A stretch of DNA of 64,000 nucleotides. It comes from Chrysaora quinquecirrha. Its lineage: Eukaryota > Cnidaria > Scyphozoa > Semaeostomeae > Pelagiidae. The stretch covers positions 5,341,913 to 5,405,912 of the forward strand of contig JACTAT010000029.1 in NCBI GenBank assembly GCA_014526335.1, in the 5' to 3' direction. Below are positions 1-64,000 of this stretch, one piece after another; within the stretch, counting starts at the first letter, position 1, and each line of letters begins with the position of its first letter. The notes beneath the pieces are model-generated. The model made no database searches. It was not told the origin of the DNA and saw nothing but the letters and a program-made list of their open reading frames with translations. The translations under genes and the position numbers were made by a program.

Positions 1-262
1 CTTTCTAATCAACTAATTAACTAATAAACAAACCCGCCAACCAACCAACCGACTTATTTATTCATCAACTAACTAACAATCTAACTAACTAACTATCTAA
101 CTGACTACCTTACTAACTAACTAACTAAATAACTAAATAACTGACTAACTAAATAACTGACTAACTAACTAACTGACTAACTAACTAATTAACTAAGCTG
201 ACTAGCTAATTAACCAACTAACTAACTGGTTAACTAACTCACTAACTAACTGACTAACTAAA
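1..262. repeat. Degenerate CTAA-type tetranucleotide microsatellite
   Basis: The stretch is a run of ACTAACTA and ACTGACTA variants with occasional ATTA and AACC units. It lies in the intron before the first visible exon and ends about 60 bases before its acceptor. It has no coding potential. Confidence 0.85.
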
Positions 263-325
263 ATATTTATTGATTGCATTATTTGAATGACAAATTAATG
301 AAATTTTTTGTATGATATTTTGCAG

Positions 326-2045
326 GATTCTGATGTGACTCAGATCATATTGAGTCCTGGTGAATCTATGGAATCCAGTAAAGCAAGTGTGAAATCAGAT
401 TCAGCGGATTTCTCATTTGAATCATCCGTTGCGACAGACGAACCACAACACGACCTATTCAAATTCACTCGCACAAAATCGGCTACGATTCCCAGATCAC
501 CATCAATAAGAAAAAGAATGGCCCCGAGATCCCAGTCTGTTGGCAAGAGGACCTCCCCGAGAAGACCAGACCAGCTGAGTTTTAGTCCTGGAAGTGCAGG
601 CAAGGATTCATCAAGGACACCCTCACCCGTTGGTAGGAGGTACCGACCGCTTAGTTTGGCAATACCAGACTCACCTAGCTCTGATGAGTTTAGTATGAAG
701 AGCAAGAGGATGAAGAGAACGCAGTCTGAAAGGCGTGTTGTGAAAAGACAAGTTGTTGATGAATACGGAAGAAAACGAATGAGAGAGATCGTTGAGCCTG
801 CATCGCCTATTTCCTTTGCTGATGCAAAAGCTCAAGATGAAAGCACTGTTATTATACATGCGCCTAATCAATCCAGCTCGACAAGCTCCGAAGAGGTCAT
901 TTGTAATGATGAAGGAAGAGTTATAAGGCGAATCATTGAGCGTGTTACACATGTCTACAGAAAAACCAGAATCATTCGTAGAATCATTATAGATGAGTTT
1001 GGAAATGAAAGAGTTACGGAGGAGGAAGTCCCACTTGAAGAAACTGAGACCCCTGCGGAGGACGACGATGATGATAAGATGGTTGTTATCGAAGCTACAG
1101 ATAATGCTCCTGAATCTCCTACTGTACCGTTGCTTAAGTTCTCAGCCAAGCCAATGCGAACTGCTCATTTTGAATGGAAGTCTGATGAAGAGGAGAAACA
1201 CTCTCCAATTGGATCAGAAGATAAAACTGACGTCATTGTCGAGGATGAGCCAAGAATGATCGAGGAAGAACCGGAGCTACTATCTGAAATAGAGGTAACT
1301 AGCACCGAAGGACAGTGGAACGAAGAATTGAGAAGAGACCTCGTGCAGAAATGCAAGTTTTCGGCAGCCAAGCATTGAGGAAGTTGAAGAGAGCATTGAA
1401 GAGCCAGAAACTGTTCTGGAGACAGAAACAATGCCAATGGTTGAGGAAGAGATCATGCCGGAGCCGGTGGTGGAGACAGAAGTTGAAACTGCTCCAGATT
1501 TCACTGTTGATTTCATCGAAACAGAAACGGTGGTGAATCAAGAACCTGAGGAAGACCAGAAGAACCAACAGATCATGCGAACTGTCGTACGTCAAGACAG
1601 CAGTCCTGTGACAAGAAGACGAGTTGTACGCAGCCATGTTGTGGAAAGCCATGAAGAAACTGTCCCAAACGTCTCTTCAACTGATATCATGCAGCCTGAA
1701 GTTGGTGTAGTGGAACAGAAAATCGAGTTTTCAGAAGTTGTCGATCAACCAGTTGATGCAAAATGGAAGAATCTGAGATCATATCATTTCCTGACTTCAT
1801 CATTGAGCCAGAATCATCCCCAGAAACTTTGGTAACAGCTGTGAATGGTGAAGAAGAGGAAGCTTTGCATGGTAAAATGAGATCTTTCAGGACTGTCAGA
1901 AGACAAGAAGGCTCCCCAACGTCACATAGAAAGGTTATAAGAACTAAAGTGAAAACAACAGTTGAAAATGAGAATGAGGTTGAAGAGTTGTCTCCAAATG
2001 AAGTTATCGAAAACGGAGCTGAAACAGTGCATCACATATTAAATG
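326..2045 (+). CDS. Exon 1 of window: Ser/Pro-rich linker followed by charged Arg/Val motifs
   Basis: The acceptor is a TTTTGCAG at 318-325 and the donor is GTAAGT at 2046. Translation starts in phase 0 (DSDVTQIILSPGES) and ends with one spare base. Codons about 50-125 are Ser-Pro/Thr-Pro-rich and basic (RSPSIRKR, RTPSPVGRR), a likely disordered phosphorylation target. Diverged single copies of the array motif follow, for example RRVVKRQVVDEYGRKR near 730-780 and KTRIIRRIIIDEFGNE near 965-1010, then acidic stretches. The frame breaks twice. About 1335-1375 there is a net one-base gain, after which the sequence resumes as FRQPSIEEVEESIEEP. At 1761-1764 one base is missing from an A-run, after which it resumes as MEESEIISFPDFIIEPE. 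With both set aside the exon is 573 codons plus one base, which matches exon 2. Confidence 0.8.
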
Positions 2046-5000
2046 GTAAGTAATAGTCTTGAAATTGTTTTTTTTTTAGCGTCTGCGTAGTTATCGTCAT
2101 TGAGTTCAAAGGCTCAAACTACGACTCAATCTACCGGTTATCTTTTTGGACTTATCTGCCTCTGTCTTAAATTGCCATGGCTTCAGTAATGTCAAAGGTA
2201 AGTGGATGCAATGGCCTAAATCTACCGGGTCTAAATCACCAAACAGGCATCTTTTAAATGGGCATTAACTTGCTGATGCTGCCAGACCCAAAATAGTTCC
2301 GTAAAATTATGAGTCCAAGTTTGAGCGTCTGTATTGCCAAGTTTCATACTTGCATCTGGCGAGGGGCGTTTCACTCCTCGAAAAGCGTATGAGATTCCTA
2401 TTAAAACAAAGGATTCTTGCAAGATTACCAAAAAACAATGGAGATTCCAGCTGAGGGTGTACGAGATTCAAAGGAGTGAATTGCTCCTCGGTATCTGGTG
2501 TCCTAAAGTGCGCGACTTGGCAAAAATTACAATTATTTCCTGGACTATAAAAGGAAACTCGCGTTTTTGGCCCAAAATTTCGAATATTTACCGCCACAAA
2601 ATATATATGCTGTGATTAACAATTCGAATTCTTAAATTTTAAATTTGAATTTTATGAAGTATACTATAAAAGCTCATTAGAAGTCAGAAATTTGCTTGAG
2701 TTTTTTCCCCCGAACTATGTTGATTTTTCTATTTTCCGAGTTATTTCGTAATTGCGTTTGGTCTCAACGACTCCACCAGATACTGATATGAAGTGATTTA
2801 CTTTCATGATGACGAATACATTGTTTAATTTACCCATTCAGCGAGTAAACAGTGTGACTATTTTTCTTGTAGTGTCGCTTTAAGTGAAACAATTAATACA
2901 GTGAGAAAATTGTCTATTAACATTAAATTTTTCTCATTTCTAAGGCATAACCAATGGCCCAGAAGATATCGTCTCCGAGGAAATACAAGTCGCAGAATCA
3001 TTTCAGGCTGAAACGTATAATGAGGAATTGCTTAATGGAACAACACACCTCGAATCAAAGTCATGGCTTATTGATGTCAAGAAGGATAAGCCCGATATTG
3101 TTGAAAGCTTCCCGGAAGAAATTCTAGATGACGTTATCGATCATGTCTGGCAAGAAAGAGTTACAAGAAAAGTATACAGAGAGAAAGTTCCAACATCTAC
3201 TGTTGAAAGCAAAGAAGAAGTCTTGCCTCCTAAGTCAATCATCACAGAAACTGCCGATACTTTCCCTATTCAACCAGCCCCACAAGAGGATGATTTCGTT
3301 ATATTACATGCCAGGAAGCAGGTAGAAAGATTATACAAGAGTGCTATGTTGGTGTATCTTCTTCCTTATTCATATACCAAGCATTTTATAATGAAGGCTG
3401 CTCGATAGAAACCGTGATCAGGAGAGCTTACAGATACAAGGCTTGGAGCACTATTTTATCCAACACTGTATGCTTCAACTCAGCAGAGGCTACAAGTGAC
3501 GCACATATGAAGTCAGAAACGCGTCTCTACTTTTCTGTTTTGAGTATAATGCTACAAAATTACCGACAGCCATTAATGATAACAGATTATAGCGAAACAG
3601 AGGTGTCAAGCATTCTTCGACTAGTATCATATTCTTGAAACAGAAGAGCTACACGAGGACTGAAATTCACCTGAAATTCAATTTACCATCAACGCCAGTG
3701 TACAAACCAGGATATCCAAGTACCTTGACTCAAAAAGACGAGAATGGTAATCTGAATGTCACATCTTCCAGTCAAAGATGCGTTGCAGGATTCAAGTATA
3801 ATGTGCGGATAATTGTCAGTAAAGAACAACGAAAAGATGAACTTCAACAGGAAACTGTCGTCACTCAAACCAAAAGACAGGTTTTTAGAAAAACAGAGAT
3901 CACGCAAGAAGTACAACAGCCTGAACGCATGGTTGAAAAAGAAATTATTCACGGTCTGCCTGAACAACTCAAAGCTGAGGAAATTATCGAAGAGATTATT
4001 GAGGAGCCAGGCTATGATGCTCGAATGGTGGAAAGCCAACCAGATGTTCTTGATTTATTTGCCGAGCCTGAAGTGGCAGAGCCAGAGCCAGAGCCTGCAC
4101 TGTTGTCTGAGATCACGACCCATCGGCAAGTGCACAGGATGAAAGACTTGAAGAAGGATGAACCTAAAGAGGAAAGAAGCAAGATGGACATCCGTAGGAC
4201 TTTGACAGTCAGGAAAAGAATAGTGAAGAAGATCATCTACTTGCCCGACGGCACACCATCAGTTGTAGAGCAAGAGATAGCTGATCATGTCGATGAAGAG
4301 CCTGAAGACGTGCAAATGAAACGTACTGTTGTGAGGAGAGAGCAGGAGACTGTTTCGCGTAGACAAGTGCACAGAAGGCTTACTGCCAAGGAAGTGACTG
4401 AAGAGCCCCTGGTGACTGAATCACTTCTACCTCCAAGAAAGGTCGAGCGTTTATTCGTAAGACGTATATTGAGACAAGAGGATGGTAGAGAAAAACTTCT
4501 GGACAAGTCTGAGAGTGTTGTACCGCTAGAAATAATGCCTGAGGAGCAGGAAGAAGAAGAAGAGGAACCTACTGCGGCTGATAAACTCGATGGCTACATT
4601 GTGAGAAGAGTAATAAGAAGACCAATATTTGTGACCAGCCAGAGAACAGTTATTAGAACACTGGCCCAGAAAGAAGACGGGGAAGAAGAGCAACTGGCAG
4701 CTGATATAATAGAGGATGAAGAACCAGTCGAAAGCACTGAGCCTATGGTAACACACAGGACTGTGAGAAGATTTGTTGGTGTAAAGACGGATGCATTAGA
4801 TGCAGCAGTGCCGCTGGAGATAGTGAGAACAGACAGGCAAGAGCCAGAAGTTGAGCAGAAAGAAGGTGAAGTGACACGCACAGTGCACAGAAGATCGATA
4901 ACAAGAACTCAGCGAAGAGTTGTGAGAAGAATCGTTGAGAGGACTGATGGAAGAACGGAGCCTGTCGAGGACGAAGTATTGCACCCTGTTGAAGCAGTCG

Positions 5001-8000
5001 GCTACAGAGTGATTAGAAGGCGGGTAGTGAAACCAGACGACACAGAGGAAGTTATCGAAGAACCAGAGTACATGTTGCCCGAGGAAGAGAGTCCAGGTGT
5101 TGAAGAAACAAGGCACGAAGATGGCAGCATCGAAAGAAGAGTGATTCGTAGAGCTGTTCCGGTTGTTACCGTTAGAAAGGTGTACAGAACGATTATTATC
5201 ACAGAAGAAGGTGAAGAAGTAAGCTCGGATGAACGAGTTGAAGATGTACCTGTTGTGGAAGAAGAACCAGAGCCAGAAATCAGCGAGGCAAAAGAGGTCA
5301 GAGTGGTGCAAAGGAAAGAACAAGATGTTATTACACGTCGACAGGTGTTTAGAAGATTGAGCGCTAAGAAAGAAGAGGCACCTGCTCCTGTTGATGTCGA
5401 GACTATGGTTGGTGAAGAAGAAGTCATTGCAGAACCAGAAACTATCTTCGAGCAAGAAACAGTGCCAGAGGACAGAGTGATTGAAGAGGAAGAAGAAGAC
5501 GAAAGACTGAGAAGAGTTGTTAGGCGACCAGTGCATCAGATAAGCCGAAGAACTGTTATCAGAAGGTTCCAGGCAGCTTCAGATGAACAAGAATTGATAA
5601 GCGAGGAGACAAAGGACAAGCAGAAAGCAGTGCATGCTAGACGAGTAGTCAGGAGAGCTGTTATGCCAGAAGAGCCAGAAGAAGAGATGATTGCCGAGCC
5701 AGAGCAGATCATTGCTGAAGAATCAACTCCTGAATGGCAGTACAGAGATGAAGATGAAACAGAGAATCTTGAGCGCAAAGTTGTTAGGCGACCTGTGGCT
5801 GAGATCACTTCCAGAAAAGTGTACAGGTCAATACAAGTGGGAAAAGCAGAGGAGCCAGAACGAGAAGAAGTGGTTGAAGAAACTGTAGAGGAGCCAGACT
5901 ATGATGCTCGAGTTGTGGAGAGTCAACCAGATGTTCTCGATTTATTTGCCGAGCCTGAAGTGGCAGAGCCAGAGCCAGAGCCTGCACTGTTGTCTGAGAT
6001 CACGACCCATCGGCAAGTGCACAGGATGAAAGACTTGAAGAAGGATGAACCTAAAGAGGAAAGAAGCAAGATGGACATCCGTAGGACTTTGACAGTCAGG
6101 AAAAGAATAGTGAAGAAGATCATCTACTTGCCCGACGGCACACCATCAGTTGTAGAGCAAGAGATAGCTGATCATGTGGATGAAGAGCCTGAAGACGTGC
6201 AAATGAAACGTACTGTTGTGAGGAGAGAGCAGGAGACTGTTTCGCGTGAGACAAGTGCACAGAAGGCTTACTGCCAAGGAAGTGACTGAAGAGCCCCTGG
6301 TGACTGAATCACTTGTACCTCCAAGAAAGGTCGAGCGTTTATTCGTAAGACGTATATTGAGACAAGAGGATGGTAGAGAAAGACTTCTGGACAAGTCTGA
6401 GAGTGTTGTACCGCTAGAAATAATGCCTGAGGAGCAGGAAGAAGAAGAAGAGGAACCTACTGCGGCTGATAAACTCGATGGCTACATTGTGAGAAGAGTA
6501 ATAAGAAGACCAATATTTGTGACCAGCCAGAGAACAGTTATTAGAACACTGGCCCAGAAAGAAGACGGGGAAGAAGAGCAACTGGCAGCTGATATAATAG
6601 AGGATGAAGAACCAGTCGAAAGCACTGAGCCTATGGTAACACACAGGACTGTGAGAAGATTTGTTGGTGTAAAGACAGATGCATTAGATGCAGCAGTGCC
6701 GCTGGAGATAGTGAGAACAGACAGGCAAGAGCCAGAAGTTGAGCAGAAAGAAGGTGAAATGACTCGCACAGTGCACAGAAGATCGATAACAAGAACTCAG
6801 CGAAGAGTTGTGAGAAGAATCGTTGAGAGGACTGATGGAAGAACGGAGCCTGTCGAGGATGAAGTATTGCACCCTGTTGAAGCAGTCGGCTACAGAGTGA
6901 TTAGAAGGCGGGTAGTGAAACCAGACGACACAGAGGAAGTAATCGAAGAACCAGAGTACATGTTGCCTGAGGAAGAGAGTCCAGGTGTTGAAGAATTAAG
7001 GCACGAAGACGGCAGCATCGAAAGAAGAGTGATTCGTAGAGCTGTTCCGGTTGTTACCGTTAGAAAGGTGTACAGAACGATTATTATCACAGAAGAAGGT
7101 GAAGAAGTAAGCTCGGATGAACAAGTTGAAGATGTACCTGTTGTGGAAGAAGAACCAGAGCCAGAAATCAGCGAGGCAAAAGAGGTCAGAGTGGTGCAAA
7201 GGAAAGAACAAGATGTTATTACACGTCGACAGGTGTTTAGAAGATTGAGCGCTAAGAAAGAAGAGGCACCTGCTCCTGTTGATGTCGAGACTATGGTTGG
7301 TGAAGAAGAAGTCATTGCAGAACCAGAAACTATCTTCGAGCAAGAAACAGTGCCAGAGGACAGAGTGATTGAAGAGGAAGAAGAAGACGAAAGACTGAGA
7401 AGAGTTGTTAGGCGACCAGTGCATCAGATAAGCCGAAGAACTGTTATCAGAAGGTTCCAGGCAGCTTCAGATGAACAAGAATTGATAAGCGAGGAGACAA
7501 AGGACAAGCAGAAAGCAGTGCATGCTAGACGAGTAGTCAGGAGAGCTGTTATGCCAGAAGAGCCAGAAGAAGAGATGATTGCCGAGCCAGAGCAGATCAT
7601 TGCTGAAGAATCAACTCCTGAATGGCAGTACAGAGATGAAGATGAAACAGAGAATCTTGAGCGCAAAGTTGTTAGGCGACCTGTGGCTGAGATCACTTCC
7701 AGAAAAGTGTACAGGTCAATACAAGTGGGAAAAGCAGAGGAGCCAGAACGAGAAGAAGTGGTTGAAGAAACTGTAGAGGAGCCAGACTATGATGCTCGAG
7801 TTGTGGAGAGTCAACCAGATGTTCTCGATTTATTTGCCGAGCCTGAAGTGGCAGAGCCAGAGCCAGAGCCTGCACTGTTGTGTGAGATCACGACCAATCG
7901 GCAAGTGCACAGGATGAAAGACTTGAAGAAGGATGAACCTAAAGAGGAAAGAAGCAAGATGGACATCCGTAGGACTTTGACAGTCAGGAAAAGAATAGTG

Positions 8001-11000
8001 AAGAAGATCATCTACTTGCCCGACGGCACACCATCAGTTGTAGAGCAAGAGATAGCTGATCATGTGGATGAAGAGCCTGAAGACGTGCAAATGAAACGTA
8101 CTGTTGTGAGGAGAGAGCAGGAGACTGTTTCGCGTAGACAAGTGCACAGAAGGCTTACTGCCAAGGAAGTGACTGAAGAGCCCCTGGTGACTGAATCACT
8201 TGTACCTCCAAGAAAGGTCGAGCGTTTATTCGTAAGACGTATATTGAGACAAGAGGATGGTAGAGAAAGACTTCTGGACAAGTCTGAGAGTGTTGTACCG
8301 CTAGAAATAATGCCTGAGGAGCAGGAAGAAGAAGAAGAGGAACCTACTGCGGCTGATAAACTCGATGGCTACATTGTGAGAAGAGTAATAAGAAGACCAA
8401 TATTTGTGACCAGCCAGAGAACAGTTATTAGAACACTGGCCCAGAAAGAAGACGGGGAAGAAGAGCAACTGGCAGCTGATATCATAGAGGATGAAAAACC
8501 AGTCGAAAGCACTGAGCCTATGGTAACACACAGGACTGTGAGAAGATTTGTTGGTGTAAAGACGGATGCATTAGATGCAGCAGTGCCGCTGGAGATAGTG
8601 AGAACAGACAGGCAAGAGCCAGAAGTTGAGCAGAAAGAAGGTGAAGTGACACGCACAGTACACAGAAGATCGATAACAAGAACTCAGCGAAGAGTTGTGA
8701 GAAGAATCCTTGAGAGGACTGATGGAAGAACGGAGCCTGTCGAGGACGAAGTATTGCACCCTGTTGAAGCAGTCGGCTACAGAGTGATTAGAAGGCGGGT
8801 AGTGAAACCAGACGACACAGAGGAAGTAATCGAAGAACCAGAGTACATGTTGCCCGAGGAAGAGAGTCCAGGTGTTGAAGAAATAAGGCACGAAGATGGC
8901 AGCATCGAAAGAAGAGTGATTCGTAGAGCTGTTCCGGTTGTTACCGTTAGAAAGGTGTACAGAACGATTATTATCACAGAAGAAGGTGAAGAAGTAAGCT
9001 CGGATGAACGAGTTGAAGATGTACCTGTTGTGGAAGAAGAACCAGAGCCAGAAATCAGCGAGGCAAAAGAGGTCAGAGTGGTGCAAAGGAAAGAACAAGA
9101 TGTTATTACACATCGACAGGTGTTTAGAAGATTGAGCGCTAAGAAAGAAGAGGCACCTGCTCCTGTTGATGTCGAGACTATGGTTGGTGAAGAAGAAGTC
9201 ATTGCAGAACCAGAAACTATCTTCGAGCAAGAAACAGTGCCAGAGGACAGAGTGATTGAAGAGGAAGAAGAAGACGAAAGACTGAGAAGAGTTGTTAGGC
9301 GACCAGTGCATCAGATAAGCCGAAGAACTGTTATCAGAAGGTTCCAGGCAGCTTCAGATGAACAAGAATTGATAAGCGAGGAGACAAAGGACAAGCAGAA
9401 AGCAGTGCATGCTAGACGAGTAGTCAGGAGAGCTGTTATGCCAGAAGAGCCAGAAGAAGAGATGATTGCCGAGCCAGAGCAGATCATTGCTGAAGAATCA
9501 ACTCCTGAATGGCAGTACAGAGATGAAGATGAAACAGAGAATCTTGAGCGCAAAGTTGTTAGGCGACCTGTGGCTGAGATCACTTCCAGAAAAGTGTACA
9601 GGTCAATACAAGTGGGAAAAGCAGAGGAGCCAGAACGAGAAGAAGTGGTTGAAGAAACTGTAGAGGAGCCAGACTATGATGCTCGAGTTGTGGAGAGTCA
9701 ACCAGATGTTCTCGATTTATTTGCCGAGCCTGAAGTGGCAGAGCCAGAGCCAGAGCCTGCACTGTTGTCTGAGATCACGACCAATCGGCAAGTGCACAGG
9801 ATGAAAGACTTGAAGAAGGATGAACCTAAAGAGGAAAGAAGCAAGATGGACATCCGTAGGACTTTGACAGTCAGGAAAAGAATAGTGAAGAAGATCATCT
9901 ACTTGCCCGACGGCACACCATCAGTTGTAGAGCAAGAGATAGCTGATCATGTCGATGAAGAGCCTGAAGACGTGCAAATGAAACGTGCTGTTGTGAGGAG
10001 AGAGCAGGAGACTGTTTCGCGTAGACAAGTGCACAGAAGGCTTACTGCCAAGGAAGTGACTGAAGAGCCCCTGGTGACTGAATCACTTGTACCTCCAAGA
10101 AAGGTCGAGCGTTTATTCGTAAGACGTATATTGAGACAAGAGGATGGTAGAGAAAGACTTCTGGACAAGTCTGAGAGTGTTGTACCGCTAGAAATAATGC
10201 CTGAGGAGCAGGAAGAAGAAGAAGAGGAACCTACTGCGGCTGATAAACTCGATGGCTATATTGTGAGAAGAGTAATAAGAAGACCAATGTTTGTGACCAG
10301 CCAGAGAACAGTTATTAGAACACTGGCCCAGAAAGAAGACGGGAAGAAGAGCAACTGGCAGCTGATATCATAGAGGATGAAAAACCAGTCGAAAGCACTG
10401 AGCCTATGGTAACACACAGGACTGTGAGAAGATTTGTTGGTGTAAAGACAGATGCATTAGATGCAGCAGTGCCGCTGGAGATAGTGAGAACAGACAGGCA
10501 AGAGCCAGAAGTTGAGCAGAAAGAAGGTGAAGTGACACGCACAGTGCACAGAAGATCGATAACAAGAACTCAGCGAAGAGTTGTGAGAAGAATCGTTGAG
10601 AGGACTGATGGAAGAACGGAGCCTGTCGAGGACGAAGTATTGCACCCTGTTGAAGCAGTCGGCTACAGAGTGATTAGAAGGCGGGTAGTGAAACCAGACG
10701 ACACAGAGGAAGTAATCGAAGAACCAGAGTACATGTTGCCTGAGGAAGAGAGTCCAGGTGTTGAAGAATTAAGGCACGAAGATGGCAGCATCGAAAGAAG
10801 AGTGATTCGTAGAGCTGTTCCGGTTGTTACCGTTAGAAAGGTGTACAGAACGATTATTATCACAGAAGAAGGTGAAGAAGTAAGCTCGGATGAACAAGTT
10901 GAAGATGTACCTGTTGTGGAAGAAGAACCAGAGCCAGAAATCAGCGAGGCAAAAGAGGTCAGAGTGGTGCAAAGGAAAGAACAAGATGTTATTACACGTC

Positions 11001-14000
11001 GACAGGTGTTTAGAAGATTGAGCGCTAAGAAAGAAGAGGCACCTGCTCCTGTTGATGTCGAGACTATGGTTGGTGAAGAAGAAGTCATTGCAGAACCAGA
11101 AACTATCTTCGAGCAAGAAACAGTGCCAGAGGACAGAGTGATTGAAGAGGAAGAAGAAGACGAAAGACTGAGAAGAGTTGTTAGGCGACCAGTGCATCAG
11201 ATAAGCCGAAGAACTGTTATCAGAAGGTTCCAGGCAGCTTCAGATGAACAAGAATTGATAAGCGAGGAGACAAAGGACAAGCAGAAAGCAGTGCATGCTA
11301 GACGAGTAGTCAGGAGAGCTGTTATGCCAGAAGAGCCAGAAGAAGAGATGATTGCCGAGCCAGAGCAGATCATTGCTGAAGAATCAACTCCTGAATGGCA
11401 GTACAGAGATGAAGATGAAACAGAGAAGCTTGAGCGCAAAGTTGTTAGGCGACCTGTGGCTGAGATCACTTCCAGAAAAGTGTACAGGTCAATACAAGTG
11501 GGAAAAGCAGAGGAGCCAGAACGAGAAGAAGTGGTTGAAGAAACTGTAGAGGAGCCAGACTATGATGCTCGAGTTGTGGAGAGTCAACCAGATGTTCTCG
11601 ATTTATTTGCCGAGCCTGAAGTGGCAGAGCCAGAGCCAGAGCCTGCACTGTTGTCTGAGATCACGACCCATCGGCAAGTGCACAGGATGAAAGACTTGAA
11701 GAAGGATGAACCTAAAGAGGAAAGAAGCAAGATGGACATCCGTAGGACTTTGACAGTCAGGAAAAGAATAGTGAAGAAGATCATCTACTTGCCCGACGGC
11801 ACACCATCAGTTGTAGAGCAAGAGATAGCTGATCATGTCGATGAAGAGCCTGAAGACGTGCAAATGAAACGTGCTGTTGTGAGGAGAGAGCAGGAGACTG
11901 TTTCGCGTAGACAAGTGCACAGAAGGCTTACTGCCAAGGAAGTGACTGAAGAGCCCTGGTGACTGAATCACTTGTACCTCCAAGAAAGGTCGAGCGTTTA
12001 TTCGTAAGACGTATATTGAGACAAGAGGATGGTAGAGAAAGACTTCTGGACAAGTCTGAGAGTGTTGTACCGCTAGAAATAATGCCTGAGGAGCAGGAAG
12101 AAGAAGAAGAGGAACCTACTGCGGCTGATAAACTCGATGGCTACATTGTGAGAAGAGTAATAAGAAGACCAATATTTGTGACCAGCCAGAGAACAGTTAT
12201 TAGAACACTGGCCCAGAAAGAAGACGGGAAGAAGAGCAACTGGCAGCTGATATCATAGAGGATGAAAAACCAGTCGAAAGCACTGAGCCTATGGTAACAC
12301 ACAGGACTGTGAGAAGATTTGTTGGTGTAAAGACAGATGCATTAGATGCAGCAGTGCCGCTGGAGATAGTGAGAACAGACAGGCAAGAGCCAGAAGTTGA
12401 GCAGAAAGAAGGTGAAGTGACACGCACAGTGCACAGAAGATCGATAACAAGAACTCAGCGAAGAGTTGTGAGAAGAATCGTTGAGAGGACTGATGGAAGA
12501 ACGGAGCCTGTCGAGGACGAAGTATTGCACCCTGTTGAAGCAGTCGGCTACAGAGTGATTAGAAGGCGGGTATTGAAACCAGACGACACAGAGGAAGTAA
12601 TCGAAGAACCAGAGTACATGTTGCCTGAGGAAGAGAGTCCAGGTGTTGAAGAATTAAGGCACGAAGATGGCAGCATCGAAAGAAGAGTGATTCGTAGAGC
12701 TGTTCCGGTTGTTACCGTTAGAAAGGTGTACAGAACGATTATTATCACAGAAGAAGGTGAAGAAGTAAGCTCGGATGAACAAGTTGAAGATGTACCTGTT
12801 GTGGAAGAAGAACCAGAGCCAGAAATCAGCGAGGCAAAAGAGGTCAGAGTGGTGCAAAGGAAAGAACAAGATGTTATTACACGTCGACAGGTGTTTAGAA
12901 GATTGAGCCCTAAGAAAGAAGAGGCACCTGCTCCTGTTGATGTCGAGACTATGGTTGGTGAAGAAGAAGTCATTGCAGAACCAGAAACTATCTTCGAGCA
13001 AGAAACAGTGCCAGAGGACAGAGTGATTGAAGAGGAAGAAGAAGACGAAAGACTGAGAAGAGTTGTTAGGCGACCAGTGCATCAGATAAGCCGAAGAACT
13101 GTTATCAGAAGGTTCCAGGCAGCTTCAGATGAACAAGAATTGATAAGCGAGGAGACAAAGGACAAGCAGAAAGCAGTGCATGCTAGACGAGTAGTCAGGA
13201 GAGCTGTTATGCCAGAAGAGCCAGAAGAAGAGATGATTGCCGAGCCAGAGCAGATCATTGCTGAAGAATCAACTCCTGAATGGCAGTACAGAGATGAAGA
13301 TGAAACAGAGAAGCTTGAGCGCAAAGTTGTTAGGCGACCTGTGGCTGAGATCACTTCCAGAAAAGTGTACAGGTCAATACAAGTGGGAAAAGCAGAGGAG
13401 CCAGAACGAGAAGAAGTGATTGAAGAAACTGTAGAGGAGCCAGACTATGATGCTCGAGTTGTGGAGAGTCAACCAGATGTTCTCGATTTATTTGCCGAGC
13501 CTGAAGTGGCAGAGCAAGAGCCAGAGCCTGCACTGTTGTCTGAGATCACGACCCATCGGCAAGTGCACAGGATGAAGGACTTGAAGAAGGATGAACCTAA
13601 AGAGGAAACAAGCAAGATGGACATCCGTAGGACTTTGACAGTCAGGAAAAGAATAGTGAAGAAGATCATCTACTTGCCCGACGGCACACCATCAGTTGTA
13701 GAGCAAGAGATAGCTGATCATGTCGATGAAGAGCCTGAAGACGTGCAAATGAAACGTACCGTTGTGAGGAGAGAGCAGGAGACTGTTTCGCGTAGACAAG
13801 TGCACAGAAGGCTTACTGCCAAGGAAGTGACTGAAGAGCCCCTGGTGACTGAATCACTTGTACCTCCAAGAAAGGTCGAGCGTTTATTCGTAAGACGTAT
13901 ATTGAGACAAGAGGATGGTAGAGAAAGACTTCTGGACAAGTCTGAGAGTGTTCTACCGCTAGAAATAATGCCTGAGGAGCAGGAAGAAGAAGAAGAGGAA

Positions 14001-17000
14001 CCTACTGCGGCTGATAAACTCGATGGCTACATTGTGAGAAGAGTAATAAGAAGACCAATATTTGTGACCAGCCAGAGAACAGTTATTAGAACACTGGCCC
14101 AAAAAGAAGACGGGGAAGAAGAGCAACTGGCAGCTGATATCATAGAGGATGAAAAACCAGTCGAAAGCACTGAGCCTATGGTAACACACAGGACTGTGAG
14201 AAGATTTGTTGGTGTAAAGACAGATGCATTAGATGCAGCAGTGCCGCTGGAGATAGTGAGAACAGACAGGCAAGAGCCAGAAGTTGAACAGAAAGAAGGT
14301 GAAGTGACACGCACAGTGCACAGAAGATCGATAACAAGAACTCAGAGAAGAGTTGTGAGAAGAATCGTTGAGAGGACTGATGGAAGAACGGAGCCTGTCG
14401 AGGACGAAGTATTGCACCCTGTTGAAGCAGTCGGCTACAGAGTGATTAGAAGGCGGGTAGTGAAACCAGACGACACAGAGGAAGTAATCGAAGAACCAGA
14501 GTACATGTTGCCTGAGGAAGAGAGTCCAGGTGTTGAAGAATTAAGGCACGAAGATGGCAGCATCGAAAGAAGAGTGATTCGTAGAGCTGTTCCGGTTGTT
14601 ACCGTTAGAAAGGTGTACAGAACGATTATTATCACAGAAGAAGGTGAAGAAGTAAGCTCGGATGAACAAGTTGAAGATGTACCTGTTGTGGAAGAAGAAC
14701 CAGAGCCAGAAATCAGCAAGGCAAAAGAGGTCAGAGTGGTGCAAAGGAAAGAACAAGATGTTATTACACGTCGACAGGTGTTTAGAAGATTGAGCGCTAA
14801 GAAAGAAGAGGCACCTGCTCCTGTTGATGTCGAGACTATGGTTGGTGAAGAAGAAGTCATTGCAGAACCAGAAACTATCTTCGAGCAAGAAACAGTGCCA
14901 GAGGACAGAGTGATTGAAGAGGAAGAAGAAGACGAAAGACTGAGAAGAGTTGTTAGGCGACCAGTGCATCAGATAAGCCGAAGAACTGTTATCAGAAGGT
15001 TCCAGGCAGCTTCAGATGAACAAGAATTGATAAGCGAGGAGACAAAGGACAAGCAGAAAGCAGTGCATGCTAGACGAGTAGTCAGGAGAGCTGTTATGCC
15101 AGAAGAGCCAGAAGAAGAGATGATTGCCGAGCCAGAGCAGATCATTGCTGAAGAATCAACTCCTGAATGGCAGTACAGAGATGAAGATGAAACAGAGAAG
15201 CTTGAGCGCAAAGTTGTTAGGCGACCTGTGGCTGAGATCACTTCCAGAAAAGTGTACAGGTCAATACAAGTGGGAAAAGCAGAGGAGCCAGAACGAGAAG
15301 AAGTGGTTGAAGAAACTGTAGAGGAGCCAGACTATGATGCTCGAGTTGTGGAGAGTCAACCAGATGTTCTCGATTTATTTGCCGAGCCTGAAGTGGCAGA
15401 GCCAGAGCCAGAGCCTGCACTGTTGTCTGAGATCACGACCCATCGGCAAGTGCACAGGATGAAAGACTTGAAGAAGGATGAACCTAAAGAGGAAAGAAGC
15501 AAGATGGACATCCGTAGGACTTTGACAGTCAGGAAAAGAATAGTGAAGAAGATCATCTACTTGCCCGACGGCACACCATCAGTTGTAGAGCAAGAGATAG
15601 CTGATCATGTCGATGAAGAGCCTGAAGACGTGCAAATGAAACGTACCGTTGTGAGGAGAGAGCAGGAGACTGTTTCGCATAGACAAGTGCACAGAAGGCT
15701 TACTGCCAAGGAAGTGACTGAAGAGCCCTGGTGACTGAATCACTTGTACCTCCAAGAAAGGTCGAGCGTTTATTCGTAAGACGTATATTGAGACAAGAGG
15801 ATGGTAGAGAAAGACTTCTGGACAAGTCTGAGAGTGTTGTACCGCTAGAAATAATGCCTGAGGAGCAGGAAGAAGAAGAAGAGGAACCTACTGCGGCTGA
15901 TAAACTCGATGGCTACATTGTGAGAAGAGTAATAAGAAGACCAATATTTGTGACCAGCCAGAGAACAGTTATTAGAACACTGGCCCAGAAAGAAGACGGG
16001 GAAGAAGAGCAACTGGCAGCTGATATCATAGAGGATGAAAAACCAGTCGAAAGCACTGAGCCTATGGTAACACACAGGACTGTGAGAAGATTTGTTGGTG
16101 TAAAGACAGATGCATTAGATGCAGCAGTGCCGCTGGAGATAGTGAGAACAGACAGGCAAGAGCCAGAAGTTGAGCAGAAAGAAGGTGAAGTGACACGCAC
16201 AGTGCACAGAAGATCGATAACAAGAACTCAGCGAAGAGTTGTGAGAAGAATCGTTGAGAGGACTGATGGAAGAACGGAGCCTGTCGAGGACGAAGTATTG
16301 CACCCTGTTGAAGCAGTCGGCTACAGAGTGATTAGAAGGCGGGTAGTGAAACCAGACGACACAGAGGAAGTAATCGAAGAACCAGAGTACATGTTGCCTG
16401 AGGAAGAGAGTCCAGGTGTTGAAGAATTAAGGCACGAAGATGGCAGCATCGAAAGAAGAGTGATTCGTAGAGCTGTTCCGGTTGTTACCGTTAGAAAGGT
16501 GTACAGAACGATTATTATCACAGAAGAAGGTGAAGAAGTAAGCTCGGATGAACAAGTTGAAGATGTACCTGTTGTGGAAGAAGAACCAGAGCCAGAAATC
16601 AGCAAGGCAAAAGAGGTCAGAGTGGTGCAAAGGAAAGAACAAGATGTTATTACACGTCGACAGGTGTTTAGAAGATTGAGCGCTAAGAAAGAAGAGGCAC
16701 CTGCTCCTGTTGATGTCGAGACTATGGTTGGTGAAGAAGAAGTCATTGCAGAACCAGAAACTATCTTCGAGCAAGAAACAGTGCCAGAGGACAGAGTGAT
16801 TGAAGAGGAAGAAGAAGACGAAAGACTGAGAAGAGTTGTTAGGCGACCAGTGCATCAGATAAGCCGAAGAACTGTTATCAGAAGGTTCCAGGCAGCTTCA
16901 GATGAACAAGAATTGATAAGCGAGGAGACAAAGGACAAGCAGAAAGCAGTGCATGCTAGACGAGTAGTCAGGAGAGCTGTTATGCCAGAAGAGCCAGAAG

Positions 17001-20000
17001 AAGAGATGATTGCCGAGCCAGAGCAGATCATTGCTGAAGAATCAACTCCTGAATGGCAGTACAGAGATGAAGATGAAACAGAGAAGCTTGAGCGCAAAGT
17101 TGTTAGGCGACCTGTGGCTGAGATCACTTCCAGAAAAGTGTACAGGTCAATACAAGTGGGAAAAGCAGAGGAGCCAGAACGAGAAGAAGTGGTTGAAGAA
17201 ACTGTAGAGGAGCCAGACTATGATGCTCGAGTTGTGGAGAGTCAACCAGATGTTCTCGATTTATTTGCCGAGCCTGGAGTGGCAGAGCCAGAGCCAGAGC
17301 CTGCACTGTTGTCTGAGATCACGACCCATCGGCAAGTGCACAGGATGAAAGACTTGAAGAAGGATGAACCTAAAGAGGAAAGAAGCAAGATGGACATCCG
17401 TAGGACTTTGACAGTCAGGAAAAGAATATTGAAGAAGATCATCTACTTGCCCGACGGCACACCATCAGTTGTAGAGCAAGAGATAGCTGATCATGTCGAT
17501 GAAGAGCCTGAAGACGTGCAAATGAAACGTACTGTTGTGAGGAGAGAGCAGGAGACTGTTTCGCGTAGACAAGTGCACAGAAGGCTTACTGCCAAGGAAG
17601 TGACTGAAGAGCCCCTGGTGATTGAATCACTTGTACCTCCAAGAAAGGTCGAGCGTTTATTCGTAAGACGTATATTGAGACAAGAGGATGGTAGAGAAAG
17701 ACTTCTGGACAAGTCTGAGAGTGTTGTACCGCTAGAAATAATGCCTGAGGAGCAGGAAGAAGAAGAAGAGGAACCTACTGCGGCTGATAAACTCGATGGC
17801 TACATTGTGAGAAGAGTAATAAGAAGACCAATATTTGTGACCAGCCAGAGAACAGTTATTAGAACACTGGCCCAGAAAGAAGACGGGGAAGAAGAGCAAC
17901 TGGCAGCTGATATCATAGAGGATGAAAAACCAGTCGAAAGCACTGAGCCTATGGTAACACACAGGACTGTGAGAAGATTTGTTGGTGTAAAGACAGATGC
18001 ATTAGATGCAGCAGTGCCGCTGGAGATAGTGAGAACAGACAGGCAAGAGCCAGAAGTTGAGCAGAAAGAAGGTGAAGTGACACGCACAGTGCACAGAAGA
18101 TCGATAACAAGAACTCAGCGAAGAGTTGTGAGAAGAATCGTTGAGAGGACTGATGGAAGAACGGAGCCTGTCGAGGACGAAGTATTGCACCCTGTTGAAG
18201 CAGTCGGCTACAGAGTGATTAGAAGGCGGGTAGTGAAACCAGACGACACAGAGGAAGTAATCGAAGAACCAGAGTACATGTTGCCTGAGGAAGAGAGTCC
18301 AGGTGTTGAAGAATTAAGGCACGAAGATGGCAGCATCGAAAGAAGAGTGATTCGTAGAGCTGTTCCGGTTGTTACCGTTAGAAAGGTGTACAGAACGATT
18401 ATTATCACAGAAGAAGGTGAAGAAGTAAGCTCGGATGAACAAGTTGAAGATGTACCTGTTGTGGAAGAAGAACCAGAGCCAGAAATCAGCGAGGCAAAAG
18501 AGGTCAGAGTGGTGCAAAGGAAAGAACAAGATGTTATTACACGTCGACAGGTGTTTAGAAGATTGAGCGCTAAGAAAGAAGAGGCACCTGCTCCTGTTGA
18601 TGTCGAGACTATGGTTGGTGAAGAAGAAGTCATTGCAGAACCAGAAACTATCTTCGAGCAAGAAACAGTGCCAGAGGACAGAGTGATTGAAGAGGAAGAA
18701 GAAGACGAAAGACTGAGAAGAGTTGTTAGGCGACCAGTGCATCAGATAAGCCGAAGAACTGTTATCAGAAGGTTCCAGGCAGCTTCAGATGAACAAGAAT
18801 TGATAAGCGAGGAGACAAAGGACAAGCAGAAAGCAGTGCATGCTAGACGAGTAGTCAGGAGAGCTGTTATGCCAGAAGAGCCAGAAGAAGAGATGATTGC
18901 CGAGCCAGAGCAGATCATTGCTGAAGAATCAACTCCTGAATGGCAGTACAGAGATGAAGATGAAACAGAGAAGCTTGAGCGCAAAGTTGTTAGGCGACCT
19001 GTGGCTGAGATCACTTCCAGAAAAGTGTACAGGTCAATACAAGTGGGAAAAGCAGAGGAGCCAGAACGAGAAGAAGTGGTTGAAGAAACTGTAGAGGAGC
19101 CAGACTATGATGCTCGAGTTGTGGAGAGTCAACCAGATGTTCTCGATTTATTTGCCGAGCCTGAAGTGGCAGAGCCAGAGCCAGAGCCTGCACTGTTGTC
19201 TGAGATCACGACCCATCGGCAAGTGCACAGGATGAAAGACTTGAAGAAGGATGAACCTAAAGAGGAAAGAAGCAAGATGGACATCCGTAGGACTTTGACA
19301 GTCAGGAAAAGAATAGTGAAGAAGATCATCTACTTGCCCGACGGCACACCATCAGTTGTAGAGCAAGAGATAGCTGATCATGTCGATGAAGAGCCTGAAG
19401 ACGTGCAAATGAAACGTACTGTTGTGAGGAGAGAGCAGGAGACTGTTTCGCGTAGACAAGTGCACAGAAGGCTTACTGCCAAGGAAGTGACTGAAGAGCC
19501 CCTGGTGACTGAATCACTTGTACCTCCAAGAAAGGTCGAGCGTTTATTCGTAAGACGTATATTGAGACAAGAGGATGGTAGAGAAAGACTTCTGGACAAG
19601 TCTGAGAGTGTTGTACCGCTAGAAATAATGCCTGAGGAGCAGGAAGAAGAAGAAGAGGAGCCTACTGCGGCTGATAAACTCGATGGCTACATTGTGAGAA
19701 GAGTAATAAGAAGACCAATATTTGTGACCAGCCAGAGAACAGTTATTAGAACACTGGCCCAGAAAGAAGACGGGGAAGAGGAGCAACTGGCAGCTGATAT
19801 CATAGAGGATGAAGAACCAGTCGAAAGCACTGAGCCTATGGTAACACACAGGACTGTGAGAAGATTTGTTGGTGTAAAGACAGATGCATTAGATGCAGCA
19901 GTGCCGCTGGAGATAGTGAGAACAGACAGGCAAGAGCCAGAAGTTGAGCAGAAAGAAGGTGAAGTGACACGCACAGTGCACAGAAGATCGATAACAAGAA

Positions 20001-23000
20001 CTCAGCGAAGAGTTGTGAGAAGAATCGTTGAGAGGACTGATGGAAGAACGGAGCCTGTCGAGGACGAAGTATTGCACCCTGTTGAAGCAGTCGGCTACAG
20101 AGTGATTAGAAGGCGGGTAGTGAAACCAGACGACACAGAGGAAGTAATCGAAGAACCAGAGTACATGTTGCCTGAGGAAGAGAGTCCAGGTGTTGAAGAA
20201 TTAAGGCACGAAGATGGCAGCATCGAAAGAAGAGTGATTCGTAGAGCTGTTCCGGTTGTTACCGTTAGAAAGGTGTACAGAACGATTATTATCACAGAAG
20301 AAGGTGAAGAAGTAAGCTCGGATGAACAAGTTGAAGATGTACCTGTTGTGGAAGAAGAACCAGAGCCAGAAATCAGCGAGGCAAAAGAGGTCAGAGTGGT
20401 GCAAAGGAAAGAACAAGATGTTATTACACGTCGACAGGTGTTTAGAAGATTGAGCGCTAAGAAAGAAGAGGCACCTGCTCCTGTTGATGTCGAGACTATG
20501 GTTGGTGAAGAAGAAGTCATTGCAGAACCAGAAACTATCTTCGAGCAAGAAACAGTGCCAGAGGACAGAGTGATTGAAGAGGAAGAAGAAGACGAAAGAC
20601 TGAGAAGAGTTGTTAGGCGACCAGTGCATCAGATAAGCCGAAGAACTGTTATCAGAAGGTTCCAGGCAGCTTCAGATGAACAAGAATTGATAAGCGAGGA
20701 GACAAAGGACAAGCAGAAAGCAGTGCATGCTAGACGAGTAGTCAGGAGAGCTGTTATGCCAGAAGAGCCAGAAGAAGAGATGATTGCCGAGCCAGAGCAG
20801 ATCATTGCTGAAGAATCAACTCCTGAATGGCAGTACAGAGATGAAGATGAAACAGAGAAGCTTGAGCGCAAAGTTGTTAGGCGACCTGTGGCTGAGATCA
20901 CTTCCAGAAAAGTGTACAGGTCAATACAAGTGGGAAAAGCAGAGGAGCCAGAACGAGAAGAAGTGGTTGAAGAAACTGTAGAGGAGCCAGACTATGATGC
21001 TCGAGTTGTGGAGAGTCAACCAGATGTTCTCGATTTATTTGCCGAGCCTGAAGTGGCAGAGCCAGAGCCAGAGCCTGCACTGTTGTCTGAGATCACGACC
21101 CATCGGCAAGTGCACAGGATGAAAGACTTGAAGAAGGATGAACCTAAAGAGGAAAGAAGCAAGATGGACATCCGTAGGACTTTGACAGTCAGGAAAAGAA
21201 TAGTGAAGAAGATCATCTACTTGCCCGACGGCACACCATCAGTTGTAGAGCAAGAGATAGCTGATCATGTCGATGAAGAGCCTGAAGACGTGCAAATGAA
21301 ACGTACCGTTGTGAGGAGAGAGCAGGAGACTGTTTCGCGTAGACAAGTGCACAGAAGGCTTACTGCCAAGGAAGTGACTGAAGAGCCCCTGGTGACTGAA
21401 TCACTTGTACCTCCAAGAAAGGTCGAGCGTTTATTCGTAAGACGTATATTGAGACAAGAGGATGGTAGAGAAAGACTTCTGGACAAGTCTGAGAGTGTTG
21501 TACCGCTAGAAATAATGCCTGAGGAGCAGGAAGAAGAAGAAGAGGAACCTACTGCGGCTGATAAACTCGATGGCTACATTGTGAGAAGAGTAATAAGAAG
21601 ACCAATATTTGTGACCAGCCAGAGAACAGTTATTAGAACACTGGCCCAGAAAGAAGACGGGGAAGAAGAGCAACTGGCAGCTGATATCATAGAGGATGAC
21701 TTGCCCGACGGCACACCATCAGTTGTAGAGCAAGAGATAGCTGATCATGTCGATGAAGAGCCTGAAGACGTGCAAATGAAACGTACTGTTGTGAGGAGAG
21801 AGCAGGAGACTGTTTCGCGTAGACAAGTGCACAGAAGGCTTACTGCCAAGGAAGTGACTGAAGAGCCCCTGGTGACTGAATCACTTGTACCTCCAAGAAA
21901 GGTCGAGCGTTTATTCGTAAGACGTATATTGAGACAAGAGGATGGTAGAGAAAGACTTCTGGACAAGTCTGAGAGTGTTGTACCGCTAGAAATAATGCCT
22001 GAGGAGCAGGAAGAAGAAGAAGAGGAACCTACTGCGGCTGATAAACTCGATGGCTACATTGTGAGAAGAGTAATAAGAAGACCAATATTTGTGACCAGCC
22101 AGAGAACAGTTATTAGAACACTGGCCCAGAAAGAAGACGGGAAGAAGAGCAACTGGCAGCTGATATCATAGAGGATGAAAACCAGTCGAAAGCACTGAGC
22201 CTATGGTAACACACAGGACTGTGAGAAGATTTGTTGGTGTAAAGACAGATGCATTAGATGCAGCAGTGCCGCTGGAGATAGTGAGAACAGACAGGCAAGA
22301 GCCAGAAGTTGAGCAGAAAGAAGGTGAAGTGACACGCACAGTGCACAGAAGATCGATAACAAGAACTCAGCGAAGAGTTGTGAGAAGAATCGTTGAGAGG
22401 ACTGATGGAAGAACGGAGCCTGTCGAGGACGAAGTATTGCACCCTGTTGAAGCAGTCGGCTACAGAGTGATTAGAAGGCGGGTAGTGAAACCAGACGACA
22501 CAGAGGAAGTAATCGAAGAACCAGAGTACATGTTGCCTGAGGAAGAGAGTCCAGGTGTTGAAGAATTAAGGCACGAAGATGGCAGCATCGAAAGAAGAGT
22601 GATTCGTAGAGCTGTTCCGGTTGTTACCGTTAGAAAGGTGTACAGAACGATTATTATCACAGAAGAAGGTGAAGAAGTAAGCTCGGATGAACAAGTTGAA
22701 GATGTACCTGTTGTGGAAGAAGAACCAGAGCCAGAAATCAGCGAGGCAAAAGAGGTCAGAGTGGTGCAAAGGAAAGAACAAGATGTTATTACACGTCGAC
22801 AGGTGTTTAGAAGATTGAGCGCTAAGAAAGAAGAGGCACCTGCTCCTGTTGATGTCGAGACTATGGTTGGTGAAGAAGAAGTCATTGCAGAACCAGAAAC
22901 TATCTTCGAGCAAGAAACAGTGCCAGAGGACAGAGTGATTGAAGAGGAAGAAGAAGACGAAAGACTGAGAAGAGTTGTTAGGCGACCAGTGCATCAGATA

Positions 23001-26000
23001 AGCCGAAGAACTGTTATCAGAAGGTTCCAGGCAGCTTCAGATGAACAAGAATTGATAAGCGAGGAGACAAAGGACAAGCAGAAAGCAGTGCATGCTAGAC
23101 GAGTAGTCAGGAGAGCTGTTATGCCAGAAGAGCCAGAAGAAGAGATGATTGCCGAGCCAGAGCAGATCATTGCTGAAGAATCAACTCCTGAATGGCAGTA
23201 CAGAGATGAAGATGAAACAGAGAAGCTTGAGCGCAAAGTTGTTAGGCGACCTGTGGCTGAGATCACTTCCAGAAAAGTGTACAGGTCAATACAAGTGGGA
23301 AAAGCAGAGGAGCCAGAACGAGAAGAAGTGGTTGAAGAAACTGTAGAGGAGCCAGACTATGATGCTCGAGTTGTGGAGAGTCAACCAGATGTTCTCGATT
23401 TATTTGCCGAGCCTGAAGTGGCAGAGCCAGAGCCAGAGCCTGCACTGTTGTCTGAGATCACGACCCATCGGCAAGTGCACAGGATGAAAGACTTGAAGAA
23501 GGATGAACCTAAAGAGGAAAGAAGCAAGATGGACATCCGTAGGACTTTGACAGTCAGGAAAAGAATAGTGAAGAAGATCATCTACTTGCCCGACGGCACA
23601 CCATCAGTTGTAGAGCAAGAGATAGCTGATCATGTCGATGAAGAGCCTGAAGACGTGCAAATGAAACGTACTGTTGTGAGGAGAGAGCAGGAGACTGTTT
23701 CGCGTAGACAAGTGCACAGAAGGCTTACTGCCAAGGAAGTGACTGAAGAGCCCCTGGTGACTGAATCACTTGTACCTCCAAGAAAGGTCGAGCGTTTATT
23801 CGTAAGACGTATATTGAGACAAGAGGATGGTAGAGAAAGACTTCTGGACAAGTCTGAGAGTGTTGTACCGCTAGAAATAATGCCTGAGGAGCAGGAAGAA
23901 GAAGAAGAGGAACCTACTGCGGCTGATAAACTCGATGGCTATATTGTGAGAAGAGTAATAAGAAGACCAATGTTTGTGACCAGCCAGAGAACAGTTATTA
24001 GAACACTGGCCCAGAAAGAAGACGGGGAAGAAGAGCAACTGGCAGCTGATATCATAGAGGATGAAAAACCAGTCGAAAGCACTGAGCCTATGGTAACACA
24101 CAGGACTGTGAGAAGATTTGTTGGTGTAAAGACAGATGCATTAGATGCAGCAGTGCCGCTGGAGATAGTGAGAACAGACAGGCAAGAGCCAGAAGTTGAG
24201 CAGAAAGAAGGTGAAGTGACACGCACAGTGCACAGAAGATCGATAACAAGAACTCAGCGAAGAGTTGTGAGAAGAATCGTTGAGAGGACTGATGGAAGAA
24301 CGGAGCCTGTCGAGGACGAAGTATTGCACCCTGTTGAAGCAGTCGGCTACAGAGTGATTAGAAGGCGGGTAGTGAAACCAGACGACACAGAGGAAGTAAT
24401 CGAAGAACCAGAGTACATGTTGCCTGAGGAAGAGAGTCCAGGTGTTGAAGAATTAAGGCACGAAGATGGCAGCATCGAAAGAAGAGTGATTCGTAGAGCT
24501 GTTCCGGTTGTTACCGTTAGAAAGGTGTACAGAACGATTATTATCACAGAAGAAGGTGAAGAAGTAAGCTCGGATGAACAAGTTGAAGATGTACCTGTTG
24601 TGGAAGAAGAACCAGAGCCAGAAATCAGCAAGGCAAAAGAGGTCAGAGTGGTGCAAAGGAAAGAACAAGATGTTATTACACGTCGACAGGTGTTTAGAAG
24701 ATTGAGCGCTAAGAAAGAAGAGGCACCTGCTCCTGTTGATGTCGAGACTATGGTTGGTGAAGAAGAAGTCATTGCAGAACCAGAAACTATCTTCGAGCAA
24801 GAAACAGTGCCAGAGGACAGAGTGATTGAAGAGGAAGAAGAAGACGAAAGACTGAGAAGAGTTGTTAGGCGACCAGTGCATCAGATAAGCCGAAGAACTG
24901 TTATCAGAAGGTTCCAGGCAGCTTCAGATGAACAAGAATTGATAAGCGAGGAGACAAAGGACAAGCAGAAAGCAGTGCATGCTAGACGAGTAGTCAGGAG
25001 AGCTGTTATGCCAGAAGAGCCAGAAGAAGAGATGATTGCCGAGCCAGAGCAGATCATTGCTGAAGAATCAACTCCTGAATGGCAGTACAGAGATGAAGAT
25101 GAAACAGAGAAGCTTGAGCGCAAAGTTGTTAGGCGACCTGTGGCTGAGATCACTTCCAGAAAAGTGTACAGGTCAATACAAGTGGGAAAAGCAGAGGAGC
25201 CAGAACGAGAAGAAGTGGTTGAAGAAACTGTAGAGGAGCCAGACTATGATGCTCGAGTTGTGGAGAGTCAACCAGATGTTCTCGATTTATTTGCCGAGCC
25301 TGAAGTGGCAGAGCCAGAGCCAGAGCCTGCACTGTTGTCTGAGATCACGACCCATCGGCAAGTGCACAGGATGAAAGACTTGAAGAAGGATGAACCTAAA
25401 GAGGAAAGAAGCAAGATGGACATCCGTAGGACTTTGACAGTCAGGAAAAGAATAGTGAAGAAGATCATCTACTTGCCCGACGGCACACCATCAGTTGTAG
25501 AGCAAGAGATAGCTGATCATGTCGATGAAGAGCCTGAAGACGTGCAAATGAAACGTACTGTTGTGAGGAGAGAGCAGGAGACTGTTTCGCGTAGACAAGT
25601 GCACAGAAGGCTTACTGCCAAGGAAGTGACTGAAGAGCCCTGGTGACTGAATCACTTGTACCTCCAAGAAAGGTCGAGCGTTTATTCGTAAGACGTATAT
25701 TGAGACAAGAGGATGGTAGAGAAAGACTTCTGGACAAGTCTGAGAGTGTTGTACCGCTAGAAATAATGCCTGAGGAGCAGGAAGAAGAAGAAGAGGAACC
25801 TACTGCGGCTGATAAACTCGATGGCTACATTGTGAGAAGAGTAATAAGAAGACCAATATTTGTGACCAGCCAGAGAACAGTTATTAGAACACTGGCCCAG
25901 AAAGAAGACGGGGAAGAAGAGCAACTGGCAGCTGATATCATAGAGGATGAAAAACCAGTCGAAAGCACTGAGCCTATGGTAACACACAGGACTGTGAGAA

Positions 26001-29000
26001 GATTTGTTGGTGTAAAGACAGATGCATTAGATGCAGCAGTGCCGCTGGAGATAGTGAGAACAGACAGGCAAGAGCCAGAAGTTGAGCAGAAAGAAGGTGA
26101 AGTGACACGCACAGTGCACAGAAGATCGATAACAAGAACTCAGCGAAGAGTTGTGAGAAGAATCGTTGAGAGGACTGATGGAAGAACGGAGCCTGTCGAG
26201 GACGAAGTATTGCACCCTGTTGAAGCAGTCGGCTACAGAGTGATTAGAAGGCGGGTAGTGAAACCAGACGACACAGAGGAAGTAATCGAAGAACCAGAGT
26301 ACATGTTGCCTGAGGAAGAGAGTCCAGGTGTTGAAGAATTAAGGCACGAAGATGGCAGCATCGAAAGAAGAGTGATTCGTAGAGCTGTTCCGGTTGTTAC
26401 CGTTAGAAAGGTGTACAGAACGATTATTATCACAGAAGAAGGTGAAGAAGTAAGCTCGGATGAACAAGTTGAAGATGTACCTGTTGTGGAAGAAGAACCA
26501 GAGCCAGAAATCAGCAAGGCAAAAGAGGTCAGAGTGGTGCAAAGGAAAGAACAAGATGTTATTACACGTCGACAGGTGTTTAGAAGATTGAGCGCTAAGA
26601 AAGAAGAGGCACCTGCTCCTGTTGATGTCGAGACTATGGTTGGTGAAGAAGAAGTCATTGCAGAACCAGAAACTATCTTCGAGCAAGAAACAGTGCCAGA
26701 GGACAGAGTGATTGAAGAGGAAGAAGAAGACGAAAGACTGAGAAGAGTTGTTAGGCGACCAGTGCATCAGATAAGCCGAAGAACTGTTATCAGAAGGTTC
26801 CAGGCAGCTTCAGATGAACAAGAATTGATAAGCGAGGAGACAAAGGACAAGCAGAAAGCAGTGCATGCTAGACGAGTAGTCAGGAGAGCTGTTATGCCAG
26901 AAGAGCCAGAAGAAGAGATGATTGCCGAGCCAGAGCAGATCATTGCTGAAGAATCAACTCCTGAATGGCAGTACAGAGATGAAGATGAAACAGAGAAGCT
27001 TGAGCGCAAAGTTGTTAGGCGACCTGTGGCTGAGATCACTTCCAGAAAAGTGTACAGGTCAATACAAGTGGGAAAAGCAGAGGAGCCAGAACGAGAAGAA
27101 GTGGTTGAAGAAACTGTAGAGGAGCCAGACTATGATGCTCGAGTTGTGGAGAGTCAACCAGATGTTCTCGATTTATTTGCCGAGCCTGAAGTGGCAGAGC
27201 CAGAGCCAGAGCCTGCACTGTTGTCTGAGATCACGACCCATCGGCAAGTGCACAGGATGAAAGACTTGAAGAAGGATGAACCTAAAGAGGAAAGAAGCAA
27301 GATGGACATCCGTAGGACTTTGACAGTCAGGAAAAGAATAGTGAAGAAGATCATCTACTTGCCCGACGGCACACCATCAGTTGTAGAGCAAGAGATAGCT
27401 GATCATGTCGATGAAGAGCCTGAAGACGTGCAAATGAAACGTACTGTTGTGAGGAGAGAGCAGGAGACTGTTTCGCGTAGACAAGTGCACAGAAGGCTTA
27501 CTGCCAAGGAAGTGACTGAAGAGCCCTGGTGACTGAATCACTTGTACCTCCAAGAAAGGTCGAGCGTTTATTCGTAAGACGTATATTGAGACAAGAGGAT
27601 GGTAGAGAAAGACTTCTGGACAAGTCTGAGAGTGTTGTACCGCTAGAAATAATGCCTGAGGAGCAGGAAGAAGAAGAAGAGGAACCTACTGCGGCTGATA
27701 AACTCGATGGCTATATTGTGAGAAGAGTAATAAGAAGACCAATATTTGTGACCAGCCAGAGAACAGTTATTAGAACACTGGCCCAGAAAGAAGACGGGGA
27801 AGAAGAGCAACTGGCAGCTGATATCATAGAGGATGAAAAACCAGTCGAAAGCACTGAGCCTATGGTAACACACAGGACTGTGAGAAGATTTGTTGGTGTA
27901 AAGACAGATGCATTAGATGCAGCAGTGCCGCTGGAGATAGTGAGAACAGACAGGCAAGAGCCAGAAGTTGAGCAGAAAGAAGGTGAAGTGACACGCACAG
28001 TGCACAGAAGATCGATAACAAGAACTCAGCGAAGAGTTGTGAGAAGAATCGTTGAGAGGACTGATGGAAGAACGGAGCCTGTCGAGGACGAAGTATTGCA
28101 CCCTGTTGAAGCAGTCGGCTACAGAGTGATTAGAAGGCGGGTAGTGAAACCAGACGACACAGAGGAAGTAATCGAAGAACCAGAGTACATGTTGCCTGAG
28201 GAAGAGAGTCCAGGTGTTGAAGAATTAAGGCACGAAGATGGCAGCATCGAAAGAAGAGTGATTCGTAGAGCTGTTCCGGTTGTTACCGTTAGAAAGGTGT
28301 ACAGAACGATTATTATCACAGAAGAAGGTGAAGAAGTAAGCTCGGATGAACAAGTTGAAGATGTACCTGTTGTGGAAGAAGAACCAGAGCCAGAAATCAG
28401 CAAGGCAAAAGAGGTCAGAGTGGTGCAAAGGAAAGAACAAGATGTTATTACACGTCGACAGGTGTTTAGAAGATTGAGCGCTAAGAAAGAAGAGGCACCT
28501 GCTCCTGTTGATGTCGAGACTATGGTTGGTGAAGAAGAAGTCATTGCAGAACCAGAAACTATCTTCGAGCAAGAAACAGTGCCAGAGGACAGAGTGATTG
28601 AAGAGGAAGAAGAAGACGAAAGACTGAGAAGAGTTGTTAGGCGACCAGTGCATCAGATAAGCCGAAGAACTGTTATCAGAAGGTTCCAGGCAGCTTCAGA
28701 TGAACAAGAATTGATAAGCGAGGAGACAAAGGACAAGCAGAAAGCAGTGCATGCTAGACGAGTAGTCAGGAGAGCTGTTATGCCAGAAGAGCCAGAAGAA
28801 GAGATGATTGCCGAGCCAGAGCAGATCATTGCTGAAGAATCAACTCCTGAATGGCAGTACAGAGATGAAGATGAAACAGAGAAGCTTGAGCGCAAAGTTG
28901 TTAGGCGACCTGTGGCTGAGATCACTTCCAGAAAAGTGTACAGGTCAATACAAGTGGGAAAAGCAGAGGAGCCAGAACGAGAAGAAGTGGTTGAAGAAAC

Positions 29001-32000
29001 TGTAGAGGAGCCAGACTATGATGCTCGAGTTGTGGAGAGTCAACCAGATGTTCTCGATTTATTTGCCGAGCCTGAAGTGGCAGAGCCAGAGCCAGAGCCT
29101 GCACTGTTGTCTGAGATCACGACCCATCGGCAAGTGCACAGGATGAAAGACTTGAAGAAGGATGAACCTAAAGAGGAAAGAAGCAAGATGGACATCCGTA
29201 GGACTTTGACAGTCAGGAAAAGAATAGTGAAGAAGATCATCTACTTGCCCGACGGCACACCATCAGTTGTAGAGCAAGAGATAGCTGATCATGTCGATGA
29301 AGAGCCTGAAGACGTGCAAATGAAACGTACCGTTGTGAGGAGAGAGCAGGAGACTGTTTCGCGTAGACAAGTGCACAGAAGGCTTACTGCCAAGGAAGTG
29401 ACTGAAGAGCCCCTGGTGACTGAATCACTTGTACCTCCAAGAAAGGTCGAGCGTTTATTCGTAAGACGTATATTGAGACAAGAGGATGGTAGAGAAAGAC
29501 TTCTGGACAAATCTGAGAGTGTTGTACCGCTAGAAATAATGCCTGAGGAGCAGGAAGAAGAAGAAGAGGAACCTACTGCGGCTGATAAACTCGATGGCTA
29601 TATTGTGAGAAGAGTAATAAGAAGACCAATATTTGTGACCAGCCAGAGAACAGTTATTAGAACACTGGCCCAGAAAGAAGACGGGGAAGAAGAGCAACTG
29701 GCAGCTGATATCATAGAGGATGAAAACCAGTCGAAAGCACTGAGCCTATGGTAACACACAGGACTGTGAGAAGATTTGTTGGTGTAAAGACAGATGCATT
29801 AGATGCAGCAGTGCCGCTGGAGATAGTGAGAACAGACAGGCAAGAGCCAGAAGTTGAGCAGAAAGAAGGTGAAGTGACACGCACAGTGCACAGAAGATCG
29901 ATAACAAGAACTCAGCGAAGAGTTGTGAGAAGAATCGTTGAGAGGACTGATGGAAGAACGGAGCCTGTCGAGGACGAAGTATTGCACCCTGTTGAAGCAG
30001 TCGGCTACAGAGTGATTAGAAGGCGGGTAGTGAAACCAGACGACACAGAGGAAGTAATCGAAGAACCAGAGTACATGTTGCCTGAGGAAGAGAGTCCAGG
30101 TGTTGAAGAATTAAGGCACGAAGATGGCAGCATCGAAAGAAGAGTGATTCGTAGAGCTGTTCCGGTTGTTACCGTTAGAAAGGTATACAGAACGATTATT
30201 ATCACAGAAGAAGGTGAAGAAGTAAGCTCGGATGAACAAGTTGAAGATGTACCTGTTGTGGAAGAAGAACCAGAGCCAGAAATCAGCAAGGCAAAAGAGG
30301 TCAGAGTGGTGCAAAGGAAAGAACAAGATGTTATTACACGTCGACAGGTGTTTAGAAGATTGAGCGCTAAGAAAGAAGAGGCACCTGCTCCTGTTGATGT
30401 CGAGACTATGGTTGGTGAAGAAGAAGTCATTGCAGAACCAGAAACTATCTTCGAGCAAGAAACAGTGCCAGAGGACAGAGTGATTGAAGAGGAAGAAGAA
30501 GACGAAAGACTGAGAAGAGTTGTTAGGCGACCAGTGCATCAGATAAGCCGAAGAACTGTTATCAGAAGGTTCCAGGCAGCTTCAGATGAACAAGAATTGA
30601 TAAGCGAGGAGACAAAGGACAAGCAGAAAGCAGTGCATGCTAGACGAGTAGTCAGGAGAGCTGTTATGCCAGAAGAGCCAGAAGAAGAGATGATTGCCGA
30701 GCCAGAGCAGATCATTGCTGAAGAATCAACTCCTGAATGGCAGTACAGAGATGAAGATGAAACAGAGAAGCTTGAGCGCAAAGTTGTTAGGCGACCTGTG
30801 GCTGAGATCACTTCCAGAAAAGTGTACAGGTCAATACAAGTGGGAAAAGCAGAGGAGCCAGAACGAGAAGAAGTGGTTGAAGAAACTGTAGAGGAGCCAG
30901 ACTATGATGCTCGAGTTGTGGAGAGTCAACCAGATGTTCTCGATTTATTTGCCGAGCCTGAAGTGGCAGAGCCAGAGCCAGAGCCTGCACTGTTGTCTGA
31001 GATCACGACCCATCGGCAAGTGCACAGGATGAAAGACTTGAAGAAGGATGAACCTAAAGAGGAAAGAAGCAAGATGGACATCCGTAGGACTTTGACAGTC
31101 AGGAAAAGAATAGTGAAGAAGATCATCTACTTGCCCGACGGCACACCATCAGTTGTAGAGCAAGAGATAGCTGATCATGTCGATGAAGAGCCTGAAGAAG
31201 TGCAAATGAAACGTACTGTTGTGAGGAGAGAGCAGGAGACTGTTTCGCGTAGACAAGTGCACAGAAGGCTTACTGCCAAGGAAGTGACTGAAGAGCCCTG
31301 GTGACTGAATCACTTGTACCTCCAAGAAAGGTCGAGCGTTTATTCGTAAGACGTATATTGAGACAAGAGGATGGTAGAGAAAGACTTCTGGACAAGTCTG
31401 AGAGTGTTGTACCGCTAGAAATAATGCCTGAGGAGCAGGAAGAAGAAGAAGAGGAACCTACTGCGGCTGATAAACTCGATGGCTATATTGTGAGAAGAGT
31501 AATAAGAAGACCAATGTTTGTGACCAGCCAGAGAACAGTTATTAGAACACTGGCCCAGAAAGAAGACGGGGAAGAAGAGCAACTGGCAGCTGATATCATA
31601 GAGGATGAAAAACCAGTCGAAAGCACTGAGCCTATGGTAACACACAGGACTGTGAGAAGATTTGTTGGTGTAAAGACAGATGCATTAGATGCAGCAGTGC
31701 CGCTGGAGATAGTGAGAACAGACAGGCAAGAGCCAGAAGTTGAGCAGAAAGAAGGTGAAGTGACACGCACAGTGCACAGAAGATCGATAACAAGAACTCA
31801 GCGAAGAGTTGTGAGAAGAATCGTTGAGAGGACTGATGGAAGAACGGAGCCTGTCGAGGACGAAGTATTGCACCCTGTTGAAGCAGTCGGCTACAGAGTG
31901 ATTAGAAGGCGGGTAGTGAAACCAGACGACACAGAGGAAGTAATCGAAGAACCAGAGTACATGTTGCCTGAGGAAGAGAGTCCAGGTGTTGAAGAATTAA

Positions 32001-35000
32001 GGCACGAAGATGGCAGCATCGAAAGAAGAGTGATTCGTAGAGCTGTTCCGGTTGTTACCGTTAGAAAGGTGTACAGAACGATTATTATCACAGAAGAAGG
32101 TGAAGAAGTAAGCTCGGATGAACAAGTTGAAGATGTACCTGTTGTGGAAGAAGAACCAGAGCCAGAAATCAGCGAGGCAAAAGAGGTCAGAGTGGTGCAA
32201 AGGAAAGAACAAGATGTTATTACACGTCGACAGGTGTTTAGAAGATTGAGCGCTAAGAAAGAAGAGGCACCTGCTCCTGTTGATGTCGAGACTATGGTTG
32301 GTGAAGAAGAAGTCATTGCAGAACCAGAAACTATCTTCGAGCAAGAAACAGTGCCAGAGGACAGAGTGATTGAAGAGGAAGAAGAAGACGAAAGACTGAG
32401 AAGAGTTGTTAGGCGACCAGTGCATCAGATAAGCCGAAGAACTGTTATCAGAAGGTTCCAGGCAGCTTCAGATGAACAAGAATTGATAAGCGAGGAGACA
32501 AAGGACAAGCAGAAAGCAGTGCATGCTAGACGAGTAGTCAGGAGAGCTGTTATGCCAGAAGAGCCAGAAGAAGAGATGATTGCCGAGCCAGAGCAGATCA
32601 TTGCTGAAGAATCAACTCCTGAATGGCAGTACAGAGATGAAGATGAAACAGAGAAGCTTGAGCGCAAAGTTGTTAGGCGACCTGTGGCTGAGATCACTTC
32701 CAGAAAAGTGTACAGGTCAATACAAGTGGGAAAAGCAGAGGAGCCAGAACGAGAAGAAGTGGTTGAAGAAACTGTAGAGGAGCCAGACTATGATGCTCGA
32801 GTTGTGGAGAGTCAACCAGATGTTCTCGATTTATTTGCCGAGCCTGAAGTGGCAGAGCCAGAGCCAGAGCCTGCACTGTTGTCTGAGATCACGACCCATC
32901 GGCAAGTGCACAGGATGAAAGACTTGAAGAAGGATGAACCTAAAGAGGAAAGAAGCAAGATGGACATCCGTAGGACTTTGACAGTCAGGAAAAGAATAGT
33001 GAAGAAGATCATCTACTTGCCCGACGGCACACCATCAGTTGTAGAGCAAGAGATAGCTGATCATGTCGATGAAGAGCCTGAAGACGTGCAAATGAAACGT
33101 ACTGTTGTGAGGAGAGAGCAGGAGACTGTTTCGCGTAGACAAGTGCACAGAAGGCTTACTGCCAAGGAAGTGACTGAAGAGCCCTGGTGACTGAATCACT
33201 TGTACCTCCAAGAAAGGTCGAGCGTTTATTCGTAAGACGTATATTGAGACAAGAGGATGGTAGAGAAAGACTTCTGGACAAGTCTGAGAGTGTTGTACCG
33301 CTAGAAATAATGCCTGAGGAGCAGGAAGAAGAAGAAGAGGAACCTACTGCGGCTGATAAACTCGATGGCTACATTGTGAGAAGAGTAATAAGAAGACCAA
33401 TATTTGTGACCAGCCAGAGAACAGTTATTAGAACACTGGCCCAGAAAGAAGACGGGGAAGAAGAGCAACTGGCAGCTGATATCATAGAGGATGAAAAACC
33501 AGTCGAAAGCACTGAGCCTATGGTAACACACAGGACTGTGAGAAGATTTGTTGGTGTAAAGACAGATGCATTAGATGCAGCAGTGCCGCTGGAGATAGTG
33601 AGAACAGACAGGCAAGAGCCAGAAGTTGAGCAGAAAGAAGGTGAAGTGACACGCACAGTGCACAGAAGATCGATAACAAGAACTCAGCGAAGAGTTGTGA
33701 GAAGAATCGTTGAGAGGACTGATGGAAGAACGGAGCCTGTCGAGGACGAAGTATTGCACCCTGTTGAAGCAGTCGGCTACAGAGTGATTAGAAGGCGGGT
33801 AGTGAAACCAGACACAGAGGAAGTAATCGAAGAACCAGAGTACATGTTGCCTGAGGAAGAGAGTCCAGGTGTTGAAGAATTAAGGCACGAAGATGGCAGC
33901 ATCGAAAGAAGAGTGATTCGTAGAGCTGTTCCGGTTGTTACCGTTAGAAAGGTGTACAGAACGATTATTATCACAGAAGAAGGTGAAGAAGTAAGCTCGG
34001 ATGAACAAGTTGAAGATGTACCTGTTGTGGAAGAAGAACCAGAGCCAGAAATCAGCGAGGCAAAAGAGGTCAGAGTGGTGCAAAGGAAAGAACAAGATGT
34101 TATTACACGTCGACAGGTGTTTAGAAGATTGAGCGCTAAGAAAGAAGAGGCACCTGCTCCTGTTGATGTCGAGACTATGGTTGGTGAAGAAGAAGTCATT
34201 GCAGAACCAGAAACTATCTTCGAGCAAGAAACAGTGCCAGAGGACAGAGTGATTGAAGAGGAAGAAGAAGACGAAAGACTGAGAAGAGTTGTTAGGCGAC
34301 CAGTGCATCAGATAAGCCGAAGAACTGTTATCAGAAGGTTCCAGGCAGCTTCAGATGAACAAGAATTGATAAGCGAGGAGACAAAGGACAAGCAGAAAGC
34401 AGTGCATGCTAGACGAGTAGTCAGGAGAGCTGTTATGCCAGAAGAGCCAGAAGAAGAGATGATTGCCGAGCCAGAGCAGATCATTGCTGAAGAATCAACT
34501 CCTGAATGGCAGTACAGAGATGAAGATGAAACAGAGAAGCTTGAGCGCAAAGTTGTTAGGCGACCTGTGGCTGAGATCACTTCCAGAAAAGTGTACAGGT
34601 CAATACAAGTGGGAAAAGCAGAGGAGCCAGAACGAGAAGAAGTGGTTGAAGAAACTGTAGAGGAGCCAGACTATGATGCTCGAGTTGTGGAGAGTCAACC
34701 AGATGTTCTCGATTTATTTGCCGAGCCTGAAGTGGCAGAGCCAGAGCCAGAGCCTGCACTGTTGTCTGAGATCACGACCCATCGGCAAGTGCACAGGATG
34801 AAAGACTTGAAGAAGGATGAACCTAAAGAGGAAAGAAGCAAGATGGACATCCGTAGGACTTTGACAGTCAGGAAAAGAATAGTGAAGAAGATCATCTACT
34901 TGCCCGACGGCACACCATCAGTTGTAGAGCAAGAGATAGCTGATCATGTCGATGAAGAGCCTGAAGACGTGCAAATGAAACGTACTGTTGTGAGGAGAGA

Positions 35001-38000
35001 GCAGGAGACTGTTTCGCGTAGACAAGTGCACAGAAGGCTTACTGCCAAGGAAGTGACTGAAGAGCCCTGGTGACTGAATCACTTGTACCTCCAAGAAAGG
35101 TCGAGCGTTTATTCGTAAGACGTATATTGAGACAAGAGGATGGTAGAGAAAGACTTCTGGACAAGTCTGAGAGTGTTGTACCGCTAGAAATAATGCCTGA
35201 GGAGCAGGAAGAAGAAGAAGAGGAACCTACTGCGGCTGATAAACTCGATGGCTATATTGTGAGAAGAGTAATAAGAAGACCAATATTTGTGACCAGCCAG
35301 AGAACAGTTATTAGAACACTGGCCCAGAAAGAAGACGGGGAAGAAGAGCAACTGGCAGCTGATATCATAGAGGATGAAAAACCAGTCGAAAGCACTGAGC
35401 CTATGGTAACACACAGGACTGTGAGAAGATTTGTTGGTGTAAAGACAGATGCATTAGATGCAGCAGTGCCGCTGGAGATAGTGAGAACAGACAGGCAAGA
35501 GCCAGAAGTTGAGCAGAAAGAAGGTGAAGTGACACGCACAGTGCACAGAAGATCGATAACAAGAACTCAGCGAAGAGTTGTGAGAAGAATCGTTGAGAGG
35601 ACTGATGGAAGAACGGAGCCTGTCGAGGACGAAGTATTGCACCCTGTTGAAGCAGTCGGCTACAGAGTGATTAGAAGGCGGGTAGTGAAACCAGACGACA
35701 CAGAGGAAGTAATCGAAGAACCAGAGTACATGTTGCCTGAGGAAGAGAGTCCAGGTGTTGAAGAATTAAGGCACGAAGATGGCAGCATCGAAAGAAGAGT
35801 GATTCGTAGAGCTGTTCCGGTTGTTACCGTTAGAAAGGTGTACAGAACGATTATTATCACAGAAGAAGGTGAAGAAGTAAGCTCGGATGAACAAGTTGAA
35901 GATGTACCTGTTGTGGAAGAAGAACCAGAGCCAGAAATCAGCGAGGCAAAAGAGGTCAGAGTGGTGCAAAGGAAAGAACAAGATGTTATTACACGTCGAC
36001 AGGTGTTTAGAAGATTGAGCGCTAAGAAAGAAGAGGCACCTGCTCCTGTTGATGTCGAGACTATGGTTAGTGAAGAAGAAGTCATTGCAGAACCAGAAAC
36101 TATCTTCGAGCAAGAAACAGTTCCGGATGACATTGACAGTAGGGTTTCTGTTGCTATTATTAGAGGAAAAGATGACATCGTTTCTGATGACGAAGATAGA
36201 ACAGAACCCGTCACCCGCCGTGTTGTGCACAGAAGGGTAGTTGGTGCTGGCAGCATTGAATTTGAACCTGGCTGTCAAGGAATCACTGAGATAGAGTCTG
36301 TTTCTCCTGAGGTACATATTGCTAAAACCGTTACTTCAATAAGAAGATCTTCGGACACTGATGATGGTGTTTACAAAGATGTCGTGTCTCATCGAAAAGT
36401 GCATAGAAATGTGTTAGCTGCTGCCCCTGTACCTGAGGTGTATATCGAGCCTCCCGTTTCCGTAACATCATTAGAAGAGACTCCAGAATTGTTCCCACCT
36501 GAAATTGAAATTGAACCTGACGGTAAGCCACCTGCTCTTTTAAGAGAGGTCCGAAGAAGTTCACTTCCTTTAGCGACCCGGAGAAGTGTTTTGCGTGTCA
36601 GTCAGGCACAGCCTGCTTCAGTTGCCCAGGAACACCTAGAGGAAATAGAAGTAACGCCAGCTATTGAAGAATTTGCTGTTGTATCTCCGACAGAAGTTAC
36701 CATTGCAGGAAAAGATTGAAGAAAGACGCTCTAAAGCTAGGATGAAGACATTCGTTTATCGAAAGGTTTTTGTTACTGTTAAGACTGTCATGGTGAGAAA
36801 GCTTGTTGATGAACATGGTGAAGTCATTGAAGACCTTGATAATATTCCTGAAGGTTATAAAGAACACTCTGAAGATTCACTAGATAGAGATGGTATGTGA
36901 ATGATTTTCCAGCAAAATTGTCGTAACTCTTAACATATAAAGGTTTTTAGCCAAGTCGTTTTCTGTGGTATTCTTTTGAGATTTTGTGTTATTTAAAGGC
37001 AGTCTTCTGAAACTGGTACTTTGAGGGAAAGAACTTTCATGGGAAGAAACTTTCGAAACTCAGAAAAACGCGAAATTTTTTAAATTAACTTTCGCGAATC
37101 AGTAAAATGGATATTTCCGGGAAAAACTTTCGCGCTTAACTGCGCGAGCAGTATGTTTTTGGAATAACTCCAGCGAATTTGACTTTTTAATGGGGTTTCC
37201 GACATTTTATGTATCTCAACTCTCCATGAATAGTAGACCCTAAATTGCCTTGTAAAACCTTAAACTGAGCAAAGTTTCTGGAAATTATTCCAAATATTCC
37301 ATATTTTCCTGTGATAATCATTCGTTAATGTTTTGTTAAAGAAAACTTTCGCTTGAGCTAACTTTCGCGAAGTTGATATTTTGAAAGATTTCGCGTAGTA
37401 AACTTTGGCGAATTTCGACCAAAAACGTGAAAAACGTTTCAAAAATAGTTTCTTCCCGTGAAGGTTTTTTCTTTTGAAGTTCTCTGTAACACGCTCCTCT
37501 GCAGAGCATGCATCATAAAAATTTATTTCTTGCAACAAATTCGCTATTGGAACACAAACATGTAGCCAAACAATCAAACATTGCTTGTTTAAGAAAATCT
37601 CAAATGGTTGACCAGCAATGTTGAATCGTTTGTCCACGGTCTAAGAGTATACTTTTACTGCTACATTCACATTCTGTTCCTTTTTCATCAGAGTTTTTCT
37701 TGTTTTTTTTTTTTGTCAGGTTCTGGAGGGTCAAGGTCTAGAACTACTAGGTTTGTTAGCGAAGAAGAGAGTCATACTCAGACACGACGATTATCTGCAA
37801 AGAGAGGCAAGGACAAATCGGAAACAAAGTTTGCAAGTGTTGGCACTCAGTGTGATTTTGATGACCTAAAAATGGCTGCTCAATTTTCTGATTCAAAACC
37901 AGAACAGATAACTACCTCTACGCAGTTTACATCCTCTGTTTTGCCTCAAAAGTATGCGGAAACAAGCATTACAGTTGAAGCAACATATCCCAAGTCTGCG

Positions 38001-41000
38001 GAGGAGCCTAAAAGGATTATTTCAAGAGAGTCAATTAAGGAAGAACCCAGTATTAAAGAACCGGTCTGTGAAGAACCGGTCTGTGAAGAACCGTCTGTGA
38101 AGAACCTGTCTGTGAAGAACCGGTTTGTGAAGAACCGGTCTGTGAAGAGCCTCCCGTTGAAGAACCAGTTTTGGAAGAACCAGTCTGTGAAGAACCAGTT
38201 TGTCAAGAGCCAGTTTTGGAAGAACCGGTTGATACCGAAGGCCTTGGAAAAGATTCAGGGAGCATCACAAAACCTGCAGATATTGGGGCCTGTTCCTGTT
38301 TTACCCACTACTGTGACAAAGAGTCCAAACGATACACCATTTCTCATAAGCCTGAAGTGTTAAAAGTTGTTGCTCAGCCAGACGAGATACCTGAAGAGAA
38401 AACCGATTTGAAATTCGCACTGGAGGAGATTCCAGAGGGAAAAGTTCAAGATTTCAGTCCTGTTAAAAGCACTATAGCAAAGAAACGTAAACTTGTAAAA
38501 CAGCTAACGTTTCCAAGAGCCGTCTGTGATGTGGTTAAAGACGAACGCAAGCGCTTGATGAAACAGCCGACCCTAGAGGAAGAACAGACTCTGATCAAGA
38601 CACAAAACTGCGTGATTACCGGCGAGCAACTGTTCCAGTCGCGTCTTCGTTCAAGCGACGTTTATCGTATCAAGAGAAGCGCCGGATATCAATTGACAAA
38701 CTGAAATCCTCCGTGGCTGATATCGAATTTAGCATTGGCAGACGAAAGAGCCGTGTAAGGGAACTTTTGATGGTGCTCACGGATTCTCAACTTGATTGGG
38801 ACTCTTTTATGATCTGGGTGATGTTTTCAGAAGGTGAACTAAACAACGTCAAGTGTGTCTCTGCTACGTATTCTGTTCTTCTGGAACAAAAGCTGTATCT
38901 CCAGGTATTCTGATTTACGTGTTAAGTCGATTTTACAAGCATAGATACAATATACCGTAAATGCTCTAATAAACGCCCAGCCTCTATTAAACGCCCCCTT
39001 AAAATGTCAAAAATTAAATAAACGCCCGGGGATTTTATTAAAGCATTTAAGGAATTATAGAAATTGTTATAGTAATCTGCAGATATTTGCCTTTTGACAT
39101 CTGCTTGCACCCTATTTTAAATACCTGGACCGTTTGTGCAAGATAAATCTGAACATAAAAGAATTATAGAGACTTCAGTTTGACGGTTAGGCACTTTTAT
39201 GGTATAAACCAGAATATCTTTGCTTTCTCACTACCTATAAAGTACCGCGGACTACAGTTTACATGAAAAGATTTTACGCTCTTATTTGGCCTGGTGAGCT
39301 ACTAGACATTCCGTCAGATATTATGTGATCTTTCTGAATTGAATATTGTGCAAAAAATACACTAACAAGCGTAACAGGCCTCCAGAAATTTTTTAAAAAT
39401 AATTTGTGCAGCGATAATCGGAGTCACCAGAAGCAAGGCATCGGGGCACCAGGCAGCGGCAGCAGAAGCAAAAAATTCAGGGCAAAAACAGCAAAATCAA
39501 AGAATCTCGCAATTTTGTGGGGCAGTTGCCACCGCTGGTGATTTTGCGCGCCACAAGTTTTTTTTCTTTTTAACTGAAGAGATTTTCGCTTAACGCTTTG
39601 TCAAGTTCTAATGAATGAACTAAGTAATAGAGGTTTCCGCGAAAGATGGCGGCCATCAATCCCTTTCAATCCCTTGTTTTTCTTAAAGTTTCTCGAAGGG
39701 AATTCAGGGAATAATTTCCTTATTTACGAATTCAACGTCTGCAGCTATGTAAAATACGTAACTAAGGAAATTATTCCCAGAATTCCTTTCGAAAATCTTT
39801 AATGAAAACAATAGGCAAAAAACGGCGGCCATCTTTTGCGGAAGCGTCTATTGCTCTGTGCGAAGCTAGGGTCTTTTGTCTCGCGCTGTACTGCAACCCC
39901 TAACTGGCGTTAGGGTCATAATTCTAGGTTCCAAATCAAGATTTTGATATTCGCATCCAGCCAAACAGTTGTCTAACTTTTCGCTCTTGTATTTTGTAGG
40001 GAATGATCGAAGATATAGACAGTTACAGGCCTGTTTGTCAAGAACTAGAGAATATCCTCGTTCGCATTGACAAGACTGATGAAAGCGAGGCAGACAAGAA
40101 GCAGGTCAAATCTGAGCTCAGTGACGTCATCAATAGGTTTTACCGAATCGTAAAACGATCAGAAGCATGTGCGATGCAAATCGAGAAAGTAGAGGAGGTT
40201 GCGAAGGAGCTTGACGATAATATCAAGCCTGTCGAGGCGTCGAATGCAGAGGCAGGCATGCTGCTATCAGATGCAAAATCTAATGTTGTTGCTGTTGATT
40301 TGGAGAATCTAACGATTGAAATCGATAAAATACAGGTGACGTTTCTTGTCTGTTTATATATTTGTTTTTTTTCATTCCCCAGTACTTATTACCTCAAATT
40401 GTGGGTGGATGGTGCTTACACCATAAGCACTTGTTCTTCTATTATCAGGGCTGTGTTAGGAGGACTATTTCTCCCATATCCCCTTGAAATTGCCTTGCTC
40501 CATCCAATATTCGACTTTAATTCTAAGCACCGCACTAAGTTCCCCAAGCCTTGTGTGCCCCTGCCCCAAGTTCCAATTTTTCACAGCCATGCTCACCAGT
40601 TCCCAACCCTTTTGGGCCTTACTCACCAACCCTTAATATAAGTTCCAAAACTTAGTTACTACATGGTTGAACTTTATTGTTAATGCCCTGAGACATTCTT
40701 GTGAGGCTTACTTGCATTCAAACCCCCTCTTGACAATTGCAACGTTTTTAGGCAGTATAATAGAGAGGTTATCGTACCCATGTGTATGGTCTAAGTGACG
40801 GACGGGGGTATTCTTTTTGAGATAACAGAAAAATGAAAAGTTCATTTTACTGAATTCTTGGGGTGAAGAGGTAGAAATGCCGCAGAGCAAGAGCGAACAA
40901 AGACGACTTTGTTTGCTTACAAGTACATTTATTTCGCCTTTACCAAGCAAGGCTTCTTCAGATGTATGCCAAGCAAGGCTTCTTAAGAAGGGCAACGCTT

Positions 41001-44000
41001 TTTGCCAAGGCTTCTTTAATCATACTCTGAAGAAGGCTTGCTTATCGGGGCGAAATACTAGTACTTGTAAGAAAACATATATACATGTTTGCTCTTGCGC
41101 TGCGTCGTGCTGAATCTCCCGTATAATTCTTTTCGAGACTCTGTACTTATTACTTTCTCGTCTGTCCTCATTCAGCGCTGTCTTCATGAATTCTTCAAAC
41201 TCCACTGAAACTTTCATGTATTTATCACATTCGCTACATTTCATTTTTAGGCCCTGAAGGAAAAACTTTCCACTGAACAACAACACGTCGGTGGAATCAA
41301 GAATGCTATCCAGAAATTATCATTTTTCAGCTTGGAGATCGTTGATAGTAAACAAGCCGTTACGCAGGCAGAATTGGTGCTGAAAAAACGCGAAGAAAAT
41401 GAACGCCTCATTGTAACGTATTATGAAACAATTAACAAGCATTTGGCCAAAACACGGAAATTCTACGACGGCGTGGAGACGTTTGAAATCTGGTATCCGA
41501 GCGTCGAAGAAAAGTTAAGCGATAAAGAATCTGTCGACGACCCACAACTCTTGAAAAACCAGCTTGCGGATATTGAGGTACGTAAGACATATTTGTCGAT
41601 TTACTGATGTGTTGCTTGAGTTCTTTGCAAAAACTTGAAAATTCACGATGAAAAATTAGGGTTTTGACTCAATTTTTAAAGAAAAGGGTTTTGCAATTAT
41701 ACCCAATCTTACAAAACTTTCTTACTAATATCTTACAAACAGGAGTTGGAAAGAGATGTAGATGACCATAGAGCTTTAGTCCTTTCGATTGAAGAAAATG
41801 GCAGATGGCTTTGCCAAAACCTCTATGTCAAAGATTCAAGGTAACTTATTTTTGATTGAAGCTTTGTGGTTTTTCACGGACTACAGAAAAATCACTAAAC
41901 CTTATTTTTTGTCAACAGTAAAATCTTTTCAAATACCCAAATAACTTTTCTTCGCTAAAAATTTTGCTATCAAATCAAAGGCCACAAAATTCTTCATTGG
42001 ATATGAGCAATACCCCCAAAATCTAGATTTTCTCTGAAAGTTAGCCCATCGTCATATCTGACAACAGTTCAAAGAGATTTCCCTCAAAGATTTACAAGGC
42101 ATTGCTTCAGTTTTTTGAATGAATTTATCTGTCAAAACTTTAAAATATTCCTCAATTTGATTTCTGATTGAAGGCCAGCAAAATGACGAATATTTTCCTA
42201 CCAAAGTTCCAGTCATGCGGCTCTTGAGCCCGTAGTTTTTTTATGAGAACATTTTGTTTTAGGCCGAGAGCCACAGTTAGCCAACATTTTGTGCAAGGTA
42301 GTGCAATACTTATCGTGCCTAAGTGTTTATAGATGGGGCCTAAATCCATTGCCATTGAATGTTGTACATTCTCCATTTTTATTCGCAGGGGACGACGCCA
42401 ATCTACTGCGACCAGCATAATGCAGAAGCTCTCGAGAACAACATATTTGATGGAACGCATAACGGAGGAAATAAGAGTCACCAAAAGTCGAGTAATTTCT
42501 ATGCTAGCCGAACACCAAGACTATAAGACGGCTTTAGATCATTTTGAAAAGTGGTTGAAAAGAACAGAAAAGACCATGGAACGACAGAAACAGATATCTT
42601 TGCTGCCTGATGAGATCAATATTCAAGCTACAAAAATTAAGGTAATATCAAGCGGTATCCTTTAAGAGGTATCCTCTATAAAGTTGGAAGACCAACTGAC
42701 CAGTCGATGACTAGATGTTTTTCACAACTGACCATTAGGCCATTCAGATTGTCGTTGCTGTAAAATCTCTATCTACTTATCCATCTAACGAGTATTGTGC
42801 ATATTCAAGGTGCAATTACATTACTATCAAATTACAAGAGTATTACATACAGAGTGTATGTTTTTAGTGAAATCAAGTTGAATTCTTAAAGCTAGTAGAG
42901 TAGCCTCAAACAACAGGTGCAATATTTGCTCATACTCTGATAACAGCGGATATTGGTTGAATATAGGGAAACTCGGTATGTGTCAAACTTGGTATGTGAC
43001 TATGGGAGTAATCTCAGGAAGAAATGAAGTCTAGGGTAGCTCATAACATCTTACTGAAGCTTGATAAGACGGTCTAGTTCAAGTAACTTAGGATGTATGA
43101 AAAGGCTAGACTTAAGATGAGAGGTAAATTTTTTTTCTCCTATAGCAAATATATGAAGATGTGATGCAACACGAGCCGGTCTACCGAACATTGATTGATA
43201 ACAGTGAAAAGCACTTGAAAACACTGAAGACCAAACCTATGAAAGATCAAGCCCTGAAATTGATTAACTGCCTTGGGGACCGATGGGAAAATGTCTGGGT
43301 ACAAGTTAAAGAACGTCGTGATAATATTGGACGTGTTCTGCCAATTGTGTTGGATCATACTGATAGCATGAAATGTGTTGTTGAAGTTGTTAAACATGGT
43401 GAACAAGCCATAAATGAATTCAGTCCTGTTGGTTTTGATCTTGAAAAAGGCAGGCAAGGCCTAAAGAAAATACGAGTGAGTCCTCTGCAATTTTTATTTA
43501 CGATATTCTTAGACCTCTGCCAAACGATCAAACATTGTTGATCAAAAATTTGAGTTGTTTCACAAGCAATGTTTGACCGTTTGGCCAAGTGATAAGAAAT
43601 TGCTTGACAAGCAGAATTAGATGAGGAATGTTTTGGGAAACTTCAAAACATTTCCTGCTAGTCGCAAGTAAAATGTTTGACAAGGTTAACTTTTTCAATG
43701 TTTTTCGACGTGGCTAAACGGTCAAACGTTTTTGTTTGACCAGCAAATTTCAAATGTTTGATAAACGGTGTTTGATCGTTTGGCCAGGGCCTTACGTGGG
43801 GAGATAACGTCTTCAAACTGTCTCAATATTTGTTACACGAGGGCAAGTGTCGCAAATATCATGGTCGATGTTGCCTAATTGTTGCCTTTTGCGTTGCTTT
43901 TATGCCTTATTTGACAATTAAGCTCAATTGATATACTTTGCAATTCGTTCTGTACTGCCAAATCTAACAATATGATGGCTGTATAGACTAATAAGGAGTG

Positions 44001-47000
44001 TGAAATGTTTGGGATAGGTTTAACAATATTTTGTTCGATGGGTATTCTGTTACGCTCCTAGTTCGTTATGTTATAATGCTTCCCTGTTTTTAGACCCTAT
44101 AGAGTCCGTGTCCTCCAAATAACTGCATTTTTCGTGCAAGTCCAAACGACAAGTTACGATATCTAACCTCTGCGTAATTGTCTTCTTTTAGGTAACTTTG
44201 GATGCATTCGATCGCAATGAAACATACTTGGTAATTCTCGACGAAACAACTAAAGACCTTATTCGATGCCTTGGTAAAAAGCCAGTCAGCAATTTAGCAA
44301 AGAAGAGCGCAAACATTACGGAAAAGTATCTTAAATTGAGACTAACACTGAAAGAAATTGAGGTAATGATTTCTAGAGATCTCACGGAGGGAGAGAGTTT
44401 TGATCGATTGTATAGAACGTTAGAGGATCGCATGAAAACTGTCGCAGAGCTTCGCAAGACTGTGAAAGAATCAAAGCAACAAGATCTGGCTTCGGCAAGG
44501 AGAAACGTAGAACTTTTGCAGGTAAAACATCTGTGTTTTCAGCGAATTTAAGAGTAGCTATATTTTATCTTTATAAAGTACTGTTTGTTGTCTTGCTGTC
44601 TGTATGCGGCTACATGTGCAATTTTCCGCATGTTCTGGCAACGGAACACTGCTGAAAATAGCCTTTTCTGAGAAGTGGCTACGTGCTAAGTTCCGATGGT
44701 TTTTGCTGTCCTTGTGCTCAAACAGTATTTCTGCCATTCTAGAACCATTTCTAGTTCTGTCTATATCAAAGCTCATTTCTTCACCAATTTCTAAAGAAGA
44801 ATTTTCCCCGATTTGCCAGATCAAAGAAGATATTCTTTGCCAATACAAACCATTTACTGATGATTTTATTTTATTTTTTTATTTTTCAGGAATCACTGGT
44901 GATCATCATTGAATTATTTGAAATCATCGAGATAATCGAAAGAGTAATCATCACGGTCAAAGAGAATTCTAAAAAAACACCCGTCATAATCAAGGAATGC
45001 CAGAAAAAGACAACGCATCTGAAAACAGTGAAAACAAAACTTGAACAGACAAAAACAGAGATTATCAAAGATCAGAAGAAGATCCAGAAGTTCCTAATAA
45101 CTCAAAGAAACTATGAAGATTTGATGGAAGAAGTCACGAGTTGGTTACCTGAGATCGAGGCTGTTGTCGTGCGTCAGACCCCTGTGTCAGCAAACTATTT
45201 GATTCTAAAACAACAGGGTGTCCAGCACATGGTATGTAACTGTAGGTTATTATTGTTATCCTTGTGGACAATTGCCAGTTGTTGTCAGAGGTAATTTTCT
45301 TTCTAAGAAACGACAGCTATTGGTACCATCTGTCAGTAAATATATGATATGATATAAAGAACAAGACAATTAAGTACATGGTGCACAAAACAATACACAC
45401 AATACAATATTCGTTCTGATGATAATAGCAAGCTTTGAGAGAAACTTCAAGTAACAAAATGAAACCAGTACTACGATTTTTGTTCTTCTATTGAAGAGCC
45501 CGAGACACATCTTTAATGCCTTTATTAACTGAAACGTTTGCCAAACGATCAAACAATGTTTGTTAAACATTTGAGATTTGCTTTACAAGCAATGTTTGCT
45601 CGTTTTGCCTGGCCACAAAACACTACTTAAAAAGTAAAAGTTTGCAAAATTTGTTGATTGAATAGGCATAAAACGTTTGACGAGCAATATTTTGCAATGG
45701 GACAGTGTTTGATCATTTGGCTAGGGCCTAAAAATAACTATCCATGTATTGACTGTTTTAAATCTCCACTTGTGTTCCTCAAATACTTCATCGCTTTTTT
45801 TAGAAACCTAGAAAGTTTCTGCCTAATACTGATTAGGAGGATTAAATAAAATATCGCGATTAGCTTTGCTTGCTTTAACCTGTTGAAAATTCAAGTTTTT
45901 GTAAATCTCAAGGAATAAAGCCTTTAAAAGTAAAAATCTTTCTTTTTAGCCCATCTATGAAGATGTCAAAAATCACGAGATAACAGTGAAGCACGTCATC
46001 AGCGCTGGAAAAGAGAGGCTCCGTCGAATGGAGGCTGGTCCTGGAAAAGAAGCTTTTAGCGTCACCTTGGATGATATTGAGAGAAGATGGAACGATCTAC
46101 ATAGAAAAGTCACGCTCAGATATGAGTGCATTCAAGTGATATTGCCTCTTTCACAAGATTACAGTGAAGCGATTGAGAGGTTGTTGCCATGGATGTCGAC
46201 TGCTGATGTGGAGGCTAGAGCTGTTCGTCCTTTGTCATATGATCGAGAAACCCTGATTCAGCAGAAACGTGTAGTTGAGGTTAGTGTTAAGTATAATATG
46301 ATTAGATCTTCAATTGATCTTGTCATTTTGTTGACGTTGTTTTAGTTTGAGAACGTGACCTTGTTGCTGGTTTAAAAACTGTGAAAGGAACTTAGTTCCC
46401 TTACTTCATTACTTGCACGTTTGTCTTATATTTTCTATCATACAAAGAAATATTCTCCGAAAGATTTGTCTTAGAAGCAGATTAAGCGCTTGGGCTAGTG
46501 GAAGAATAACCGTTCATAGCTACTGTCAGAGCTTAAGATACGTTTAAAGGGGTAAATGTTGGGTCAGAGTGAGGGCTAGTGCTAGGATTAGGTTTCAGGG
46601 ATAGGATTAAAGTTAACTGCTAAGTGTAGAGCTTGTGATAGTGCTGCTATTAGGCTTCAGGGCTTTGGGTGAGTTTGGGCTAGGTTTCCTCGTCACATTA
46701 AAAATGCCCGGTTTCGTTTTGAATTTCTAAGTTCTTATTTTGAATTTGTAACGAATAGTTAATGCTCCCCCTTCTCCCCTTTTCCACACAGCCAGCTCGG
46801 TTGAACATATCTCGTTCTAAGACCTTTGAGTCACTTTTACTGTTGCGTTCTTTAGCCTGAACTGGCTGTTAAGATGCATCAGATTTTGAGGGTTTTATGA
46901 CTTGCATATTTATGCTTTGTTAAGCCCAAACTAGGCACCGCCAGTGAATTTATTGGTTTCAATTTTGAAAAGTCACTGAATAACACAAGCATAATACATT

Positions 47001-50000
47001 CAGTAAATTCTTACATTCAAGAAACCACTTAAAAAGAAACTCGGGCAACGCATTTTCTTTAAGACAATTAACAAATGAAAGGGTATTTCAGAGAAAACAA
47101 TAGGCTGAGATGGGTTTCCTAAAGGTGGAACATTACTGTAATGGTTTTTCCTTTTCGCAGGATTTGTTGAAAGAGCTTGATAATGCTAAGAAAATCCATT
47201 CTCACATGAACACATCTTTGGAGGTCTTGCTCGTTGCTTGCTCAGAACAAGAAGAACATATAACCATTGTCAATAAAGACACCGTAACAAGTGAAGCTAA
47301 ATTTATAAACAGTTCGTGGGAGGGCCTAACAGACAAACTTCAGGATTTAAAACAACATATAGTTAATGTCTTGGAAGAATTGGTAACTTTCAACGATGAA
47401 GAAAGACAATTGGAGGAAATGATTGAAATTGTAGATGCAGAGATTACCCAGCTAAGGCTTGTTAGTGCTGTGCCAGAGAAATGCTTGAAAACGCAGGGCG
47501 TGATTAAGGTAAGTTTATTAGTTAATTAGCTATCGTGTGACTTGGTGAGAGTCCTTGCTCATAAGTCGCGACGGCAACATGGTGGCCATCATTGCCGCCA
47601 AAAATTTGGCCAAAATGTTGGCACAGTTTGCGCCCGCCTTCATTAACAAACCGTATATTGACCTACAGCGCAAACCGTGCAAAAATTGTTCGCCAACATG
47701 TTGGCTGAAAATAGGCCAACATGTTGGTACAGTTTGCCATACCATCACAACATCTGAGAGGTTGCTAACGTCATCTACAAATGATCTTTTGCAATCATAA
47801 CTGAAAAGAAGCAGCTATTTGTTTATTACTCACTCTTTTGGTTGAGGACGAAGAAAAAACTTGCGTTCCAACTCAAACCGCCAATGTTTAAACATTGGCC
47901 AACATTTTTCCGTCAACAGACATCTACAGCAGACCGTGCGAAACGTTGGCCGACAAATTTTTATTCTCTGCTGCCTAAAACTTTCAAAAAGTGTGACATC
48001 AAAATCATGTGGTGTTGTTTAGTAAATGCACTTCACTCGAAATGTCTATTTAATCCCTGTCTACAAAAAGAAAAAACGGAACTAGGTGATTCCTTGCCTG
48101 CAAAAAGCGAAGATAAGCCTTTCGTTTAAAAACGATCTTGATTCAGATTAAGTTTGAGCACGGTTCTGCTCTTTGGTTTTAACGAAAAACCATAGCCTTA
48201 TTGTTCCGCGCCAGAAATTTTCTGGTTTCATTACTTTACTTAAATGTACTCAAAGTAAAAAATATTGCGAAGTACCCAAAAAGAACAGAACCAAACGTTT
48301 ATGTTTTTTTCTCAAGTTTTGACGGAGTTCTCAATTGCCTAGTATCAAAAATAAAGGAAAATGAGAGAAATGACAGCAAATTTGTGATCAGATGCCAATA
48401 GCTAAAAGCCAAATAGATTTTTTGCCTTTTGATAATGTCATAATGTCATAAGCTCAAGGCTAAGTTGGCTGCACTTGTTCTCCATCTTATCCCAGTGCTA
48501 AACAAATTAAATACACAACATCGTTCTTTTCTTGTTTAGAACATGATAACAAAAGTGACAATTGCTGAGACTGACTTGGAGAAATACAATGCAGCTGGTG
48601 ACAACCTCGAAAAATGCTAAGCCAATACAGTAGTCCAAGTGATGTCATAGCAAACAGAATGGCGCATACAAACTCGGCGTACAGAAAAATCTGCAACAAA
48701 TTAGCAGACCGGTTGAATGATGTGGAGGAAGTCACTGTGCAGGCTAAAGAGTTCGTATCAATACTGGATGATTTTAACTCCTGGATAACAGAAGTTGAGA
48801 TTGAAGTGAATTCTAAGGAAGCCGTGCCAATGAGTAAGGATACTGCAGATCTTGAAGGGAAGATTGCTGAAGCAGAAGTAAGAATGCGTCATTCTTTTCC
48901 TATAATTTTGTTTCATTTAGGCTTCGTTTTAGTAATAGGTATTAGGTATTATTTACAGTTGTAGGTATTACAGCAGAAGGTATTACAATAGTAGGTATTA
49001 TAATAGAAAGTATTGCAGTAATAAGTATTATAGTAGTTGGTATTACAGTAGTAGCTATTACAGTAGAAGGTATTACAATAGTAAGTATTGCAGTAATAAG
49101 TATTATAGTAGTAGGTATTACAGTAGTGGGTATTACAGAAGTAGTTATAACAGTGGGTATAACAATAGGTTTTACAGTAGTAGGTATTACAGTAGTAGGT
49201 ATCGCAGTAGTATGTATAACACTTAGTAAGTATTAAAGAAGTAGGTACTACAGTAGTAGGTATTATACTAGTGTGTATAACACTAGTAGGTATTAAAGAA
49301 GTAGGTATTACAATAGTAGGTATTATAGAAGTATGTATAAGGCTAGTAGGTATTACAATAGAAGGTATTACAGTAATAGGTATTACAGTAGGAGGTATTA
49401 CAGTAGTAGGTATTACAGTAAGAGGTATAACAGTAGTAGGTATTACAGTAGTAGGTATAACAGAAGTAGGTATTACAGTAGTAGGTATTACAGTAGTAGG
49501 TATTACAGTAGTAGGTATTACAGTAGTAGGTATTACAATAGTAGGTATAACAGTAGTAGGTATTACACTACAGAATGGTTTAACAGTAGTAGATATTACA
49601 ATGCATACCCACAAATAAGAACAAGCAGTTTGAGAATCAAGAAACTCCAACTCTGTCGACCCAGAGACTGAGAATTTAAAAACCTTTCCTTACCTTTCCT
49701 TTTCAGACTTTGCTTATCCGACTGGTTACAAAGAAAGCCAACTTAGAAAGTGCTATAAACATTGGAGACTGGTTAGTTGAAAGAAGTCGAGAAGACACAG
49801 TCGTTGTTTTTGAAGTCAAAACGAAGCTTGATGAAGCCACAGATGCAATAGAAACTATATCAATAAAGTTGAGTTTGTATAAAAGCCAGCTTCAGCGATC
49901 CTTGCTGGTTGAGTTAGAGTACACTGACATGGTTACAAAGATGGAAATGAGGCTGGATAATGTTGAGTTGCAGCTGAGCATTCTGGATCCAGTGTCAGCG

Positions 50001-53000
50001 AAATATGATGTCGCAAGAAGTCAACACGAGAGATTCAAGCCTCTGTTTCATGAGATACAAGAACTGAGACATGTCCGTGATGCCATTGTTGCTTCGAGAG
50101 AAAAGGACTTCAAAGACGATGACAGGGCTGACTCTGTAGAACAGGATTCATCAGGCAGTTCTGCAGCGCAATCACCACATGTTTCTGATATTACAATGAG
50201 GTGGGAGTCTGCTTGGACTTTAGCAGCTGGTTATCATGTACAAATAACCAATATACTGCCATTTGAGGAGAGGTATCATCATGCAGCAAAGAAGTTGATG
50301 CCTGTACTTTTGGATGCCGAAGCTGCAGTTGATGAATTGTGGATGAAACTTCGTACTGGTGAAAACCCAGACATGCTGAAAGACAGAATTGAGGTATAGC
50401 AATTGGTGCTTTCTCTGTTAAAACTAGTATTTAACATCAAGTTATACATGTGAGGTTTTGTGCACATTTTGAAGCTTCTTTGCTCTTCCTCCAACATATG
50501 AACAACTTGAGGCAAGCAGCAAGTAGACGATTTACTGCAATCTTTGTATCGATCACAAGTTACCAAATTATGCGTATTAGCGTATTAGCTGACTTTCCAC
50601 TCTGGCCTGTCACCCTGTCCTAACCTTCTTTCAGATGGCTGTCGGTATTTGGTAGGTAGATTTGTAGAATTTAACAGGATCTGAAATTGCGAAAACTTTA
50701 TTTTGATCCAAACTGATCTCTGACTTAGTTTTATTTTGGCTTATTTGAGGTATTGAACCGTTGTACATCACGGTTCAAAAACAATTGCTTTGTAGACCAA
50801 AACAGTTCGTCTTCTCGCTTGATGGCTTCCAGCATGTCCTGTTTGTCATCGAAATTTATTGGAAACAAAATATCAACCCAGCTTTCCATTATTGCTTGGC
50901 TCCTTTTTATTCATATCTTATCTCACATCCCCCTTTCCCTAAAACAAAATTTCGCCTTGTTTGTCATTTTTCACTAAGCAAAGGTGTCAAAGAAGAAACT
51001 TTTAGTAGCTATTGCTGAATTTTTCGCTGAGCTGTTCTTAGCATTATAATTATTGTAACTGTATTGTTTCGGTCTGTTTCTGATGTTTATACCCTGAGGA
51101 GGAAAAACGTTTTTAAGTGTGACCGGAGATGTTACTGCTGTTTCTCGCAAGTTTCAGATTTTGTACCACTCAGAAACTATTGAAATCCTGTTAAGATGGA
51201 CAACAAATCTTCAGTTTGATAGTCACACAAATTTTATTTATGATTATTATTTTCATCTATGCAGAACTTCAAGCAAGAAATCGAGGACAAGGAACCAACT
51301 TTTGAGGTTTTCAATACCAGTGCAAATGATCTTATGCAAGCCTGTGTGACTCATGATGTCAAAACAGACCTTCCATATGTAAAAGATGAACATGCAGACT
51401 TGTGTAAAAGATGGAACGAGCTGAGCGTTACAGCAGATGAATTTATGAGGGAATCGGAAGAAAAGCGCAGAGCAATGAAGGAATACGAAGCTTCAATTGT
51501 ACCTGTAGAAGAGGCTATAGTTGCTGTGGAATGTGTCGTGGAAGAAGAGCCTGTAAACTGGGAAATGATGAATATGGAGACTTACATCGAGAAAATGAAT
51601 GTAAGTAATGAGATACAGACACTCAATCATTTCTTTAAAATCTAACGTATTGCTTGGTTGACATTCTAGAGTTGTTTTTTACAATGTCTCTTTATTTTCC
51701 TCCACTCACCTTGTTTCATTAGGACCAAGTTGAGACTCTGAAGCAGACGGAATCGATGGTTGATGAATTAGTTGCCCCTGCGATGGAGTATCCCGTCTCT
51801 GCATCAGTGGAAATGAAAACAACGATTGAAAATCCAGCAGCAAAATGGAAATCTGTAAAAGACAAACTGATAGAGAAAAGAAACACAGGACAGATGAAAC
51901 TCAAACACATGGTTCAGTTTGTATCAGGAATTGAAGAGCTGCAGAAGTGGGTAAATATTCTCACAGTCAAGGTTTCAAACTTGTCTCCAATTGGTTTAAA
52001 TGCTGAAGAAATACAGAGTCAGCTAGAAGAAACAGAGGTAAAGAAAAAATTTTATTATATGGAAAGTTAGTGTTTAACTCTTTTGTGCTTATAGTATTTT
52101 GCAACGATTTCGAGAATGTTGTATCTTTCGAAAACAATTTGCCATTAACAATTCAGGTAAAATTCGTTCATGACCCGTAAAGCTTACGAAAAATATGATT
52201 ATCATCATCATTATTTACATCATTTTTACTGCATAATCTCCTTCATTTGCATTACGTTTGCTTTCCTTTCATCCCATTGATTTATGTTGTCTTTTTACAC
52301 AAATCGAGAATCTGGGGCACTTATTTAGTTTTTGGTTTTTGATTCGGGGTTGCTAGTTCAGGGGAGGTACTCTTGCGAGAAATGCCTGTAAAAATCTTGT
52401 TGCAGAGAGATTGCACCTCATGTAATAGGGGGTGAATAACCTGGTTAAAAACAGGCCAAATAATTTCAAATTATTTGTATTATTTAAAGAGTAATTCTTC
52501 ACGTAATATCTCCCAATGCTCAAGTTTTTACCTCATATGCGCCCCTTAAACCTTTATTCAAGTGAGCTCCCTCTTTTGCAACTGAAAGTAGTGTTCTTTT
52601 GTGGGAGTTTTATTTCACTTTCTGGACAAAAAATGGGGCTTCTTCGAGGTCAGCTCGTTTTGGAACAGTGAACCCCATTGGTGCAATGCAGTTTAATACA
52701 GTTATGGCATGTTCATAGTTGTTATATTACCGTTAAAGTGCGAACCATGTAATGAATTTTGACTTACCCTTTTCTCATGTCCTGAATGAACTTTTGACAG
52801 GCCTTTCAAGAAAACATCCGAAAACAGAAAGACAAAATCGACTCTATCAAAGAAGCTGCTGATTGGCTGATAAAGAACAATAAAGACAACCCACAATTCA
52901 TTGCTAATATCACAGGAAAACTTTCAGCAGTGAATACTCCTGTAGAAGAAATCAGCTCGATTTTGGCAAAGCGAAAAATTCGGCTACAGGAGACGTTAAT

Positions 53001-56000
53001 CAGTATTGAAGAATTCGACGTCACAGCAAAGAGAATTAGCCATGAAGTTCAGGTGTTGAGAAGTGACTTTGAAGCGGTTTTGCCAGTTTGTATTGATTGG
53101 AGAGTGCTAGAGAGACAGATGCAAGAGCAGAAGGTAAATAAAATGATTTTTTCTACTCTCTTTTCTGACTATTTACATTTAGTCCTAGTTTTCGCTATTG
53201 GATTGTATCTCGTGAGTCGTTAGTTTCGGCTCGCACATACCCGACAAACCGGCTACAACCAGTTTCATTGATGTCGGTTTTAGAATAGATATGACTCGTG
53301 TAATAAGTCTATCAAATAACGACTCATAAACAGAAAGAAAACTCGGTCTAATTACGAATGCAAGTGTGGGCCCAAAAGTCGAAATAAAAGGGATAAAGCA
53401 ATCAGCTAATTAAAACTGCCTGGCAACCTTACCAATTACTATCTGATATGGTATTCTCTTTTAGGATTTGGACACCAGACTTGACAACTTGTCTCCACTA
53501 TACAGTCAGTTCCAAATGCTTTTTGAGAGAGTGATTGAAAAATCGGACAGTTCTGCTGAGAAAGATGCCTTGAAACTACAGATGAAAAGCATTCAGGATT
53601 CTTGGGATAGATTGAAAGATTTATCATCAGAGAGAAACCGCCAGATTAATCACATTAAATCGCCATCACAAAAATATCATTTTGAAGACTTGGAGTTTGT
53701 TGATTGGTTGACAACTACTGAGAAGAAATTAGGCCAACTTGATGTTGTTCCAGTTAGTGTAAATGAAGCTGAACGTCTTGTTTCTGATTTGAAGGTACGA
53801 GACTTTTGTCGACGAGTGTTCAAGATAATGTATTGTTATTGTCAACAGGAACTTGCAAAAGATTCTCTATACGCCTCTGTAAAGCCTGGTACTATATGAT
53901 GGTGAACGATCGCTAAGGATCTCTGGGTTTCAGTGGCGATCATAAACCATCATATGGAAATAAACTTCGGCATCCAATATTCAGTATGCTGTATGCCATT
54001 TCGGTATCTATGATGCAGTTTGCAACATGCCATTTCGGTATCCAGTATTCAGTATGCAGTATACCATTTCAAGGGATTTAGATTTGAAGCTAATATTATC
54101 TATGCTAGTTTGTTATGTTAGCAGATGGCTCTGCTGCCATGTCAAGTAGCTTGTGACCGCACAACGTTTTCTTAAATATTCCTCTGTTTCCCGTAGTTGT
54201 TGCACGTGGATATAGCTGAACACCAGGCAAAACATATCTCCATGTTCCAAGCTTCAAGCAGCTTACTTGATTCTGCAAGTGTTGAAAATGTGACAAGTGG
54301 AGTACAAGATACTGAGAAAAGAGTCAAAGACTGCGAAGAAAGATGGGACAGCCTTAGAAATAAAAGTCTTGCGTTGTTGGAAAGAGCTGCTTCTCTGAGT
54401 GATGCATTGGGGCAGTATAAAGAGCAACATTCAACAGTTTTGAGTGAAATAGAAAAGCTACATGAGGCTGCCAAGTTGAAAGTCACATTTGGTACCAATC
54501 TAAAGAAAGCTGAAGATGAACTTAAAAGAACTGAGGTAAGAGTCAATAACTTGATGTACAGTAATACCTCATAGACAGGATTGTACTTTTCTGAAAAAAC
54601 AGACTTAGAGAAATGTTCCTATAGAAGTGGTGCAAACATTGCCTTTCAGGGAACCAAGCAATCCCTTAAAATCAGGGAAGCCTAGCGAATTCTTGATATT
54701 AGCTGTTAGCTTTTAGTGACGTGCTCCAAAATTGCTCCCTGAAAACACTCATTTTTTCATCCTTCGCTTTTCCCGTACTTATCGAGCTTTGGATGGGTGG
54801 ATTTACTTGACAATTAGGATCTTGAATTTTAACGGATCAATTTTGTAATACATCGTTTCCCTTTTTACAGACTTTGGTTGAACAATTAGAGCGGCTTCGA
54901 ACTGAAGTAGCCTCTTACTCTGAAACTGCAGCCTCGCTTGATTGAACGAATTGAAAACATCCCTGGTAATGCAACTGTGATAAAAAGCGATGCTCAAGAT
55001 ATCGAAGTTAAATTCAAAGCCTTGGAAAATATGCTTTCGGTTAAAAAGGACAATATGGTTAACTACCATGATGTTTTGGTACAGTTCACAGATATCACTA
55101 ATGAATGTTCTGATTGGTCAGCAAAGGCTACACAAAGCCTGAATACACTTCCATCTTGTGAGCGTGATGTTGAAGAGTCAAAGAAGCAAATAAAGCAGAT
55201 TGAAGTAATTATTGTTTTTCTTATTTCCTGATATTTGCCATATATTCTATTGACTGGCTTTCTACCTTGAAAGAGTAATCATCTATCTACCTTAAAAGAT
55301 TTGAAAGTGTATATGGAATTTCTTAAGCATTAAGATTTCTTTATCAAGAAACTTAATTCTAATTTTAATTCAATGCTTAAAGATTCATTTAGGTTTGGTT
55401 ATCGGCAGCCTTTGGAGTTTAACTCAACTAACGTCTAATCTGAAAGCTGTCTGAGTTGGACGAATTCTTGCAGTGACCAAATCATAAGGTATTAAGTATA
55501 AACCTGCATGGACAACATTCATCTTGGATGATAGTCAAATCGTTATAGCAAATTCAAGTAAACATTTAAACAACGGCTTTGCTGTAGCAAGTCAAGCAGG
55601 CAAAAAGAAGGCTAACGATAACTGCATAGACTTGAAATAGTGATTTTGTTAGGGAACACAGACAAAAAGACATAACACTGGGAAGCAGACAGGAACCGAG
55701 AACCATTTAGAAGGCATAAATTGGCAAAGGGCAGTGGAGTGGCCCATTTCTAAACAGAGGCCTATATATATATTACCTGAAACTTATATGCTTCTATACA
55801 TATACTACTGTCCCTGATACCTGAAGCGAAGTTGTCCATCATGATCTTTTTCGTTTTCGACAGGAGCTTCTTGAAGAGCTTCACTATCAAAGACAATCCC
55901 TATCAGTAGCAAGCGACCACGGTAAATGGCTTGTTGACAACATCCCAGAAGACAGGAATATGCGTTCTGATGTGCGAAATCAAATATCTTTGAGATCATC

Positions 56001-59000
56001 TCCTTTGGATTCGATTGAAAAACGTTTGAATTCAAGAAAGATCGACTTCAGACGGCATTAATTCATGGTCGAGAGTTCAAAGATGCCTTGCAATGCTTTG
56101 AGGATCGTCTTGTTAGCTTAGAGACTCGCTGTTCACAACATCAACCGATTTCTGCTGTGTTGGATGATACAGAGAGACAGAATACCGAGCACGAGGTACT
56201 GTAAAACGACGATTCCTCCACCTTTTACATCTAAATCTTCAAATTCAGCGATCAAGCTTACACGTTTGTATGCTTTCGTTAAAAATCTTGGCCACTTCTG
56301 TGTATTATCTCTCTTGAGTCTCTTGGGTCCTTTAACCCCTTCCTTACTCTCTTATCTAATCTTGAATTTATAACATATACAATGATTGATATCAGATACA
56401 AGAGCGTGTTCTTCGAAACCAATTTTTTTCGATAGCCCTCTTTTTGGAATGTGTATTTTTAAAGCAATTCAATTAAAACCTTCTGCCGTCAAAAGCAGAA
56501 GGTTTCCGAGACTTTCGAGAGATTCTCGGGTCGAAGTACGAACAAGATTGCAATTTTACCAGTTGCCAGGATACATTCCACGGAAGGGTCTGGGACGAGG
56601 GTAGCAAGAATTTTGGCGCGAAAATTGACTTGTTTGGAACAGTCTCGGATTTCCAGAATACCTGTTTTTATTTTTAAATTATGGATGTTTGGAAGCTTCC
56701 CGGTTTTGAAATGCGGAAGGTTTTTTGAAGTTCTGAAGAAAACGCCCTAAGATTTCGTTTGTCCTCTGTTTGCCACCGGCGCTTTTAATTTCTATAAAAC
56801 GTTTTTATTTATTCTAGATGCTTCTTCGAGATCATGATTCTATTAAACCTCTCTACGAACAAGTCTTGACTGCTGCAGGCAGATTCAGAGAATCGCTTGA
56901 CAATACTGAAGATATATCCCTGCATGACCAAAAGATTGACAGCTTAAAATCTCGATGGTCTGAACTTCAAGCGAAAATTGAAAGAAGATCTGATGTTATC
57001 AAGTCTATCCTTCCAAAAGCAAGGTTATTTGCAAAGGAAAAGGACAAGTTAACAGAGTGGATGGTTGAAGCTGAAAAGCAGCTGAAGGCCATGACTATAG
57101 TACCAAATAGTCCTGCTCAACTTGCTAATCTCAGACAAATAGCCAAGGTTAGAGGGTATTTATTGTTTAAATCATTAAGGTCAAATTATTTGAAACTGGT
57201 CTTGAAAACTAGCAAAAAATGTCTTGCAAAACTAGAAAACATGTCTGTAGAAAACAGGTAAAAAATCGTGCGTGTTACAGTCGATTCTAATAGTTCAGTT
57301 CCATTCAATTGAAACTTTTTCTAAAAAAATATCTTGCGAAAAAATGGCAACAATCAGTACAACCTGCAATAGTCAGCTACTTTACGGTTGATAGAGGACC
57401 AATCAGACTATCAATCGAACAGCATGGATTTTTCCACAAGTGGCATACCGCAATAGATGGGATTCGAATCAGGACTGCAAGAACAGAGAGCCAACGACGT
57501 TTCTACTGAGCTATAAACTTAGCTCTCCAAATCATACAGCCTTAGGTTCTCTTCCAGTCTGACTTTTTGTGTTTCGGTTATGTCGAGCCTTCTGCAGCAC
57601 TTTTATTTGTATGAATATACATTACAAGTATAAGCATACCACAGTTGATTTGATTTGAACCCAAGATTGCATGATCAGAGAGCCAATTCATGACAAACAT
57701 GTATATAAAAGTCAGGGTGCTGAAGCAGGCTTAACATAGCCGAAACACAAAAGGCCAAACGGGAGAGGAGTCTTGGGCTGTATGACTTGGAGAGTTACTC
57801 GAACATTTAATTGAGCTCTTTAGCTGAGTGGAATCGTCTTTGGCTCTCTGATCATCCAGTCTTCGGTTCAAATTCAATCAATTGTGGTGTGTCCCTTGTG
57901 TTCGCCATTTATGACAAATAAGTCTAACAGCATAAAATAGCAGCAAGTTTTTTTTTGTACAGGAATTCAAGATTGATGTTGATTGTCACACTCCGTTGTA
58001 TGATACCTTTGCCCAGTCTTCTCAAAAACTCGTCGGAGCCTGCCAGAATCGTCCTGAGGAAACAACGAATCATGATATTATTGAAAGTGACTTTGACAAT
58101 CTGAAACTGCGTTGGCGAAGGCTGTCTGTTGTAATGGAAGAAACGGAGGAGAAAATCTCAAAGCTTAATGAAGTGCTACCTGTCTATTTCATTTCTGCCA
58201 ATAATTGTAACGATGAGCTTGATGCTGTTGAAAGAAGTCTCAAAGTTGCACCGTCATTTGGTGTTGATGTGGCCGCGGCTGAAAATGAACTCCAAAGAAT
58301 CGTAGTAAGTTGAGACTTTACCATTTACTGATTCCTTTGTTCTGGTTAATATATTGCAATGGGAAGTTGCGCTACAAGACTAGCACAGCCATTTACGCTT
58401 GAATTTGTTTTGTCTGATATAATATAACTGGTCGTGAGTTACTATATATGTCTACCGTCTAAGGCCCATAATGAGATAAGGAATAATAATAGGAGTTGGA
58501 CAGAGTACTTGGTACGTTATAAGCAAAGTGAGCAGGGTATTTTCCTTTTTTCTGCGGCTCGAGGAACAATTTTGTATTCGAAAGTACGTTACTTATAATC
58601 GTGTACATCATAACGGGACTATTGTCGGGACAAATAGGGGTTTAGGGACAGAAAATGGCCGCGTCTCGAACCTTTAGGGTTAATTTGTTTCACTGTGCAT
58701 ACTGTATTTTCAATGACAATTCCTTGAACTTTCTGCTTGTTCAGCACGATTTGCATTGCATGATGAAACTATACATCACTGTCAATCTGGTCACTTCCTA
58801 TCTAGATTCAAAGTAAAACTAATTTGATAGAGAGAAAAGGCCACGAACTGCAAACTGTCCCGTCGGATCTTTCGATTCTTGCGGCGAATAAAGTAAAATA
58901 AAGCAGTGAGGCAGTAACGCTGCAAAGCGACGAGAAGACGAAGCAAAAAAGACGAATTTTTTAACACTAATATTTCGCCCCGACATTCAGGGCTTCATCA

Positions 59001-60650
59001 GAGTAATAAACGAATTAAAATATTTTACAAAAATTCATTGTGATGGGTGGAGCTTAGTGGGTGGTGTGTAGGTGACGTAATAGTGGATGAAGTTGCGGGG
59101 TGAAATGAAAAGAGTACTAACTTGAAGAACTTTAAAACTAACTTGCCTGTATTATAACCTAGCACTCAGACGCTATTGTTATAAACTAAACTGCCACTAG
59201 AAGATGTTATCATAGGCTTCATAACCAGGGTTTAGGCTTATCATAGAAATTCTTCCTGCTATTCGAAAGCAGCAATCCAGTTGCAACCTTGACAACAATA
59301 GCAAATCAATCACTGCTTGCTTCGTAATTATTTGAGCGTCCAGTAATTCAACTCAATAGCGAAAAGAAATTGACTGAGCAACAACTTTATCTTTTCTTCC
59401 TCTAGTCTGCGTGCGAATCTCTTGGAAATATGAAAAAGGATATAGGAAACCTGAATTCGCTGTCTAAAGACCTTGAAAACTGCATCAGTTCATACGAAGG
59501 CGATAGTGCTAATATTGAAGAGCAGACTAGGATCATCAACCAGCGATTAGCAAAACTTGAATCCCTTGGCTCGGAACGCAAGACTGAAATAGAAAAATGC
59601 TTGAAAATCGTTAGAGAATTCGTTACGGATGTTGAAGAATATCAGTCGTGGAAGGATAATGGAATGAAAAGGCTCTTGGCTATAAAATCAGCAGGAGTGA
59701 TGTCAAGTGATCTTAAAGGACAAATAGAAGAAATCAATGTAAGTCGATTTTTGATACATATGAATTAATGACAGTAAAAACTCCTGTCAGTCAACCAGCC
59801 AGCCAGCCAGCCAGCCAGTCAGTCAGTCAGCCAGTCAGCCAGTCAGTCAGTCAGTCAGTCAGTCAGTCAGTCAGTCAATCTGTCAGTCATTCCTTGGCCA
59901 GCAAAGCGGGTCGTAGGGGAGCTTGGCCTACTTACAAGGAGATACATCTCCACAGTCATCCGCACCGACATAAACTAGTGACTTGTAAAAACGTAATTTC
60001 GTGTCCCACAAGTTTCCCTTATATGGAGGTTCCACTATAGTAATGTTTTCACTGTTCTTTTTCAAAAATATCTTAGTCCAATATTTGAAGTGGCAATGGC
60101 ATTAAGATCCCCAATCCCAACCAGTTTCATATAGTGGCTAAGAATGAAGAACTGGAATCTCCTAATTTTCTTGCATCGTGGCTCTTTAGGTCCGCAGGGA
60201 AATGAAAAGACCAGCGATCGTGTTTGGGTATTTTTTTCAAAGTGAAATATTTAGTCTTCCGTTGAAAGCAAACCATTATGGCTCTTGGTAAAATTTACTT
60301 TCCTGTCTCACTACTTATAACTTATTTTATAGGTCCTTCAGAACGAATTGCTGACAATGCAGCCAAAAGTCCAGGCCATACAAGATTTCGGTGACTGGTT
60401 GAAACTAGCAAACTCTTCCGATCCTATAATTTGCAATGAAATCGGAACCAAGGCACGAACCGTCCTCGATGACTACAATGGATTTCATGACAAGCTACGC
60501 AGCATCAGACAGTATTTGACCAATCAGGGATTTGGTACAATTCTTCACGATTTTCTGGTATCTTTGGAAGATTTGGAGGCGAGGCTGAAAGATGGAACTC
60601 CCTTGGATGCGAGGTTGGAAATCATGATGAAAGTCAAAGAGGAACATGAG
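326..60650 (+). CDS. Giant spectrin-repeat cytoskeletal linker gene, internal part (26 exons, open at both ends)
   Basis: Proposed joined exons: 326-2045, 2945-3321, 3644-36892, 37720-38904, 40000-40335, 41251-41577, 41743-41840, 42389-42641, 43146-43475, 44192-44521, 44890-45231, 45950-46279, 47161-47508, 48540-48877, 49707-50393, 51265-51600, 51723-52037, 52801-53133, 53465-53794, 54197-54535, 54871-55204, 55864-56195, 56818-57147, 57963-58304, 59406-59738, 60333-60650. Seen: GT and AG at every junction, and compatible phases throughout once single-base indels are set aside. About 43.9 kb of coding sequence gives roughly 14,600 residues. The N-terminal three quarters is charged repeats; the rest is about 22 spectrin repeats. 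Known: spectrin-repeat rods of this length occur in spectraplakins, nesprins and dystrophin relatives, which link actin, microtubules and membranes. Inferred: a structural linker or scaffold. No diagnostic end domain is inside the window, so no symbol is given. The first exon begins at a splice acceptor, so the start codon lies upstream. Confidence 0.8.
2046..2944 (+). other. Intron, 899 bp
   Basis: The donor is GTAAGT and the acceptor ends TTTCTAAG. Phase 1 is supported because the spare G of exon 1 plus GC of exon 2 makes a Gly codon and the frame stays open. No repeat or gene is recognised inside. Confidence 0.7.
2945..3321 (+). CDS. Exon 2: short charged linker
   Basis: It opens in phase 1 with GITNGPEDIVSEEIQVAE and stays open through DDFVILHARKQ. 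It includes one weak copy of the array-type motif (WQERVTRKVYREKVP at about 3150-3195). The proposed donor is CAG/GTAGAA at 3322, in phase 0. The reading frame continues past it to a stop at 3406-3408 with sequence unlike the rest (VYLLPYSYTKHF), which is why I end the exon earlier. The 5' end is solid and the 3' end is uncertain. Confidence 0.6.
3322..3643 (+). other. Probable intron, 322 bp, boundaries uncertain
   Basis: Donor GTAGAA at 3322 and acceptor AAACAG ending at 3643 keep phase 0 on both sides. The acceptor has a poor pyrimidine tract. Frame 0 near 3406-3450 encodes ETVIRRAYRYKAW, which hints at a decayed array-type motif. Part of this stretch could therefore be degraded or frameshifted coding sequence. 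Confidence 0.4.
3644..36892 (+). CDS. Exon 3: giant repeat exon, about 33.2 kb
   Basis: It begins in phase 0 (KSYTRTEIHLKF) and ends at GATG/GTATGTGA in phase 1. From about 3820 the sequence is clearly of the charged family (TKRQVFRKTEITQEV). 4001-36120 is the 17-unit tandem array, described separately. 36121-36892 is unique C-flanking sequence containing EPVTRRVVHRRVVG, ATRRSVLRVSQ and VKTVMVRKLVDEHGEV, that is, diverged single motifs. The frame is broken 14 times: a gained base near 6248; losses at 10341, 11954, 12226, 15726, 22139, 22178, 25638, 27524, 29723, 31296, 33182 and 35065; and a gained base near 36708. Net correction gives a length that fits phase 0 in and phase 1 out exactly. 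The product is a very long polyampholyte, strongly Glu/Arg/Val/Pro-rich, with no globular fold that I recognise. Its start is the least certain boundary. Confidence 0.7.
4201..5880 (+). repeat. Sub-repeats inside each array unit: Arg/Val motif plus acidic spacer
   Basis: Coordinates are for unit 1. Recurring cores are TVRKRIVKKIIYLPDGTP (from 4205), VSRRQVHRRLTAK (about 4351), VTSQRTVIRTLAQK (about 4631), TRTQRRVVRRIVERTDG (about 4903), TVRKVYRTIIITEEGEE (about 5170), ITRRQVFRRLSAK (about 5330), ISRRTVIRRFQAA (about 5540) and ITSRKVYRSIQVG (about 5803). Shared pattern: Thr/Ser, then Arg/Lys-x-Val/Ile, then two basic residues, then Val/Ile, often followed by Asp/Glu-Gly. Spacers are Glu/Pro-rich. 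The 629-residue unit is therefore a higher-order repeat of about eight 50-95-residue modules. The core near 4903 followed by GYRVIRRRVVKPDDTEE near 5003 matches the order and spacing of the conserved ankyrin C-terminal tail motif (recalled from family knowledge, not searched). Confidence 0.75.
21219..22178 (+). repeat. 480-bp in-frame tandem duplication inside array unit 10
   Basis: The sequence from TTGCCCGACGGCACACC at 21220 recurs at 21700, exactly 480 bases later. The junction is ATAGAGGATGA/CTTGCCCGACGG. It adds 160 codons without changing frame. The second copy lacks one G at 22139-22141 and one A at 22178-22181. The breakpoints share only a few bases, which points to an end-joining or replication-slippage event and not to exchange between whole units. 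Confidence 0.9.
36893..37719 (+). other. Intron, 827 bp, with foldback sequence
   Basis: The donor is GTATGTGA and the acceptor is a long T-run ending GTCAG; phase 1 is confirmed by a Gly codon across the junction. Inside, AACTTTCGCG-type words recur (about 37047-37400). Sequence around 37024-37060 (GGGAAGAAACTTTCGAAAC) is an imperfect inverse complement of about 37430-37480, which suggests a decayed palindromic element. A separate short element lies at 37565-37634. Confidence 0.6.
37565..37634. mobile_element. MITE-like palindromic element, family A, short copy (70 bp)
   Basis: The left end GCCAAACAATCAAACA and the right end TGTTGAATCGTTTGTC are imperfect inverse complements. The same ends occur in elements at 43519-43784 and 45540-45721. 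No coding sequence. Probably a miniature element mobilised in trans, or a further internal deletion of the longer copies. Confidence 0.6.
37720..38904 (+). CDS. Exon 4: unique linker, EEPVC coding minisatellite and entry into the spectrin rod
   Basis: It opens in phase 1 (GSGGSRSRTTRFVSEEES) and closes in phase 0 at CAG/GTATTC. In order: a polar linker with SVGTQCDF near 37836-37859, similar to the TQT-type dynein light chain (LC8) binding site but with Cys for the last Thr; an EEPVC repeat at 38055-38232; a basic cluster AKKRKLVK near 38476-38500 that resembles a nuclear localisation signal; then helical sequence SIDKLKSSVADIEFSIGRR and FMIWVMFSEGELNNVKCVSA, which has the Trp of a spectrin helix A. 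Two one-base losses break the frame, at CCG-TCTG near 38090 and in about 38660-38690. With them restored the exon is a whole number of codons in the expected phase. Confidence 0.75.
38055..38232 (+). repeat. 15-bp coding minisatellite (Glu-Glu-Pro-Val-Cys)
   Basis: GAAGAACCGGTCTGT and close variants (AACCAGTTTTGGAAG, AGCCTCCCGTTGAAG) repeat about 12 times and encode EEPVC, EEPVL and QEPVL pentapeptides. A missing G near 38090 shifts the middle copies into a Lys/Asn/Ser-rich frame. Because the period is 15, gains and losses of whole units stay in frame. Confidence 0.85.
38905..39999 (+). other. Intron, 1,095 bp, carrying two repeat remnants
   Basis: The donor is GTATTC and the acceptor ends TTTTGTAG, phase 0. 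At about 38953-39055 there are spaced AAACGCCC words (ATAAACGCCCAGCC, TTAAACGCCCCC, ATAAACGCCCGG), resembling the AAACGCC-rich dispersed repeats of marine invertebrate genomes. A 223-bp palindromic element lies at 39628-39850. The rest is unremarkable. Confidence 0.6.
39628..39850. mobile_element. Palindromic MITE-like element, family B (223 bp)
   Basis: The left end TAGAGGTTTCCGCGAAAGAT and the right end ATCTTTTGCGGAAGCGTCTA are inverse complements with few mismatches. Complementarity resumes inside: GGGAATAATTTCCTTATTTACG at about 39708-39729 pairs with CGTAACTAAGGAAATTATTCCC at about 39757-39778. The ends start and finish with TA, which would fit a TA target site as in Tc1/mariner-type elements. 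No coding capacity. Confidence 0.7.
40000..40335 (+). CDS. Exon 5: spectrin repeat
   Basis: 112 codons, phase 0 on both sides. It opens with a helix B pattern (MIEDIDSYRPVCQELENIL), followed by a helix C in which the usual Trp is replaced (INRFYRIVKRSEACAMQIEK), then a variable helix A. The core Trp is missing, so this is a divergent repeat, but length and heptad pattern fit its neighbours. Confidence 0.75.
40336..41250 (+). other. Intron, 915 bp
   Basis: The donor is GTGACG and the acceptor is TCATTTTTAG, phase 0. It contains the palindromic element at 40881-41104. The open frame running past the donor to 40641 (Cys/Pro/Phe-rich) is intron read-through, not exon. Confidence 0.65.
40881..41104. 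mobile_element. MITE-like element, family C (224 bp)
   Basis: Left CGCAGAGCAAGAGCGAACA and ACTTACAAGTAC-type sequence is the imperfect inverse complement of right GTACTTGTAAGAAAACATAT through TGTTTGCTCTTGCGCTGCG. Between the arms are direct copies of AGCAAGGCTTCTT and the pair ATTTCGCC/GGCGAAAT. The word ATTTCGCC followed by GGCTTC(A/T)TCAGA also occurs near 58972-59002 in another intron, so part of it is dispersed. Confidence 0.65.
41251..41577 (+). CDS. Exon 6: spectrin repeat
   Basis: 109 codons, phase 0 on both sides (acceptor TTTTTAG, donor GAG/GTACGT). The helix A with its core Trp is near the end (TFEIWYPSVEEKLSDKESV), and the exon stops at QLADIE, the usual helix A-B loop. Exons in this rod therefore run from helix B of one repeat to helix A of the next. 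Confidence 0.8.
41743..41840 (+). CDS. Exon 7: first part of a split spectrin repeat
   Basis: 98 bp. It enters in phase 0 with ELERDVDDHRALVLSIEENG, a textbook helix B start, and leaves in phase 2 at TCAAG/GTAACT. Together with exon 8 it makes 351 bp, one repeat. It is the only rod exon too short to encode a full repeat. Confidence 0.8.
41841..42388 (+). other. Intron, 548 bp, phase 2
   Basis: The only non-phase-0 intron in the spectrin rod. The donor is GTAACT and the acceptor is TTATTCGCAG. AT-rich; no repeat recognised. Confidence 0.7.
42389..42641 (+). CDS. Exon 8: second part of a split spectrin repeat
   Basis: 253 bp. The first base completes an Arg codon with exon 7, and the frame then runs GRRQSTATSIMQKL to the donor AAG/GTAATA in phase 0. 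Helix A carries the core Trp (DHFEKWLKRTEKTMERQKQ). Helix C is weak (LMERITEEIRVTKSRV). Confidence 0.8.
42642..43145 (+). other. Intron, 504 bp
   Basis: Phase 0. It begins with a local duplication of GGTATCCT. No gene or known repeat is seen. The acceptor has a T-run followed by CTCCTATAG. Confidence 0.65.
43146..43475 (+). CDS. Exon 9: spectrin repeat
   Basis: 110 codons, phase 0. Helix B is IYEDVMQHEPVYRTLIDNSE and helix C has the conserved Trp (CLGDRWENVWVQVKERRDN). Helix A follows (VVEVVKHGEQAINEFSPVG) without Trp. A clear spectraplakin or nesprin-style repeat. Confidence 0.85.
43476..44191 (+). other. Intron, 716 bp, with family A element
   Basis: The donor is GTGAGT and the acceptor is TCTTCTTTTAG, phase 0. 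43519-43784 is a palindromic element; the rest is unremarkable. Confidence 0.65.
43519..43784. mobile_element. MITE-like palindromic element, family A (266 bp)
   Basis: A perfect 16-base terminal inverted repeat: GCCAAACGATCAAACA at 43519-43534 and TGTTTGATCGTTTGGC at 43769-43784. Inside are further related words (CAAGCAATGTTTGACCGTTTGGCC, GGCTAAACGGTCAAACG), as if the element were built from nested or duplicated palindromes. No coding sequence. Confidence 0.75.
44192..44521 (+). CDS. Exon 10: divergent spectrin repeat
   Basis: 110 codons, phase 0 on both sides. It is strongly helical with heptads (FDRNETYLVILDETTKDLI, LYRTLEDRMKTVAELRKTV) but has no Trp. Assigned to the rod by its length, phase and position. 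Confidence 0.75.
44522..44889 (+). other. Intron, 368 bp
   Basis: The donor is GTAAAA and the acceptor is a T-rich tract ending TTTTTCAG, phase 0. Nothing recognised inside. Confidence 0.65.
44890..45231 (+). CDS. Exon 11: spectrin repeat
   Basis: 114 codons, phase 0. Lys/Ile-rich helices (ESLVIIIELFEIIEIIERV) precede a helix A with Trp and the usual loop (YEDLMEEVTSWLPEIEAVV, then QTPVSANYLILKQQ). The donor is ATG/GTATGT. Confidence 0.8.
45232..45949 (+). other. Intron, 718 bp, with family A element
   Basis: Phase 0, acceptor TCTTTTTAG. It holds the element at 45540-45721; the remainder is plain AT-rich sequence. Confidence 0.65.
45540..45721. mobile_element. MITE-like palindromic element, family A (182 bp)
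   Basis: The ends GCCAAACGATCAAACA (45540-45555) and TGTTTGATCATTTGGC (45706-45721) match the terminal repeat of the 43519-43784 copy with one mismatch. The interior shares ACAAGCAATGTTTG with that copy but is shorter. Confidence 0.75.
45950..46279 (+). CDS. Exon 12: spectrin repeat
   Basis: 110 codons, phase 0. It has both hallmark tryptophans: helix C DDIERRWNDLHRKVTLRYE and helix A SEAIERLLPWMSTADVEAR, then the loop RPLSYDRETLIQQK. One of the most canonical repeats in the rod. Confidence 0.85.
46280..47160 (+). other. Intron, 881 bp
   Basis: The donor is GTTAGT and the acceptor is CCTTTTCGCAG, phase 0. Around 46560-46690 there are loose GGGCTAGTGCTAGGATTAGG-like words, a degenerate low-complexity patch. 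No gene seen. Confidence 0.6.
47161..47508 (+). CDS. Exon 13: spectrin repeat
   Basis: 116 codons, phase 0 (donor AAG/GTAAGT). Helix B is DLLKELDNAKKIHSHMNTSL, helix C has Trp (INSSWEGLTDKLQDLKQHI), and helix A is acidic (EERQLEEMIEIVDAEITQL). Confidence 0.85.
47509..48539 (+). other. Intron, 1,031 bp, with palindromic repeat patch
   Basis: Phase 0, acceptor CTTGTTTAG. 47560-47960 is rich in repeated words (see separate entry). The open frames here are shadows of that repeat. Confidence 0.6.
47560..47960. repeat. Dispersed-repeat-like patch with CCAACATGTTGG palindromes
   Basis: GCCAACATGTTGGC near 47692 and 47714, AAAATGTTGGCACAGTTTGC near 47610 and TTGGTACAGTTTGCC near 47725 recur in both orientations, together with CGTGCGAAACGTTGGCC near 47935. 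This looks like a decayed palindromic element. Ends are not clear. Confidence 0.45.
48540..48877 (+). CDS. Exon 14: spectrin repeat with one-base frameshift
   Basis: 338 bp, one base short of a whole number of codons. It opens NMITKVTIAETDLEKYN in phase 0; an A appears to be lost in GAAAAATGC near 48610-48614, after which the frame resumes at LSQYSSPSDVIANRM. Helix A has Trp (ILDDFNSWITEVEIEVN), and the exon ends at GAA/GTAAGA in phase 0. Restoring one base gives 339 bp, as in its neighbours. Confidence 0.8.
48878..49706 (+). other. Intron, 829 bp, filled by a minisatellite
   Basis: The donor is GTAAGA and the acceptor is CCTTTTCAG, phase 0. All but the edges is the 15-bp satellite at 48931-49600. 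Confidence 0.75.
48931..49600. repeat. 15-bp minisatellite, GTAGGTATTACAGTA type
   Basis: About 45 copies of GTAGGTATTACAGTA and variants (ACAATAGTAGGTATT, GAAGTAGGTATTA). The 3' half is more regular than the 5' half. Because the period is a multiple of three it stays open in several frames on both strands, giving Val-Gly-Ile-Thr, Tyr-Ser-Arg and Ile-Pro-Thr-Thr-Val repeats that are not genes. Confidence 0.9.
49707..50393 (+). CDS. Exon 15: double-length exon, two spectrin repeats with an acidic-Ser linker
   Basis: 687 bp, 229 codons, phase 0 on both sides. The first part has a Trp helix (INIGDWLVERSREDTVVVF) and YTDMVTKMEMRLDNVELQL followed by the loop LDPVSAKYDV. Then comes a charged linker (FKDDDRADSVEQDSSGSS). 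The second part has helix C ITMRWESAWTLAAGYHVQI and helix A AAVDELWMKLRTGENPD. It is about twice the standard exon, as expected if an ancestral phase-0 intron was lost. Confidence 0.85.
50394..51264 (+). other. Intron, 871 bp
   Basis: The donor is GTATAG (weak) and the acceptor is CATCTATGCAG, phase 0. AT-rich; I see no repeat or gene. Confidence 0.65.
51265..51600 (+). CDS. Exon 16: spectrin repeat
   Basis: 112 codons, phase 0 (donor AAT/GTAAGT). Helix C has Trp (DLCKRWNELSVTADEFMRE); helix B starts NFKQEIEDKEPTFEVFNTSA. The end is acidic (VECVVEEEPVNWEMMNMET). Confidence 0.85.
51723..52037 (+). CDS. Exon 17: spectrin repeat
   Basis: 105 codons, the shortest complete repeat exon, phase 0. 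Both tryptophans are present: PAAKWKSVKDKLIEKRNTG and GIEELQKWVNILTVKVSNL, then the loop LSPIGLNAEEIQSQLEE. The preceding intron is only 122 bp. Confidence 0.85.
52038..52800 (+). other. Intron, 763 bp
   Basis: The donor is GTAAAG and the acceptor is CTTTTGACAG, phase 0. Nothing recognised. Confidence 0.65.
52801..53133 (+). CDS. Exon 18: spectrin repeat
   Basis: 111 codons, phase 0. It starts AFQENIRKQKDKIDSIKEAA and DWLIKNN; helix C has no Trp (ILAKRKIRLQETLISIEEF), and helix A contains the substituted VLPVCIDWRVLERQMQEQK. Confidence 0.8.
53134..53464 (+). other. Intron, 331 bp
   Basis: The donor is GTAAAT and the acceptor is ATTCTCTTTTAG, phase 0. Nothing recognised. Confidence 0.65.
53465..53794 (+). 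CDS. Exon 19: spectrin repeat
   Basis: 110 codons, phase 0. Both hallmark tryptophans are present: SIQDSWDRLKDLSSERNRQ (helix C) and LEFVDWLTTTEKKLGQLDV (helix A), then the loop VPVSVNEAERLVSDLK. Canonical. Confidence 0.88.
53795..54196 (+). other. Intron, 402 bp, with short tandem repeat
   Basis: The donor is GTACGA and the acceptor is GTTTCCCGTAG, phase 0. 53966-54070 is a tandem repeat. Confidence 0.65.
53966..54070. repeat. Tandem repeat of about 34 bp, three imperfect copies
   Basis: CCATTTCGGTATC recurs about 34 bases apart (53996, 54030), with a third CCATTTC at 54064. In between are ATTCAGTATGC and GTATGCCATT words. Intronic. Confidence 0.7.
54197..54535 (+). CDS. Exon 20: spectrin repeat
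   Basis: 113 codons, phase 0 (donor GAG/GTAAGA). Helix B is LHVDIAEHQAKHISMFQASS and helix C has Trp (KDCEERWDSLRNKSLALLE). Helix A is weak (SEIEKLHEAAKLKVTFGTN). The first codon, TTG, is not a start. Confidence 0.85.
54536..54870 (+). other. Intron, 335 bp
   Basis: The donor is GTAAGA and the acceptor is CCCTTTTTACAG, phase 0. Nothing recognised. Confidence 0.65.
54871..55204 (+). CDS. Exon 21: spectrin repeat with one-base frameshift
   Basis: 334 bp, one base over. It opens TLVEQLERLRTEVASYSET in phase 0 and hits TGA at 54943; the downstream frame, offset by one, reads LIERIENIPGNATVIKSD. The extra base lies in about 54925-54942. Helix A retains Trp (NECSDWSAKATQSLNTLPS). Removing one base gives 333 bp and phase 0 at GAA/GTAATT. 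Confidence 0.75.
55205..55863 (+). other. Intron, 659 bp
   Basis: Phase 0, acceptor CGTTTTCGACAG. Near 55260-55385 TCTACCTTGAAAGA and TCTTTATCAAGAAACTTAAT recur in direct and inverted form, a weak local foldback. No gene. Confidence 0.55.
55864..56195 (+). CDS. Exon 22: spectrin repeat with one-base frameshift
   Basis: 332 bp, one base short. It opens ELLEELHYQRQSLSVASDHG then KWLVDNIPEDRN. A loss in the A-run of TCAAGAAAGATC near 56037 leads to a stop at 56059; the next frame continues DRLQTALIHGREFKDALQ and CFEDRLVSLETRCSQHQPIS, the expected helix A and loop. Restoring one base gives 333 bp and phase 0 at GAG/GTACTG. Confidence 0.75.
56196..56817 (+). other. Intron, 622 bp
   Basis: The donor is GTACTG and the acceptor is TTTATTCTAG, phase 0. 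It contains AGAAGGTTTCCGAGACTTTC and CGGAAGGTTTTTTGAAG-like words but no clear element. Confidence 0.6.
56818..57147 (+). CDS. Exon 23: spectrin repeat
   Basis: 110 codons, phase 0. Canonical helix C and A tryptophans: DSLKSRWSELQAKIERRSD and KDKLTEWMVEAEKQLKAMT, then the loop IVPNSPAQLANLRQIAK. The leading ATG follows an acceptor (ATTCTAG) and is internal, not a start codon. Confidence 0.88.
57148..57962 (+). other. Intron, 815 bp, with tRNA-like foldback
   Basis: The donor is GTTAGA and the acceptor is a T-run ending GTACAG, phase 0. The middle holds the inverted pair at 57455-57890. Confidence 0.65.
57455..57890. mobile_element. Two tRNA-derived SINE-like units in inverted orientation
   Basis: On the minus strand, about 57530-57460, the order is TAGCTCAGTAGAAAC (A-box-like) then TGATTCGAATCCC (B-box-like), as in a tRNA promoter. 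On the plus strand, about 57820-57880, TTTAGCTGAGTGGAATC is followed by CGGTTCAAATTC. The flanks also pair: TTTTGTGTTTCGGTTATGTC at about 57566-57585 against GCCGAAACACAAAA at about 57740-57753. It is too degenerate and oddly spaced to be a working tRNA. Confidence 0.5.
57963..58304 (+). CDS. Exon 24: spectrin repeat
   Basis: 114 codons, phase 0 (donor GTA/GTAAGT). Helix B is EFKIDVDCHTPLYDTFAQSS and helix C has Trp (LKLRWRRLSVVMEETEEKI). Helix A has Val in place of Trp (NDELDAVERSLKVAPSFGV). Confidence 0.85.
58305..59405 (+). other. Intron, 1,101 bp
   Basis: Phase 0, acceptor CTTCCTCTAG. Around 58895-59005 is a dispersed-repeat fragment containing ATTTCGCCCCGACATTCAGG and GGCTTCATCAGAG, shared in part with the element at 40881-41104. 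No gene. Confidence 0.6.
59406..59738 (+). CDS. Exon 25: spectrin repeat
   Basis: 111 codons, phase 0 (donor AAT/GTAAGT). Helix C lacks Trp (RLAKLESLGSERKTEIEKC), while helix A has it (DVEEYQSWKDNGMKRLLAI). The loop is SAGVMSSDLKGQIEEIN. Confidence 0.83.
59739..60332 (+). other. Intron, 594 bp, starting with a microsatellite
   Basis: Phase 0, acceptor CTTATTTTATAG. The CAGT/CAGC repeat is at 59787-59888; the rest is unremarkable. Confidence 0.65.
59787..59888. repeat. CAGT/CAGC tetranucleotide microsatellite
   Basis: About 25 units, CCAG-type at the start and GTCA-type later. It creates an open frame of Ser-Gln-Pro-Val repeats that is not a gene. Confidence 0.9.
60333..60650 (+). CDS. Exon 26: spectrin repeat, last firm exon
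   Basis: 106 codons, phase 0 on both sides (donor GAG/GTAATT). It opens VLQNELLTMQPKVQAIQDFG then DWLKLANSSDP, with helix C FHDKLRSIRQYLTNQGFGT and helix A FLVSLEDLEARLKDGTPLD. The open donor in phase 0 shows that the coding sequence continues beyond it. Confidence 0.83.
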
Positions 60651-63600
60651 GTAATTATTATAATTATTTCACATTGCTTTTCTATGTACATGGGTAAGTT
60701 CATTCGTCATATCATTCGCATTTTTCATAGCCGGTCCCCTAAATGTGCTCTAAGGGATCGGACATCCGCCGACGAGTTTAGGTGGTGTCAATGGGATAGA
60801 AAAACCAATTTGTTGAGGGTTGAAAGTGTATTTGCTTGAGGTAGCGTGTGTTAGAGCGTCCCATCTTCCAGTTTGACTCTGAAGCCCCGAAGAATACTTG
60901 CAATAGCAGATATAATAGTCTCCAGCTATGTGAGCCAAATGAGTTATATGAAAAGCCAGCGGTTGAACTTTGGTGTTACAATCTTGAGTGTTAGAGTTCC
61001 TGTGCCTCTCTGGTGCTGCTTTGAAATCCAATTTTTTAATCACTTTCTTTTAAGTTGGTGTGACAAAGTAGTTAAATTTTAAAACATAAAAAAACAGCTA
61101 ATACAAACCAGCTCTTAAAGCAAAAACAAAAGAAGTTAAGTCTACAATTACTAACAGTAAAAGCTAAGAGATTAGAAACTGACATATTTATCATATCATA
61201 AACTACATATGCGAAACTGAAAGATTAAACAAAGGTACTACTGAACAAACAGTACAAAAATATACTTAATTAATAAGATTAATATAGCCAATGTTGGGCA
61301 TAAAATCTGTGAAAGATAGAACCAAATAATTTCCTTTCTTCCTTTCGCTGTCCCTTTGCTGCGTACAGCAAGACAAAATGCTTCCATTCGTTTTCTCCAG
61401 TAATATATTATGCACCTCTTCTTTCTTCCATCTACACTTTTTTCAAACAACACCTTTGTTAGGAACTCGAAATCGAAAATTCCCTAACGATTAAGAAACT
61501 TAGAGGAACTATCTAGGCTGGGATGGAAAACTAAGAATAACTTTTTTCAAGAACAACACGGTTTATACAACTAAATAACCGAATAACAACATTTTCCCAT
61601 CGAACTTCTCTAAAAGGCCCTATTTATATTTAAAGTAAGCAAACAAAGCAAGTTTAAATGAATTTGTTGTAAATATAAGTATTCAAAATATTTAACGATA
61701 GTGAACAGTATAAAGAACTTTCAGCCTAATTTGTTTATAATCAAGGAACTCCAGCCTCAACTCAGACCAAAGGTTCCTTATAAAAAACATGCACTGCATC
61801 TGATGCTAAAGTCAAAATAAAAGGTAGAAATTTAAGAGACTTTCTCTGTTCACCAACAGGAATGCTCATTTTGCTTTAATTAAAACTATGTTTATCAAAA
61901 CACTACTTGACGTCATACTGTATAATCCTCATCTGATACAATTAAACCAACTCAATTATGCTTAGAACACTAGAATATCGAGTTAAAAAGATTAGCATAC
62001 TTTGCTGGTATGATAAATAAGCTTTCCTTGTCGGTAAACTACACATATAATCCCTTGAAGGCATTTTTTTAACATATTATTACTGTTCGAGAATTTCTCT
62101 TTCTCAAAACAATCTCTTATGTAAGCCTTATCCTGCATTTCCTTTGCCTGATGCAATAGTGATACCTTTTGTTTACTGCTTACTCTAAGTCACAGAGAAG
62201 GGCATACGCCCTTTTCTAAGAAGCATTCAACCGCCTTTTTAAACGGATTTTTTTGCGGTATGCGTTTCGGCTCACCCATCCACTTCATTTTCCGCTTGGT
62301 TTCCCCGTCTTATTTTGGTCAGCCTATTGCCGTCAGTTGGAAGGTGTTATGATAGTGACTTCATGTTCATTATTGTCAGCATTATCCTGTCCATGTGTTC
62401 GGCAACCGCTGCTTCTAAAAGGGAAGTTTCTCATCATTTAGCTATTAACCCGTCTACTTCAGAAATAGCTGCATCGGCACTGAATATTATTTTCTAACTT
62501 TCTTTCGAAGAAAACTAATTTTGGATAATAATTTGAATTGACCTGTGAAGACGGAGGTGCAGTTATTTGCTTTCATTCCTTTGTCTTGGTGGCCTAGTTT
62601 TATTGGGAACGAGATTGTTATCTTTTTGGGAACGCTCAACCTCGTACCGAAGGTAAACAGGACCTCTACGTGAACACTGCGCTGCCCCATATCTGTTGCG
62701 GGCTGAGCTAACAACAACAACAACAGATATCCTTGGGAACAAAGTTGGGGAACGCTAGAAAAGCGGATTTATTTGGATATATTTATATTGGATCCTTCCC
62801 GATCCTCCGTTCCTGTGTAAGCGCAACGAAAGCGTATCTCTATTGTACCCCAAAAGGTATGGATGCAGATCTTTTGGACCCGTATCTCTCGTGTAAACGG
62901 GATCTGAAGAAGGTCTGAAGGTGTTGACGAAAACCTTAGTAAGATTCAACAAACATTTTGTAACAGAGCTTGAAATGAAATGGGTCAGGGTCAGGGTCTT
63001 GTTTGTAACAGAGCTTGAAATGAAGTGGATGAGGGTCAGGGTCTTGTTATCTGAATGTGTGTCTGTTTAGAGATTCATTGTATATTCTGTCAGAGATTGA
63101 TTGTAGATTCTGAGATCAGTTTGAAGATAAGTGGTCTCGTTTTCTGGTTGGCTCAGCTATAATTTACTATGCACGGGGGTATAATATGGATATACGGAAC
63201 GTAACAGTATTGATGTTCAAACTCCTTTTATGTTCCCTCTCGACCACGCCAGATTTTTTTCTGTCGAAGCTCGTAACATTAATATTTTATTCAAAGCACC
63301 CATTAACGGTCAATTTTGATATACAAAATTGCAAAACTGCGACTTTTCCAACAATAATTATAAATTAACGGCTAATTAAGACCATTTATGTGTCAATAAT
63401 CGTCATACACCACAAATTTATTACATTTTGATAGGAACTTCCAATTCTTGTAAAAGCCATTGAAAAATATTATTTCTCTACGACCTGTCGGGGTAGACTT
63501 TGCTTGAAAGAACGCTTAAACACATTTCATTGTATATCTTTAGAAAAATACCCTTGAAAATATGGAAATGGCTTAGTTTATTTCTTCAGTAACTGGGCAT

Positions 63601-63952
63601 GTAATACGAATTTATTGTTCTCTTCAAATATTTAGACAGGTGCAAGGCACGTTACAAGGAACATTGAAAAAACTCCTAAAAAAATTGTAGGAAATCCATA
63701 CAAAACGCCACAAAACGCTGCCTATGCATCCATATCCGTACGAAATCCAGCATTTTAAACACAGTCACTTGATTCTTTTGATGTTACTGCCCTTTGGCTT
63801 TCAGTGTTTCGAGCGAAAAACGAATTTGAAAACGCCGACGCCTTAAGAAAATTCTAGCTTAATTGTAAGGTCTATTCCTTCGATTACGGCACCTGTTTTT
63901 AATTATTAATGTGCACAGTAATTCTTAACGGATGACCCATTGCATTTCACAG
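60651..63952 (+). other. Long intron (about 3.3 kb) or exon-poor gap
   Basis: I find no convincing spectrin-like exon here. The region is AT-rich. A 45-bp direct repeat lies at 62957-63046. Around 62780-62920 there is a patch (GATCCTCCGTTCC, AGCGCAACGAAAGCG) that looks like transposon debris but matches nothing I can name. The acceptor at 63952 is provisional. Confidence 0.4.
62957..63046. repeat. 45-bp direct duplication
   Basis: TTTGTAACAGAGCTTGAAAT begins at 62957 and again at 63002; both copies end in GGTCAGGGTCTTG. Three differences are seen. Confidence 0.85.
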
Positions 63953-64000
63953 GATGCTTACTGCACGTTACGCTATACAAGAAAGTTTCGCAAGAATTCA
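63953..64000 (+). CDS. Possible exon 27, cut by window end
   Basis: A CATTTCACAG acceptor is followed by an open frame in phase 0 (DAYCTLRYTRKF). Only 16 codons are visible and they are not obviously spectrin-like, so this is a guess from the acceptor and phase. Confidence 0.25.

Follow-up and report, generated by a model that had tools for sequence, protein, structure and literature searches.

The window, which is the whole 64,000-nucleotide stretch of Chrysaora quinquecirrha DNA that was analysed, contains part of a gene that carries a very large, repetitive insert of low complexity (Table 1). The mitochondrial code points to a cnidarian, and the gene order probably to a medusozoan. Judged from its predicted exons, this host gene is spectraplakin-like. 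Spectrin repeats were found on both sides of the insert, together with an EF-hand-like exon and a GAS2 domain; the rod exons, the EF-hand-like exon and GAS2 extend past the window to about +103.6 kb. The upstream repeats (seven exons, joined by hand) match PF00435 at 2.4e-26, and their best PDB matches are utrophin and dystrophin, not plakins. The last rod exons, also joined by hand, match PF00435 at 2.2e-40. GAS2 was identified by Pfam PF02187 (3.4e-22) and by the GAR structure of MACF1, 5ve9 (7.4e-16). The EF-hand-like assignment comes from a single exon that matches EF-hand_1 at 0.0013, with 18.5 bits against a cut-off of 25.4; a possible second exon did not match any EF-hand. The exon-chain prediction overcalls small exons in introns, and the long spectrin-like exons were relied on.

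Table 1. Features of the insert and its surroundings (positions in the window).
Feature	Position	Strand	Description
Coding exon(s) opening the insert	326..2045	+	Ser/Arg-rich at first; degenerate Arg/Val motifs and acidic linkers follow; donor at 2045 scores 6.9
Short coding exon of the insert	2945..3321	+	Phase 1 in, phase 0 out
Giant coding exon	3644..36892	+	Assembled length 33,249 nt; entered in phase 0 and left in phase 1; from frame and splice sites
Tandem array	3977..36132	+	262-nt partial copy, 16 complete units of about 1887 nt (4239 to 34897) with a 480-nt partial copy among them, 1235-nt last partial copy
Example complete unit	17447..19333	+	629 codons; used as search query
Partial unit	21219..21698	+	480 nt (160 codons); abrupt junction; frame kept by length
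Predicted exons past the array	37720..38904	+	Phase-1 exon from 37720; last exon ends in a spectrin-like segment common to the sister gene
EEPVC-like 15-nt tandem repeat	38056-38229	+	Within the predicted exons 3' of the array
Downstream spectrin rod, start	40000..60650	+	Mostly exons of about 330 nt, phase 0-0; 17 predicted in the window

Other domains of the spectraplakin family were searched for. CH domains have 30 matches in the genome, none on contig C1 and two on contig C224, at least 265 kb upstream of the window and on the other strand; a short exon below threshold may escape this search. For the plakin domain with its SH3, the upstream exons that were scanned match generic spectrin or nothing, and short exons may be missed. 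Plectin repeats (PF00681) gave no match in the genome, nor did any of 14 control genomes. Rfam gave nothing at gathering thresholds in the window and its flanks. An upstream SH3 exon (SH3_9, 5.1e-19) was rejected as the plakin SH3, since it comes after WD40-like exons (WD40, 4.4e-05, below its cut-off); these SH3 and WD40-like exons presumably belong to a neighbouring AHI1/jouberin gene. A nesprin (ANC-1/Msp300) identity was dropped because GAS2 and the EF-hand-like exon are at the C-terminus, and a giant-ankyrin identity because spectrin repeats flank the insert on both sides.

The earlier note on this DNA had proposed a single coding exon of about 33 kb, and as one open stretch this was borne out. 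The frame is open from end to end but for one-base indels, with an additional break close to 36716. Once the frame is reconciled, the exon comes to about 33,259 nt by arithmetic. This is apparently a very large coding exon placed in a spectrin-rod protein, and its length supports the proposal that more than 10,000 polyampholyte residues would be added to the product. Clean splice sites had also been described, and this held in part. The phases agree at 2045/2945 (phase 1), 3321/3644 (phase 0) and 36892/37720 (phase 1), those at 3644 and 36892 by arithmetic. The donor of the giant exon scores 5.07. The acceptor before 3644 is weak at 2.97, lower than the 17 rod acceptors (4.0-9.6) and lower than two AGs within the 629-codon unit (3.76 and 3.05). 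It is the top-scoring phase-compatible acceptor in 3330-3980.

The weak acceptor is compatible with an array that is usually skipped or internally spliced, in which case the giant isoform would be minor or would not exist. Donors within the unit score up to 5.1, in the range of the gene's own donors, and the phase would be kept if 2945-3321 were skipped along with the array, since 2045 and 37720 are both in phase 1. However, loss of the array exon alone would break the frame, and the predicted giant exon of the sister gene described below has stronger sites, scoring 6.9 and 6.2. Long-term constraint on the protein, indicated by the half-unit and paralogue comparisons, also speaks against skipping, which appears quite unlikely.

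The array had been counted as 17 repeats. As a length this is fair, because unit homology spans about 17.04 unit lengths; as complete copies it is not, as 16 were found (starts 4239 to 33015), plus three partial ones. The first partial copy is 94% alike and the last, 34898-36132, runs on into unique open sequence. The consensus unit is 1887 nt and open over all 629 codons, and the longest open stretch among 4000 dinucleotide-matched random units is 201 codons. As assembled, the units are 1883-1888 nt. Their near-identity was confirmed, with a mean pairwise difference of 0.42% and a maximum of 18/1887. Neighbouring copies are more alike (rank correlation 0.26, as high in 65 of 5000 permutations), and the first three copies are the most diverged.

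Such near-identity raises the question of assembly. The copy number may be wrong in the present assembly, and a difference of 0.42%, with one pair of units free of substitutions between them, is what a collapsed or expanded array could look like. Against this, 15 of the 16 units are distinct by substitutions, and 14 of the 45 variant sites are common to at least two units, which random errors do not give. A real array with an artefactual copy number is possible but unlikely.

One-base indels are present in 10 of the 16 complete units as assembled. These could be genuine frame breaks, and the array a decaying pseudo-exon. Breaks are also seen close to 36716, in the GAS2 exon and in the opening exon(s), there at about 1294-1368 and 1831-1891, where base errors or two short introns could account for them. 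In the sister array indels are more numerous, recurrent and not all in long homopolymers. The array's own indels point elsewhere. Over the complete units and that stretch of the last partial copy which is homologous to the unit, each of the 12 one-base deletions sits in a homopolymer that occurs once per unit: seven in the C4, three in the G4 and two in the A5, a pattern that consensus errors would give. The other indels in the array are one insertion outside any run and one 3-nt deletion; this count excludes the gaps where the last copy has diverged at its end (70 gap columns). The conserved GAS2 domain has the same kind of break, and the 45 variant sites of the 16 units include 26 nonsynonymous, 19 synonymous and no stop changes, with about 12 synonymous expected without selection by arithmetic. 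Decay of the array is very improbable.

The new observation is a sister gene, on another contig of the genome, with its own array of 16 complete copies of a homologous but different unit of 525 residues. It has the same layout, with the array in a predicted 31.8-kb exon and paralogous rod exons flanking the same insertion point. When exon pairs of the two genes were picked by order, the partner was the best score in 8 of 8. Aligned over 487 residues, the 629- and 525-residue units agree at 179 and are saturated at synonymous sites. Copies of the sister array differ by a mean of 0.38%, and its 29 variants (18 nonsynonymous, 10 synonymous, no stop, one not classed) indicate little selection by themselves. 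Because the sister gene has its own comparable array, the giant repeats look like a real, maintained protein, not sequencing noise. Since the units are saturated between the genes and the copies within each array differ by only about 0.4%, both arrays would be the outcome of concerted evolution acting on a protein element that is old and under selection. Each array could have been homogenised by unequal exchange or gene conversion, while selection kept the protein.

Old, diverged sub-repeats make up the unit itself. In these, a basic stretch, R-x-V-x-R-R...T-x-R-x-V-x-R, is followed by an acidic one, sometimes with an E/P-D-G-like turn between them. A half-unit duplication within the unit has a pS of 0.745, which is saturated, and a pN of 0.455 over 269 codons. 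Charge blockiness is 0.100, compared with a maximum of 0.068 among 1000 shuffles. The Pfam scan of the unit gave no domain above chance (best E 0.41) and no Plectin match, and against the PDB the unit, a rod exon and an upstream exon all found chance matches only. The sub-repeat motif was modelled as a hairpin with a mean pLDDT of 72 (16-row alignment) and a pTM of 0.22; the whole unit folded alone was uninformative (pLDDT 34.9).

Strong charge patterning and the lack of a Pfam domain above chance would suit a real coding exon whose product is no more than a passive spacer or an entropic spring, in which only charge and disorder matter. This reading is possible but not likely. The sub-repeat motifs are kept at the residue level despite saturated synonymous divergence, both within the unit and between the paralogues, which speaks against it. 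We favour, with a probability of about 0.7, a giant coding exon of a cnidarian spectraplakin-like gene whose homogenised, selected 629-residue repeats form an extensible, charge-patterned linker. In the product, basic blocks would alternate with acidic ones over about 11,000 added residues. Such a very long linker would probably function in a multivalent way and could bind weakly at many sites. Its partner would most likely be an acidic filament surface, for example that of microtubules, or the linker itself. GAS2 domains also bind microtubules. A wider proposal, with a doubtful standing, is that the two paralogous 16-copy megarepeats in 32-33 kb exons have a selected array length and form a megadalton charge-patterned ruler or spring. 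With more than 100 copies of the motif, it would take the position that plectin repeats, which bind intermediate filaments, have in bilaterians.

The giant exon, provided that it is transcribed as a single exon, would probably be among the largest coding exons known, compared with those of mucins and titin. Old in their units and young in their copies, the two paralogous arrays allow concerted evolution within a coding exon to be tested cleanly on natural material. As a pair, they also bear on the question of whether selection acts on the number of repeats in giant cytolinkers. The insert further bears on what occupied the position of the plectin repeats before there were intermediate-filament linkers.

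The gene resembles spectraplakins (MACF1, dystonin, Short stop and VAB-10) in its spectrin rod, EF-hand-like exon and GAS2. Bilaterian spectraplakins carry plectin repeats at the matching position, between two spectrin blocks in b-type isoforms. In the present gene no CH or plakin SH3 could be found, nor a plectin repeat, for which the control genomes gave no match either. Missing modules are also described for non-bilaterian spectraplakin-like proteins: those of a sponge and a placozoan are without CH-plakin and the one of Nematostella is called truncated, but the part of the source on these proteins mentions no giant repeat array (PMC9145010). The same source reports a full CH-plakin spectraplakin in another cnidarian, Stylophora (PMC9145010). 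This, the lack of a match to CH or plakin SH3, and the utrophin and dystrophin matches of the upstream repeats count against the spectraplakin assignment of the present gene. Giant ankyrins (AnkG, Ank2 and UNC-44) likewise have a giant Glu-rich exon in a spectrin-network protein, although the scaffold is that of an ankyrin, and the giant exon is reported to be absent from cnidarian ankyrins (PMC5135030); this comparison was made by description. FAZ10 of Trypanosoma brucei is a giant cytoskeletal protein with nearly identical repeats that were thought possibly mis-assembled, but it has 52 repeats of 35 residues in coiled coils and is unrelated (PMC5358337). Among the literature matches listed, nothing was found on such an array in a spectraplakin, and one may still be in print. 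The array appears closest in kind to that of ANC-1 of Caenorhabditis elegans, an orthologue of nesprin-1/2, which is described as having six tandem repeats of about 903 residues, almost 100% identical at the nucleotide level (PMC8139857). The ANC-1 repeats are fewer, longer and helix-predicted, whereas the present unit is an Arg/Glu polyampholyte; ANC-1 is a nesprin with CH and KASH, while the present gene has GAS2, and here two paralogous genes bear diverged arrays. Both arrays have long tandem units that are near-identical at the nucleotide level (0.42% and 0.38%), as in ANC-1. ANC-1, and the sister gene with its comparable array, are precedents in kind for long near-identical units in a giant cytolinker of the spectrin family.

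There is a single reading frame on the plus strand from 3644 to 36892, single-base indels excepted, and unit homology extends by alignment from 3977 to 36132. An earlier note had described this region as one coding exon of 17 repeats. The single frame stands, but the alignment gives 16 complete units of about 1887 nt, together with partial units of 480 nt, 262 nt at the 5' edge (94%), and 1235 nt at the 3' edge. Between 4239 and 34898 there are 18 occurrences of an anchor k-mer, spaced 1883-1888 nt apart except for one step of 480 nt. The consensus unit of 629 codons is open end to end in one frame only. Among 4000 random units matched for dinucleotides, the longest open stretch was 201 codons. 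The giant exon with its array is very probably coding. The genome comprises 328 Mb in 740 contigs, and the window occupies 5,341,913-5,405,912 of a contig (C224) that is 6.29 Mb long.

The frame breaks could come from decay or from consensus errors in a long-read-type assembly. The units differ by 0.42% on average, 15 of the 16 are distinct by substitutions, and 10 of the 16 complete units carry a one-base indel. Across the complete units and the last partial unit as far as its homology extends, all 12 one-base deletions lie in homopolymers, the unit's only CCCC (7), only GGGG (3), and only AAAAA (2). Apart from these there are a single 1-nt insertion and a single 3-nt deletion; where the last copy diverges at its end, gaps are left out of the count. 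Further frame breaks, each next to GGAAAAGAT, were found near 36716 and within the conserved GAS2 exon. The 45 substitution sites among the units include 26 nonsynonymous, 19 synonymous, and no stop. Because the deletions are in homopolymers, the GAS2 exon is also broken, and no substitution creates a stop, consensus errors fit the pattern better than decay does.

Splice phases are consistent (2045|2945, phase 1; 3321|3644, phase 0; 36892|37720, phase 1). The exon ends had been considered clean splice sites. This holds for the phases and for donor 36892 (5.1), and acceptor 37720 also scores well (9.6), but acceptor 3644 is weak (2.97 versus 4.0-9.6 for 17 rod exons). It is the top-scoring phase-compatible site within 3330-3980. 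The frame is kept if 2945-3321 and the array are skipped jointly and lost if the array alone is skipped, so that a short isoform with a 2045/37720 join is a direct prediction.

The window protein is spectraplakin-like. Since spectrin-like exons were found both upstream and downstream, the array belongs to a low-complexity insert between two spectrin-repeat blocks, and its earlier assignment to a spectrin-rod protein is upheld. The best PDB matches of the upstream exons are utrophin and dystrophin. After the downstream rod there is an EF-hand-like exon (0.0013, below the cut-off), then a GAS2 domain (3.4e-22; structure match to the MACF1 GAR domain, 7.4e-16), and a basic Ser-rich tail. The gene preceding the upstream exons presumably resembles AHI1/jouberin. 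None of the 30 CH matches across the genome adjoins the gene, and no actin-binding domain was detected next to it. Elsewhere, intact COX1 and COX2 frames lie on opposite strands inside contig C179 (L023) at 1.3 Mb, either a mitochondrial insertion or an assembly join. In the COX1 frame (525 residues), TGA encodes Trp at 11 positions, and reading AGA as Arg and AAA as Lys is also consistent. Such a code points to Cnidaria, Porifera, or Placozoa and such a gene arrangement to Medusozoa, which would make the animal a cnidarian, probably a jellyfish.

Features of the window gene, its surroundings, and the sister gene. Unprefixed positions are those of the window, negative and +kb values lying outside its ends; C1 and C224 are contigs and L numbers are other stretches of this genome.
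Feature	Position	Basis or remark
CH-domain ORFs, 719 and 715 codons	C224:4995796 and 5076262	minus strand; separate from the window gene, 346 and 265 kb upstream of the window
Related secreted-protein-like ORFs, several	L005:8028-8870 and on to -36995	both strands; Pfam scan of L005:8028-8870 without match
Gene with SH3 and WD40-like exons	L007:3349-3687 to L008:2163-2378	same strand; precedes the upstream spectrin-like exons
Upstream spectrin-like exons	about -10 kb to -326	2.4e-26 for seven exons joined
15-nt tandem repeat	38056-38229	EEPVC-like pentapeptides in post-array exons; two frames open
Downstream rod, predicted ~330-nt exons, phase 0-0	40000 to about +101 kb	the majority resemble spectrin repeats in length and type
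Minisatellite, 43 x 15 nt	48953-49600	between rod exons; several frames open; probably intronic
LINE-type open frame, 1070 codons	L014:3939-7148	downstream of gene; reverse transcriptase domain (RVT_1 1e-37)
Sister array, predicted exon of 31.8 kb	C1 about 2,236,125 to 2,267,897 (L026-L029)	sister spectraplakin-like gene

Acidic residues make up 25% of the unit and basic residues 18% (E 19.7, V 13.7, R 12.9%). Its basic and acidic residues segregate into blocks (0.100; maximum of 1000 shuffles, 0.068). An R-x-V-x-R-R...T-x-R-x-V-x-R-like motif is present in seven copies per unit, and related motifs are carried by the exons around the array. The motif was modelled as a short hairpin from an alignment of 16 such segments (pLDDT 72, pTM 0.22); structure prediction of the unit alone gave no usable model. 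An old half-unit duplication lies within the unit (269 aligned codons). Constraint there (pN 0.455 with pS saturated at 0.745) speaks for long-term translation of the unit.

A search of the genome with the unit protein identified a second locus on C1, with 31-41% identity. This sister locus is a further array of 16 complete units, with a consensus of 1575 nt (525 codons) and a mean difference of 0.38%. Of 487 aligned residues, the sister and window units have 179 in common; the alignment scores 637, whereas 100 shuffles reached at most 219, and pS is 0.79 and pN 0.44. For all eight flanking exons compared, two before and six after the insert, the ordinal counterpart is the best scorer. A GAS2 domain lies ~66 kb downstream of the sister array on the same strand, and the genome-wide search gave no CH match on C1. 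The number of complete units is identical in the two arrays. The whole sister insert is apparently one exon, up to where the next spectrin repeat begins, and frame breaks are present here too. One-base indels recur in the sister array, and several of these lie in CGAAGAG-like sequence instead of long homopolymers. Of 29 variant sites there, 18 are nonsynonymous, 10 synonymous, and 1 unclassed; taken alone they show little selection, and the sister array gives weaker support than the window array. The sister array adds to the interest of the window array.

At the same place, the two paralogues each carry units that are old (synonymous saturation) in copies that are young (0.4%). Neighbouring copies in the window array are more similar (rank correlation 0.26, reached in 65 of 5000 permutations), and the first three copies are the most diverged. 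Each array may be homogenised by unequal exchange or conversion, with selection for frame then filtering the products. The 480-nt partial unit, 160 codons, is consistent with such filtering, although chance would give this in one-third of cases. The product could act as a long linker that is extensible and has patterned charge. Its many weak sites would most likely bind acidic filament surfaces or the product itself.

The position of plectin repeats in spectraplakins is known from isoform maps, and by analogy the insert may sit at an equivalent position. This comparison also draws on one paper, where plectin repeats are placed in Bilateria (PMC9145010). The coral Stylophora is described there as having a full CH-plakin spectraplakin, so truncation in the window gene need not be typical of cnidarians.

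Several known systems can be compared. Nematostella proteins commonly contain tandem repeats, with units mostly of 5-20 residues (PMC2805694). Giant ankyrins have long inserted exons, which cnidarian ankyrins are said to lack (PMC5135030). FAZ10 has similar repeats, possibly mis-assembled (PMC5358337). No spectraplakin-like gene with such an array was among the results listed in literature searches. Like the window array, ANC-1 has long tandem repeats that are near-identical at the nucleotide level, six of ~903 residues with almost 100% identity, and their deletion gives an intermediate nuclear anchorage defect (PMC8139857). This kind of array is already known from ANC-1, and its form in a spectraplakin-like gene would be a new variant.
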